This document shows, one piece after another, positions 1-64,000 of a DNA stretch of 64,000 bases. A program made the translations under genes and the position numbers. Below the pieces are notes generated by a model. The model saw nothing but the letters and a program-made list of their open reading frames with translations, ran no database searches and was not told where the DNA came from. Each line of letters begins with the position of its first letter. The first letter of the stretch is position 1. This stretch comes from Lophium mytilinum (lineage: Eukaryota; Ascomycota; Dothideomycetes; Mytilinidiales; Mytilinidiaceae), in NCBI GenBank assembly GCA_010093605.1, contig MU004199.1, positions 379,609-443,608 of the forward strand. The letters are read 5' to 3'.

Positions 1-1250
1 ACCTTTCCAAGGAGCCGGAGAGTTCCTTGAAGCACTCCAGAAGCGATGACTGGCTTGCATCAATCTCGAGGCCGAGCTTGCGTAGTCGAGGCCATGGCTT
101 CACACTCGCCAGAATGTCCTTGTGTGGCCACGTATCCTGGACCGTATCGTTGATGACACGGTGGGCGAGCTTGGCGTGAAGATTCAACTCCCTGAGCACC
201 GTACATGCCGAGATGCAGTCCGCGATCTGCGTAGCACATCTGTCGCCTTTCCACACCTGGAGGTCGAGCTTGGTCAAAGTCGCAAATACCCCGTAGAGTT
301 TTGGGATCAGCGGTGGGCCCTGGGGCCGGCTGTTCTCGTTGACTCGCTGGCACCAGAACTCCCCGCCGGCCGTCGTGAGTTGCAGACCGCGGAGGCTAGT
401 TGTAGAGGTATCTACTGATCGAAAGAATGAGGTGAGCAATATGGCGCCTTCTGTACGGCCACCGATGAGGCCGGGGTAGACCATCGTCGCATCCCACCGA
501 ATGGTGCTCAGCATCTGTCCCTCGGTAGTTTCGCTATCGCCCAGCTCCCCCAAAAATCCTCGTCGCCACGTTGCGGGTGTAAGGAATATCTCCTCTTTGA
601 CCTTGTTCCAGAAGGGAGAGTGGTCATCGGCCTCATCGTAAGCCGTCAAGACAACCTCTTGCAACCCGGCAAGCCGGGCGATCGCGAGATCAAAGTTTTG
701 GTATATCTTCAGTTCCGCTGGCTCAATGCCATCGAACATACCCTGGTTAATCATGAAGAGCTTTCGATTGGCATCTGCGTAGGAGCGGTAGATTTCGAAG
801 GATTTCTCTTGCGTCCCTCCTATTGTGGTCAGTCAACAAGCTTGGGATCACAGAGAAATGCGACAACATACGTGGAACCTGAACGCCGACTCTCTCCAGA
901 GCGATACGCCATCCTTTCATGGCCACGTAGCTAGGCGGCACTTGACCGTGGAACACGACCTTACGGACCAACGGGGCAAGACTGCGCTGGAAGGCGATCT
1001 TGGTGAAACGTTGTATCGACCCCGGATAGAGAGCTAAGTGTAGCTCTTTGAAGAGTACCATTGCACCAGCTTCCGCGAGGGATCTCGAGCCCCGGCGAAG
1101 GTTTCTCAGATCCTCAAAGTCATCTTGGAGATACTGGGCAATTTCGACTAGGAGTTCGATTGGCAGGGTCACTAGAGTCGGAGGGGGCGGCGCAGGGAGG
1201 GAGCGGAGCTCCTTGTTAAGGGCCAATAAAACGGATGCTGAGGATTTCAT
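1..1250 (-). CDS. F-box protein, 3' end beyond the window edge
   Basis: Probable substrate adaptor of an SCF ubiquitin ligase. An F-box-like segment at about residues 28-65 (LPIELLVEIAQYL, then a run resembling the second F-box helix) follows a proline-rich stretch. The rest is a long leucine-patterned region typical of fungal F-box proteins with irregular LRR-like C-termini. The ATG at 1248-1250 is the first one in frame. Exon 1 is 872-1250. A 52-bp intron at 820-871 has a GTATGT donor, a CTGAC branch and a TAG acceptor. Exon 2 then stays open from 819 to base 1, so the C-terminus is missing. At least 399 residues are visible. The F-box assignment is fairly sure; the substrate is unknown. 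Confidence 0.75.
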
Positions 1251-1585
1251 GCTCGGGGGATGGAGGCCTGGACTTTTGTGGAGGTGTGGCTGAGGGTGCA
1301 AGATTCGGAGGTGTGGTGTGGTGGGATTGCAGGTCGAAGCTCGGACTGGGAGTGTAATAACGAAGTCAACTAGGCCTTAAGGCGCTGGTCCAGATCGGTG
1401 CGTGCACATGCCTAGGAACGAGGAGACTATAAGATCAATAATTTTACCAGTGGAGATTCCCCCCGCCTTTTCCGTTTCGTGAAATGGATCGCTGCGGCGC
1501 TGTTCTGGCGTTGAGAGTCGCGCAGTGCGATGTGCTGGGAGTAGTTGATTTTGACATTCACCCCTGAATAATTTAATATATCCAA
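1251..1585. other. Upstream region of the F-box gene, nothing recognised
   Basis: This stretch lies 5' of the F-box gene. I see no gene, RNA or clear promoter element in it. The sequence next to 1586 already resembles the repeat units that follow. Confidence 0.4.
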
Positions 1586-2200
1586 GGGACGCCGTACGGT
1601 GGCAGTAGCATGCCAAAAAGACGAATGTAGAGGTAGCGCAATTTTGGACTGGGTAATCTTAACGCTTGCTGCTGGGTATTTGGGGCAATCAGGGGACTTT
1701 GTACGATGGCAACTGCATGGCAAAAGGACAAATACAGAGGGAGTGCAATTCATGCCCCGGCGCCCTTGACATCCACTTCGAAGATTTCAGAATTATTATG
1801 GGACTTCGCACGACGGTAACTGTATGGCAAAAGAACGAATACACAGGGAGTGCAACTCCACCCTCGGCGACCTTCACATCCACTTCTAAGTATTTACGAT
1901 AATCAGGGGACTCCATATAGTGGCAACTGCATGGTAAAAGAACAAATATAGATTGAGTGCAATCCCGGCCTCGGCCACCTTGGCATTCACTTCTGATTAT
2001 TCTAGGACAACTAGGGGACTCTGTACGATGGCAGCTGTATGGCGAAGGGTTGTATGCGGAGGGAGTGCAACTGCGGCCTAGCGAATCCTAGCATCTGTTT
2101 CTGAGTATGCTTGGGTAGTCATATGACTCCATACGATGGCACCTCAATGTCAAAGGGATGTTGAGCCATAGATACAGTTTGAACACCTCAAACTTTGGCA
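1580..2200 (-). repeat. Degenerate tandem array, 107-108 bp period, six units
   Basis: A block resembling GGGACTNNGTACGATGGCA, followed by a CTGCATGGCAAAAG-like stretch, recurs at 1586, 1693, 1800, 1907, 2015 and about 2123. Spacings are 107, 107, 107, 108 and 108. Units are strongly diverged by substitution yet keep length. On the minus strand the block reads TGCCACCGTACGGNGTCCC-like, the core shared by the other arrays in the window. The array lies 3' of QFG1 and has the same polarity as that gene. Confidence 0.85.
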
Positions 2201-2240
2201 TCCTAGTCCAGTTATTTGGCAGTGCCAGAGGACTGCAGAC

Positions 2241-2829
2241 GGTATTAATCATCGCCCAAACCCTCGTGATTCCGCCTCCTACAATGTGAACCGCGTTGAC
2301 TATGACATTGACTCTGCTACTTTTGGCGGCACTGTGGGAGTCCTAGCAGTGACAGCCCTACAGCACAAGGAAGCCTGCACTAGCCTGATGTTGGACCGTT
2401 CTTGGAGGTTGTCCCGATTTCAGGCTGCGTACATTCAGTTCTAACATCACATGAAGCAGTGATTCCAACAAAGAGACTTCAGTCCCCGGCATAAAGCCAG
2501 AAAACCAATGCCCCCTTCTTGCAAGCGACACCAGCCGGTACGCCCCCTAGTCTGCGTGGCCTGGTTAGCCCGTGTACCCGTCAGACTTCCGCCCCTCTTT
2601 CCGCCTCTTCTCCTCGAACGTCTTAAAGGCCCAGCACCAGCTGCCCGTCCGCCGGCGCCTTCAGATACGCCTTGCCCCCGTTGCCCGCCCCCAACGTGGC
2701 CCCCCTTCAGCAGCACGCTTCCAGGACACACCACGTGGGTTAGAAGCGCGGGAGGCGAAGGTTGAGTATCACAGCGCCGGCGGATGGCGTACTGGGCTCA
2801 CCATGCGTGAGCTCTCCACCCCTCGTCCT
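2241..2829. other. 3' flank of QFG1 with a decayed sequence shared with the QFG2 flank
   Basis: Between the 107-bp array and QFG1 lies GC-rich sequence. Positions 2473-2625 on the minus strand match 6001-6143 on the plus strand by eye, with shared blocks such as GGGTACACGGG and GGGGGCATTGGTTTTCTGGC. On the minus strand a short frame ends in KSDGYTG and a stop, which looks like the tail of an old coding sequence. No intact gene is visible. Confidence 0.5.
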
Positions 2830-3670
2830 TCACGCCTGCCAGTCCTTCGCCGTATCCTCCGCGCACCATCGGGCGATCTCCAGCAGTTCTTCTGTTCCTT
2901 GTCGGGCCTCGTCTGCCGGAAGATCCACAAGTTCGTGGATGCTTCTGAGGCCTTGTCCTGCGAGCGTTATGCGGAACCAAGCAAACAGGCGGTAGCGGAG
3001 GTCGTCGAATATCCCACGAGCACGGTCGAAACGCGAGGTTGGGTCCAGGGGCACACACCCGATGTCCAAAGTTCCGGGGGCTTGGTGCTGCTGGCGGTAC
3101 TCTTCCTCCCGAATCCAGGCGTCTTTGAACCCGAATTGGCTTCTGGTCAAGTCCAGGATCCACGAACCGTGACCAGGGATTGTGACTCTTACGACGGTGT
3201 GTGGGTAGGATGTCTGGCCCTCGTAGCTGTCTTCGCCCCAGACGACAGCAACTTGTTCTGCTATGACGCCCATCGAAAGAAGTTCGACTTGCACGTTGTC
3301 CTCGCCTCCTACGTACATTTGTTAGTATTTATAAGCATATCGTATGGCATAGACAGCCATAAGAAGACGTACCTTGGACTATATCCATCAAAATCTGCCC
3401 CATGACTTGTGGCGCGTCGTCGCAAAGATCGCGGTTCAGGATGGCTGGGCAGGCTGGCAGCGATCCCTCTCCCCACGGCCCCGTCCCAGGTCCAGAGGAA
3501 GCTGGCCATCTGGTCTCCCCATTGGCTACGAGGAGGCACATTTGCGGCAAGTCAGCTAGGATCCATGGGTCGATGTTGTGAGGGTTTATGGTTTCCAGGA
3601 CACTTTGCCAGGCTTCGTCAACAATCCTCATAACTCGTTCCCAGTGCTCGGCGTCGAATGGAGAAGACAT
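2830..3670 (-). CDS. QFG1: putative Cys-His-Asp papain-fold family protein
   Basis: Unrecognised paralogous family, working name QFG; predicted 258 aa. Exon 1 is 3373-3670 and exon 2 is 2830-3308. The 64-bp phase-1 intron has a GTACGT donor, a TACTAAC branch and a TAG acceptor. Candidate catalytic residues are Cys83 (DLCDDAP), His136 (YPHTVVRV) and Asp152 followed by Gln157 (LDLTRSQFGF). The ATG at 3670 was chosen because it gives an N-terminus like QFG2 and QFG16 (a helix with E-A-W-Q). No signal peptide or membrane segment is seen, so it is probably intracellular. It is divergent to QFG2, about 1.05 kb away. The enzyme-like triad is an inference; no function is known to me. Confidence 0.8.
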
Positions 3671-4719
3671 CTTGCTTGTAAGTGCGCGAGGATGTCGAGG
3701 AATAAGTGCGTTGCTGATGCTGCTTGTGAGGCTAGTCGTCGCGGTTGCTGCTGTTTGAAGCAGTTCGGAGGCGGTGCGCCACAATAAAGTCGGCACGGAC
3801 CCTCCACAATTGGGACACCTTCACCTCGTAGCTCAACATTGACCAGGGACAGTGAATATTACGTTAGGATTGCTCATGAATGACATCATTGTGAACACTT
3901 TTGAACCCCTTTGGTAGCCTTCACTCGAGAGGGATGTCTCGTAAAGCAGTGGCATCGACCTAGGCACATCTTATAGTACTATGCCTCAAATATAGGCACA
4001 CGTACTTGTTACCGCTCAGTTCTGATCCTGCTCGCTCAATACTACGATCAGGGGGTTCCTATGAGAGTCAGCCAACTGGTCAGACGGTGATTCATTCTCC
4101 ATTGCTAGAAAAAAAGATGAGCATATAGATATACCACCGCTCCTATCTTAATCTTGCTCATTTATTGCCACTGTCCGGAGGACCCCAGTTACCAAGCACC
4201 TAGCTGGCCAAGGAGCAGTCTGATCTCCACTGCTTGAGGTTTGACATCGTGCCTAGACTTCTGAAAATCATGGGGGTACCCCAATCACTGGCGAACGGGT
4301 CTGCACAGGCTTCTAGCCCGTCTCTGTACGAAGAGCCATCTTTGGACGACTTTAGACATCTCACGCATTTAGTATCCGCGTGGTATGGCCCGTCGCTGTG
4401 CTCGACTAGTAAGTCAGAGAGACCTTCAAATGCTTCACGATGCCGGCATCATGCGAGCGTCAGTGACGTGATATGAGCGTGCGGCTAGCGGGACTGGCTC
4501 GGCACTGCGTCCAGGCGCTAGAATAGGTGAAGAATGTGTTCCCCATAGTCGAGATACAAGAGTTGAGATGGAACCCCTCATTGTGGCCGTCAAAATTCAA
4601 ATGTCTTGGCGCCACGTGAAGTTGATCAAAACAGAGCGCACGCACGCCTTCCACCAACCGGCAACATAACACACAGCGTCGAACCGCATACTCACATAAT
4701 CACTTCAAGATCCTTCAAA
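3671..4719. promoter_or_regulatory. Shared upstream region of the divergent pair QFG1/QFG2
   Basis: About 1.05 kb separates the two start codons, so both promoters must lie here. Weak copies of the repeat core occur near 4045 (CAGGGGGTTCC) and 4170 (CACTGTCCGGAGGACCCC). No gene is visible. The assignment is positional; I see no convincing TATA box. Confidence 0.4.
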
Positions 4720-5643
4720 ATGCCTGCTTTCACCGCCATTCCAACCCCCAGCGCCGCCCACTTCGAACGCATCGTCAAGCAGTTCGTCGAGCCGGCCTGG
4801 CAGCAAGTCGCGGGCGCCATCTTCAACGTCGTCGTCACGTCCTGTCAGGAGCAGCCGGAGAAGGAGAGGAGAATGTGCATAGGAGTAAGAGGCCGTCGCT
4901 TTGCCTCGCGACGCGTGCTGAAGGTAAAGGGCAAGGTCGTGGGTGTTGGGCGTGGGAAGAACACCGCCGTGGGCCTGACCGAGGAGGAGCTCAAGGCCAT
5001 CCTCAACTACAACGCGTGTGAGGCCGCACCAAAGATCTTGGGACCGATCGTAGAGAAGATCTTCCAAGGTATGCCATCGTCCCTACTGTCTGTGTAGTTG
5101 ATGGGGCCAAAGATGCTAATTACTGCCATAGACTACGCCAAAATCGAAGTCGCCACGATGCCCGTCGGCCCCCGCCTCGTCGTCCAGTATCCCGAATTCG
5201 AGGACGAGGACTTCTACCTCCACTGCGTCTTCAAGATCACGTTCAAGAACGGAGAGGTCTGGTTTTTGGACCTGACGTACAGCCAGTTCGGCTTCGACTC
5301 CTGCTGGACGCCAGAGCGGGAGTACCGTACCCTCTACCAGAAGAGGGGGGTAGGTGCGGAGAGAGACAGCTGCCGCCCCGTAGGACAGAACTACGGGATG
5401 TACCCGCCTGAGGAACCGGAAGACCGCCGCCGCCTCAATGACCATTTGCGAGAGTCTTTGAACTTTGACTTCTCGTTGTTTTGCCTCGAACACGACAAGA
5501 ACATCCACCAAATCGTCAACGACGGGGGAGACAATGGCCAAGAACTCAAGGCCTTGTTGGAAGACCTGGGAGAGTGTGCGGACAACGCGGTGACGCACTG
5601 TAGGGAGGTCGAGATGGCAATGGCGGATCTCGCGCATGGTTGA
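4720..5643 (+). CDS. QFG2: putative Cys-His-Asp papain-fold family protein
   Basis: Predicted 286 aa, same subfamily as QFG1 and QFG16 (N-terminal V-E-P-A-W-Q helix). Exon 1 is 4720-5068 and exon 2 is 5132-5643. The 63-bp phase-1 intron (GTATGC donor, TAG acceptor) sits at the family position just after the Cys helix. Cys100 (NACEAAP), His147 (YLHCVFKI), Asp163 and Gln168 (LDLTYSQFGF) fill the conserved places. A basic insert at about residues 47-80 separates the N-terminal helix from the Cys helix. The stop codon is the first three bases of a 177-bp tandem duplication, and the duplication is followed by the large 171-bp array. No localisation signal is seen. Confidence 0.8.
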
Positions 5644-5995
5644 CCCTTCAGGACACCCCCGCAGGCCAGTCGCTATTGCTCTTCGTGTCTGTTCTTGCTT
5701 CAAACTCGCTCTGGTCGGTTCTAGTAGGCGTATGCCGAACGGGGGCCAGATGTCTTGTGCGGGCACCAACACAAGGCTAGGTTGATCTGGTCTCGGTGCT
5801 CGGTGGAAGTTGGTGTTTGACCCTTCAGGACGCCCCCGCAGACCAATCGCCATTGCTCTTCGTGTCTGTTCTTGCTTCAAACTCGCTCTGGTCGGTTCTA
5901 GTAGGCGTATGCCGAACGGGGGCCAGATGTCTTGTGCGGGCACCAGCGCAAGGCTTGGCTGATATAGTCTCGGTGCTTGGCGGAAGTTGGTGTTC
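5641..5995 (+). repeat. 177-bp direct tandem duplication, two copies
   Basis: Copy 1 is 5641-5817 and copy 2 is 5818-5995. Both begin TGACCCTTCAGGAC. I count about 12 differences over 177 bp, mostly transitions, so this duplication is far younger than the neighbouring arrays. Copy 1 begins with the QFG2 stop codon. The length is close to the 171-172 bp unit of the adjacent array, but I see no obvious sequence kinship. Confidence 0.9.
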
Positions 5996-6000
5996 ATCCT

Positions 6001-6143
6001 GTAAGACGCTCAAGAGGAGGGTGAGGTGGGGTGAGGAGAAGGGGGTTTCTGGATAGTCTGATGGGTACACGGGTTCACCAGGCCGCACGGACTGAAGAGG
6101 GGGGCATTGGTTCTCTGGCTTTACGCCGGACACTGAAGTCTTC
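6001..6143 (+). repeat. Decayed copy of the sequence at 2473-2625, inverted
   Basis: The plus strand here matches the minus strand of 2473-2625, including GGGTACACGGG, CACCAGGCC and GGGGGCATTGG followed by CTCTGGCTTTACGCCGG. The two copies lie just 3' of QFG2 and QFG1, each in the polarity of its gene. They may be the tail of an ancestral unit duplicated together with the genes. No coding potential remains. Confidence 0.6.
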
Positions 6144-6159
6144 CATGAGCTGCTTTGCA

Positions 6160-9100
6160 TACTGCTAGCCACCGTCTGGCGTCCCTTGACATGCATTCGC
6201 CAGTCTGCATACGATGTCAAGTTCTGGAGCCAGTGCATCTAGTCTGGGCTTTTTGTATCTGATTGATAGCTGGCTATCGTATCTCTTTGGGTGAACGGTG
6301 AGTACTAAAGCCTTCTTCACATACAATTGCATGCTGCTTACCGCTGTTTAGAGGGCCTCGACATATCATAGATTATGCAGGCAGGATATCAAGGCCTCGA
6401 ATATGTACATCAGCTCGCTGGCCTCTACATCGCTTCTCCGCCTACATTCCGCATATCTATAACTTGTCGCCGAGAATTGGACCGCCCTCTGCGTATCATT
6501 GCATACTGCTTGCCACCGTCTAGTGTACCTCAACATGCTGCTCGCCATTTTGGCATGATGTGAAAGACCGCAGCATGTATATCAAATCGTACTAATCTAC
6601 ATCTTTCGCACGCCTGTATCTCTCAACTTGGTAGCTATATAGTCCAAATCAGACTCCTCTACATATAGAGTTGTAAGGAGCTTACCACCGTTTAGAGTAC
6701 CTCCGTATACTGATAGCTATTTGGGAAGGATGTTAAAGGCAGCATCACATATATTATCCCGCAGTTATCTACATGTGTTCTAGGTTTATCTTTCTTAACT
6801 TCCCAGCTGACGACTTCAGATCGAAACCTTTCATGCATAGCGTTGCATACCGTTTAGCACCGTTTAGTGTACCCCCGTATACTAATAGCAATTTAGGAAG
6901 GAAGTCAAAGACGGCATCACGTATATCTACCCACAGTTATCTACATGTCTTCTACGCCTATCTTTCTCAACTTCGTAGCTGAATACTTCATATCGAACCC
7001 TTTTACAAATGGCTTCGCCCACCGTTCGCCGCCGTCAAGGGTGGGTAGGTGGAGTGCTAGCCAAGCGGATAGAATGTCAAGCCCGGAGCCCGTACATCGA
7101 ACTACGGCTATCCGCGCTTATTCTACGCTTGCTTTTCTCAACTTCCTAGGTAAATACTTCGATTCAAACCCTCTTATGCATAGCGTTGCACACCGTCCGC
7201 CGTCGTCAAGGATGGGTGGGTGTAGTGCCATCCAGGCGGATAGAATGTCAAGCTCGGAGCAAGTACATCGAACCACAGCTATCCGCGCGTCTCCTAGGCC
7301 TATTTTTCTCAAATTCCTAGCGATATACTCCAAATCAGAGCCTTTATGTATGGCGTTGCACACCGGTCACCGTCATTAGGAGTAGCTTAGTATACTGCCA
7401 GCCAAGTAGGTAGGATGTTAAGGCCGGAGCACGTGTATCGGACTATGCCTATTCGCCCTTCTTTTACCCCTATTTTTCTCAACTCCCTAGCCATCTAACT
7501 CAAATTAGAGTCTTTCGTGCATGGCATTGCACACTGTTCGCCACCGCTAGGAGTAGCTTAGTACACCGCTAGCCCAGTAGGTAGATGTCAATGTCTAGAG
7601 CACATGTATTAACCCTCAGCTACGTACACCTCTTCAATGCCCAATTTTCGCGACCTCCTAGCCGTATGCCCCAAATCGAAGTCACTTGTGCATGGTATTG
7701 CATGCGTCTCATCGGCGTCTAGCATGGCCCAGTACACTGCATAAAATATAGGTAGTAAGTAAGATCTTTTAGCTGTGCATCAAGCTGCGGCTTTCTACAA
7801 CGGTTTAACACCTCCGAACTAGAACCCTCTAAATGCACGCCGAGAATGGAAGATCCTCATATATGCGTTTGGTTACTGCTAGCCACCGTTTGGCTTGCCT
7901 CGATCGGCTCCTAGGGGTCAAATTCAATGTCACGTTCCCGAACGCGTGTAATAAGCTGCAGCTATTTCTATCTATTTGAAAGCTTGGAACAGCAACCTCC
8001 TAGCTGCGGGCCGGGATTAGGACGTCTTTGTAAATGCATTTGATTACTATTAGCCACCGTCTGACTTGCCTCGAAAGGCTCCTGGGCGTTGAATTTAATG
8101 TCACGTCCCGGAACACGTGTAACAAGCTACAGCTTCCTAAATGAATTTGAAACTATAAAGCGGCAATCTCTTCGCTGCGCGCCCGGAAAAGCAGGCTCTC
8201 ATGCATGCATTTGCTTGCTGCTAGCCACCATATAGCATGCTCGAAAGGCCTGTAGGCGTCAAAATCGATGTCACGTTCTAGAGCACGTGTATTAACCTCC
8301 AGATCTACACATGTCCTCAACACGTCACCGCAGCAACTATATAGCTGCATGCTGGACATAGAAGGTCTCAGTGCTCAATATTGTGCCTTGCTTACCATCG
8401 CTTGGGTGTCCTCAAAATGAAATCAGAGTCCAAAGTACGATGTCACGTTCCAGGGCACGTGAATGAGGTCCCAGCTTTACCCATCTCCTCCACACGATGC
8501 TGCATCAGGCATATAGCGGCTAATCAGATATCAAGGCTTCCTATTCGTACACTTGCTGAATGCTAGCCATCGTTTGGCTGCCCTCGACATTAGACCAGAG
8601 TCCAAAATACGATGTCACGTTCCAGGGCACGTGAATCAAGCTTCAGCTTTACATGTCCGCTTAACACGGCGCCGGAGCAGCTAATTATATCGAGATGGAG
8701 ATTGAAGCTTTCTATCCATACCGTTGCTTACCGGTAGCCAATGTTCGGCGGTCCTCAACATGAAGCCAGCCTCCAAAAACGATGTCACGTTCTAGGGCAC
8801 GCAAATTGAACTGCAGCTTTGCACTTCTCCTTAGTAGGTCGCCGCAGCAGTCAATCGAGGGCGTGCTAGAGATTGAAGCTTCCCTTTCATGCCACTGCTT
8901 ACTGGCAGCGATCGTTTGGCTGCCCTCAACATGGAGCCAGACTCCGAAATACGATGTCACGTTCTAGGTCGCGCAGGTCAGCCCCTGGCTTTAAGTACCC
9001 TACTGGCAAGAACTTCTAAGGATCCTTTTGCTTCACACGGTAGATGGGATCCAGGCATGACTGAATTTGCATGCTGTTAGCGACCGTTTGTCTTCCCTCA

Positions 9101-9430
9101 ACATGTTGATAATCCGTGAGTAGGATGTCAAACATTCACGTCCGTATATCGAACCACAGCTTCTCAGACTGTTTGGATGCCCCTTCAGCGCCGTCTCAAG
9201 CGCTCCAACGCATTATCCTACTATTATATGAGATATCAAAATCGCGGGTACGTATATCGAGATGCAGCTTTGTATGTACAGGTGTTCAGGCATGATCGTG
9301 GCCGCGTGAATGTCTCCAACTCACGATTGACCAGTGGAAACAAGTATGAGTTACCAAGGCACCCAGACCACACAACATTCTTCATCTTTTTGGTAGTTGC
9401 TTGCCACTGTGAGAGTGCCCTTAGCTGTGT
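6160..9430 (+). repeat. Satellite-like array, 171-172 bp period, about 18 units
   Basis: A block like CCACCGTYTGGCGTNCCTC followed by RACAT recurs at 6169, 6341, 6513, 6685, 6857 and 7029, five consecutive steps of exactly 172 bp. It continues at 7883, 8054, 8225, 8395, 8567, 8738, 8909 and 9081. Units between 7029 and 7883 are more diverged (about 7200, 7368, 7540 and 7712). A further core lies at 9404. A second conserved block, resembling GATGTCACGTTC with GGCACGTG after it, recurs in the 8-9 kb part. Divergence is high but indels are nearly absent. The array lies 3' of QFG2 in the same polarity. No open reading frame in it is convincing. Confidence 0.9.
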
Positions 9431-11700
9431 AGTGCGTCCGCCGTCACAGCGCTACAGAGGATGGGCGCAGCCTACAATACTGTCTGGGCGGTCCCTGGAC
9501 GTGTCCACGTGATTATCACGCGTGGGAACAGCTGACATAGGATCGAGTGCCCTCCAGCTAACCTCATTGCGGCCCAAAATGGGTAGTTGAAAGCCCCAAG
9601 AAAGCTGTGAACAGGGGCGCGATCCATTTTAGACGCTCTGGCTAGCAGGCTGCGGTTTGAAACCGTACGGAAGATGCCGCAGGGCCACTGGAAAATCCGG
9701 CTGCCACAATGAAGCCGTCGAGCAGCAACTGGTACCCGGCTACTTTGTGGATCGTTAAACTGTCTAGCGTTGATGAGTCAGCCTGAGTCAGCAACTGCGG
9801 GGCAGTTTCGCGAAACTATATAACCTCGATCGGCCCCCGTCCTCCTGACTTCTTCACAAGCTTTTGCATTATTTGCAGGAGCAGCTCGGACGATGACGCA
9901 ATCTTTTGCTATTTGACGCAATCCTTTGCTAGTTTTGGGTTATGTTCTCCTTTTGGAGGCATTGGCCTTAGAGCTCTCTGGCCTTTTGGCCAGTTTCACG
10001 AGCGGTCTCGTGAAAACTTCCCGCATGACGGGGAGTCCGACGGCACCTTTCGCCTTCCTATGGGGAGGCTGATGGCACCTTCGGGCTTCCTCATGTCTGC
10101 GGGGGGACAATTTTTGGAACACACGCACACTTTTTTCATTGAATTGCTTGCCTTGTGCAGGTACTCGAAGAAGAATTGGCCTTGCGACGCAATCTCTCTT
10201 GCCTCTGGCGAGTGATGGAGCTACCAGAGGCCCTGAATGCTGCTCATCACCATTGCCTCTACATTGTGCTCCTCTTCATGGGCTGCTACATCCTGCTCAT
10301 CCTCATCTCGCCTTGATTTTGTCGGCCACCGCAACGCCCACATGATCCCTCAGGCCTTGAGGGGATTGTCCGATCACACCATGGATAGACTTTGCGTTGT
10401 CTGTTGCTGACAGCGACCCAGGGTTGATTTGCTTGTCTTCTCAATGTGCGTGACGCACTTTCCCGCTGCTGCGACTTACGTTCGACGGGCTGGTGCTCCT
10501 TGCGTTTTTATAGATTTTGGTCTGTCACCATGCGAAAGGCCTCCTCGTGGGGTTGTAATAGACGCCGCCGTCGTGCTGTTGTGACGTCAGATGTGTGGCT
10601 ACAGACTGTCCCCGGCGGGCAAACCCGTAGTTGTGAGGTGCGCGATTCATATTCCTCTCAAGGAGCTTGCATTGCCCAAGCTCATAGGCAGGCGCTTCTT
10701 CTAGATACCAAAGATGACGCCGTCACGGCGGTGAGGTTAGCTGATGTGACAATTGTGACCCCCCGACGGGATTAGGACGCGCGTCCCAGCTGCTGTCACG
10801 CTCAATGGCGCTCATCAGAGATACATATTCGTCCAGCGTGCTCTTCATGGCTTCGAGAAGTGTGCGCGGTGCGTCCCTGCACCTTGTCTGCCTGCTGGGG
10901 GTGGTCTGCGGCCAGAGCTCCGATTCTATGCCCAAGTCGCTGCAGTTTGCAGACGTTGTCCAAATTTCTAGATGAGCTATGATCTTCATCTTTGGGAGAT
11001 CCCGCTTCTCCAAGACGGCCAGCCAGGCTCGGGTGTGGCGGCGAGCATTCCAATGTCGCTGGGAAGCTAAGGAGGCCGACCGAGGAGGGATTGCGTGTCG
11101 CAGATATTGTGACCCGCACACGCCATGCAACTGCCCAGCGAGCCCTTCATCACTATTGCAAAGTGCAGCAATCCTCAAAGGCAGCGCGAATGAGTGCGGG
11201 CGTGTGGTTAGATGGGCGCTGGCGCGGCGGAGAGACTCCCAATGCCGCCAGACAATCAGCGACACATCCAGCAACCTGCCATTAGCCCCCTGGACGTGCC
11301 ATGGCTTGCGCCTGTCATCCCTATTCGCGAGAGCCTACGAGATGCATTGGCGATACCAGCTGGTCCAGCAAGGCGCTGCCGAGCTGCGGCGTCGTCCTCT
11401 TTCTAGTCTTTCGTTGCCCCCCTAGAACGGCCACAGTGCGTGGCGAGAGCGGCAAATGGATGTGGAAGCTTCTATACCTTGCACCCACTGACATTGAAAC
11501 CTCTATCAGCTATCACTGTAGCCAGCGCTCCTCTGCAGCCCTCCCAAATCCCATCGCCGTGCCCCCGCCGCCGCGCCAAGTATCGTGAACTGCCCCGACC
11601 TCATCGAGCCGGCCGAGCAGCCTCAATTCCAAGCCCCAACCATCGTTCATCGCATGTTGCACAACGCCATCCAAATTCCCTGAAAACCCCAGCTAAGCGG
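9431..11700. other. Gene-poor region without recognised content
   Basis: No coding region with domains or plausible splice structure is seen. Small features are a TATA-like CTATATAACC near 9816 and a 20-bp direct repeat (TGACGCAATCTTTTGCTAKT-like) at about 9893-9932, followed only by short frames. It probably consists of decayed repeats, but I cannot assign a family. Confidence 0.4.
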
Positions 11701-11713
11701 CTTAGCACCCACC

Positions 11714-11945
11714 ATGACCACTCTCCAAACCATCATCAGCGGCGCCTTCATCCTCTCCCTCGCCCTCTCCTCCCTCATCTGCCTAACATTCGCCGACGGC
11801 CCGGAACCCACCTCCCCGCGACCCGCTTCTCACTGCTAGCTTGTTCTACATATTCTGCAAGATCCCTGAGATCGGCCACTGGTTGGCGGAGTTTGTCCGG
11901 CGCTCGCCTCCGGATCTGGAGAAGGAGGCGATGGAGCCGCGCTAG
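11714..11945 (+). pseudogene. Relic of a small single-span membrane protein
   Basis: An ATG at 11714 opens a frame with a hydrophobic stretch (FILSLALSSLICL) and an acidic/proline patch, but it stops after 41 residues. In another frame the sequence continues sensibly as SLFYIFCKIPEIGHWLAEF and a charged tail ending in EAMEPR and a stop at 11943-11945. A frame change at about 11810-11830 separates the halves, and I see no intron there. Together they suggest a host protein of about 77 residues that has been broken. Its family is not recognised, and a sequencing error could give the same picture. Confidence 0.4.
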
Positions 11946-14900
11946 CTCTTGATCCAGGAGCGCGTCGTTCTGCCCCTAATCTGGCAGGCGGGGCGCGGTG
12001 GGCTGGGAGAGAGGCTAAGAATCCAGGCGAGGGGGAAGATGGCCTGGCTGTTCGCTGGTGCTGGTGCTGGCAGGCGCGCCTCGTAGAGGTCGTCAAGATG
12101 GCAGAATTGAAGAGAGGGATAGGCCCTTTGCGGAGCGAAGTCTGCCATCACGGAAGAGGCATGGGAGGCAGGGAACATACCGCATCTTTCCGCGCGGCGG
12201 CGCGAGCAAACACCTTTAGACAAGCTCTTTCATCAGGGGTTGACGGCAGCGGAGGACTCCTACTTCTTCAGACAATGCAAGCCCAGCCTGCGAGAGCTCC
12301 GTACTGCCCGCCCTGGCCACGACGGCGACGGAAAAGCGACCAGTTGAAAATAGGACACCGGTGTCTCAGGCCTTTGTGTTGATGGCCGCGAGAAATATAC
12401 CAATTTCGATTGCTGATACGGGTGGTACGAGCCAAAACATCACCGGTGCTCCGGAGACGGCGATGAAGCGACAACAACTTCGACAAGAGAACGCTGCCGT
12501 CTGCGGTGCGCTACGTGGAGGATATGAGCATAAGAGAATAGTCAATTGAGAAAAGGACGAAACCCACTGTTCCAGCTCTAGCCGCATGGCCATATCGTCT
12601 TGCCGGCCCTCCAGAGACAGCGACGAACAACACTTTCTTTTGGACACAACGAGACCACTGGCTGAGAGGCTCAGAAGGGCCCGTTTCCACGACTCAATGC
12701 TCCCAACGACGTCAACGACGAGACGTTGACAAGACCTTCAGGATGAGTCGTACCATTCCATGGGCCTAGGTACGGGCAAAAACACTTTCGATGAAACCAC
12801 TGGCCTTTTGAACGACGCGGAGCCGCCGTCTGAGTTAGCCCTCCGCAACGACCCCTACCAACTCGAGCACAATCGCCTTGACCATCATAATCACAGAAAC
12901 GTCGTTGAAAACCAGCCGGCAGCTACGTACTAGGAATCCAGGGTGAGACGGGCCAAGCAAGAGCGACACAGCTTTTCCTTCCACGCCTTGGAAGCTTTTC
13001 CTTCGACGCCTTGGAAGCACTGTCTGATGTAGCACCTTGGATAGCTGGGAAAATGAACTCATCATCAACTGCGCGGAGTGCAGACAGGGCTAGCGCTCAT
13101 ATATTTCCCAAGGTTTCCTAAGGCGGGTAAACTCTGGACAACGAACGCGACACGGACAAACCACAACGACACTGGCTCCGCCTTGTCCTCGTGAAGTAAC
13201 CGTCTGAGACGTCTCTATCTATACACAGCAAAACATTTGTATCTTCAAATCCCCAGGATGTGTGCGGAAGCAGCGCCCACGTCATCCTTATTGGCTTTCA
13301 GATCTTGGACATCTACAGGAACACGGCTGCACAACAACGCGCTTACGACTATTTCGACGTCACAATACCGTATGAGCTACATCCACGGATAATCGGGAGA
13401 CAAGCTCAGGTTGAACTACTCTACAATAGATACGGAAGCGGCGCCTACTTTGTCCCGCTAGGGGCCAGCTTTCGGAAGCTCAGAGCACGATCAGCCAGAC
13501 GACTAGTTCGTCGCAGTGAGACCTCGGTCTGAGATAGTCAGCATGGGTAGCCAGGCACACAACTCGTACCTTTTTGCGTGGGATCGATATAAAAGCAGCG
13601 CTTACACTCCTTGTTTGCGCGCTAGACCTGAGAAGCCCAGAGTAACACAGCTCACACAACACCGAGCATACGGTTCCTTCGACGCCTGACACCACCATAT
13701 GAGGTAGCCAGCGCGTCAGCCAGACGCACAACTTGTGCGTTCTTGCGCAGAACAGATCTAGCAAACGCCCCTTCGCCGTCGCCACTCTGGCAGAGATGGA
13801 GGCAACTTATGTTCAGCGCGAAAATTACTAGGAGGATACCAGCAACTCCTTGCGCAAAGGGAGAGCGCGGTTCGACATCGTCTAAGAGGTCGACTCCTGC
13901 GCGGAACAACGAGTGGAACGCCATAGATCTGCCTCCGGGTGTTTGCTTCGTTTCCATTCTCCCACCACACTCCTCATATCCGTCACCACCCCTTCTCTAT
14001 CGATTCCGCTCTTCCGCCGCCGTTTTCCACAACATCACCGAGTCTCCCACTTCCCTCTCCACCGACCGCGACAACGCCGCAATCACCCATGCATCGACAC
14101 TGGATATTGTTTGCAGCGCGTCTCCCGCCCTCCGATCCGCGGGTGTAGCTATCTACACACACGCAGATGTTTGCATATCGCTCGGCCGAGGGGGCTCTTC
14201 TTAGCCAAGGTCTATAGACGCAAAGCGCACCCGCTAACAGATTTGGAATTAGACAAGCCTCCAAACGTAACGCACATGAACCAAATCGATACTACCCCGA
14301 TCCATCCTCCCGATCACTTCGAGCCTCGGCCTCCCTCGAAGTGTACAGCACTCATCTTGGGGCAACAATGAATGACCCAGCGGCCCCATACGCGATGGAA
14401 TTGTTACAGAACGACAAGGACGACGCCGCCGTGTCGCACAACCTCTGGACAGGCCCGTCGAGCGGGCAAATAACAATCTTCTTAGGAGGACAACAACCTC
14501 TGCACACGGCCGTGGAGCAAGCGAACAACACCTCCGCACACGCAGCGACAGGACCGCTTCTTGTCATCCAGCCCTCTACAACTTCCGTACAACAATCTCA
14601 GAACGACAACACCACTCACCCGCCTATCATCACGCGCCGTTTCAAGCCCGTCCCGCGACGTGCAGACGGACGCGCGTGAAGACGACGTCTATCCGCAGGC
14701 TAAGCGCATTCAAGCTAAGCCCTTGCACACAACTCAGTCCTCTACTTACGAAGATGCGGACAGCGCTCGAACTGTCCATAAGTATGAAGCACCACCTACT
14801 GACACTTTCAACACAGACTCGGCCCTCCTACACGGAGGACCGAACCGGCAAACACCCAATCACCGCCCTCAGGCCTCCTCGCGACAACATTGCTTAGAGC

Positions 14901-15130
14901 GAGGACAGGTACAGCCCCAGCCTCCCCGGAGGGAAACTGTCGTAAGTGTGTTATATTTCAGCGACCCTCCATACAACAACCTCCCGGCCCGTCCACGAGA
15001 GGCGGACGGACCATGCCCTGCGCAGCCGCGACATAGCAAATTGTCAATAGGGGGTCATAAGGAGCCTCGTTTCACACACCCAACAAGCCGCGGAACAACT
15101 ACAGTCATCCACGACTGGTACCCCTATATT
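11946..15130. other. Decayed repetitive sequence, no gene
   Basis: There are several overlapping short frames but none shows domains, codon consistency or splice structure. Short direct repeats occur, for example a GCCTTGGAAGCTTTTCCTTC-like unit twice at about 12980-13020, and related segments near 13549 and 13704 (GTAGCCAG with CACAACT). A TATA-like GATATAAAAG lies near 13577. The CAACGACG-type composition suggests an old repeat, family unknown. Confidence 0.35.
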
Positions 15131-15139
15131 ACGGCCTCT

Positions 15140-15560
15140 TAGTTCTCCATCCAACTACCTACTATTTAGTACTAACTACCTCTGACACCCCCCCCCGCTT
15201 CCCTACCCTACCCACCTAAAGCTACTATACCTAACCTACCCCCTTGTTCCCCTTCTAATCTTAAAGAAACCTAGCTAAGTAAGAATCTAAATAATACCCC
15301 CTAGTAAGCCTCTATAGCGCCTACCTACCCTTCTAAGGGCAAGAAAAACTAAGAAAACTTAACTTTACATCCGCCGGCATTTTCCCTATCTAGAATCCCG
15401 GCGCTGTGTCTTTAGGCGCATAAATGCTATTTTTCCTGCTAAAAGCTACTATACTTTATTCTAGAGTTTAATATGCTAGTTTAAGCGCTGGGTATGTAAA
15501 ACTATGCCTCCGGCTGGGAAAGTAGAGTTTAGGATCCTTTGTTAAATTGCTTGCTTAAGG
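15140..15560. repeat. RIP-like mutated patch, family unknown
   Basis: In 15181-15300 I count about two TpG and two or three CpA dinucleotides against roughly fifteen TpA. Strings such as CTACTATACC, CTAGCTAAG and CTAATC dominate. This is the composition left by repeat-induced point mutation in Pezizomycotina. It marks a formerly repeated sequence that was mutated heavily; what it was is not visible. The sequence to the right is no longer CpA-poor. Confidence 0.55.
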
Positions 15561-17449
15561 GAATAGAGATTTTGGTGGAAAGCTGTAGGGCCATCGACGG
15601 CGAGAAGAGGAGGTAGATATTTATTCAGAGCAATTTAGCGGCGAACGCTGCGAGGCTAACATAGAGAACGGCCGCAGGTATCAAATCCAGCGGATAAACG
15701 CCAGGAAACTGCATCAATAACCTCAAAATGTAGAAATTTCAAACTAGCTAACTAGCTGATGCAGAGGGTCCAGCGACGTCTGTTTCAATAAAATCGAATC
15801 CGAACGGATTCGAGCACAGAAAAAATTTATCGGTGAGTCCACAGGCTCGAAAGCGGACATCATCGCAATCCATTGGAGGAGGAAGCTGAACTAGAGACGC
15901 AGGCCGTGAACCCGAATTCTGTGAGCGCTATCGGCGTCCAGGATTTGACTACTCTCTAGAAAGCTCGGCGATGATAGAGCAATACAGATCCGGAGGCTGA
16001 TTCTTGAGCAAAAGATCGCAGGCAGAAACGAAGACATCTGCGAACGCTGAGGAGATACTTCGGGCTTACAACCCACACCATGGGTGCTGGAATGCCGGCA
16101 GGACCTGGAAAAAACAACAAGTGGAACGAGCTTGAAGGGGAACGGCTAATGAGGGTTGCTCACTTTCTGTTTTCTTCAACTCCTTCACGACTTGTCTTGG
16201 ATATGCCTTTGAAGCACGCTGACAGCCCCAAGGCAGTTGAAGCAGGTGGGCCCATGGAACCTCACCAAGTTGAAGTGGCAACGCTGCGTCGAGGCATCCT
16301 CGGCCCGTTCGTGACGGTGAAGAACTTACAATGCAGCAGGCGTTCCAATAAGGACTTATCGGACGACGCCAAGAAACTTAGAAGAGATGGAGATATGGAA
16401 AAGCGCCGAGAAAGTTGAAGAGACACGAAGATCAGAAACCACGGCAGATGACGGAGCAGGTCTGCATCGAATGATGATCTCACAAGCGAACCTGGAACAT
16501 GCACCTAGCTCCAAATGAAGAGGCGAGACGGCGTGAAGGAGAAAAGAGAAAATTGATCATGCAATTCTTGGAAGAAGCATCGAAAAGGCCACCACTGTCC
16601 ATGGCTTCGAAGAGAATGAGGCAGTCGGAACGCGAAATGATTGAAAGAGATATCGCAAAAATACCGCAATTTATCGGATGCGGCAACGGTAATACGATAT
16701 AGTAGTTCAACGCTCGCGGTAGCACTTACCGGATGGCACGAAGAAAGAAGTGGAGAGACGGCACAGAGATTGATGACTTGAATTCATGGCGAAGAGGAAA
16801 ATACGTGGCTGCCCTGCGGGTGTAGATATCCCGAAATTGTAAGGAGAAGATGGAAGATCTGGCAAGATGAAGAGAAAGAGCGGGATCTCCACGACGTGAA
16901 CAGCATTCTCGGGAGACCGCTTTGAAGAATACTCCGGCGACGAAGAAGATCAGAAGAGTCGTGGTGACTGGAAAGCGGAGCCACACCTGCCGAGAATGTT
17001 CAAGATGACTTCACGAATCGATCGCAGCCTATTGGACCCGGACGAAGAGTAACGCGCTTGCGGGAAGACTTAGACATGAGAGAGAAAGAGATTTGAAATT
17101 TTGAGAAAGAACGGAAGTCAAATATCGAAGTCCATCGTAACCCATCGGGTACGGATTGATATTCCATAGGAGCTAAAATTTTGAAGAATCGGAGAGAGGT
17201 CACCCACCTACTTTTGGGATCCATGGGATGGAATGAAAGCGAGGAAGAAGGAAAAGAAAGACTTACGATGAGTCATAGAGCTGATTGTAGGTAAGTAACA
17301 TCAAAGTATTCTAGATGGTGGCTAACGATCCTCATTGGCCAGAAGTCATAGTCGTCAGACTCCGCTTGCTTGACCGAGCTACTGCAAAGGCTGGCCGAAA
17401 GCCGTCTTAATTATCTGGTCTATATCGCCAATGCCGTTGAAGACCGAGA
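15561..17449. other. Purine-rich decayed sequence 3' of the sugar transporter
   Basis: The plus strand is strongly purine-rich (many GAAGA, GGAGA and GAGAAAG runs), as in an old coding or repeat sequence, but only short frames remain. I cannot assign it to a family and see no terminal repeats. It ends at the 3' end of the MFS gene. Confidence 0.35.
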
Positions 17450-19481
17450 TCATTTGATGTCGATATGCTCATTCTCGACGTCCTTGAAGTTGCCCGCTTT
17501 TCCGAAATTGTTATGAGCAATCTCTTCCAAGCTGAGACCTTTCGTCTCATGGAGAAAGAAGAATGTACCGATCGCGATGACGATATCTGCAATTCCCCAA
17601 AAAAGAAACGTTCCCCTGCCAAGACTGTCAGAAATGCCAAGAGGCGGATGCGTTGGGATGGATGGAGGGTGCATGCGACATTCACCGAGACAAGAGTGAA
17701 GGAAACGAACTTACCATCCCAAGCCGTCGATCATGTATGGCGTCGAAAGAGAGAAGACGAAATTGAAAAGCCATTGAGAAGATACGCCGACTGCGATGCC
17801 AGGCTCCCGGATCCTAGTGGGAAAGATCTCGGAGACATAGGGCCACGGCAGCGGACCCCAGCTGAGATTGTACGCAATCACAAACATGTATATCAAAGCC
17901 ACCGTCGCGATCCCGCTCGAGGTAACGTGTCCGTTCGCGGGGGCGGGTTTGTTCTTGACGATAGCGGCGGCGGAAATCTGGCAGGCTGCCATGAATGCTG
18001 CACCCCAAATCAGGGATTGTCTTCGGCCGATCCGTTCCGAAAGGAAGAGAACGAAGATACCACAGGCCACGACCTTGATGGCTCCGAAGATGGCCGTCAA
18101 GAGAAGATCCTTATCCCCACCCCCAACTAGGAGCTTGAAGTATTGCGGCCCAAAGTATGCGAACGCCGTGGCACCGGTTGCCTGCTGGGCGGTAAAGACG
18201 GCGAAGGATGTGAAGATGCGTTTGAAGTTGTCCCGTTCGAAGAGTTCTGCACAAGATTAAATTAGTATTCGAGGGTCCATCTTGATTTTGGGATGTGGCA
18301 TCGCACCTTTGATCTGGAAATTCTCGGTCTCTCGTTCCTCGATCTCCACGCCTGTGCGGATCTCCACCATCTCGTCTACGGTATCCTGGGACTCGTCGGC
18401 CCGGATCCATTTCAGGCTCTCCCATGCTTCCTCGTGTCTGCCCTTCTTGGTGAGCCATCGAGTGCTTTCCTTGAGAGTAAGCATGCCAAAGCCAAGCATC
18501 GCGGCAGGCACGAGCTGGAGACCGATCGGAATTTGCCATTGCTTCGATACGGGAGCGACCCGCTTCGTCATGGCGTAGTCAACCCAGTAGGATGTGAATA
18601 TTCCTGCCAAGTGTTACTATCTTTCGCCAGGTGCTGGTAGTTCGTAATGGGGGAGCCTTACCGAAGGTGTAAAACCACTGAAACAAGGACCCGATCTGAG
18701 CTCTGTACTCCTTTGGCGCCATCTCACTACTGAACATGGGCACAACGACCGAAGCAGCACCTAGTCCGATGCCAGCGACGATGCGGCCGACGTAGAAGGC
18801 GGCGAGGGAGTGGGTGTTGATGGTCTGGATGATGGCGCCGATGCAGAAGACAGCCGAGGACAGCATCAGCGACTTCTTCCGCCCGAGTCTGTTCGTGATG
18901 GGCCATATCACGAAGCAGGCTGCGAAGGCACCGGCCTGCTGCAATCCAACGCTGAGGGAGTTGATTCGGGTTTTGTGTTTGTTCGAGTAGTGGAAGTCGC
19001 TGACGAAGGGCTTGAGGGTCAGGACGCCGCCTACAGATCACGGTTAGCCAGGGGGTAGGAGGGCGGCCGAAGCTGCTCCATACCGACACTGGCGTGGCAT
19101 GTCAGTGTCTGAGGCTGCGAAGAGGTGGACGAGAGGAGGAGGATGATGGCGATGGGGTAGTGATGTGGGTGGTGGTGAGGATGGAGGGGGTGAGGTCAAG
19201 AAAAGCTCGAGGCAGGGCCAAAGCTCAGGAAGAAGTTACGCCCAGCCGGACCAACACGACTGCCTTCACTCCCACATCACCAAAACAGGAGAAAATACAC
19301 ACATTCCAGAGTCGTATCCAAACAAGAAGCCTCCCATGCAGACGACACTGCCTAGCCAGAAGGCCCTGATCTTTCCCAGCGTGGTTGACTTCATCGTGTG
19401 CGGATTTGAAGGGACAGGGGATGGAAATTCTACAATTTGGTCGTCCTCGGCGGCTCTTAAGGGCGTGTACTCGGTGGCCAC
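17450..19481 (-). CDS. MFS sugar porter (hexose/quinate permease type), 515 aa, six exons with a 5-nt micro-exon
   Basis: Proton-coupled sugar or quinate uptake across the plasma membrane is the likely role. Exons in gene order: 19303-19481, 19084-19088, 18662-19030, 18307-18603, 17715-18246, 17450-17615; they sum to 1548 nt. Family hallmarks are FGYDSGIVGGVL in TM1, NRLGRKKS after TM2, a KESTRWLTKKGR motif before the central loop, QQATGATAFAYFGPQ in TM7, ERIGRRQS, and HETKGLSLEE after TM12. The second exon is only five nucleotides. Skipping it breaks the frame; including it gives exactly the conserved I-V-G-G-V-L. The QQATGATA signature fits quinate-type permeases, but substrate is inference. 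The gene is divergent to the sulfatase across 955 bp. Confidence 0.93.
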
Positions 19482-22545
<3,064 letters not shown>

Positions 22546-23214
22546 GGGTAAGGGGCATGTTAGATAACCTGACTGATAGAATATAGAAGATCTCCATCAA
22601 GATCCATGCACTCAAAAGAGTGCCAACCTGGCCCAGTAATGCAGTATTGGTAGTAAGGATTTTATTCTAAGGCTCAAGAATTAGTACAGGTAAATTTCCT
22701 CCGCGCTACGTGTGCCCCAGCGTAGTCCATTTTGCTAGAACCATTCTCAAATTAGACCGCGTAAGATATTACACAGTAAGTACAGAGAGTACGCAAAGGG
22801 GTACGCTACGTATACCATGGCGTAGTCCTTTGTTTCATAATAATTGACATAAGTGACCATGTGAGAGCATAAATAGTAACCGCAGATAGTACGCACAGGG
22901 GTACGCTACGTATGCCCCAGCGTAGTCCCTTTCCTTAGAAGAAATTACAGATCTCACCGCGTGAGAGAATTTTCCATAGATCCGGATGGCACACCAAGAG
23001 GTATGACCCCGACGGTCTTGTGAGACACTTTGAGCTCGAGGAAATCGTCACGTGACAAGAACGACCATGATCAGTGTCAGGGACTCTAGTAATGGAACTT
23101 AAAGATATTAAGGAAATGAAATGCCGTTCAAAAGTTGAGGCTGCCAATGGTATCAAACTCCGCTAACCAGAATACCTACCCCAATTCCTCTTCACCATGG
23201 CCCACGAACGATGC
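22546..23214. other. Gap between convergent sulfatase and phosphoesterase genes
   Basis: The gap holds the 100-bp tandem trimer listed separately. Otherwise I see no gene or known element. Confidence 0.5.
22690..22990. repeat. Tandem trimer, exact 100-bp spacing, with hairpin core
   Basis: The block GCTACGTATGCCCCAGCGTAG (one base varied in each copy) starts at 22705, 22805 and 22905, steps of exactly 100 bp. Each copy is an imperfect palindrome, CTACG at one end and CGTAG at the other, and is followed by TCC and an A/T-rich spacer. The trimer lies just 3' of the sulfatase. It is unrelated by eye to the core shared by the other arrays. Confidence 0.8.
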
Positions 23215-24087
23215 TCAGCCAGCTTGAATAACCCTCCTTACATCAAATACCGTCGCCGCCTTTTTCTTCTTCTTTTCTTCTCCAGCAAGCTCCCCACCTT
23301 CCTGCACTCCCCTCTGATTACTCACCGCCCGCACCCCAAATACCACAAAATCCGTCGTCCAATGCGTGCACCCGAAAACCCACGTCCTCACCCCCGTCCA
23401 ATCCCATCCAGCCAGCAAATCCGTCGCCCCAGCACTGCACCACGGCGAGTCCACAGCCCACGGCGCATTACACTCCCTCATAGCCGGCGCATGGTGCGTC
23501 ACAACCAACAAACTCCTCTCCGGCCGCCCATCCAACGCGATCTCCCCCGCAAACCGCCGATTCGCACTAACCTGACTCTTCAGCCAACTAACATCATCCG
23601 CGTGGGCAGCATTCTGCGCTTCCACGCTCCAGTGCTCAATGTTTCTGAAATCAGGCACCCTCGCCACCACAGCCGCCGCTGCGGACTCCGGAATCCGCGA
23701 CCACAGCGTACACCCCAGCACGCTCAGATTCGTCCCCGGCAGATCGTACTTTTGCTGATGCAGCAAGATGAGCTTTCCCTTTAGCGCGGGCTCGGCTTCT
23801 AGTCGTTTGGCGGCTGCGATGCCGGCGTTGAAGCTTAGGCCGTGGAATTCGGTGGCGCCGAGGACGAGGAAGACGCGCTCGAAGAGGGTAGTGCGGCGGA
23901 CGAGGAAGCCGAGGTAGGCGTCGTAGTCGGCGAGGCGGCCGATGTCGCCGGCGAGGATGAGGTTGGGAGCAGAGATAGGGAGGTCGAAGGTGGCGTATTG
24001 GTCGGAGTGTTCGAGGTGGAGGTCGGAGAGGATTTGGAACGGGGTGGTGGGGGTGCTGCGGGAGAAGAGGGAGGAGAGGCGTTTCAT
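23215..24087 (-). CDS. Calcineurin-like phosphoesterase with altered metal-site motifs, 290 aa
   Basis: A metallophosphoesterase-fold protein from a single exon. The first motif S-D-L-H-L-E (Asp22, His24) and the second A-G-D-I-G (Asp48) are intact. The third, usually G-N-H-E, reads G-A-T-E at about residues 77-80. THHAP near residue 195 fits the fourth motif. The last, usually G-H-T-H, reads G-C-T-H followed by W-T-T-D-F. Two metal or catalytic ligands are thus missing, so activity may be reduced or lost. The C-terminus has a lysine run (about residues 275-279). It is convergent with the sulfatase. No signal peptide is seen. Family assignment is strong; substrate is unknown. Confidence 0.85.
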   Translation of the reverse strand: MKRLSSLFSRSTPTTPFQILSDLHLEHSDQYATFDLPISAPNLILAGDIGRLADYDAYLGFLVRRTTLFERVFLVLGATEFHGLSFNAGIAAAKRLEAEPALKGKLILLHQQKYDLPGTNLSVLGCTLWSRIPESAAAAVVARVPDFRNIEHWSVEAQNAAHADDVSWLKSQVSANRRFAGEIALDGRPERSLLVVTHHAPAMRECNAPWAVDSPWCSAGATDLLAGWDWTGVRTWVFGCTHWTTDFVVFGVRAVSNQRGVQEGGELAGEEKKKKKAATVFDVRRVIQAG

Positions 24088-25822
24088 GTCGACGGGGGGT
24101 TGATGATAGAATATGTAGGCGTATGGAGATAGACAGAGTGAGTGATGGGTCGTAGGAGCTCTATAAGGGAACAGATGATTGAGAGTTTGATCTCAGCTAG
24201 GCCTAGGTCGCAGCATGGAGGCCCTGGTTTTTTCAAGATGTTCAGCTCGAAGAGTGCTCTGTTGCCCCTCGAGATTGCCTTTCTTGTGATATAGATAAAA
24301 CGGATGGAAAGCGGTCGATGATGACCGAGAGCCAAGATGGGGTAAGGCTGTGAAGAGGGTCATTGCTTTTGTTGCTAGACCAATTTAGGCCCAGCATTGT
24401 CTACATTTTCACCAGAACAATTCCGACCTTGAACAGTAAAGGCGCACTTTGGTCTTCTGCCGCAATTTCGCAAACAATGTTCTATCCATTTCAGTATCTA
24501 TGGCTGTCAGTAAGTCACGTGATGCTGTACGATTACTAAGCCGTGGTCTCAATCTCAACGTCAATCTATCTGCTACGATGCTTCATCTCCAACTCTTATT
24601 CAACCCGCGCTAACTCCCATGCCTTCATACTAAGCTCGTCTTTACCATTCGAAAATGCTATCATTGCATTTCGAACTGAACCCGTTTTGTTCAATATCTT
24701 CGCTGGAACTGGTGGATGAGTCTGCACCATCAGCATCATCCGGCTAAATACGTTGACTCCCCTCGCCTTGACTACGATCGATGTTTGTCTCGTGTTCAGC
24801 GTTCTTTCCACCATGCTTACAGTCGACGGGCGCCCTCGAATTTCATTCGTGAAGCCCATTTCTTTATTCAGAAGGCGTTTAGCAAGAAGATCGATGCATC
24901 GTCGAACGTGTGATGCAGCCACCTCTTCAGATCGATTTCTTTTCACATTTTCGATATTCCGAGAAACGCCACGAAAATCAAATCAGGATGCTCGATATTC
25001 CCCTCCGCCTTGGCACCTCTCTCCCTGCTCCAGCTGCTCAAAGAATAGTGGGGATCTCCGTTCCCGGAAGGTGGTAACGAATAGAATTGAGGCAATATAA
25101 GATTCTCCCAGGGATACGACAGGCGCTGGGAACGACAAGCATCGCCGGTGGAATTGCAGATCCGCTGCAGCTTCCTACTTTAAGGGGATGCCAGCACTTG
25201 GTCTTCGCGCTTTGCTCCTGGCTACATGATCTTTCTCCCTAGACGCAGATACGAAGCTGAATATATTTCTTCTGGGTTCTCAACCAGGCGCGTTCGTTTG
25301 ACATCCAGGTCTACGCCCCACTTGGGGCATCCAAGGCGCCACACTGTCCTTGGACTCTCGGTAGGCTGTCTCTCGCTTCCAGGTCAGCACAGACGTCGAA
25401 TGAGTCGGATACGGTCTGGACTCATCAATTAGCACCATATTTTGCAGTGCGCATGCTTTCCACTTTCCGTCAAATTGCTGCTTCCACGATGTACCACCTT
25501 CATGCAAAGACTCGCTTCACCATACACTACAATCATCAAATTATGCCTCCAAGAATAGATTTCTAGATAGATTCGCGGCTAGCTTGAAGATTACCCCGGT
25601 ATGAGGCATCTTTACCATCTCCTGCCTTGCGGATCCTTTTTCCGTACCGCATCTCGGCCGGATCAATTTTTAATGCCGGTACATAAGACTGCATTCATGC
25701 GCCGTCGTTCAGGCACCAGATATAAGTCATCTTTCCACTCATATACAAGCTCTTCAAGTCATAAAAGGCTGATCCATCCAGAATCAGCGTGGCACAAGCG
25801 GGTTTTTCCATCAGCAGCCACC
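24088..25822. other. Intergenic region upstream of phosphoesterase and peroxidase
   Basis: It contains the promoters of the two divergent genes. A 116-codon minus-strand frame at 24596-24946 has no recognisable domain and is probably chance or a relic. No RNA gene or repeat core was convincing. Confidence 0.35.
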
Positions 25823-27103
25823 ATGAAGCTATTAACCCTTCCTGCCCTCCTCAGCCTCCCCCTCCTACCCACCGCCTTCTCCTACCCCGGCATGGCAACC
25901 GCCTTCTCTTCCCTCCACCACCACACCTCCCGCGCCGACGACGACCCAAAAGAGCTCATCGGAGATCTTCTTACCCTTGCCGACTCCAAGCTTACACCCA
26001 TTGGCAAAGACATCAAAGCCATCCTCCTCGGCACCCTCACCGCCGAATCCAGCACCATCGACACCTCCATCCCCTCCGCCCTCGGCTCCTCCGCCTGCGC
26101 CGCTAACACCTGCTGCGTCTGGAAATGGATCGCCTACGACATGACCGCCAAGTTCAACGGCACATCCGGCCGCTGCACGCGTTTCGCTCGTGGTGCCGTC
26201 CGGTTGGGTTTCCACGACGCGGGCGCGTGGTCTAAGACGTCTAGCTACGGAGGCGCCGACGGCTCTATCCTGCTGACGGACGAGCTGAGCAGAACCGAGA
26301 ATAACGGGCTGGCGGATGTGGGAGCGTGGATGAAGACGCTGTATAATAAGTATCACCAGTACGGCGTCGGGATGGCGGATTTGATCCAGATGGGCGCTAC
26401 GGTTGCTGCTGTTGTGTGTCCGCTTGGTCCGCGCATTCGCTCATTTGTGGGGAGGGTGGATAATGCGAAGGCGGCGCCGACGGGGCTGTTGCCGGATGTG
26501 AATGATTCAGCGGATACGTTGATTGCTTTGTTCAAGGCGAAGACGGTTGATTCGCATGGGCTGGCGGCGTTGGTGGGCGCGCATACGACGAGCCAGCAGC
26601 ATTTTGTGGATACGGAGAGGGATGGCGATCCACAGGATAGTACGCCGGGGGTGTGGGATGTCAAGTTTTATGGAGAGACGCTGAATAGCGTGCCGCCGAG
26701 AGTGTTTAAGTTTGCGAGTGATGAGAAGCTATCGGTTGATTCGAGGACGGCGGATGAGTGGAACGAGTTTGTTGGGGATCAGGCACACTGGAATGAAGTA
26801 AGTTTTACTATCCAAAGCCCGTTGTTGGTTGCTTCTTGCTTACATTTTGGGTAGGACTACGCGCAGGAGTACGTTCGGCTTAGTTTGCTTGGGGTAAACA
26901 ATATCAACAACCTCCAAGAGTGTACCAAGGTTCTGCCGCCGCGCGTCAACTCTTTCGTTGCACAAGATCAGGCTGTGTTGGATCTCTGGTTGCAAGGCCA
27001 GTTCGATCAGCTGAATTCGCTCGTAGATGATGCGGTTTTGTTAACTGGCTTTAGCAGCACGACAACCACTGGGAAGGATCGAAGAGAGCCATTTGAGGAA
27101 TAG
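25823..27103 (+). CDS. Secreted fungal haem peroxidase, class II-like, 407 aa
   Basis: Extracellular peroxide-dependent oxidase of the plant/fungal peroxidase superfamily. Exons are 25823-26797 and 26855-27103, with a 57-bp phase-0 intron (GTAAGT donor, TAG acceptor). The ATG at 25823 gives a clear signal peptide with a leucine-rich core ending at about residue 20. Distal haem pocket: Arg127 and His131 in R-L-G-F-H-D-A-G. A calcium-binding GADGSILL lies at about 144-151. The proximal His254 is in V-G-A-H-T-T. Cysteines before the distal site fit the family disulfides. I cannot tell lignin, manganese or generic peroxidase type. Codons end mostly in C before about 26320 and mostly in G after it. 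Confidence 0.92.
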
Positions 27104-28945
27104 TCGGGTTCTCGTTTCCAATTCCTTTTCCTTGTATGTCTTCGATCGGCATAGATCGTGGCTTCTTTTTATCAAAGAGAATCGCGCGAAGTTGGTTATT
27201 GAATGCCTCGCACCATGTATCTGTCAGCCGTCATTCGGAGGAGTGATCGATCTTGGATTGGAAAGCCCATAACCGTACATCTTGGGTTGAAGTTAGTTCT
27301 CCCCTTGAGGGTCGCCTGACGCCGTCGGAGTGCTATCAACCTTGTTCCTCTCATGACGAAGATTGAAGCCGCTGGGTAATCATATTGAAATGCCGATGTT
27401 GAGGATAAAGACTGCGGACGGGCGGAGGTCCATGAAGCTAAGACCTTTACATTGAATTCTGCCTCCTCTTATCCCCTCAAAGGGCCTCTAACGCCGTCGT
27501 CATGATGTTGCTCTCAAACGAGGTATGAAGGGCCGAGTAATGGGTTTCTAAAAAATGTTGTACATCAGTACCTGGTGGACGGAGACAGATATATGACGCT
27601 GAGGATGATAGGTCTTGTGTTAGAAATAGTGGCGCATTCGAGGACTTCCAAGCGCCTGCATTCTGGTGCTTCTTTTTCCTTTGCGGTTGCGAGAAATGAA
27701 GCTTTGAGAATAAGCATCCGAAAGTAATGGAGGCTTTGAGCAAGTTTTGGTGTGCTCCAGATTCACAGTGCGAGCAACTCTGACACTGATGGTGTCACCC
27801 GTATCTCCATTCAAGCACCTCTGACAGCGTCGTCTATGTAACAAACCCTCCTTTGGAATGCGAGATGTGGAGTGTTGGGAATTGGTCTTCCAGCCAAGAA
27901 TGGGACACCGGTGTGCTGTGGGCGAGCCCAGATCTACGAAGCCTGGCATGAAGCATTCTGTGTAGATCTAACTTTACTCCCGGAGGTACGTCTGCCATCG
28001 TCGTTTCGACGTCAATTCATCTTTTCTTGCCACGAATGGGAAGACTCAAGAATAGGCTTTCCGAATGATAGCAGGAATTGAGTTCGCTGTGGATATGTCC
28101 AGATCTGGTAAGCTCGGGTTGGTACGATAGATGTCGAGCCCTGTCAGCTCCACAGGGGCAGTCTGCCAGCGCTGAGGTCGTGTTGTTCTTGATTTCCAGG
28201 CGTCCGAATCAGAAGGTAGGTCCACCAGCGTCCGCAAGGGTGACAACAAACTGCAATCCCGTCCATCGTTTCTGATTTAACTCAGCATTTTACATCGTAG
28301 TATCTTCGAAGAAATCTTGTTAAGGACCTCCTGCCAGTGTCATCGCCGTCTTGCTCACTTTTCGCATGTTCCTGAATTGAAGGGCCCATTCACTAGCCTC
28401 CCGGACCCGGGTGGCGATCGTCTTTGTTCTGGCTGGGCGCTGATGTGGATACCGTAGAACAGTACGTCTTCTCATCATTCCATGTCATCATTGAAGGCCT
28501 CCGAACAGTGGTGTGCAGAGTTCCTCTTGCCCGGCAAGTGCTGAGATTGCAAGGCTGAGTCGTTGGCATCCATAATCGAGGGAGTAATTGCTCGTTCCAT
28601 GACCACGCTTCAAAATGAATAGCCTGGGTATTAGATGATAGGCGTGCTGTAATCATCTCCATGAAGCACGTCAGACGGTGTCATGCTGTTGCCATTCTCC
28701 TCTCACTAAAACCAGATCTGCCATGTTGGTTCATCCGTATACGAAACCGGAGTCGGAATCGGGTATGCTCCTTTTTCAAATGCAATAATCTGAAACCCTC
28801 GAGCCATCCAGTTCCTGCATAAAGCGAGAAGGAGGATGGCCCGAAGGCCCTGGTCGTGCGCCCCAGGAAAATCATAGCGTAGCAACGGGGTCTGAGGGTG
28901 GGAGACGGCTCAGCTTGAACTCGACGGATATGGGCGACACTCACC
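27104..28945 (-). repeat. Degenerate tandem array, period near 170 bp, about nine units
   Basis: The gap between the peroxidase and QFG3 is filled by units whose core reads like GGCCTCTAACGCCGTCGTC on the plus strand. Cores lie near 27313, 27482, 27641, 27810, 27980, 28150, 28324, 28495 and 28668, spaced 159-174 bp. The array is inverted relative to the one at 6.2-9.4 kb. That gives it the same polarity as QFG3, which ends at 28946. No gene was found in the array. Confidence 0.7.
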
Positions 28946-29851
28946 TCATAATAGGATGACGCAAGCGTTGGCCCAACAGCGGCAGGCGTGGTACTTGTCC
29001 ATACCGCTGCGGACACGAGCAGTTGACACCATAAGAGACTCTTCAAAGGGGCCATTTTCAAGGTGCAAGAATTCAGGTTGTTCCTCCATGAAAGCCTTCA
29101 CGATTTCAAAGAAATGGCGGCCGGCTTTCACGTGGAGGGCCTGAAATTCGTCCCCGTCGCTGGCCCCTCTTACTAAGGCCTCCCACTCGACGTTAGCTGC
29201 ATACTCAATGGGAATTCTACCAGGAACGCATTCATCCGTCAGGTAGCGCTCCTTCGGGTGCGTCACACTGGTAATTCCATATTGAGCAGCAGTGATATCG
29301 AGTGCCCATTCGTCATCGGCAAGTGTCTGAAGTATGAGGAGTACGTGGCTTGTCTGGTCATTCCGAGTCTCGGTGCCAGAGCACAGGTGGAGGGCCATAT
29401 GGCATACGGTTTGCGGGGATTCAACGGCGAGGATGCTGACTTTCTTTAGCGGAGAATCGAGAGATTCTAAATCAAGCATTAGTGCCCTTGTTGTAGACAA
29501 CACGCTATCCTTAAACTTACTTTGAAACATCTCTACGACTTTATGGGTCACCGCAAGTGACAGGTCGCACTGCTTGTACAGCAACACAGCAGACTTCTCG
29601 AGCGCAAACTCCGGCTTTTGTAACCAGTCCGGCAACGGACGGTTTGGCAACGGCCAGGCTCCACGAACTGCATTTGTACTCAGAACGTGCAGGACGTCTT
29701 CTTTCCAGTACACGTTGTATATATCGCGATCTAAGAGGCTCTCCACATAAGCCGAGTACCAGGACTTCAGAGCTAGGCCTGCATTTCGCACCCATTGTCT
29801 CTGCTTTCGCAGGGCGCATTCTTCAGCACAAAGGGTTGACAAAGACGGCAT
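28946..29851 (-). CDS. QFG3: putative Cys-His-Asp papain-fold family protein
   Basis: Predicted 283 aa, closest to QFG17 at the other end of the cluster. Exon 1 is 29521-29851 and exon 2 is 28946-29466. The 54-bp intron (GTAAGT donor, CTAAT branch, TAG acceptor) is a multiple of three without stops, so read-through would also be open. Cys95 (YKQCDLSLA), His151 (TSHVLLIL), Asp167 and Gln172 (LDITAAQYG) fill the family positions. Shared with QFG17 are the KSWYSAY/QSWYAAY helix, an FFEIVKAFMEEQ-like stretch, and FLHLENGPFEESL near the C-terminus. The ATG at 29851 matches the QFG17 start (MPSxx). Function is unknown; the triad is inference. Confidence 0.8.
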   Translation of the reverse strand: MPSLSTLCAEECALRKQRQWVRNAGLALKSWYSAYVESLLDRDIYNVYWKEDVLHVLSTNAVRGAWPLPNRPLPDWLQKPEFALEKSAVLLYKQCDLSLAVTHKVVEMFQSKFKDSVLSTTRALMLDLESLDSPLKKVSILAVESPQTVCHMALHLCSGTETRNDQTSHVLLILQTLADDEWALDITAAQYGITSVTHPKERYLTDECVPGRIPIEYAANVEWEALVRGASDGDEFQALHVKAGRHFFEIVKAFMEEQPEFLHLENGPFEESLMVSTARVRSGMDKYHACRCWANACVILL

Positions 29852-30512
29852 TTTCGCTGGATGTGACGTTTGAAACGAGATGTAGCAGCAGGAGAACGAT
29901 AAGCTCACGAGTAGTCGAATTACGGTCAACATTGCCTTGTTGGGCAATAAGCGAGACCACTACCCACAACTCTCGGCTAACTTCACTCTCCTGCCATTGA
30001 AACGTGCCTTCTATTGTTCAGGCAATTTGATTATCTTGCCCCCTTCCTCGGGTCATTACGCACCGGCAGCCTGCGAAGCGTTACCTGCTTCCCCATCATC
30101 TATAGCTTCAAACCGAACAGAAAGACCCTGAACTACCTCGAGGGAGTTATGGCAACAATCAACAAGCGACCATTGATGTGTGATCCTTGTGTAGGTTTCA
30201 TTGGCCGAATAATTGTTCAGTGAGCCCCTTCGTCCGGCCCTTGCTCGCCCTATTCCTTATTACTTAGATAGCGAGTAGCTCTATGCAAGCTTGAATCTAC
30301 GTGGATTACGCACTCAAGTACGGTTCAAAATGCTGAAAATGTTGAGTTGGGACGCGGGCCCGTGCGGCGTCCTGCTCGCTCACTGTCTTGTTATGGCAGA
30401 GACCTCGCTAGCGAACTTCACCCCCCAAGCAACCAGCCTCGATCGCTACAGCAAAATTGCACGCACCCTGAACTTCCTCAAGTCACACACGCACACGGCC
30501 GTACAACTCACA
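29852..30512. promoter_or_regulatory. Shared upstream region of QFG3 and QFG4
   Basis: The two genes diverge from this 661-bp gap, so both promoters are expected here. I see no gene and no convincing TATA box. Confidence 0.35.
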
Positions 30513-31296
30513 ATGTCTCAAACGATAGACTTTGACACCGAAGCCGCCCGCTACCTCCACAACCTCCTCCACACCGTCCTCCTCGAAATCACGCCGAAGA
30601 AGATCACCGCCGCCTGGGCAGAAAGACTTCCCGTCATCCAAGATGGCCATCAACACACCGCCGACGTCATAAGAGTCTACGAAGAGGAAGGGGAGGAGTG
30701 GCAAATGCCCGCAGACATCGACGCCGAGGCCGCCCGCGCACTCCTAGAGTCGAATCAGTGTGACGACGCGCCTGTGATCTTAGGCTCGATTATAGCCGCT
30801 CTCTACGGAAGTACGTACATTTCTAGCCTGCTTTGGGACGCTTTTCTAACATATGGCAGTACGCAACGTCGAAGTCCTCACGCTCCGTGTCTATCCGCGC
30901 CTGTACACCCTCAACCCCGGCGACCGCCTGAGCCCCAGACGGGTGCACACTGTGCTCCGAATTGGCGACAAGGTCCTCGACCTCACGGCGGGGCAGTTCG
31001 GTTTTAAGTGGTTGTTAGGCCCAGAGCGTGAATACCGGGACGAGTTCGTAGTGGAGGGACCGCCGGAAGTGTGCATCCCTTTGCAGGAAGCGTGGGAAGA
31101 TATGCCGAGTCGTGATGGAGAGCTGAACGCTGTGTACAACTCGTTGAGGATTAGGCTCAAAAGGGAACAAGATAGCTGGCTGAGGGTGAACGGAGAGACG
31201 CTTAGAGGGGTTGTAATGGGAGAAGATGAAGAAAAGAGGCGGGATCTGTGGGAGAAACTGCGTGTTATTGCGGAGAGAGTGTGGCAGGAGAGGTAG
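30513..31296 (+). CDS. QFG4: putative Cys-His-Asp papain-fold family protein, short form
   Basis: Predicted 244 aa, the shortest intact member. Exon 1 is 30513-30810 and exon 2 is 30860-31296. The 49-bp phase-1 intron has a GTACGT donor, a CTAAC branch and a CAG acceptor. Cys83 (NQCDDAPVILG), His129 (RVHTVLRIG), Asp140 and Gln145 (LDLTAGQFGFK) fill the family positions. His to Asp is 11 residues, as only in QFG15; the other members have 15-16, so the strand turn is shortened here. The sequence ending HTVLRIGDKVLDLT is the clearest view of the proposed papain-fold strand and Asp turn. It is divergent from QFG3. Confidence 0.82.
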
Positions 31297-32269
31297 TGGT
31301 GAGAGTAGGGAGAGGGGGAGCGCTGTGTAGTTCGTTTGTAGGATATCCTGAGCAGAAGCAACGTCGTTGAAATCAAAGCTGATTCGTCGTCGATTTGGAA
31401 ATGCATTGCCGCTGTGAGGAGAGCCCTGGTAGGTTCTTATTCTAAAGCAGCAATGTCGAAGTCCAGGTAAGCCTTATCACCACCGCCGTAACGGTACCCT
31501 TTCGTCCAAGTGATAGCAATGTCAAGACGGCCCTGGCTCCTTGTATAATCTTCAACATCATCTGCAATACTAGGTAAGCCATATCAGTACTAAGGCAAGA
31601 TGATCAATTTGCTGCTGTGGTACCGCTATCAGGGGGGTCCTGACACTGTGCAAAATCTCTGCAGTAATCACAGATTACAGGCACGCTAGATTGGCATCAT
31701 TGCAGATGGACGCCATTGGTACTATCATCTCACGCTCAGGGGAACCTAGGCGGTGCGTAATACCTCAAGAGCAATTACGTTCTCCTTGTCAGCTATATCA
31801 GCACCCCAGAAAGAACATCGATTTGCACCCATCTCGCCGCTATTAGAGTAGCCCCAGAGGTGCGTAAATTTTCCGAAGGAATGCCAATGTTCTTATGGGT
31901 CCTTTGCACCTTCTCAGAAACAGCGTTCATATCTAGAATTTTCGGTGGGCTTGCAAGCCTCAGGCTGGCTTCATAGTGGATCTTCATGCAGACCTGATAT
32001 AGAGGTTTAAATAGGCTAATTCAAGCCCTCGAAGATCATGCCTGGCTATCTTTGGGACTCAGCCGTCAAGAGTCAGACTCGGAGGTTCATATCTCCTAGA
32101 CCGTTGCTAGGTCTTGCTTCTAAAATCGCGGCGTCGATCTGCTTCATTCACCTGTTTGGTTGGTTCAAGTTTTCCTATACCTTACCCAATTGCCACAGTC
32201 GCCTCTTTCATGATACTGGAGTCCATCCCACCACCACACAGCCGAACCAAGATCTGTTAGCGCTCCAAT
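31297..32269 (+). repeat. 3' flank of QFG4 with scattered repeat cores
   Basis: Cores in the polarity of QFG4 lie near 31485 (CCGCCGTAACGGTACCC), 31626 (ACCGCTATCAGGGGGGTCC) and 31735 (CACGCTCAGGGGAACC). Spacing is irregular, about 141 and 109 bp. No gene is visible in this gap, which also holds the QFG5 promoter. Confidence 0.5.
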
Positions 32270-33124
32270 ATGCCCCCTTTAAAAGACCGCATACTGCAAC
32301 GACTGCATCTAGCAAAGGCGATTTGGGATTCGCTCCGAGTAGCTTCCCATCCAACACACCTGATCCGGATCGTGGTCTCAAATCCTGTAGAGCTGCGAGG
32401 AATCAACGCAGAGAATGTGGCAGAGCACGGCTGGGCCATGCCAACCGACCTCAGCCCGGATGACAAAGCCGCTATCCTCACGTACGGTGGCTGTGACCAA
32501 AGTTGCTTCATTTTCATGAAATTACTCCCGTACATGCTTGGAGGTAAGTCTATCTCAAGCATCGGCCCGCCTTAACTTATGGTCTTACGGGCTGATGCTT
32601 CCTAACCAGAGGACTGGCAGGAGATCTCTTGGTATTGCATCGACCCCGTCCCATCCCGCAACGTCTGGGTCGGCACCGAACAAGAAAACCTCGACAACGC
32701 CCAGAGCGAATTCTTCCACAGCTATTTGCGGCTTGTTCTGAACGATAGCACCGTCTTTGCGGTGGATTTCACGCCCGAACAGTTTGGGTGGCCATTCGAG
32801 GTTATGGAAGCAGGCAAGTACGACAGGAAGTACAGCGCACCCGCTACAAGCCCTCAGCGAGTAGACTGGCTCCGCGAAGAGGCTGAAATGCCACCGGAGA
32901 CCTTCGATAAACTGTTGCGGGACTCTTTGCTGAGCTCTGTTCTGAGATTATGCGGCCATGTGAAGCCAACGGATGACTTGTTTGCGGGCATGTTTGAGCA
33001 ATCTATCGCCAAGAGTGATGAGACACAACGAGCTTTACTGGAAGAGATTGGGCAAGATATCCGAGACTTCTGCCAGAGTTTCGATAAAGAGAGATGTTCC
33101 GTGCCAATCTGCCAAAGGGATTGA
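32270..33124 (+). CDS. QFG5: putative Cys-His-Asp papain-fold family protein
   Basis: Predicted 262 aa, subfamily with QFG9 and QFG14. Exon 1 is 32270-32543 and exon 2 is 32610-33124. The 66-bp phase-1 intron has GTAAGT, CTAAC and CAG. Cys75 (YGGCDQSC), His128 (FFHSYLRLVL), Asp144 and Gln149 (VDFTPEQFGW) are in place. The subfamily mark in exon 2 is E-D-x-x-x-I-S-W followed by R-N-V-W-V-G-T-E, and a W-P-F-E-V-M-E-A run after the QFG motif. No targeting signal is seen. It lies in tandem behind QFG4 and converges on QFG6. Confidence 0.8.
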
Positions 33125-34935
33125 TGCTCCAAAGAGCTGGTGTGCGTAAAGAAGCCCGCTAAACTCCGCGCATACTAGTTGTGCCGCTGTTAGGAGTTCC
33201 CCATTGGGGTAAGCACGACGTAGGCGTTATGTCAAGTTTCGGGCTACGTAATATATACATCCTTTTGACTGTGAGATATTCTCGTGACAGGGCCGCCCCT
33301 GACAGTGGCGTCCACCTTGCAAAAGCGACCCTGTAACGGTGATATCCGAGAGTCCAAATTTATAGCCTGGGACTGCACATCTACGGACATGAATTCGGGC
33401 ACGCCGTTGCCACTGTTGGGGCTGCCCCCGTTGGGCGACCGTAATTTAGATGTCATTTCATGTTTGAACAACGTAATCTGAGATTCCTCTTGACCGAGAA
33501 GTATCCTCACCACCGGGTTGCCCCTGACAGTGGCATCTAGCGTGCAAATTTAGCGCTTGGGCAGTGATATCCGTGTGCCCGTAGTACTGTAGCGCGTTGA
33601 AGACCCTAGATTGACATATAGAGATGCCCGGGATAGATCTGCGGCGTCTGGAACTTTACATCGCACGCGGATAGCCGCAGTTAGTCCTGGGGTACCTGAA
33701 CAATTATTCATATTGCCAAGTCTCAAGCAGATGTCTCTGCATCCAAGCGCTCAAGCGTTTCTATGACAGATCAGAGGATGTATATTCACGAGTGAGATAG
33801 GGCTTTCATCAGGTCTGGCAACATACTCCATAGACCTCGAAAGGTCCTGGGGCGTCTGAATGTTCAACGGCGTTAGGAAATCTGTAACGGGCATTGCGCA
33901 ACTTGGCTGTTTAGGAATTTGAATAGACGAGCAGTATAGTACCGAGACATCGATTTAGACACTCCTTACGACCGTTTGGGGTATTTTGCTTAGCTTTTGA
34001 ATTTCGAAGTATGATGTAAAGGCTAACGTAGTAAATATTAGACTACCTTTTAACGAAGGAAAACCGCGCTAGTTAGGGTGTCCCTTACAGTGGTGTTCAT
34101 TGAGCAAGATTGCAGCCAAAACGGCTAGATATCTGGGCCTTCATTATCTGTTTCGGATTTCACGTATCGGACTACGTTTTGGCTGGCCGGACTCCGCGCA
34201 AAGGGGGTGCCCCTGACAGTGGTGTAGATTGAACAAAATTGAAGCCTAAGGACCTAGGCATCCGTAACGGTATGTCCATTTCATACAGTAGGTATCTGAC
34301 TGCCTTTTGACTGGTTGGAAACCCGCCTGCTGGGGTACGTCCTACGGTGGTATCGAGTGAGCAGCATGAGAGCAAAAGCAGTGGTATATTCAGGCGCCCA
34401 AACTTACGCGGTGGTACTGTGAAAGCATATTACAGCAGGAGATTTACGTCGTCTTGAACATGACATCCTAAACTTGTAACCGTAGTTCGTGCTGTGCCAT
34501 CTTCAATGGTATTAGGACTAGTCAGAAGTAAGCTATATGTCTTCGAATCTATCTATTCGGAAATTACGACTAGGGCCTACTATTTGAATAGGCAAGAATG
34601 AGATTCGCGTCGTATGGATCTTGACATCCAACAGTCATAAAAGTGATTAGGGCTGGGGGGTTTCGACATGTAGTGTGAGTTGCCAAACACTATATGTACG
34701 TCTCTGCACTTAGCCACTCTTGTTGAGTGTTTCCAGGCGGCGCCACGAGGAGGCGACAGAGTCCGATTTCGCACACCCGCCTACGAATAGGCCCCTGGTT
34801 TTCGCACCAGGGAGCGGGTAGTTCACAACCCTCCTACTACCAAGGTATGGTTGAGGGTGACGGCCCAACCAGGAGAAATTGTGACGAGAGAGGGGGAGAA
34901 AGAGGGACTAGGACAGACGAGGAGGGCGGGAAAGA
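33125..34935 (-). repeat. Convergent gap with repeat cores switching orientation
   Basis: Near QFG5 one core reads forward (GCCGCTGTTAGGAGTTCCCC at about 33183). From 33302 the cores are inverted, GCCCCTGACAGTGG-like, at 33302, 33537, 34087, 34216 and 34344. The last three are 128-129 bp apart. The inverted ones have the polarity of QFG6, which ends at 34936. A perfect 7-bp hairpin (CCCTGGT/ACCAGGG, 6-nt loop) lies at 34793-34812. No gene was found. Confidence 0.65.
34793..34812. terminator. Short hairpin 3' of QFG6
   Basis: CCCTGGT, loop TTTCGC, then ACCAGGG form a perfect 7-bp stem about 125 bp beyond the QFG6 stop. It could be part of the 3' UTR or chance; there is no direct evidence of termination. 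Confidence 0.2.
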
Positions 34936-35787
34936 CTACGCGGCGGACCTGTGTTGGCGCAACAGTTCTTCTACTTGGCTCGAGAAATCGTACAGAACTT
35001 TCTCAAGATACGTTTCAAAATCGAGCAGGGAGAGCGAGTCCCAGGGCTTTTCGTAGAAGTTGTTGACAATGAAGGCTACAAACAGGTCCTTGGCTTTACG
35101 AAGCCACACGTGGCGGGGGTCTTTCAGCGTGGTGCCGACTTCGTGAACTCCTAAGATCCGGAAGTTGCACTGTTTGAAGAAGTCCTCCGTCATGAGGGTC
35201 TGTTGGCGTCCGAACTGATAGCACGAGTAGTCCATATAGTAAACTTTGCCATCATTGTCCGTAATTCTCAGCACTTTGTGGAACGTCGTCTCTTGGTCAC
35301 ACTCCGTGTCGTCGTCGGTCCAGGCGTCTCGCGGAATCCACTTTTCTTCTCTCTTTACCACCAATTCTTTGACGTCCACTAGGTCCTTGTCGAGCATGGA
35401 GGCCACAGAAGGTCCCAAAAGTGCCACGGCATCGTCACATTGCCAGGCGCAGAGGGCAGCCCTTCTCTCCAGCACTTGCTCAGAGTTCGCGAAGTATTCC
35501 GGCGGCAGAGGGTAGGTGTTCACGCCAAGCTCGGTTGGGTATCCGGCGCGGAGGGTCGATATTGCGAAGGTTTTTCCTCTCCCATCTTCCCTCAGCCACA
35601 GCGGTCCCGAGAGATTTCTCTCAAAAGTCACCTCTCGGTACAGTAGGAAGATTTCTCTCAACACTGCGTCGGCGAAGAGCAGCCGCTTTGGCAAGGGGTC
35701 GTTCCAGCAGGGGCAGAGTAGGGGCGAGGCGGAGGAGCAAAGAGGGCAGGCGGATCCCTCCAGAGAATCGTACAGTAAGGTCGTCAT
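34936..35787 (-). CDS. QFG6: intronless family member with a Cys cluster
   Basis: Predicted 283 aa from one exon. The usual phase-1 intron after the Cys helix is absent; the frame runs straight through S-M-L-D-K-D-L. Cys117 (AWQCDDAVALLG), His170 (TTFHKVLRI), Asp186 and Gln191 (MDYSCYQFG) fill the family positions. Unique to this copy is an N-terminal cluster CPLC...CPC at residues 14-27 that could bind zinc or form disulfides. The start is the ATG at 35787; the frame extends upstream but without another ATG. It is divergent to QFG7 across 598 bp. Precise intron loss suggests recombination with a cDNA, which is an inference. Confidence 0.78.
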   Translation of the reverse strand: MTTLLYDSLEGSACPLCSSASPLLCPCWNDPLPKRLLFADAVLREIFLLYREVTFERNLSGPLWLREDGRGKTFAISTLRAGYPTELGVNTYPLPPEYFANSEQVLERRAALCAWQCDDAVALLGPSVASMLDKDLVDVKELVVKREEKWIPRDAWTDDDTECDQETTFHKVLRITDNDGKVYYMDYSCYQFGRQQTLMTEDFFKQCNFRILGVHEVGTTLKDPRHVWLRKAKDLFVAFIVNNFYEKPWDSLSLLDFETYLEKVLYDFSSQVEELLRQHRSAA

Positions 35788-36385
35788 CGTGAGAACTAGA
35801 GCGCGGAGGGTACGAGCGCGTGTACGATATGTCAAAGAAAGAGGCAATTCGCGGAGTTCTGACAGCTGGGAGCAAGAACTATTCGACGAAGAGGAAACCA
35901 AACTGGGCACGCAGCATCAGGAAAAGGTAGATTTATGCGAGCCCCACTTTCGCTAACTACCTACATTGGGCCCCTGACACCATTTTGGGTGAAGGTACAG
36001 AGAGTATAACCATTATTGCCTTCGGACCTTCACCCAAACGGAGTGAAGACTGTGGCTCCGATATGCTGAGACGCCTTCACTGCCTATCTATGGTCAAGAT
36101 AGTGCTTTGGTGATTTATGTCGGCAAATTATTTGGTGAGCTCGAGACCGGATTAGGCCGTGCGCCCAAGCAATGCGTTGATGGGTCACGTGGACAGTAAA
36201 TTCTCAATCGTGAACGTTCTCATCCGGGCGCGAGAACAACAGCCAGCACGTACAGCATCACAATCCTCCAACGCCTCTCCACGTCCCATCCTACACTCTC
36301 TCCTATCCTACCGTAAGACGCCCCCCTTTGACGTTGTCTGTACTCCCTCCGACCTTCGTTTTGAGTTCCGCCAAAGACCATCAGC
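35788..36385. promoter_or_regulatory. Shared upstream region of QFG6/QFG7 with a 13-bp inverted repeat
   Basis: TTTGGGTGAAGGT at 35984-35996 is repeated in inverted orientation at 36026-36038, with a 29-nt spacer containing AGTATAACC. Just before it is a repeat-core remnant, GGGCCCCTGACACC. The perfect 13-bp arms in a bidirectional promoter could be a dimeric regulator site or a hairpin. Confidence 0.4.
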
Positions 36386-37280
36386 ATGGAGCGTCCCGGT
36401 CAGGATGACGAAGCTAGCCCGCAAGAGACCCTCGAGAAGTACGTCAAGATGTTAGACGGAAAGGAAGAGGAGGAAGACTTGTTGTCTGATACGGAAAAGA
36501 AGTACAAATACACTTTCTGTGTGCTCTACACTGTACAGCTGCTGTGGAAGATGATTGCGCCGAAGATCAGCACCGCCGACATAAGGCAGATCCTCGTCTG
36601 GGAAGACCATGTGGTTGGGCTCGTGAGGAACACACCCCCTGCGTTTGGACGGCCGTACCCCAAAGGCGCCAAGGAGCAGCATGAGGCAGCGCTATCAGCT
36701 TACCGACAGTGCGACCTGGCCGTATACCTGACCTTCGATCTTCTCCAGCGCGTCCTGAACGGTGAGTAAATCTACTTCGATTACCCAGTGAGTACAGCTG
36801 ACGGCTGTGCTTTTAGACAAAGCGGAGGTCACTTGGTGCCACTTCCACCCCATCCCAACTCTCAAAGTCTGGCGCAACGACCCCAGTACCCGCGAATACA
36901 CCCCCTATCGACACGTCGCCTTCCGCATACGAGTCGGCGCCTTAGACCTGATATACGACCCGACGTACGAACAATTTGGCTGGCCGCACTTCTTCTATCT
37001 GTGGTCCGAGTGTGTAAAGTTGCGCAGCAAAGACAACAAAGAGCCCAAGCTAGTCAACGTTGCTGAAGAGCGGGCAAAGTTCCAAGCAGGCAGCTTCTAC
37101 GAGAAGCTTCTAGAGTGGACGTGGAGCGCGTTGAAAGACTGCGCTGAGGGGGATAAGTTCACATTCGGTAGATTGCATAGACTGAGCCAGGCAGAGAGAC
37201 AGGAAGCGTGGGATCACGTTGTAGAGGCCGTGGGGATGCAGATCGACATCCTTTGCGCACTACAGGACCTCACAGCGTAG
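36386..37280 (+). CDS. QFG7: putative Cys-His-Asp papain-fold family protein
   Basis: Predicted 279 aa, subfamily with QFG12 and QFG13. Exon 1 is 36386-36761 and exon 2 is 36817-37280. The 55-bp phase-1 intron has GTGAGT, CTGAC and TAG. Cys109 (AYRQCDLAV), His158 (YRHVAFRI), Asp173 and Gln178 (YDPTYEQFGW) are in place, with His to Asp 15. The N-terminus is acidic (residues 5-36, several E and D runs), and the Cys helix is preceded by a Y-P-K-G linker like S-F-P-x-x in QFG12 and QFG13. It is divergent to QFG6. No targeting signal is seen. Confidence 0.8.
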
Positions 37281-37783
37281 TTCAGGGGTCTCCAATGCCT
37301 ATCTTGCTCTTGCCTTACCGCTGTCTGCGGGCCCTCAGCATGGTGTGAGTAACTTCAAGTGATGCTCAATACTACGCATTGCGAGACTCGTTGACGTTCA
37401 GAGCACTCTGATTTGGATGCGCGAATGGAGAGTCAGAACGACAACGTATGTATCACGCGTCATGATCCTGATGCATTTCCATCAAGCTGACGCTGTCAGA
37501 GGTGGCTCACACAGTCAAGAAAGTGGGTGGTAAATGCGCTCCGACACGGACTCAATATCGACACCACCACCAAATGACTCCCAATGATTCATGGTTTCAG
37601 GCCAAGTCAGTACTGAGTCGTCCTTGCCAGCGAAGTCATAGCATATTCTCAATATATATACCAGTACCATCCACTTCGCTCTTCTCTACAACCATCCACC
37701 TCCCAACATTCGAACCCATCTTGCAAGATCCAATATCTTTTATCCAGAAATAGCATCTATTGTATACTATTGTCACAACCATC
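37281..37783 (+). repeat. QFG7-QFG8 gap with two cores 173 bp apart
   Basis: Cores in the polarity of QFG7 lie at about 37317 (CCGCTGTCTGCGGGCCC, followed by TCAGCATGG) and about 37490 (ACGCTGTCAGAGGTGG). The spacing equals the 171-172 bp unit elsewhere. A TATA-like AATATATATA lies at 37651-37660, about 125 bp before the QFG8 ATG. It is followed by a pyrimidine-rich leader. Confidence 0.55.
37651..37660 (+). promoter_or_regulatory. TATA-like box of QFG8
   Basis: AATATATATA lies about 125 bp upstream of the QFG8 start codon. A C/T-rich stretch follows, typical of fungal transcription start regions. Confidence 0.4.
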
Positions 37784-38677
37784 ATGTCATCTATCGACCC
37801 TAAGCTCCAGGAGCTCGACGCTGAGCTGGCTCGCGTCTGGCGTGGTATCCTCGAAATCATCTTCGAGCCCTGTGTTCCGTACGTAAAGGAGACCGAAGGC
37901 GGGTTCTTGGTCTCTGGGAAGGAGGAAACGGGCTACAAGTTAATCACGAAGGATGAAGACCTCCTAACCTTCATCATGGCCGACCAGTGCGACGATGCTG
38001 CTCAAGTTCTGTATGATATCGTACAGAAGATTTTCGGAAGTACGTGCAAAGCATGCTCGTAACATAGCCTATCAAGGAGCTGCGCTAACAAACTCGTTGT
38101 AGCCGAGGTGCAGATGACGCAAATAGAGGTCAAGCCAAAACGAGCAGCCCTCTGGCCCAATCGAATCAATAAAGCTCGAGTTCGCGGGCATATGGTTCTT
38201 CTCGTTATGCTCCCGGACAGAACGCAACTAGTCGTTGACCCAACTAAGGCACAATTTGGATTCCAGGAGTGCGGGTTGTCGCTACAGAAATTTCTGAAAG
38301 ACTACGGTGTGAAGGGTGACGAGACCATTCCTCTCATCTTCGACCGGGAAACACATCTGCAGGAGATGGAAATTGCCTCTAAGAAGATGGTAAAAGCCAT
38401 GAAGAATATGGAAGAAGCCTTTGCGTCCCTTGGGAGCTTTGTACCTGGGCCCCAATACCGGCCCCAAGACCATTACGAGTTATTTCAACACCTCCGCGAG
38501 CGCTTGAGCGAGGCATACGATGTCTGGCGTGCCGGTATCGATGATGGATCGAGTGTTGTGGAGGTTCTCAGCCAAGAAAACGTAGGAAGGGAGAGCTTCC
38601 GCAAAGCTATGTTGGATGGAGCGGAGAAAGCGGTCAAGGACTCGAAGGGAGGCAAGCTGCCCCGTTTTCTTCCATAG
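37784..38677 (+). CDS. QFG8: putative Cys-His-Asp papain-fold family protein
   Basis: Predicted 276 aa. Exon 1 is 37784-38039 and exon 2 is 38103-38677. The 63-bp phase-1 intron has a GTACGT donor and a TAG acceptor. Cys69 (ADQCDDAAQVL), His115 (RGHMVLLV), Asp131 and Gln136 (VDPTKAQFGF) fill the family positions. Exon 1 is short, and the C-terminal helical region is long, with an M-x-K-x-M-K-N-M-E-E run at about residues 183-195. QFG10 has the same short exon 1 and is the nearest relative by layout. It is in tandem with QFG7, QFG9 and QFG10. Confidence 0.82.
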
Positions 38678-39535
38678 ACGTAGGATCCTGTCAGGGAGCG
38701 CACCTAGCGGGACTAGGTTGCTACAGGTTAGGGACCCGGTATGATGACGGTGTAGATATGTAATAGAAATCTGTATACTTGATCGACTTCAAAATGTCCT
38801 GCTGCTGCCTGAGGCACCATACCTGATGATTCACACGCCCAGAAGGCCCATGCGCAAGCATCAATTTGGAGTCATTGGCAGTCATCAGCGATGAAGTTGA
38901 CTCTCTTTCGGGATAGTCAGGCAATTCGATGCACTATCTAATCTAAGATAAATGCGCGCTACGCTATAGCGGATGCTGAGCAGCATTCTACCACTTTTCG
39001 AGCACGACGCCGTCGTTCGAGATACTATAACCTGTTAAGCATTCTTCGAAACAATGCCATATTTTATGGACTTTAGATTGAATTGAGCACTGTTCTACTA
39101 CCTCCCTATCGCGATGTCAGCGTTTAAGATGTCTTAACCCTTGGATGATCCCATGGGACCATGTAATAGATCTCGGACTGCATATCAACCTACGTAACAC
39201 TCTACTAGCTTTCCACCAAAAAACGATCGATGAAGGGCCTCGAGATTCTTAGAAACATTCCTGATAAAATGTACCATCTCCGATGCTTCATATTGAGAAA
39301 ACTGTATCTTGTTGCTTTTATACCGAGATAACGCTGTCAGAGGTGCCCTGATAACCTTACTTCAATCAACCACAGCACTCCATACCACTACATCGTGATT
39401 GCGACTGAGCAAATATGTAGACTTAAATTCACCTCCCACCTTCACTAAGCGACCACGGCAGTCGCAATTAGCCCCATTTCTTTTGCCTTCATCTTAACAC
39501 TCCATTTCGTACTCATCCACCCACAGCTTTGCACC
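38678..39535 (+). repeat. QFG8-QFG9 gap with scattered repeat cores
   Basis: Cores in the polarity of QFG8 are near 38715 (GCTACAGGTTAGGGACCC), 38805 (GCTGCCTGAGGCACC) and 39330 (ACGCTGTCAGAGGTGCCC). The remaining sequence is A/T-rich with no gene. Confidence 0.45.
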
Positions 39536-40378
39536 ATGGAAAACCAGTCCGGAACTACCCCGTTGCGCGATCGAGTCACCCAGAAGTTGCACGCCGCATA
39601 TGAGATCTGGGAGGTTTTTGCCCGTGCGTCCTTCGGACAGCGCATAATTCAAGTCGAAACCTCGACGCCAGAGGAACTGCGAGCAGTCTGGGCAGTCGCC
39701 GAGGGCCAATATGGGTGCGCACTACCCGAGGAAATGTCACAAGAAGACCAGCTGGCGTTTCTATCATTCAACACTTGCGACGAAGTGTCATACATCTTCC
39801 TCGAGGTGCTGAAGCACATGCTGGGCGGTAAGCGCACTTCACATACTATTTTGACAGGAAAAGGGCTAATAACACCTACAATAGAAGACGTAGAGTCTAT
39901 CTCCTGGTGGCGCATCCGCCCTAAACAATCACGCAAAGTGTGGATTGGCATGGAGGATGACGCCGAAGAGCTTCCCTACGACCATGGCCACCTCCGGGTC
40001 CAACTTGTAAACGGGACGGTTCTTATACCAGATTTTACGGGCGCCCAGAATGGCTGGCTATTCGAAGTGTTGGAGGCGGAGGTATACTACAAGACGCGCT
40101 GTGAGGACGGGACGGAGCCCTGGGTGGTACCTGCAGAGGAACAAGAGCATCTTCCGCAAAGCTATGCGGCGCAGCTTCGCGAAGTAGTGGTTAAAGCAGT
40201 TGACAAACTGTGCTGGGAGAACACCGAGGACATAGTAGAGGCGCCTGAAGAGGAGAAGATAGACATGAAAGACATGTTGGAAAAGGTCCAGGAGGCGGTG
40301 AGGCATTTCTGTGTACGTTGGGGGGAGCATATTGTGAGAATTATTCAGCAGAGGGTAGCAGGACCGTCAGCGGGATAA
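39536..40378 (+). CDS. QFG9: putative Cys-His-Asp papain-fold family protein
   Basis: Predicted 261 aa, subfamily with QFG5 and QFG14 (EDVESISWW, then SRKVWIGME in exon 2). Exon 1 is 39536-39827 and exon 2 is 39885-40378. The 57-bp phase-1 intron (GTAAGC donor, CTAAT branch, TAG acceptor) has no in-frame stop, so intron retention would also translate. Cys81 (NTCDEVSYIF), His131 or His133 (YDHGHLRV), Asp147 and Gln152 (PDFTGAQNGW) are in place; the motif reads QNG rather than QFG. The C-terminal third is acidic and helical. No targeting signal is seen. Confidence 0.8.
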   Translation: MENQSGTTPLRDRVTQKLHAAYEIWEVFARASFGQRIIQVETSTPEELRAVWAVAEGQYGCALPEEMSQEDQLAFLSFNTCDEVSYIFLEVLKHMLGGKRTSHTILTGKGLITPTIEDVESISWWRIRPKQSRKVWIGMEDDAEELPYDHGHLRVQLVNGTVLIPDFTGAQNGWLFEVLEAEVYYKTRCEDGTEPWVVPAEEQEHLPQSYAAQLREVVVKAVDKLCWENTEDIVEAPEEEKIDMKDMLEKVQEAVRHFCVRWGEHIVRIIQQRVAGPSAG

Positions 40379-41837
40379 GAGGCTGCAGATCTCGAGCATA
40401 GCTATTCTTTTCTTCCAACCGTTTGCCACCGTTTGAGGTGCCCCACTTAGCTCTTCAATTTCGGAATGAGTGTAGAGGTTTACGTAGTGCATATCAAGCC
40501 GACTGCCATATGCAGAGCTCTAGAGCTGTTAATTGCAGCGTAAAGTTTTTGGTCTGACTCGTGCTACACGACTTTTGACATCACACAGCTTTTATTTCGT
40601 AATGCGTAGGAGCTCTTCAAATCATTCTTAGTACCCTCAAATCAATAATCAATCATGCTACCTTCTTGGTGGGGCTGCCGAGAATCCTATTTGTGGCTCT
40701 AAAAGAGACCAGTCCACGTGATTGCGGCCATGCTCACGTGGCCCCCTAACCCATAGCGCCTTGGCACAAAATCTTCGTTAAAACCTCGACGCGCCTGACC
40801 ATCCACCTTCTTCTCTTCATTGCCCCTTGGGAATCGAGGTCGTCGTAGTATCTTTCAATATACTTTGGCCCTCTCATAGTTCCGAGGATATACAGATTGA
40901 AGCGCAAAACCTATTCTTGATCACCAGCTCGATGACACCACGCTGGGGATTGCTTGGATTGCCGACATCTTTTTTTCATTGATTCGCTCAGCTTGTCTGG
41001 GGTTTCGAAGAAGAAACCGTGCAGTGTCCTCATCACGCTGTTGAGTTAGGCTCAGGCTGGCGTGACATAGTTTTGTTATTGATTGTCGATGACTGCCGCC
41101 ACGCCAACACGCCGTCCATATGACCTTCCCTTGTTTGATCTCTCTCGCAAGCGTGCTGCCGAGAGTAGGTTGTAGCGCTGAGGTTGTGAGCGGCGGAGGT
41201 GCGCTGTTGGTTCACTGCGGGTTCGTGTTGTGGGACGCGCCTGGCGAGAGTCTGGAGGCTGCGATAGAGCGCCATCGGAACCGGTGTGCGACATTAAAGC
41301 AGCCATAGTTAAGATGTTTACACACGGAACTACTCTTCAAGCTGTGGGGGTCCTGCTATGTCTCGTGGTTGCGATGCTAGAGGCAATCTATATCTCTGCT
41401 GGTGGACGGGCGCGGCCAAAAGGCGTCTGGCAGTGAGCAGCCACGCAACGAAGGCGCACCACCATGCATAACAGAATTCATATGAATGTACACCATTGAA
41501 TAGCATCACACGGCCGGGTATTTACATAGCTCGTTCGTAGGCTTCGCTGAAGATATCGGTATCCATCTGCGCTGACTGGCCTGCGGCCTCCGCTGACGGC
41601 CGTGTGAGGGACCACGCCCTCACAGCCGATCACCTTTGGCCCTGTCCACCCGTAGGGCTTGGATTAAGCCTATCCGGTAGGGTGAAGGTACATAGTGAAG
41701 GTTACGGAGAGTCAGGGCTGGGCCACATAAAAGGCCTCGCCGCCAGTTCCTGAAATTTGCCAGCCTCGAACACCATCCTACATCACAGCAAACATCACGC
41801 CGATAGTCACTCTCCTTTGCAATCTTCATCCGCAATC
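40379..41837 (+). repeat. QFG9-QFG10 gap, one clear repeat core
   Basis: A well-preserved core, CCACCGTTTGAGGTGCCCC, lies at about 40428, 50 bp after the QFG9 stop and in its polarity. The rest of the 1.46 kb shows no gene, no clear further units and no RNA gene. A pair of CACGTG-like sites lies near 40711 and 40735. Confidence 0.45.
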
Positions 41838-42681
41838 ATGCTTATCTCAGACGCAAACCTCGACGCAATGCACACCTTCTTCGACGACCTCTGGCGCGAA
41901 GTGATCCCAACCCTCCAACCCATCCACCCGCCGTTCGCGAAGAAAGACACCAAGGGCTTCAAGGTGTCAAGAAACCCCCGCGCTGGCTACACACAGCTGG
42001 CTGAAGGCGACGAGGATCTGTGGGCGTACCAGAATCGGCACCAGTGTGACAAGGCAGCGTACGTGATGTACCCGGTAGTCGTGAAGGTTCTTGGAGGTAT
42101 ATTGCACCCTTAGCAGACGCTTTGCGCTAAACAACCCCATACTAACGTTCATGTGCTTAGACGAAGTAGAGAAGGTGGAGATTGCCTACCTCTGGGTCGA
42201 GCCCGTTCGCCTCATCGAGGAGTGGATCGACATGGACGGAGAGCGCCGCCGTAGACACACTGTGATCGTATACACGCTGAAAGATGGCCGAAAGCGTGTC
42301 ATTGACCCTTCGAGGTCCCAGTTCGGCATCAAAGACGTGAAGAAGTCGTACCACGAGTACCTAGATGCCTACGCCCCTGCTACGCCCCCGGACCAGCCGC
42401 AATTGATGACATTTGGAGGATACGCAACGTTCCTGCGGCGTGGACTCGGAGACGACAAGTCGTGGCTACAAGAGCTCTTCTTCTACAAACTTCTCGCCGC
42501 CAATGTTACCATTACGTACAACAAGTGGGAAAGGGAGTACATTCAGGGGGGTATTAGTGCTGTGGATGTACTCGGAGGGGGTCAGGTTGAGGCGAAAGAG
42601 GGGTTGTCAAAGGCGATGAAAGAGGTCACGCTGCGTGTGAGAGAGATGGTAGATGCAGGGAAAGCGTCGATGAGCAACTAG
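41838..42681 (+). CDS. QFG10: putative Cys-His-Asp papain-fold family protein
   Basis: Predicted 259 aa. Exon 1 is 41838-42096 and exon 2 is 42161-42681. The 64-bp phase-1 intron has GTATAT, CTAAC and TAG. Cys70 (HQCDKAAYVMY), His119 (RRHTVIVY), Asp135 and Gln140 (IDPSRSQFGI) fill the family positions. The N-terminus matches QFG8 in length and in the D-D-L-W-R-E-V-I type helix. The ATG at 41838 is preceded by a C/A-rich leader and gives the family-length exon 1. No targeting signal is seen. Confidence 0.82.
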
Positions 42682-43570
42682 AGATTAGTAGAGTAGAAAT
42701 CAGCCTGGACTGAGCCTTGATTTGGCAGTGCTCTAAAGGGTTTGAAGGACCCCTGCACAGTTGAACATAGAATTAGTGTGATGTCAAAAGCGCCTATCTT
42801 CATATTGCATTGTTCAGCAGCCACATCTCATTGATCAATGACATATCTGCGTGAGGATCCTCAATAATGCTGAAATTGCAGAGGTAGTACCTATTGTTCA
42901 CAGCATGTGAAATCGGGGCAAACGCCAATCAATATTGGTATAAGCCAAAAAGCTCTGGGGTACACCTTAACATATCAAACTCAATAAAGACAACATGTCA
43001 TTTTCTTAAAAGTTAAAATCAGCGCCACTGGAAATCACCATCTTTTCTCCCTATCTAACACTGTTAAGAGGCCTCCAATAGTATGATTTTCTGCTGCAAG
43101 GTCGCCTTTGTTAGCGCTGCGAGAGTATAGACGTTTATAGTTCAATTTTGCTCATCACGCTTATATGTCTAAGGCTTTCCTCGACCAAGTAATTTCAAAA
43201 TGATGAAATGTCATATTCAAGCCAACTTGAATCATATAGAAGCCTTTCTCGAGGTTTCCAGCCATTTGAGGGTCCTCCTGCAGCTTCAATCATCGCGAAA
43301 TCCTGCTCAGAATCCGCCTATCCAATTCTCGGCCTACGGAACTTGGCATCAGTGGGCTGTGATTCTTAGAAAGCCATGAGAGGCTTAAGCACGACCAAAC
43401 CCTGTGCAGAACGCTCAAGAAATGAGCTTCAATCAGGAGTATGTAGAAATCGAGCTATGAGACTGTACAGGGTAAACACTTTCGATTCATCTAGTAACAA
43501 CACCGCAAAGACCGCATGAACACCCCATATCCTCCCCCTAATCTTACAACTACGCCACTTCTCTCTATCC
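42682..43570 (+). repeat. QFG10 3' flank with degenerate cores
   Basis: Core-like segments in QFG10 polarity lie near 42733 (CTAAAGGGTTTGAAGGACCCC), 43068 (CACTGTTAAGAGGCCTCC) and 43258 (GCCATTTGAGGGTCCTCC), the last two about 190 bp apart. No gene is seen. Confidence 0.45.
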
Positions 43571-44107
43571 CTACTCCGACGCCCCCCTAACGGCCACCCG
43601 CAGCTCCTCCACCCCGAGCAGCGCTGCAAGCTCCGCCAGCTGCTCTTCCATCTTCTTCTTCTTCTTGTCCGAAAGACCCCCAACAACAGGCAGGCGGCGG
43701 CGGTCTGCCTGGTCCAACCAAGCCAAGAACGTCTCGAAAGCTAGGACCTCGATGCCCGGGAGGTTGTAGATATCTGCATTAAGCAGAACGGGTGCCGACA
43801 GGTCGAGGGCGGCAAGCTCGGCACGGGAGAGGGTGTAGGACGTCCGCTCGAAGCGGTCATGCGGCCACTTATCGACGCGGCGCGTGCGGCCAACGATGAA
43901 GGTGATCTCTGCGGCCGGCTCTAAGTGTAGTGTTAGAAGCTGATATAATGAATGAATTGCGGGAGAAAGCGTACCCCAGAACGCCTTCTTCTCGATCTTC
44001 GCGGCCTCTGGCGCTGCTGTCTTTCCCTCTCTGCGGGCTCGGTCGGGCCACTCAACGGCGGTCTTGAAGACGGCTGCGAGGGCGTTGGTGATGGTGCTGA
44101 ACCGCAT
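43571..44107 (-). CDS. Hypothetical protein, 160 aa, not recognised
   Basis: Exon 1 is 43975-44107 and exon 2 is 43571-43920. A plausible 54-bp intron has GTACGC, CTAAC and TAG. If the intron is retained the frame stays open and gives 178 aa. The N-terminus is basic and alanine-rich; the middle is ITFIVGRTRRVDKW; the C-terminus is helical with a five-lysine run and an E-E-L-R-V tail. It lacks the QFG triad and I do not recognise a domain. It is divergent to QFG11 across 375 bp. A remote relation to the cluster cannot be excluded. Confidence 0.55.
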   Translation of the reverse strand: MRFSTITNALAAVFKTAVEWPDRARREGKTAAPEAAKIEKKAFWGTLSPAIHSLYQLLTLHLEPAAEITFIVGRTRRVDKWPHDRFERTSYTLSRAELAALDLSAPVLLNADIYNLPGIEVLAFETFLAWLDQADRRRLPVVGGLSDKKKKKMEEQLAELAALLGVEELRVAVRGASE

Positions 44108-44482
44108 TGTTGTGGTTGTGTTTGCGTTTGTGACTTTGAGCTGCTGCTTCCAACTTTGTTAGCTGAAGGCCCATGAAGGGGTAGGCTTGAGCAACACGTA
44201 CAGAGATAGGAACGATGCTGGTTGAAGAGAGGAATTGGAGGGACGCGGGTGAAGTGATTCTATTCAAAAAGGCGCTAGAGGGTGTGGTCATTGCTCCCCC
44301 CTGACCAATCAACTCGAAGCTGGGGAAATGCTGCAGTCTCTGCAGTTCGTGGTAGGTGCATAATTATCACCTCGACTATCCCGCGCGCTGCCCGTCGTGC
44401 CTACGGCTACATCCACTCCCATCACATTATATTGCGCCATTATCAACTTTAGAAACGCGCCGAATGGTACCAAGAGACCGCT
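44108..44482. promoter_or_regulatory. Shared upstream region of the 160-aa gene and QFG11
   Basis: The 375-bp gap separates two diverging genes and must hold both promoters. I see no specific element. Confidence 0.35.
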
Positions 44483-45562
44483 ATGTCTACGCTATCAAAG
44501 AGCAACTTCGCCGACGCTCGCTATGGCAAACCAGCCATCGTGTGTAGTGTTCACGACGTCACCAACATGGGTGCTCGCACGGCTTCCCGTTGCCTCTGCC
44601 ATGTCGTATCTGCCTTCCGCTGGCTCAATGGCCCAGTGCTAGCTGTCTGGGAAGCTTTCGAGTCGAATTTCCTCCGTCTAGATCTCTCCGGGCCACAGAA
44701 AGACAGGATGTACCACATCTTTCTCACGATGATCACGAAGCGACCCGCAGAGCCCTGTGTCAGAGAAGCGCTCTTCTCCGCACTGGATCGTTGGCGCGCG
44801 GTGCAGACTCATGAGCGCTTTGGGCCAGCAGCGACGTTGTTGCGCGGTCTGTTGTGCAAGGTTTTCTTGCATCGAAAACTGGATGGTAAGACGCATAGAA
44901 ATTCATCAATAGCACGTAGACTGATATATGGGTTAGTTCCTGTTGCCAAGATCGAGCAAGCGGCATATGTCGTCGAAGCCGCGGAGCTCCCCCACTGGGC
45001 TGCCATCACAAAGAAGATGCCATCGGGTATCTTCGAAGGATTTCCAGAGGATAGGCTAGTGATCGTTCCTGTCATCCTAATCACATTCGCCGACCACGAC
45101 TCGAATACCGTCGTCTTCGCTCCCCTTGGGCCGCATCTGGGCCTCCCAGCCGTCTTCCAATGGTCTGACTTTGTGAAGGTGGTTTCCAAGACGGCGCAGA
45201 AACCGAAAACCATGGACCTTGAAAGCTGGTATGATCAACACTGGACACCCATCTGGACGAAATACTTGTTGGCCGAACAGAACGAGAAGCTTGAGAAGGA
45301 GAAACTCGAGAAGCAGCAGTCTGGGAAGGGGCGTAAGGACGCAGCGCGCGATGTAGTTGCGGAAAAGGAGAAGGAGAAGCGAGTTGTGGCACTCTCTTGG
45401 CACAACAAGCTTGTATGGCATGTTGAATCGTGGACGACGCGAGTGGAAGGTCCTACCTCGGAGAACAAGTTTGATTGGATGGAGACCATGGCGGACGACA
45501 GATTTGTGGTTTATGCGAGGAGACTGGTGGCCAGGATTGAGGATGCATTGCAGGAAGATTAG
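44483..45562 (+). CDS. QFG11: divergent family member lacking the triad, probable pseudo-enzyme
   Basis: Predicted 342 aa, the second longest member. Exon 1 is 44483-44885 and exon 2 is 44937-45562. The 51-bp phase-1 intron (GTAAGA donor, TAG acceptor) sits at the family position and contains no in-frame stop. Aligned to its relatives, the Cys of QCDDA is replaced (R-F-G-P-A-A), the His is lost (V-P-V-I-L-I-T-F), and L-D-M-S-G-A-Q-F-G-L-P becomes F-A-P-L-G-P-H-L-G-L-P. Fold and layout appear kept while chemistry is lost. A lysine/glutamate-rich, coiled-coil-like insert lies at about residues 245-290. The frame is intact, so it may act as a non-catalytic partner; that is inference. Confidence 0.75.
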   Translation: MSTLSKSNFADARYGKPAIVCSVHDVTNMGARTASRCLCHVVSAFRWLNGPVLAVWEAFESNFLRLDLSGPQKDRMYHIFLTMITKRPAEPCVREALFSALDRWRAVQTHERFGPAATLLRGLLCKVFLHRKLDGKTHRNSSIARRLIYGLVPVAKIEQAAYVVEAAELPHWAAITKKMPSGIFEGFPEDRLVIVPVILITFADHDSNTVVFAPLGPHLGLPAVFQWSDFVKVVSKTAQKPKTMDLESWYDQHWTPIWTKYLLAEQNEKLEKEKLEKQQSGKGRKDAARDVVAEKEKEKRVVALSWHNKLVWHVESWTTRVEGPTSENKFDWMETMADDRFVVYARRLVARIEDALQED

Positions 45563-47783
45563 ATAACCTCTATACAATTGTGACCCTGCTTGCCGGGCTA
45601 CCTTCGGCCTTGACAGCGCTTTCGATCCAGGAAGAAACCGGTCCAATACGCAGGGCATCAGGATGCTTGAACGAATGCAAACATGATTTGTGGTCTATTT
45701 CGGCGCTGCTCTGATTCCGTCCCTCTGCGTTCGTCCTTTTGCTAGGCTGCTGTCACCGTACGGAGTCCCTTGGATACCTTAAATTCTTCAGGGGCGAATG
45801 TCAAAATCAACTGGTCCAAAATTGCACATGCTCTGGTTCTGCGCCTTTACCTTGATGCTGCTACTGTACGGAGTCCCCTACTCCCTTGAAATACTCCAAC
45901 CCGGATAGTAGAAACTGAATCTAGAATTGCACTTCTCGGGGTTTAACTTGGAGTGTAGAAGTCGAGATTCTGACTGACGGCGGTCAAGCAAGGGCAAGAA
46001 GAGTGCGGAAGTCCAAGAACATAGCAGCAAACAGCAGGCATGTCTAATTTCGACCTCCGCAAGAGAGTGTTTTGTCATCCGCCCAGTCCCAGCTATTCGC
46101 GCCTGGGCTTCAGGCTCGTGGGCAAGGCTTTCGACGTGTACGCTGCAGATACTGGCGAGAACGTAGCAGGGCTCCTAAATACTAGCTACGATTTGAAGTG
46201 CGAAGATCATTTCAGCCTTTCCACATCTTCTAGCAGTTCTCCTAGGCCGCTTTGGGGCACTCCAGTCGTTTGACGTAGATTTGGCGTCTCGGGAACTGAA
46301 CATCGTCCGAGAAAATGAACCGCCTAGTCAAGGACTGCCAAACGACAGCAAAGCTAAGGCAAGCACCATGTGTTCAAGCTCTGACCTCAGGGCATGCGCG
46401 GTTCGATGGAATTTTCCCCTTTCTACAGGAATTCATTGGTACCATGTAGATCTGAGGCGTCCAGAACTTGACATCATCCGATGAAATGAAGCGCCTATGT
46501 AAGGACTCTCAGACGACCACATAGGAAAGTTAGACGCGATAGCTCCGAGCTCTGATCTAAGGGTTTGCGCTATTGAATGGATATCTTCCCTTTCGAGATT
46601 ATTTCATTGGTAGCGGGTAGATTTAAGGCGTCGACAGCTTGACATCGTTCGTTTAAGTGAAAGCTCCAGCTGAGGACCCTCAAACTGCGTCAACAGCATT
46701 GTAAAAGCGAAATATTATTAATGTAAGAATCTGCGTGATTCCTTCCTTTTTGCCGGCTAGAGAAGCTCCCCACGGCAGATCTTGCGTACTTCAATACCAA
46801 GGAGTGAATTTAGGTTCTGCGAAACATAACATCGTTTACATTAGGATAAGTTTTGCTGAAGACCTCCAAACGCCGCCCAGAAGGCGACAAACATGGAGAA
46901 GACAGGCGTTGATTCGCCGGAGTGTGTTAAAACATAATCTTCTAGGTTTTTCGGAATCCCCTCAGGGCCATTTTTGAATAGTGCATTAGCAGCAGGGAGA
47001 TTTGGGCTCTAGTGGCTGTAACATCGTTAACAAGTATAATACTTCTAAGTAAGGGCACTCATCTAGTGCTAAGAAGGAGCAAATAGCAAGAGCTGGAAGC
47101 TTGGTTTGGGAGCCGTAGCAATTCCATGGGCTGTGAGATCTCAAGAAGCTCTCTTAAGTTGCTCTTGAAGAGTCTATTGGCATCGACGAGATTTGGGCCT
47201 TGGTCGCCACGGCATCAATGACAGATACAATCCTTCTAGTTGTGGGCATCCATACGGCGGTAACATGGGGCCAAAGACCGAAGATAGAGGACTAGAATTG
47301 AGAATGAGAGCAATCCCGTGAAGTTGCGAAGCTTGCGGTAGGGCTCCCTGGCCAATTTTGGTTACTCAATGGACAGTGAATAGATCTAGGCTGTTGAAAC
47401 TTTTTCATGGACTATCGAATCGAAAATCGTAGTTAGGGGTCTCCAAACGGCATCAACAAGTAGGGAAATTACCTTGAATATAGTTCTGATTCGTATCATG
47501 TCCGAGAGTCCTCGATTTTGGCTAGTCTCGGGGGCGTCTTCAGCGCGCACCGTTATTGCCCGCTGTCAACCACCAGAATCATACCCATCAGACCGTTACA
47601 TCATCTTTTGAAGCCTGGACATAAAGACAGGGGCGTCTCAAAGGTATGAACCATGCCGCAAAATGAAGGAAGAAGCTAGCAGAATTGGACAGGGCAGATA
47701 TAGTCACGAAAGGCAAGATTTCATGGGCAAAACGTCTTCAGACTCCTGTAAACTTCACTGCCATTACTCTCACGCCGTGTCCT
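45563..47783 (-). repeat. Convergent gap between QFG11 and QFG12, arrays facing each other
   Basis: Next to QFG11 two forward units, GCTGTCACCGTACGGAGTCCC and GCTACTGTACGGAGTCCCC, lie near 45750 and 45857, about 108 bp apart. From about 46330 the units are inverted, AGGACTCTCAGACGACC-like, at about 46330, 46507, 46675, 46862, 47052, 47245 and 47440, steps of 168-195 bp. The inverted units have the polarity of QFG12. Between cores, longer stretches also match, for example GAATTCATTGGTA and TTATTTCATTGGTA. No gene was seen. Confidence 0.65.
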
Positions 47784-48728
47784 CTAAACCCTCTCTCCAC
47801 GTAGCCCCTTCCGGCCCCCTTTCTTCAAAGTCGGCCCCCAAGCGTCTATCAGGGCAGCCACTCCCTCTCCAACAAACTCCGTCATCTTCTCCTGCATCTC
47901 ATCTCTCTCCTTCTTCTCCATCTTCTTCATCTTCTCGAACATCGTCTTCTTATCCCCGTAAACTTCCGTCACCCCACCTGCCATAACTTCCCTCACTTCC
48001 GCCCAAAACCCCGTGAAATGACCCACTTCCGGCTCTTCGTCGACCTCATTGAGGAGGCAATCGTGCGCGTCTTCGAACTTCACCTCCGGAACCACCGACG
48101 TCGTGCAGCCCAGCTGCTCAGCCGACGGGTCCGCTATGAGGCAAAACCTCTTGCCACCACGTTTCACGCCCCCACGAAGCTTGGCCACGCTGTGTCGGAA
48201 GATTGTGTAGTCTGGGGAGCTCTCGTCCTTAATTCAGATCTTCTTGATGTACTCCTCCTTTGGGATGAACGTGGACCATTTCACGACTACGGTGCCTATA
48301 GCCACAAGCGTTAGTTGTTACTGAATGATACAATGACGGATTATCCACCTACCCTTCAAGATCTCCTGCAGCAGCTGCAAGCAGAGCGCCACGGACAAGT
48401 CACACTGCCTGTAGGCCACTAGGGCCACCTTCTGCTCCTCCGTTGCCTCCGGAGGGAACGAGCCGCCCGTGAACGCAAGCTCTGCGTCCCTTGCTAGGCC
48501 CAGGATGCTGCCGGCGGACTCCTTGGCGATGATCTTCTCGACGTTGACGAGGGATACGCGGCGCAGCACGGTCTTGCAGAGACGCACCACAGACTCGGCC
48601 GTCATGGCCACGGCGTTGTAGTCTTTCGAGTCGAGAGGTGGAACTTCCGCGTCCTCGTCCAGCTTGTCCAGGAGTTTCAGCCCTTCGGCGAAGGTGGCGG
48701 CGCGTTTGGGGTGCTGGGCTTCGGCCAT
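47784..48728 (-). pseudogene. QFG12: family member with an in-frame stop in exon 2
   Basis: Same subfamily as QFG7 and QFG13. Exon 1 is 48353-48728 and exon 2 is 47784-48295, with a 57-bp phase-1 intron (GTAGGT, CTAAC, TAG). Cys109 (AYRQCDLSV) is intact in exon 1. In exon 2 the frame meets TGA at 48234-48236 after EEYIKKI, then continues open with the His (FRHSVAKL) and Asp/Gln (ADPSAEQLG) parts. Conservation beyond the stop suggests recent inactivation, a sequencing error, or readthrough; I see no intron that would remove the stop. As written the product would be about 145 aa with only the N-terminal half. Confidence 0.7.
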
Positions 48729-49289
48729 TTCGGCGGCGCGGGCGTGGAGTGGTGGGAGGGGGTGGAGGAAAGGGGGGTGGAGAGGAGGATGAAGCGGAGG
48801 AGGCGGAGACGGTGGAGACGGTAACAGCGGCACGTCGTGGGTGCAAGGATGTCGGTTTGGAACAGATCGTGATGTGATGAGCGAGGTGTAGCTGCTGAAG
48901 AGCTCGTGGTGGGTGAGGGTAGAGTTTATGGGTAGCTTTTTCGTGCACAGACCCTTATTTCACAGTGAAGTGACAATAGCTTATCAGCTCACGCACAGCC
49001 GAGAATATGATACAATATGCTAGGAAAGGGCATTCAGTTGCCCGTCTAATGGCAGGAGGGGTTGGACGGGGGAGAACAGTCACTATATCCAGCTAGAACT
49101 GGGCATCACGGTTTATACAGACGGTCCACAGAAACACCATAGAAACCCGAGCTTCAGTATATTGTTCAAAAGGCTATGGATGAGCCTTACACGACCCGAT
49201 CCCTGGTTCCAGAGCGCCAATGGTCTATCATCTCGTCTTCTATCCTCCCTTTTGTACACATCAGACGCATTACTCCGTTAGTGTTTTCT
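48729..49289. other. QFG13-QFG12 gap, nothing clear
   Basis: The gap holds the QFG12 promoter and the QFG13 3' flank. A weak minus-strand core-like stretch (GCCATTAGACGGGCAAC) lies near 49045-49065. No gene is visible; a proline-coding frame upstream of QFG12 has no ATG in good context. Confidence 0.35.
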
Positions 49290-50484
49290 TCAGATCCTCG
49301 GCCCATAGTGCAAGCCCACTCTACCTTTCTCCGTCAATGTGCGCTCCCAGCTGTCGCGGGCTGTTTGCACCTTTGCTCCCACCTCCAGCCAAAGACTCGT
49401 GCACGCTACAACCCGGTCTTCGAAGGACAAGGCCGCTAGGTGGTCTAACAGGCCCTTTCCTTCCACTCGATAACCCAGCCAAATCTCCTTAACAACAGTG
49501 CGTACGCTCGACAAGAAAGAAGACGGGGGTGAGTTGATTCTTTCGTTTGAAGGCTCGACGGCTACCAGATCTTCGCCTTTATAGCTGCGACGTGCCACAA
49601 AGCTTTTCAAGTCGGAGACAAGCTCCCACCAGCCCATCTGGCAGCCAGTCGGATCCAGAACATAGCTCCGGCCACCAATATCCACTCGGATAACACTGTG
49701 ACGGAATAGTTTGTGCTCAGGTGTGTCACCGCTCTTGACCCAGATTTTTCTTCCGATCACTGGAGTATCCACCTTCCACCAGGTGGCTTTGCCTTTCTTA
49801 TTCGTCCCATAGTTAGAGATCTGTAGACCAGCGATTGCCCTTCTATTTGGGAAGCAGCTTACCCCCGAGGAGCTCTCCGAGTACATCCACCCAATTGAAA
49901 ACAGCCGTATCGCACTCTCGGAATGCTACTAGTGACCGTTGCTCATCCAACGGCATTCCTTGGGGAAAGGATCCTGCCTTGAAGGCGAGCTCGGCCTGCT
50001 CCGCCATCAATTCGTCCGCCTCCGACTTCACCTGCTTCGTCACTGTGAGAGTTGATGTCTCTCTCGTCGTCAGCATGCACAGCATGCCGAGTTCTCGGAG
50101 AACGGCGCGCACAGAGCCATTCTCCCCTTCAGCCTCAGGTTCCAGCGCCTGTTTTCCCTCAATGAGCTTTCTCGGGTCTTCGCTTTCTTGGACGCGGCGT
50201 TTTTGGATGTCGGTTAGCTCGCCTAGGCCTTTCGCGGGATCCATTCGGGCAGTTTGTACGGCGGTAAGGTAGCGCGCGGAGAGGGCCTGCGTGATAGCTG
50301 GTTCGCGGAGGGTTGCGCGCGATGCGCCGTTTAGAGAGAGAGGGAAAGGTTCGTGGTCGATATCGTGGATGTTGCGCGTGCTGCGTTGAACTTCGCCGAA
50401 TGAGGGCATCCATAACAAGTCTGGCCGCACGGGCCTTGTGACATTGAATTCCCAGTCGGAGAATTTTAGACTTTCACGCACCAT
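49290..50484 (-). CDS. QFG13: long family member with extended N-terminus
   Basis: Predicted 374 aa, the longest member, subfamily with QFG7 and QFG12. Exon 1 is 49863-50484 and exon 2 is 49290-49792. The phase-1 intron is 70 bp with GTAAGC and CTAAC; its acceptor GAAAG is unusual, but it is the only one that keeps the family frame (L-G then G-K-A-T-W-W). Cys191 (FRECDTAVF), His239 (FRHSVIRV), Asp254 and Gln259 (LDPTGCQMGW) are in place, with His to Asp 15. About 130 extra N-terminal residues have no recognisable domain. The start at 50484 is the first ATG; a later one (residue 26) is possible. Confidence 0.75.
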
Positions 50485-50676
50485 ACGGAACTTAGTGCTT
50501 AATTTTGGTGAGCTTCTCGCGCACAGCCTTCCTGCTTTTTGAGGCTAAGTAACGGGTTTCACAGGTTAGCCCCTGAATGTGAAAAATGGGCAAAAAGGGG
50601 GGATTTGATGCAAATTTTAGACTTTGAGGACTGAAAATTAGTACAAAAGGTAGTATCACAAGCTATATATACAAAT

Positions 50677-51503
50677 TCACTCTTCTTCCAAGCCGCACCA
50701 CTCGCAGAACCTCTCCACCCTCTCCCTCACGCACTCCATCAGCATACCCACCGCGGCCTCGCGCTCTGCCCACTTCTTCTCGACAATATCGTCCATTGTT
50801 AGGCCAGTCTGCTCGGTGTACTTCGCGATACCTCTATTGATAGTTTCTTGATAAAATGCCGGGAATGAATTTTGGCCCTGCCTCTTTGGCACAGTCCGCG
50901 ACGTCAATTCGAACCGGTGCTATGGAGCTATCACGGTAATCGTCGTAGTACATCTCGATTCCTGTGATAGCATACGGCCAGCCGAAATGCCCCCCAGGGA
51001 AGTCTACTGCCAGCACTTTCTCGTCGACGTCGATCTGATAGTGGGTGTGGTCGAAAAGTACATAGGGAGTCTCTTCGTTTTCGGTGCCGATCCAGATCTT
51101 GCGGTGCTCACGCGGGCGGAATCTCCAACAGGTGATCGAATCTATGTCGTCTATGATAATACCAATTAGCACCCCCCTGACATCGGCAAGTGTACTGCAA
51201 GAATGTACCACCATGGTGCTGCTTCAGGAGGTCGTAAATGACGAAGGAGATTCCGTCGCAATCCCGCACCTGAAACAGCGCCAGCTCGTCTTTCGTGCTC
51301 GTGCCCTGAGGAAATGGCCGTCCGATCACCATGCCAGGGGTCTTCCTGTCCACGGCTCGAAGCTCGCCAGGCTGGGACGCATCCACGCTGATTATAAGGA
51401 GAGGGTGGGTCAACTTCCGCCCGAGCTTGTAGATCTCATAGAAGATTTTGATCTTCTCTGTAACGCGGTAGAAGGGAGAGGAGTACTTCGAATCGTCTGC
51501 CAT
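50677..51503 (-). pseudogene. QFG14: family member with a frameshift near its C-terminal third
   Basis: Subfamily with QFG5 and QFG9 (DDIDSITCWRF, then HRKIWIGTE). Exon 1 is 51209-51503; exon 2 starts at 51151 after a 57-bp phase-1 intron (GTACAT, CTAAT, TAG). Cys82 (VRDCDGISF), His133/135 (FDHTHYQI) and Asp148 (VDFPGGHFGW) are present, but the conserved Gln is His. After CAKEAG the frame runs to an early stop at 50834. The expected helical tail (FPAFYQETINRG to FCEWCG) continues in another frame to 50677. The shift lies at about 50860-50895. It is either a decayed gene or a sequencing error. The intron carries a repeat core. Confidence 0.7.
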
Positions 51504-51737
51504 GTTTGCAAAACGTTCGATAGGAGGTGCTGATTGACAGTGTGCTGTGGACGATGTTCAATCTGGAGTCTGGCTGCACAGCCTGTGCGGCCTTGGCCCT
51601 TCACTATTTTCCGTCAACGTCACGCGAGCTGCCTCGACTTCTTCAGCAACCGCACACTCGACACATCCTTCGTACAAACAGCTTAGCAGCAACTTCAGAC
51701 TACACACAACGTCTCCAAATTCTCTCTAAACATCACC

Positions 51738-52587
51738 ATGTCATCCACAACCTCCTCTCCCGACTACGACGAGAACGCCGCCTCGCTGATCTACGAGATC
51801 TTCCTGGCCATCCGCCCGCAGTACGCGCCATTCCGCCTGACCGCCAACACCTGGATGAACGCCGTCGTGCCGGCCGAAGACAACTCGTCGCAGACGGTCC
51901 GATACTACTACTACAAGGCAGAGTGGGCGACCGAGTGGGTGCCGCTAGACCTCGACCCCAAGATCCTCCACCAATTCTTCTGCCTCGACCAATGTGACGA
52001 CGCGCCCGTAATCCTAGGGCCGATAATTAACGAGCTCCTTGGCTGTAAGTCTGTCCAGTTCCGCTGACAAAGCCTGATACTGACATACATCTGCAGACAA
52101 AGACTCGCCGGAAGTGTTCTCTGTGTACGTCCTGCCAAAGCTCTGGTTCGTCACGGAGGAGAAGCCCCTGGTAGGGAAGAACGGACTGCGGAGGGGGCAT
52201 ACGTTGGTGAGGATTGGGCCGAACGTCCTCGACATAACGGGTGGGCAGTTCGGGGCTACCAAGCTTCGACTGTCGGAAGTGGAGTACCGGCGGGAGAACG
52301 CTGCGTCCCAGTACGGAGAGGGCACCAGCATGAGCCTAGAGCAGGCAGCGTCGTCGCTACCCACCAACCGCACAAAGGCCGACTATTGGAACCCGCTGTT
52401 CACTCGGCTCCGCCGCAATCTTGACACTGCCTTCAAGGCGTGGATGACAGATCGCGGCCTGACGAAGGAAAAAGTAGTTCTTGACCCCGTCCGTCGCCAA
52501 GAAGTGGTAGAACTTTTCCGCAAAACCGCCCAGATGACTAGGGTGGAGTTCAACGTGGAGTACTGCCTCGGGGGCCTTTCTGGGTAG
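51738..52587 (+). CDS. QFG15: putative Cys-His-Asp papain-fold family protein
   Basis: Predicted 265 aa, closest to QFG4. Exon 1 is 51738-52044 and exon 2 is 52097-52587. The 52-bp phase-1 intron has GTAAGT, CTGAC and CAG. Cys86 (DQCDDAPVILG), His137 (RGHTLVRIG), Asp148 and Gln153 (LDITGGQFG) fill the family positions, with the 11-residue His-Asp spacing found only here and in QFG4. A Y-Y-Y-Y run lies at residues 56-59. It is divergent from QFG14 across only 234 bp. Codon use is C-ending and even, suggesting a functional gene. Confidence 0.83.
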
Positions 52588-53832
52588 TTGTTGGAGTGTG
52601 AGAAGAGGAGATTAGAAGCGGAAAGAAGGAGAATGTAAGATTATGGAGAAGAGGAGGGACCTCAGCGCCGAGTCCGCACTTTTACGCAGTGCTGGGGATA
52701 AGTAACCTGCTTGCAGGCCAAACTAAGACGGACTCATTCGGTTTGGTAAGTGCTCCCATCTTGCCGCCGTCTGACTGACTTCAAGGGTGTGTATATTATC
52801 AGCAGCGATGTTGTTCACCGGACAGTTCAAATTGCGAGGGCCTCAGAAACGGTGGTTTTCGATGGTCATAGCACCGGTTGGCTGGCCTCAAAGCTCTGTA
52901 AAATACGGGAAGTAATGCTATTCTCTGCACTCTTCGTTTTGGGTAGCCATACAAATCCAATGCTTCCCCATCATCATAGCACCGCCTGACTAGCTTCAAC
53001 ATGGTGTAATATGTTGAAAGCAATGTTACTCTCCATGCAGTTCGAATTGGTATTCGTTGAAAAGCGGCGGGTTCCCATCGTGATAGTGCGGTCCGACTAG
53101 CTTCAAGGCTGTGCGAACTTTCGTAAGCAATGTTGTCCTCCCCGCGATTCAAATTAGTACTCGTTCAAATCTGGCATTTTTCCGTCGTTATAGCGCTGTC
53201 TGACTAGCTTCAAAGCTGTGTAAAACTATTAAGCCAATGTTCTTTTCCGTGTAGTTTGAATTGGAGATCGTCCAAGACCGGCATACTCCCGTCCTTATCG
53301 TGCTGCTAGACTGGCTTCGAAGCTGTGACCTTGATAGAAAGTAGTGTTATACTTCGTGATGTCTGAAATGGCTGTCATTCAAAACTGTGTTCTTCTATCA
53401 TCATGACCCGCTAGTCTAGCTTCAAGAGTGTTTCATTTTTCAGCAACAACGCCATTTCTAGGACACTTCATATTAGTGGAGCCGAAACAACAGCGGATCT
53501 TACCATCGTCTGGCGGCCTCTGAATGCTGGTAATAAATCAGACGCCATGACATACTCCAGGCATCACTAAACGACAGACCTCCAAAGATGATGTTCCTCC
53601 ACGCTCTTGCCGGCGTTAGAGTGCCTTGAGGATGTGAAATCGATGGCTAGCAATTACACACTCCGGATGGCCTATATCAAGAGCTTTGCGGATCTCCGCT
53701 ACCCACCAAGCAAAATCAAGGCCGCAGGTGGCTTGACCTATGTCGATTCGTTAAGGTGAGTCAAGGGGTGTCTTTACTGCTTCAAAGGATCAGCAAATAG
53801 ACAAAGAAACTGATACAATTTGACCATACCGA
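52588..53832 (+). repeat. Tandem array, 105-108 bp period, about eight units
   Basis: A block like GTCTGACTAGCTTCAARGCTG has its CTTCAA at 52778, 52886, 52994, 53101, 53208, 53315 and 53420, steps of 108, 108, 107, 107, 107 and 105; an eighth diverged unit is near 53518. The preceding bases read ATAGCACCG or TAGCGCTGT, matching the core of other arrays. The array follows QFG15 in its polarity. It has the same period as the array at 1.6-2.2 kb, 50 kb away. Confidence 0.85.
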
Positions 53833-54633
53833 TCATAAAGAACTCCGAAACTTCCTTATCTCACCCTCCGCGCTAGACTGGAGGGTCTCTCGCAAGGCCT
53901 TGATCTTCAGCAATGCTTTCTCCTTTAGCTCCTCATTCCAAAGGTCCGCGGCCTCCTTCACAAGCTGGTGAATACTGGTGTCTTGTTCGACGAGCCACAA
54001 GTACAAGAAGTAGTCTTCGAACACCTTTTCTCGCAAGGAATCGTACAATCCAGCCGCTTCTTTCCGTTCTTCGTACAGCGCATCCATAGAGCGACGCTGG
54101 TCGAGCTCAGCATCCTTCTCGTTCTGCCACAATCGTCGATACACACTCTCGCGCATCCAGCACGGGAGCCCGAACTGCGCCCCGCTCATATCCAAGATCC
54201 ATGTCGTGCCATCATGGAAGGTGACCAGGACCACCGTATGGCCGTAACGGGGCTTGTCGCCCTGATTGTTGTACAGGACTGCGAATGGTGGGCGGACTCG
54301 GAGGGTCAGGATCTCGAGTTTGGCATGACCGGCGAAGATCTCCTCCAAGATCAGCCCTATAACACGCGGGGCTTCTTCGCAGGCATTCCAGTTAAGGATC
54401 GCTTTGGCGTCTTCTGGTTTGAGCTCGGGAGGTAGCCAGCCCAGACCGAAGTCTTTGACTCCCACCGGTAGCCCCTTGACGCGGATGTTGCGTCGCCATG
54501 AGGACTTTTCGAACCTGAAGGAAGTAATCTTCAGAGGGAAGAGTGACTTCAAGATGGCCTGCCATGCGGGTTCGAGGATGATTGTCACCATGTCGGCCCA
54601 GTGGCAGCCGTCGAACTGAGAAGACGAAGACAT
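53833..54633 (-). CDS. QFG16: intronless family member
   Basis: Predicted 266 aa in one exon; closest to QFG2 and QFG1 (L-E-P-A-W-Q helix, and KAILNWNACEEAP against KAILNYNACEAAP). The family intron is absent; the frame continues E-I-F-A-G-H-A-K-L-E-I. Cys85, His132 (YGHTVVLVTF), Asp148 and Gln153 (LDMSGAQFGLP) are in place with normal spacing. Because its closest paralogs keep the intron, this looks like a clean intron loss or a retro-copy; no poly-A tract or target duplication was noticed. The C-terminus is helical and charged. No targeting signal is seen. Confidence 0.8.
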   Translation of the reverse strand: MSSSSQFDGCHWADMVTIILEPAWQAILKSLFPLKITSFRFEKSSWRRNIRVKGLPVGVKDFGLGWLPPELKPEDAKAILNWNACEEAPRVIGLILEEIFAGHAKLEILTLRVRPPFAVLYNNQGDKPRYGHTVVLVTFHDGTTWILDMSGAQFGLPCWMRESVYRRLWQNEKDAELDQRRSMDALYEERKEAAGLYDSLREKVFEDYFLYLWLVEQDTSIHQLVKEAADLWNEELKEKALLKIKALRETLQSSAEGEIRKFRSSL

Positions 54634-56351
54634 AAAGGTTGTTTGATTGAAGCGCGTCTAGTTTTCCTGGTGGTGGGATGGGGGTGGTGTGGAGGTTGTT
54701 TCTTGAAGAATACTTCTCAGGGAGCCCGTTACCTATGGACCTTTCATGATGATCGAGCACAAGGTGAATGAGCACCATTTTCCGTACGCTATTCCATCTC
54801 ATATTACATCCCTCTCATTTAGGCGCTGTAGAACGAAGCATTCGTACCCTCTAATTTGAAAGATTTCAAGGGGCCCCTTACGGCGACGACTATAGAACAA
54901 ATGAATAGATTAGAGTCTGTCGCTGGCGCTTCCATATTAGCTCTTCAATAATGATGAGACTGTAAATGAGTCGCAGTTTGAAAGCAACGCTTGAGACGCG
55001 CTTAATCTATATCCGCTCTGCTCCGTTTAAAGCACCGTCCGGAGGCCGATGGCTCAGGATTTCCAAGTTTGTAAGAAGCAGCCCAGTGTCCGCGAGGATT
55101 GCACAGTCCCCAGCGAGCCGTTGCAAGTGCTCATCGCTATCCTTATCCAACTGCATAGCGCTTCAACTCGAAAATGGGAGTGATTGTTCGTGGCGAGAAC
55201 CCGCAACCTCCTGACTTACCCCCCAGCTTCCCGGCAAGCGTATATAGGTTTGTTAACAAGGAGCGATTAGGGTTCGACGTGCCATGTTCGTATGTGATGT
55301 GTGAGTGCCCCAAGCAGTAGAAATCGAGTTACCTCCTGACTGACCGGCTTCCTACCTGCTGAGCTTCTCCAAACAGTGGCAACGAGCGTGCAAGAGTGGC
55401 GCTCAAGCGGTAGGATGTATATGTGTGTGAATCTTTCTTACTCCGGAGGTGCGAGTGCTACCGCCGCAGGTATAAGGCTTCCTAATTGAATGCAGTGACG
55501 ACCGCGTGTTGAGCTCCGGGTGGAGGGCTCAGGGGGAGCAATAGGAGGTGGAGGTGGATTCTTAAATCACCGTTTGAGCCCGCGCAAACAGCCGCTATGG
55601 AACCGTCGTGTGTGGATCCGACAGATATGGTGTTCTTTTCGAAGGTCTCTGCCGCTTGGGCCGGGAATCAGGAAAGGAGAACGCAAGATGATAGGGTCGA
55701 GCCTCCCTAGCAAGGTGACGGACGCTTGCAGTACAAATGCTGCTTAGCTATGCTCCAGGAGGTATATTTAGTAAAGATGCTGGTCAGAGTCTCAAATTGC
55801 AGCCGTGATGAGGCAAACTTGCATGACGTCGTGGTGGGCAACCCTGAGGGCCCGTGCACTTCACTGAACGATGCCACAGCAACAATAGCAGTCACGTATG
55901 TTTATCGGGCTTCAGCAATTTGGCTGTATCACTGGCAGCATATTTAAACTATCTGGAATGTCGTTGGCAAGCGCATTCAAGTCCACGTCCTGGAAGATCT
56001 CAATTCTACGCGAATGTCAGCCGCAGAGGTCCCCAGACCCCATTAAAAGACCTTATGTGCACGAACTTACATAGAACACCAAACAAAGCTTGAGAAGTGG
56101 TGAGCTGTCTATAGGCTTTAATGTGCACCAGTATTACTACAATAAAAGGGCTTTAGCATGTCGCGAAAGCCTGCAACAGCCAGAGGGTCGTCAATAGTAG
56201 CATAGGGCAACAATCACAATTGAGAGACTATTTTCTAGCGCGGTTTCGCTTATCGTTGCTCAACTTGGCCATGTTCAACAAGTCTCGTCTTCTCACGAGC
56301 ACCTCGTCCTTCTAGCCTTTACAGCTACTTCTCATTACTCGCACAGCGATA
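54634..56351. other. Gap between the divergent QFG16 and QFG17, no gene
   Basis: About 1.7 kb with weak core-like segments at about 54870 (GGGGCCCCTTACGGCG) and 55025 (GCACCGTCCGGAGGCC) in opposite orientations. No coding region or RNA gene is convincing. Promoters of both genes must lie here. Confidence 0.4.
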
Positions 56352-57272
56352 ATGCCTTCGTTTCCCCCTTTTGCTGTGCTGGATGCTTGCGGTCATGAAG
56401 GTGTATGTGACTGCCTCGATTCCCTGGATTACGCCAACGAGACCCCCGTGGAGCGAAAGCAGAGGATGTGGATCCACCACGCTGGAAAAGCTCTTCAGAG
56501 CTGGTACGCGGCGTATGCCGAAAGGGTTTACAACTTCGAGATCGAGGTTGTCGAGGCAGCCGGCGAAGTGCTACACGTACATGGAATCGTACAGCCAATC
56601 GGCACCGCCAAGGCTCTGCCGGCATGGTTCCCAGAGCAGGAGAGGTTGCGGGTGCTGATGTTCCAGCAATGTAACTTGTCACTGGGGATAACGCGAGGGG
56701 TCGTACGGCTGTTTGAAGGTAAGTAGGAGAGGCTCATTGACTGCCATAATGCTAATTTGCGGTTCTCAGACTCCTACGACTCTCCCCTCACGCATGTCGG
56801 TATCCTCCGCGTCCAATCTCCCGAATTCGAACGGTACGTAGCCCTCCACCCCAGTTGTGGCATGGTAATTCAGAACAGTGACACCGACCACGTTTCCTGG
56901 ATAATGGTGACAAAGGATGGCACGGAATACGTACAAGACATCACCGGTGCTCAAGTTGGACTTGAGGCCGTAACGTACCTCAGGGATGATTACTTGAGCA
57001 GCAAGTGCGTTAGCGCTTGGAAAGCACGGGAATTTCCCGCCGATGCCGAGTGTGAGGCCTTAGTAGAAGCTGCCATCAAGGGGGACGAGCTTCAGCTCTT
57101 TCACGCACACGCTGGTCAACGATTTTTCGAAATTGTGAAGGCGTTCATGCACGAGGAGCAGGGGTTTCTGCACCTTGAAAATGGCGACTTCGAAGAAGCA
57201 CTCGTCAAGTCCACCACTCGAGTCTGGGACGGCATGGGCCTGTACATGGCTAGCCTCCCGACTAACGTCTGA
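56352..57272 (+). CDS. QFG17: putative Cys-His-Asp papain-fold family protein
   Basis: Predicted 289 aa, nearest relative of QFG3. Exon 1 is 56352-56718 and exon 2 is 56770-57272. The 51-bp phase-1 intron has GTAAGT and CAG. Cys107 (FQQCNLSLGIT), His163 (TDHVSWIMV), Asp179 and Gln184 (QDITGAQVG) fill the family positions. Both members of this subfamily carry a W-Y-x-A-Y helix in exon 1 and an F-F-E-I-V-K-A-F-M stretch followed by F-L-H-L-E-N-G near the C-terminus. The cysteine-rich start (residues 13-21, four Cys or His) is not shared. It ends the main cluster. Confidence 0.82.
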
Positions 57273-58504
57273 CCAAAGCCTCCTCGCACCTATGTCTGGT
57301 TCGTTGGGGACGTCTACGCTACACAGAGCTTCGCTCGTCATTGTGGAGAAGTTTGCAGCCGTCACCTGCTTATGGCCCTTTGACTGAGCGATTCCTTTTG
57401 GTGCAGGTTAACCAATCCCTTTCCGTCATGGTTAGGGGGCCACTAACAGTGTATCCGGTACGGCGGCTCTACCTGTTGTGGTCCATAATAGTATGAGCCT
57501 TGTGCTGGTCTATTAAGGGCTTCTTTCTACGGAAGCGTCTTGTCCAAGGCGCATCTGAACCACGGAACGATTCAAGCGGCTTATACGGACTTGTTTCCAG
57601 CATTCCGAAGGTACGGTAGCCCCTCACACCTATCCATTATTTCCGGCAACTAGTGTAATGTATATGAGGCATAGTTTCTAATCATAGGATTTCAATGCCC
57701 AAGTCATTGCTCAATTTTTAGTAGACCACATTTCAATGGCATTCTTCTTTCCTATTATCAACCTTTCCGTTTCTTTGAAGGCCCTCACGCCCAATTCGGA
57801 ATATCAAAGGCCAATGTAAAGATCTTCGAGGTGCGTTTGAGGACCTAGACAGGAATGCTCCCTCCAGGAGGCAATATCTAGCAGTAGGCCCGAGAGTCTT
57901 CAAAACAAGGAGAAATTAGGTATGTTTCATCCACAAGTTCGAACTTTACGGCGGTGCTTATGACATCTTCCTCCATCAAAAAATAATAGGCATGAGAGGC
58001 TTCGAATGTGCCGCACTAATGCCAGCAGGCACGGAAGATCCGCACGGATTTGCGCGCTGTGAAATATCACGTTCCAGATGAGCTCTTACGATGCAATGAC
58101 CAGGATTGTACCCTGGGTTTGTGACATCCACTTTCGCTCATTCTGCATAGGCGTGAAGGCCCATAGGTGCGCCGGACATCCTTCAAGGTGGTTGCACAGT
58201 TTGCTTAACCTGCCCCCATTAGAAAGTAGGTACGAGATGAGAGCATCCCATCACGTGCTCTGCATTGCGCTTTCATGATTATTACATGTACGTTTGATGA
58301 AGATCAATGGTTGTGGCTAGATCACAGGTGAGGATAAGAATTAAACTTAATAACCATTCGAATTAGGCTACCTCATGTTCTAGGATAATCTGCAACCTCC
58401 AGGGGTATCTCAAAGCATTTCCTGTCCCCTCAAACCGCCACTCTTGCACTCATGTATCGAAGGCCCACGCCCAAGAATCGAGTCCCCTGCTCCTTTTCTC
58501 CACC
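57273..58504 (-). repeat. Convergent gap with cores in the polarity of the double-RING gene
   Basis: Inverted cores lie near 57433 (GGGGGCCACTAACAGTG), 57613, 57779 (AAGGCCCTCACGCC) and 57955 (TTTACGGCGGTGC), about 166-180 bp apart. Sequence identity is low. No gene is visible. Confidence 0.45.
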
Positions 58505-59068
58505 TCACATAAAGGGCTCACAAAAGCTGTCAAAATCGTCCTGCGAGACACCCCTCCCCACCCAGTCTTCCGCCTTTTGATTGAAGATGCTAGTCTCGCA
58601 TGTTGGGCACTGATTCTTCGCACAAACCACCCAGAAGCGCAGGCACGCCTCGTGGAAAACATGCTGGCACTTCAAGATCCTCACTGCGCTTTCGTCGCCT
58701 GGCTTGCGGATTGTCGGGCCCCAGCGCTCGCAGAGGCGGCACCATTCGCCCAGACCGGCTTTGACGCGTATGACGCCGTTGTCGAAGAATTCGATCGGGG
58801 TGTCGGATGATTCGGGGGCGGTGGGCTCCTCCAGGGTCAGGATTGTTGTGCAGAGTGGGCAATTCTTGTCGGTGGCGAGCCATTTCTTGAGGCAGTCAAG
58901 GTGGTAGATATGCTTGCAAAGGATAGTGAGGACCGCACCGCCGGCGTCCTTGGCTGCCTGCGCACCGGTGCGCTTGCATAGGCTGCAGGTGGGGCCGAGA
59001 TCTTCCGAGCAGGCGCGCACTCCAGACTTGGGGGCTTCGGCGGGCGCGGTCACCGTAGTGTCAGCCAT
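58505..59068 (-). CDS. Protein with two RING-H2 fingers, 187 aa
   Basis: A probable E3 ubiquitin ligase or a scaffold. Two C3H2C3 fingers follow each other. The first runs CSLC, then ILCKHIYHLDC, then CPLC at about residues 27-73. The second runs CRLC, then LKCQHVFHEAC, then CPTC at about 110-157. All eight ligands are visible in both. The ATG at 59068 follows long non-coding-like sequence; an upstream frame exists but it is proline-rich and unconserved in look. Single exon, no membrane segment. It neighbours two longer RING genes but is not their paralog by layout. Confidence 0.88.
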   Translation of the reverse strand: MADTTVTAPAEAPKSGVRACSEDLGPTCSLCKRTGAQAAKDAGGAVLTILCKHIYHLDCLKKWLATDKNCPLCTTILTLEEPTAPESSDTPIEFFDNGVIRVKAGLGEWCRLCERWGPTIRKPGDESAVRILKCQHVFHEACLRFWVVCAKNQCPTCETSIFNQKAEDWVGRGVSQDDFDSFCEPFM

Positions 59069-60411
59069 CGTGAGTTGGTCGGGAGGGTCGAGGGTGGAGA
59101 GTGGTGCCGGTTGGAACGGGTGTTGTGACACGAGAGGAGAGGGTGGTTGGTGTTCGGAGAGTGGAAGGAAGAGTGGAGTAGAAGGTCCAAGTAGTGGATT
59201 GTGAAGTAACTGTTGTATCTGGAGGGGGTGGGACGGAGTGAAGTGGTAAGGCCTGCGGTTGAAGATATGGGAAAACATCAACGCACAATGTACCGGCGGC
59301 CGTTCGATTCGCAAATCGGCTTATCGATGACGGTAGTATACAACATAAAGTCCCGCGACATAAGTTTGGGCACTCTTATACCGCTGCGTGGGGTGTACCT
59401 ATGGGCTTTCAATCTTTCAAGAGCGATGTCAAGGTCGATGCAGGGGAAAGTAGGCTGCCTTTTGACTGCCCATATACCTACTGACTGGGCTAACCTCCAC
59501 GGCGGTGTCTAGCAATCAGGTATAGTAGCCGGACAGTCCTATATTACGGCGCTCAGACTTGTGCCCAATACTGTACCTAGATGTGGGGGTACCAATTCAT
59601 ACGTTTGGGCACTCTTTACCAATGCTAGAGGGACCGCGAACTGCTTTGGAAACTCTAAATACAAGGTAATAGTCCACCCAGTGGAAAACAAACAAGCTTT
59701 TGATTATCTGATGCCATGTGGCCTAGGGCACCCCCTACAGTGGTGTTGAGAGAGCAAAAGTGAAGGTAGAGCCGTGGCGTATCCATGGGCCCGAATTATG
59801 ACTTGAAATATAATGCAACGAGCAACGCAGTGGATATACTACAAGCTCTTGATTATTTAATTTCATGCGCCCCAGGGCAACCCTGACGGTGGTGTGAAGA
59901 AAGCAAAGGTGAAGCTAGAGCCGGGGTTTATATGCGTGCCTAAATCAATGAGTTGAAATGTAATACAAAGATCAGCCAACTGGAAATTAGGATAGCTTTT
60001 GACCAACTAAAATTTCATTGCCTAGGACACTCCTCACGGTGGTTTCGAGAGTGCAGATGGTAACGGAGTAGCAGCAAGTTTGTGGCAGCGGTCTTGATGT
60101 AGTCGTGAAACTCGGGGGTAAATGTCAGATAAAGCACATCACCAGTCGGAGCAGCATTACTAAGACCGCGTCAAAAAGGCAAGGAAACCAGTCACACATG
60201 AGTAATAAACAAAGTCGCTCTTGTAGAAAGTTTCATTGAATCAAGAGAACTCTAATATCTAGTTGTTCTGATACGAATCGGCCATATCAGAGCTATGGAA
60301 AGAAGAAAAGGTTATTGCAACTTGTGCTTCTTGAACCATCTAAGAACGCTATAATGTCCCAAGAAAGACCACAAAGGGCAGCCAAAAGGAAGTGGAAAGT
60401 TCAAGATAAGT
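59069..60411 (-). repeat. Gap with a tandem array of about 149-bp period
   Basis: Inverted cores, ACCCCCTACAGTGGTGTTG-like, have their ACRG at 59499, 59737, 59886 and 60036; the last two steps are 149-150 bp. Units also share a following GAGAGCAAAAGTGAAGGTAG-like block that matches the one near 34216. The polarity is that of the RING gene ending at 60412. No gene is visible. Confidence 0.65.
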
Positions 60412-61746
60412 TCACAAATTCTCGTCCTCCGCTTCTTCATCATCCTCCTCGTCAAAGAAGTAGAAGGGTTCCAGCTCTCGTAATTCATCGGCTATGCCCC
60501 CGAGAAGTTGGTGCTGAGGATTTTGCCTTGAGAAGCTTTGGTAGTGATTGTTGTAGTACTCATACTGGAAGACGGTGAAGCGGCGAGGCTGGCTGTGGGG
60601 GTCTGTGTACTCATGATGCACGGCATGGTCCCTGGATGCGGAGCCCTCATCTTCCCCTTCTTCATCATCCTCCCCCTCGGGGCCTATGTATTCATGATGC
60701 ACAGTTTGACCATCATCGTCCCCTGATGCGGAGCCCTCGTCTTCAGAGGAAACCTCCACTTCTTCAAACCTGAACACCTCTTCCCGTTCTTCGCCTTCCA
60801 GTAGATACTCATCGTCTTCCCAAACAACCTCGCTCCCTAGCGTTTCGAAACGCTGGAGCCACTCAGCGTGGCCATGGGCTACTTCAACTTCGATGCACTG
60901 TACCAAGGGAATGAAAGACAGCTTCAATGCGCACATCTGAAGCCCGAACCATGACGCAACGCAAACAATATACTTGATCCGGCGGAGCTCTTTCGCCCTA
61001 GCAGTCCGAGCCTTCCTAGCCCTACGAGTAGGACCCAGAAGATCGTTTATATGCTTATCTACCCTGTGTTCCATGTAGCGATGTAGCCATTCCCACGGGT
61101 ATGACTCATACTGAAATTCTAGTAGCATGTCGCGCATCTTGCCAATGAGCGTACCAGCATCACAGTACTGGTTAGCCAAGATGGCCCGGCTGTCCGAAAA
61201 ATCGGCGAACGCGAGGACGAGGTCGTAGATCTGCCCAGTGATCATCTCGATGAAGACCGGGATCTCTACTTGGAGGTAGGAGCCGATAGTGATACCGGAC
61301 AGTTCGAACAGGCTTCGGCTCTCGAAGGCCTCGCGGCGGGCGGTTATGGTGCTTTTCTTGGAATAGTAAACCCGACGGCACAGCGGGCAGGTTGTTTTAC
61401 CTACGAAATGAGCTTTGGCGCACGCGATGTGGAAGGAGTGCTCGCAAGGGAGGGTAATCGGATAGCCGCCCATGATGTGGGTTGCGAAGGGGAGTTCGGG
61501 GAGGATTGCCGATTCTTCATCTTCTTCTTGCATGTTTAAGTCGTCCAGGCAGATCGCGCAGGTTGTGCCCGGAGATGCTTCTAGATTGGTCGCGGGTGGT
61601 AAGCCGTCCAAGGCCTCCAGCCATTCCTTGCGCGTCGGTAACGCAGGTGGAGTCAAGGACTGCTTGTCAATTCGGTGTAGTACGCCTTCAGACATACCGT
61701 AGAGGCCACTGTGAACATAGTAGGTTCGGGAAGAGGTACCCTGCAT
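60412..61746 (-). CDS. RING-H2 protein with acidic C-terminal tail, 444 aa
   Basis: A probable E3 ubiquitin ligase. The RING at about residues 57-120 reads CAIC, then TLPCEHSFHIAC, then CPLC (C3H2C3), with a long acidic loop between the first two pairs. A conserved middle region with W-F-G-L-Q-M and L-S-F-I-P-L and a D-D-E-Y-L-L-E motif is shared with the next gene. The tail is very acidic and contains an internal repeat (E-D-E-G-S-A-S then V-H-H-E-Y) twice. The ATG at 61746 is the likely start; an upstream in-frame ATG adds 54 residues without family likeness. Single exon. Tandem paralog of the gene at 62406. Confidence 0.85.
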   Translation of the reverse strand: MQGTSSRTYYVHSGLYGMSEGVLHRIDKQSLTPPALPTRKEWLEALDGLPPATNLEASPGTTCAICLDDLNMQEEDEESAILPELPFATHIMGGYPITLPCEHSFHIACAKAHFVGKTTCPLCRRVYYSKKSTITARREAFESRSLFELSGITIGSYLQVEIPVFIEMITGQIYDLVLAFADFSDSRAILANQYCDAGTLIGKMRDMLLEFQYESYPWEWLHRYMEHRVDKHINDLLGPTRRARKARTARAKELRRIKYIVCVASWFGLQMCALKLSFIPLVQCIEVEVAHGHAEWLQRFETLGSEVVWEDDEYLLEGEEREEVFRFEEVEVSSEDEGSASGDDDGQTVHHEYIGPEGEDDEEGEDEGSASRDHAVHHEYTDPHSQPRRFTVFQYEYYNNHYQSFSRQNPQHQLLGGIADELRELEPFYFFDEEDDEEAEDENL

Positions 61747-62405
61747 GGTAGAGGTAAGTTGTGTGTCTGGAGTTTGTGGTCTGCTTGGTGTAGTGATTTC
61801 TGGAAAGTGAGTGTGTTTTCGGAGGAAATGATAGCTACGGTAGGACTCTTTATTCATCCTGGAGTGAATCAGAACTGTCAATTGTTGAATAACAATGTAT
61901 TCGGACAATAAGGCAACTCATATCCTTCCCCTTTAGCTTCCAAAGTTGCATTCTTCACTGAGTACAAAGTTTGCGTGTGTACAATGCCTGATCTACATGC
62001 GAATTTCTTGGCTTAATGTTACCGAGATGCGTTTCTTTCCCACAACTACGCTTTCCGAACTGACTTGGTGGCTTTTTATCCGCGCTAGACCTGGAAATTG
62101 TCACAAGATGTGAAGTGAGAGAAGCGCGGAACGGGTAAGGGAGTTTTGATCACTCTTCTACTGGATTATTACACGGCGACAAGAAATAACAGGACTTACG
62201 ATGCATTTTGGAGGGTTGTTTCTAGAGAATGGAACTTTGTTGAAGCTAAGAGAAAAAGGAAGGAATGAAGCAATCTAGTCTAATACTTATGAGAAAGTCA
62301 AAACGGTGGGACACACGATTGCAATTTAGTCTTCAGAGAAACATGTTAAGCGTGACCTGCTCGAGTATCCAGCGGCCACGGAAAATGGAGTTTTCGTCAG
62401 AGCTA
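61747..62405. other. Gap between the two RING paralogs, nothing recognised
   Basis: This 659-bp gap must hold the promoter of the 444-aa gene. No repeat core, gene or RNA is clear. Confidence 0.35.
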
Positions 62406-63968
62406 TTAGTCTTCGAGGTCCATTTCATCCTCGAGATCAGTCTCATCATCGGTATCCATTTCATCTTCCACATCCGTTTTATCTTCGAGAGTTTCATCTT
62501 CGTGATTTTCATCTTCGTGATTTTCATCTGGAAAATGAACCTCGTCGAGATGAATGCCCGCTTGGGCCGCCCGGCTGCGAATCGTTTCAATTACGCGCAA
62601 TGCGTAAGCTTGTAGCTCCTGGCGATATTGTCCTGGGTTTGCAGCCGCCTGTTCAAGCAGTGCATGCCATTCCTGACGCAGTCTCCTGTATTCGGCCCTT
62701 TGCTCTTCGTCATCTCGCTCAAGGAGTACCTCGGTGGTGGGAAGATCTCCATCTTGCTCCATTCCGAGTGCGGTCAAAAGACGTCGCAGCTCATTGCGCA
62801 GTCGCTCGAAAGCCGCCTCTTCGTACTGGCTCAAGGATCCCGGATTCATGTTCTGGCGATCCAGAAGCCCTCGGTATTGTTGGTACAGCACCTCATAGCG
62901 CCCCATCCACGTATAGCGATCTTCAATTTCGCCTTCGTCATCCTCAACCTCGTCGTCAATATCCATTAGGTCTTCGTCGTCCTCTGGCTCCAAGAGGTAT
63001 TCATCGTCGAAGAGAACGGTTTCGGAGCCAAACGGTCCACCGCGATCGAAATGGGACGGCCACCCACACCCGCGTTCGAGTTGATATTCCTTGATCTTCA
63101 GATAAGGAATAAAAGTCTGCTTCAGCAGTGAGATCTTGACACCAAGCCACACCGCTTGCAGCACGATCCGTTCGACGTGTCGAATATCCTTCCTCCAAGG
63201 TGCCCATTCCGTCTTAACTCGCATGAACGGGGTTAGCCCCCGGTTGACATACTTTTGCACTACTTTGCACAAGCCGCGTGCGACCTCGCCCATTGGTCGT
63301 CCCAGGCTGTACCGATAGTCATAGAGATGGTTGTTGATGACATGCATGATGTCAGAGATTCGATCATACTCATCAGGGTAGGTGACTAGGTTTACCCGCC
63401 CGTGGACTTCCGCCATGACTTGCACCATGTTGGAGATCTCGTGGACGATCAACGCCCGGAAACAGCGCATTGGTGCGTCATCAGGGATGGTAATGGCGCG
63501 AATTTGCCGGAGGTTCATCCGCTCGAAGGCTTCGCGACGGGCTTGGATGGTGCCATTTCGAGCCTCCACTTCCCAGAACTCCTTCCTGCAAAGAGGACAG
63601 CATCCCTTAGAAACAAAGTGCGCTTTGATGCAGCCAATGTGGAACTTGTGGCTGCACGGGAGAGTCACTGGGTAGCCTCCTTCCATATTGGTGTTGTCTG
63701 CGAATGGGAGCTCGGCGAAGATTGTGGCTTCCGCTTGGACTTCGACTGCCGCCGTTTTGAGGTCCTCGAGGCAGACCATGCACGTCCTATCCTCGTCTGG
63801 AATCTCGTCTATGTTGACGATTGCAGGAAGCTCATCCAAGGTTTCTTGCCAGGCTTCTTGGGTTGGCAGACGCTTTAGGTCTGAAGGTTCGCTAGGAACT
63901 GCATCTCGTCTATACTTGTACAAGCCGCTGTAGGTGTAGCGCTCTCGCAACGGGATAGTTGGCACCAT
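62406..63968 (-). CDS. RING-H2 protein with acidic repeat tail, 520 aa
   Basis: A probable E3 ubiquitin ligase, paralog of the 444-aa neighbour. The RING at about residues 62-125 reads CMVC, then TLPCSHKFHIGC, then CPLC. Also shared are the A-R-R-E-A-F-E segment after the RING, W-L-G-V-K and F-I-P-Y-L, and F-D-D-E-Y-L-L-E. The tail ends in short repeats rich in D and E (D-E-N-H-E twice, D-L-E-D-E-M twice). The start is the ATG at 63966-63968, 32 bp from the window end. A further 5' exon cannot be ruled out. Single exon as seen. Confidence 0.82.
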   Translation of the reverse strand: MVPTIPLRERYTYSGLYKYRRDAVPSEPSDLKRLPTQEAWQETLDELPAIVNIDEIPDEDRTCMVCLEDLKTAAVEVQAEATIFAELPFADNTNMEGGYPVTLPCSHKFHIGCIKAHFVSKGCCPLCRKEFWEVEARNGTIQARREAFERMNLRQIRAITIPDDAPMRCFRALIVHEISNMVQVMAEVHGRVNLVTYPDEYDRISDIMHVINNHLYDYRYSLGRPMGEVARGLCKVVQKYVNRGLTPFMRVKTEWAPWRKDIRHVERIVLQAVWLGVKISLLKQTFIPYLKIKEYQLERGCGWPSHFDRGGPFGSETVLFDDEYLLEPEDDEDLMDIDDEVEDDEGEIEDRYTWMGRYEVLYQQYRGLLDRQNMNPGSLSQYEEAAFERLRNELRRLLTALGMEQDGDLPTTEVLLERDDEEQRAEYRRLRQEWHALLEQAAANPGQYRQELQAYALRVIETIRSRAAQAGIHLDEVHFPDENHEDENHEDETLEDKTDVEDEMDTDDETDLEDEMDLED

Positions 63969-64000
63969 CGTTGGAAAGCCGACTTTGTGATGGGATTCCT

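Follow-up and report, generated by a model that had tools for sequence, protein, structure and literature searches.

A clustered family of putative papain-like cysteine enzymes in the fungus Lophium mytilinum

The window analyzed here, a stretch of 64,000 nucleotides of contig MU004199.1 from Lophium mytilinum, carries a series of loci that share a Cys, a His and an Asp in an otherwise poorly conserved context, which raises the question whether these loci belong to a single gene family and, if so, which fold and which chemistry are likely to characterize its products.

A gene family of sixteen loci

Profile searches of the six-frame translation identified 16 loci, between 2.8 and 57.3 kb, with a two-part domain that consists of a Cys half and a His-Asp half (Table 1). 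With leave-one-out profiles, all 16 held-out loci were recovered; their Cys halves scored E = 7.7e-13 to 0.0075 and their His-Asp halves E = 5e-22 to 2.5e-5. The top non-family frame for the Cys half had an E-value of at least 0.78; for the His-Asp half, it was in 15 of the 16 runs the frame 50680-50919 (-), in which the shifted 3′ end of g13 lies (E = 0.00017 to 0.036); the remaining run gave a best non-family E-value of 2.2. The 16 loci are one real gene family, with a median pairwise identity of 16%; the closest paralogues, g03 and g16, are 45% identical. The introns in the window are short and of the GT-AG type, which, like the gene content, fits fungal DNA, and a phase 1 donor located just after the Cys helix is common to 14 of the 16 loci. 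In four paralogue pairs, the divergence at third codon positions exceeds that at second positions; in two of these (g04-g14 and g01-g02), it is only slightly above that at first positions. Saturation of the pairs precludes a dN/dS estimate.

Two copies appear to have decayed: g11, with an in-frame stop between its two parts, is probably a pseudogene, and g13 is probably broken since its C-terminal part lies in another frame. This agrees with the 14 intact triad-bearing members counted in the initial annotation, which listed 17 loci, 16 of them with the triad. The 16 loci recovered by profile all possess the triad, and the figure of 17 is reached only if ORF 44483-45562 is counted. This ORF is the highest of 94 non-family frames in the profile comparison and aligns, weakly, across the His-Asp hairpin (1 of 100 shuffles scored as high), with a chance-level E-value of 2.4 against the family HMM; it may be a distant relative that lacks the triad. 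The second of the 94 frames, ORF 43574-44107 (-), is nearly as unusual (2 of 100 shuffles as high), so that the shuffle test alone cannot settle membership; the default alignment of this ORF covers only a C-terminal helix, and it was dropped as a candidate. Three RING genes and an F-box-like ORF are found in the same window, and a satellite-like repeat lies near the clustered copies.

Table 1. Loci of the family and a possible additional member (positions within the window)
Locus	Position	Strand	Features
g01	2830..3670	-	Cys part 3374-3670, short intron, His-Asp part 2833-3303
g02	4720..5643	+	Cys part 4720-5067, intron, His-Asp part 5134-5640
g03	28946..29851	-	Cys part 29519-29851, in-frame intron, His-Asp part 28949-29464
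g04	30513..31296	+	Cys part 30513-30809, 49 nt intron, His-Asp part 30862-31293
g05	32270..33124	+	Cys part 32270-32542, intron, His-Asp part 32612-33121
g06	34936..35910	-	Intronless; longest tree branch; likely ATG near 35787; modelled core 35125-35700
g07	36386..37280	+	Cys part 36386-36760, intron, His-Asp part 36819-37277
g08	37784..38677	+	Cys part 37784-38038, intron, His-Asp part 38105-38674
g09	39536..40378	+	Cys part 39536-39826, in-frame intron, His-Asp part 39887-40375
g10	41838..42681	+	Cys part 41838-42095, intron, His-Asp part 42163-42678
Possible 17th member without triad	44483..45562	+	Val and Ala in place of His and Asp; Gly retained
g11	47784..48728	-	Cys part 48354-48728, His-Asp part 47787-48233; in-frame stop between
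g12	49290..50244	-	Cys part 49864-50244, intron donor at the common position, acceptor unresolved, His-Asp part 49293-49826
g13	50680..51503	-	Cys part 51210-51503, His-Asp part 50837-51148; C-terminal part in other frame (50680-50919)
g14	51738..52587	+	Cys part 51738-52043, intron, His-Asp part 52099-52584
g15	53833..54633	-	Intronless, complete, 266 aa; Cys85, His132, Asp148, Gln153
g16	56352..57272	+	Cys part 56352-56720, intron, His-Asp part 56772-57269

Conserved residues and predicted fold

The family alignment contains five invariant columns, among them Cys, His and Asp, which like the Gly at Asp+7 are present in 16/16 loci; a Pro column is uniform in the 14 loci where it is present, and Asp+2 is occupied by Thr (11 loci), Ser (4) or Pro (1). 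Over the 239 columns filled in at least 12 rows, the mean frequency of the top residue is only 0.33, and Trp reaches no more than 8/15 at its best column. The retention of the triad amid general divergence, which had been noted at the outset, is thus evident at 16% median identity, and the Gln five residues after the Asp, described as constant, is found in 15 of 16 loci, g13 having His. The Asp follows the His by 16 residues in 10 loci, 15 in three, 11 in two (g04 and g14) and 21 in g11, so that the earlier description (11 or 15-16) holds for all loci except the last. The Cys-to-His spacing, in a fragment count that leaves out the splice-junction residue in spliced copies, is 45-56 in 14/16 loci, close to the 46-56 proposed previously; the values for g11 (30) and g12 (59) are unreliable because the splice junctions are not resolved.

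The AlphaFold2 model of g15 is confident (pLDDT 90.9) and shows a papain-like core that is preceded by a helix and a beta-hairpin at the N terminus and followed by helices at the C terminus. In this model, Cys85 directly precedes helix 87-99, His132 lies in strand 130-139 and Asp148 comes right after strand 144-147, that is, the order typical of the papain-like superfamily (Cys at a helix start, His in a strand, Asp ending the next strand), as the initial annotation had anticipated. The model of the distant member g06 is only moderate (pLDDT 71.8) and is not independent of the first because nearly the same alignment stands behind both. The best Foldseek match in the PDB is human NTAQ1 in both cases (for g15, E = 0.025, probability 0.90; for g06, E = 0.033, probability 0.47), with TM-scores of 0.22-0.31 and rmsd of 7.7-18 Å; neither model has a PDB match at E ≤ 0.001, nor was anything found at this threshold in the viral structure library. 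The 50 matches listed for g06 include 17 entries for a single protein, NTAQ1, and a further 15 for papain-like proteins (Josephin-type, UCH, USP-like, cathepsin or Der p 1); among the 50 listed for g15, 44 are ribosome entries with a probability of at most 0.10. Josephin-type entries occur in both lists, ranked below NTAQ1 and with lower probability, and YopQ, not an evident papain-fold match, appears at positions 3 and 13 of the matches listed for g06 and at position 47 of those for g15. The structural check suggested initially therefore yielded the papain-like order of elements and the same best match for two members, through individually weak fold matches, and no confident match to a non-enzymatic fold was seen for g15 or g06.

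These weak fold matches, together with the loss of all three triad residues in ORF 44483-45562, the possible relative, are compatible with the view that Cys, His and Asp are structural or metal-binding residues of a binding family without catalytic activity. However, in the order of elements these residues are placed like a papain-like triad, and they occupy invariant columns, and among the readings considered here this appears to be the least probable.

Comparison with known families

NTAQ1 (Nt_Gln_amidase, PF09764), an N-terminal-glutamine deamidase, has the same Cys-His-Asp order as the family. Its triad, given as Cys28-His81-Asp97 (PMC4214742), has spacings of 53 and 16, in agreement with the Cys-to-His range of the family and with the His-to-Asp distance of 15-16 in 13/16 loci. 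The two differ in that NTAQ1 has Leu at Asp+5, where the family has Gln, and in that NTAQ1, a protein of 205 residues, starts only 27 residues before its Cys and so lacks the N-terminal helix-hairpin of the family. The hhalign comparison pairs the His-Asp hairpins of the family and NTAQ1 with a score of 20.15, which was equalled in 2 of 200 shuffles and by none of the 94 non-family frames cut at 260 residues; ORF 44483-45562 scores about as high against the family (20.11 cut, 20.44 at full length). The unmasked path also pairs the Cys with that of NTAQ1, at low posterior; the probability that hhalign itself assigns is 1.8%, and its global mode found nothing between the family and NTAQ1. Taken together, the models and profiles point, at low significance, to a possible fold kinship with NTAQ1. 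The best fold match in two members and the similar triad spacing could even suggest that these are true N-terminal glutamine amidohydrolases, orthologues or recent copies of NTAQ1 that feed the N-degron pathway. Yet none of the 27 rows used in the HMM searches (16/16 Cys parts and 15/16 His-Asp parts) matches PF09764, Gln replaces Leu at Asp+5, the g15 model has extra N- and C-terminal parts, and a single housekeeping reaction would hardly need sixteen diverged copies; orthology was not accepted, and this origin seems very improbable.

The papain-like Tox-PLDMTX family (PF15645), which includes SseI and has the catalytic domain of the Pasteurella toxin as a relative, has a set of conserved residues close to that of the fungal family. 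In the Pasteurella toxin, a Gln lies five residues after the Asp. The set is described as C, W, H, D and Q, in proteobacteria only according to the table entry for this family (PMC3482391); the fungal family retains C, H and D in 16/16, Q in 15/16 and a possibly equivalent W in only 8/15 loci. The His-to-Asp distance of 15 in the Tox-PLDMTX group lies within the range of the fungal family, whereas the Cys-to-His distances there, 38 and 40, are shorter than those in 14 of the 16 fungal loci. The systems of PMC3498931 and of cluster III in PMC10318531 likewise combine a Cys-His-Asp/Glu triad with amide or acyl transfer chemistry of the kind proposed here and have no HMM match with the family.

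Searches of Pfam, NCBIfam and PHROGs with single family rows gave only chance-level matches (best E = 0.032, 0.076 and 0.013, respectively), and no HMM match to any papain-like or protease family was found in these libraries with the 27 rows. The Pfam models of PF09764, PF15645, the transglutaminase core and NlpC/P60 gave no match at E ≤ 1, a range in which the HMMER filters discard most matches above E 0.1. The expected match to the transglutaminase core, NlpC/P60 or related clans accordingly did not materialize, and the comparison with NlpC/P60 gained no support of its own. Two PDB sequence matches, SG135 (E = 0.098) and phage gp10 over the His-Asp motif (E = 0.12), are weak and were taken as chance. 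Scans with two of the 16 members, which reach close relatives only, found no relative in viral contigs (g04 Cys part and g15), in genome contigs (g15) or, by tblastn, in phages and plasmids (g15); the sole locus returned, L001, has a short chance peptide in common and scores nothing with the family profiles. Nor did we recognize a description of such a fungal family in open-licence papers. Within these HMM libraries, viral, phage, plasmid and genome contigs and open-licence literature, the family is provisionally considered undescribed.

Predicted chemistry and function

Based on the above considerations, the loci probably, though by no means certainly, encode papain-like cysteine enzymes of an undescribed family, whose genes form a cluster of duplicates and whose products would mostly be cytosolic and act on amides. 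The earlier proposal of a fungal cysteine hydrolase, deamidase or transferase is in part supported, by the triad, the papain-like order and the best fold match to NTAQ1, but not by a significant match to a known family. In the putative mechanism, the His would deprotonate the Cys at the helix start, and the thiolate would attack an amide carbon, most likely that of a protein Gln side chain; an acyl-enzyme would form with loss of ammonia or an amine and would be resolved by water (as in a deamidase) or by an amine (as in a transglutaminase). The Asp would orient the His, and the Gln at Asp+5 could support the active-site loop or the oxyanion.

The best reading of the evolution of the family is diversification by birth and death, and since the would-be active site is kept while the rest diverges, the copies may have different targets. 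Clustered birth and death around a frozen active site is a setting that often marks conflict or recognition. A more specific and rather unlikely version is an arsenal of paralogous protein-glutamine deamidases or transglutaminases with an NTAQ1-like fold and a residue set near the C-W-H-D-Q set of bacterial deamidating toxins, mostly intracellular and directed at many targets, for example to recognize nonself or to ward off invading elements. If right, the assignment to papain-like amide chemistry would add a new eukaryotic enzyme family, invisible to the HMM libraries searched here, in which one chemistry serves many possible targets, and a eukaryotic counterpart of a chemistry well known in bacterial toxins.

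Papain-fold cysteine proteases or deubiquitinases would account for the Josephin-type entries in both fold lists, for the UCH, USP-like and cathepsin entries in that of g06 and, possibly, for the RING genes and F-box-like ORF nearby. However, Josephin-type deubiquitinases and clippases are weaker fold matches than NTAQ1 in both searches, there is no HMM match to them or to any other protease, and gene neighbourhood carries little weight in a fungus, so that a protease family, too, appears unlikely.

The mostly cytosolic location favoured for the papain-like enzymes bears on a further alternative, in which a host-associated fungus would secrete these enzymes or use them as effectors. The rapid divergence that surrounds an unchanging core and the clustering of copies near the satellite-like repeat would fit such a role, which we nevertheless regard as quite unlikely: in 14 of the 16 loci, a simple hydropathy scan, which is a crude test on unconfirmed start codons, detects nothing that clearly resembles a signal sequence after any in-frame ATG. 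In g03 and g04, upstream in-frame ATGs (one in g03, more than one in g04) are followed by a hydrophobic stretch, and hence not every copy need be cytosolic.

Members of the family and their genes

The window is eukaryotic DNA and, judging by its short GT-AG introns and gene content, apparently fungal; its other genes include F-box-like, RING, sugar-transporter, sulfatase and peroxidase genes. In a six-frame translation of the 64 kb, 16 loci (g01 to g16, numbered along the window) match both the profile of the Cys-bearing half and that of the His-Asp-bearing half; they lie in two groups on both strands (see the table). When each locus was withheld in turn and sought with a profile of the other fifteen, all were found (E 7.7e-13 to 0.0075 for the Cys half and 5e-22 to 2.5e-5 for the His-Asp half), with the weakest recovery for both halves in g06, an intronless member on the longest branch. 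The top non-family frame of the window scored E 0.78 or worse with the Cys-half profiles; with the His-Asp-half profiles, 15 of the 16 runs gave the displaced C-terminal end of g13 in this place and the remaining run a frame at E 2.2. Thus, the gene family proposed in the initial annotation is real, each of the 16 two-part loci being found by a profile built without it.

The median pairwise identity within the family is 16%, and of the 239 alignment columns with residues in 12 rows or more, five are invariant, with Cys, His, Asp and the Gly at Asp+7 kept in 16/16 loci and a Pro in 14/14. Gln at Asp+5 and Thr or Ser at Asp+2 are each present in 15/16. The Pasteurella toxin also has a Gln five residues after the Asp. 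The His-Asp spacing is 16 residues in 10 loci, 15 in three, 11 in two and 21 in one interrupted copy. The original count had been 17 loci, 16 of them with the triad; the 16 triad-bearing loci stand, and the seventeenth is represented only by an ORF within the cluster that is a possible triad-less relative, which would account for that count. This ORF has the top hhalign score among 94 non-family frames, equalled by 1/100 shuffles, and its alignment spans the His-Asp hairpin, where His and Asp are substituted and Gly is retained; the family HMM gives it only E 2.4. Another ORF, though nearly as unusual (2/100 shuffles), was not accepted as a relative.

An intron donor in phase 1 directly follows the Cys helix in 14/16 loci; 12 of them share the exact codon, and in g03 and g16 the donor lies one codon further 5'; g06 and g15 have no intron. 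A rule-based search yields at least one frame-consistent acceptor for 12 of the 14 donor-bearing loci and none for g11 and g12, and the introns span roughly 49-66 nt by the likeliest acceptor, several loci having more than one candidate. Because g11 carries a stop codon in frame and the reading frame of g13 shifts within the C-terminal part, 14 copies appear intact, the same number as initially annotated. Two of the 13 inner branches of the tree are well supported, so that the g03-g16 and g05-g09-g13 groups are resolved and the remainder poorly. The copies are old, strongly diverged duplicates.

Predicted fold and comparison with NTAQ1

The alignment behind the AlphaFold2 model of g15, a complete intronless member, has 27 rows of contiguous translations from the window and covers 16/16 Cys parts and 15/16 His-Asp parts. 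In this model (mean pLDDT 90.9, pTM 0.88), Cys85 is located two residues ahead of helix 87-99, His132 within strand 130-139 and Asp148 after strand 144-147; an N-terminal helix and hairpin precede this core and a helical part follows it. The first Foldseek match in the PDB is the human N-terminal-glutamine deamidase NTAQ1 (E 0.025, probability 0.90, TM 0.22, rmsd 8.9). Among the 50 matches listed, 44 are ribosome entries with probability 0.10 or less, Josephin-type enzymes occupy ranks 23, 29 and 39, and YopQ rank 47. The core model of g06 (18% identity to g15; pLDDT 71.8), built on a nearly identical alignment, again retrieves NTAQ1 first (E 0.033, probability 0.47); its 50 listed matches include 17 entries of this one protein, 15 Josephin-type, UCH, USP-like, cathepsin or Der p 1 entries, and YopQ at ranks 3 and 13. 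Neither model has a PDB match at E 0.001, and the fold kinship is accordingly based on the agreement of searches, not on one strong score.

At the sequence level, the family profile aligns His132-Asp148 with His81-Asp97 of NTAQ1 (score 20.15), a score matched by 2/200 NTAQ1 shuffles and by 0/94 non-family frames of the window truncated to 260 residues; among these, the ORF that may be a triad-less relative scores 20.11 when truncated and 20.44 at full length. Cys85 and Cys28 are likewise aligned in the unmasked path, with a low posterior; the hhalign probability is only 1.8%, and global mode returns no alignment. Pfam, NCBIfam and PHROG models give scattered single-row matches only (best E 0.032, 0.076 and 0.013, respectively), none to a papain-like family by name (the PHROG matches are unnamed), and no papain-like chain is among the PDB sequences matched by the family profile. 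A short H...D-x-S-x-x-Q-x-G stretch in phage gp10 stabilisation proteins (PDB 8eap, 8tvr; E 0.12) is considered a chance match.

The family is unnamed in these three libraries, we recognised no description of such a fungal family in open-licence papers, and no such cluster is among those named in the main-text section on the 21 newly recognised families of the 2023 papain-like classification. Provisionally, the family is considered undescribed and probably kin to known papain-like enzymes.

Putative chemistry and role

For NTAQ1, a reaction has been proposed in which the Cys28-His81-Asp97 triad liberates ammonia from an N-terminal Gln via an S-acyl intermediate (PMC4214742). Related enzymes with Cys-His-Asp/Glu triads include Gln deamidases, transglutaminases, N-acetyltransferases, N-glycanases and proteases (PMC3498931; PMC10318531), the last being the main rival identity for the window family. 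The papain-like toxin family Tox-PLDMTX conserves C, W, H, D and Q (PMC3482391), whereas the best Trp column of the window family holds Trp in just 8 of 15 rows. By analogy with these chemistries and with the Tox-PLDMTX residue set, amide chemistry on protein Gln is favoured over proteolysis. An invariant would-be active site with free surroundings, in clustered old paralogues, suggests one such chemistry aimed at many targets. In the boldest reading, the family may function in conflict, by analogy with the at least 13 bacterial toxin domains that fungi received by transfer, for which use in intraspecific conflict is considered possible in the 2012 survey (PMC3482391).

In a hydropathy scan of all in-frame ATGs, none gives a clear signal-like start in 14/16 loci, and a cytosolic location is suggested; g03 and g04, with upstream in-frame ATGs followed by a hydrophobic stretch, may have a secreted form.

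Features of the window (positions counted within it)
Feature	Position	Strand	Observation
F-box-like ORF	747-1301	-	weak Pfam match, E 0.0018, below curated cut-off
Inverted repeat	1538-1633 / 45722-45817		96 nt, 84% complementary, 44 kb apart; flanks ten of 16 family loci
Family loci, two	2.8-5.6 kb
177-bp tandem copies	5637-5994		n=2, 93% alike; begin at g02 3' end
Satellite-like array	6564-9022		diverged, period about 171 bp, several blocks; lies between the gene groups
Family loci, fourteen	28.9-57.3 kb
g03 ATGs	upstream of 29851	-
g04 ATGs	upstream of 30513	+
ORF not accepted	43574-44107
Possible triad-less relative	44483-45562
g12	49846-49925	-	open frames of Cys and His-Asp parts overlap across intron
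g13	51111-51223	-	same overlap
RING-finger genes	58505-63968	-	n=3
RING gene	58505-59314	-	two RINGs
RING genes	60412-61908, 62406-63968	-	paralogue-looking, long loop in RING
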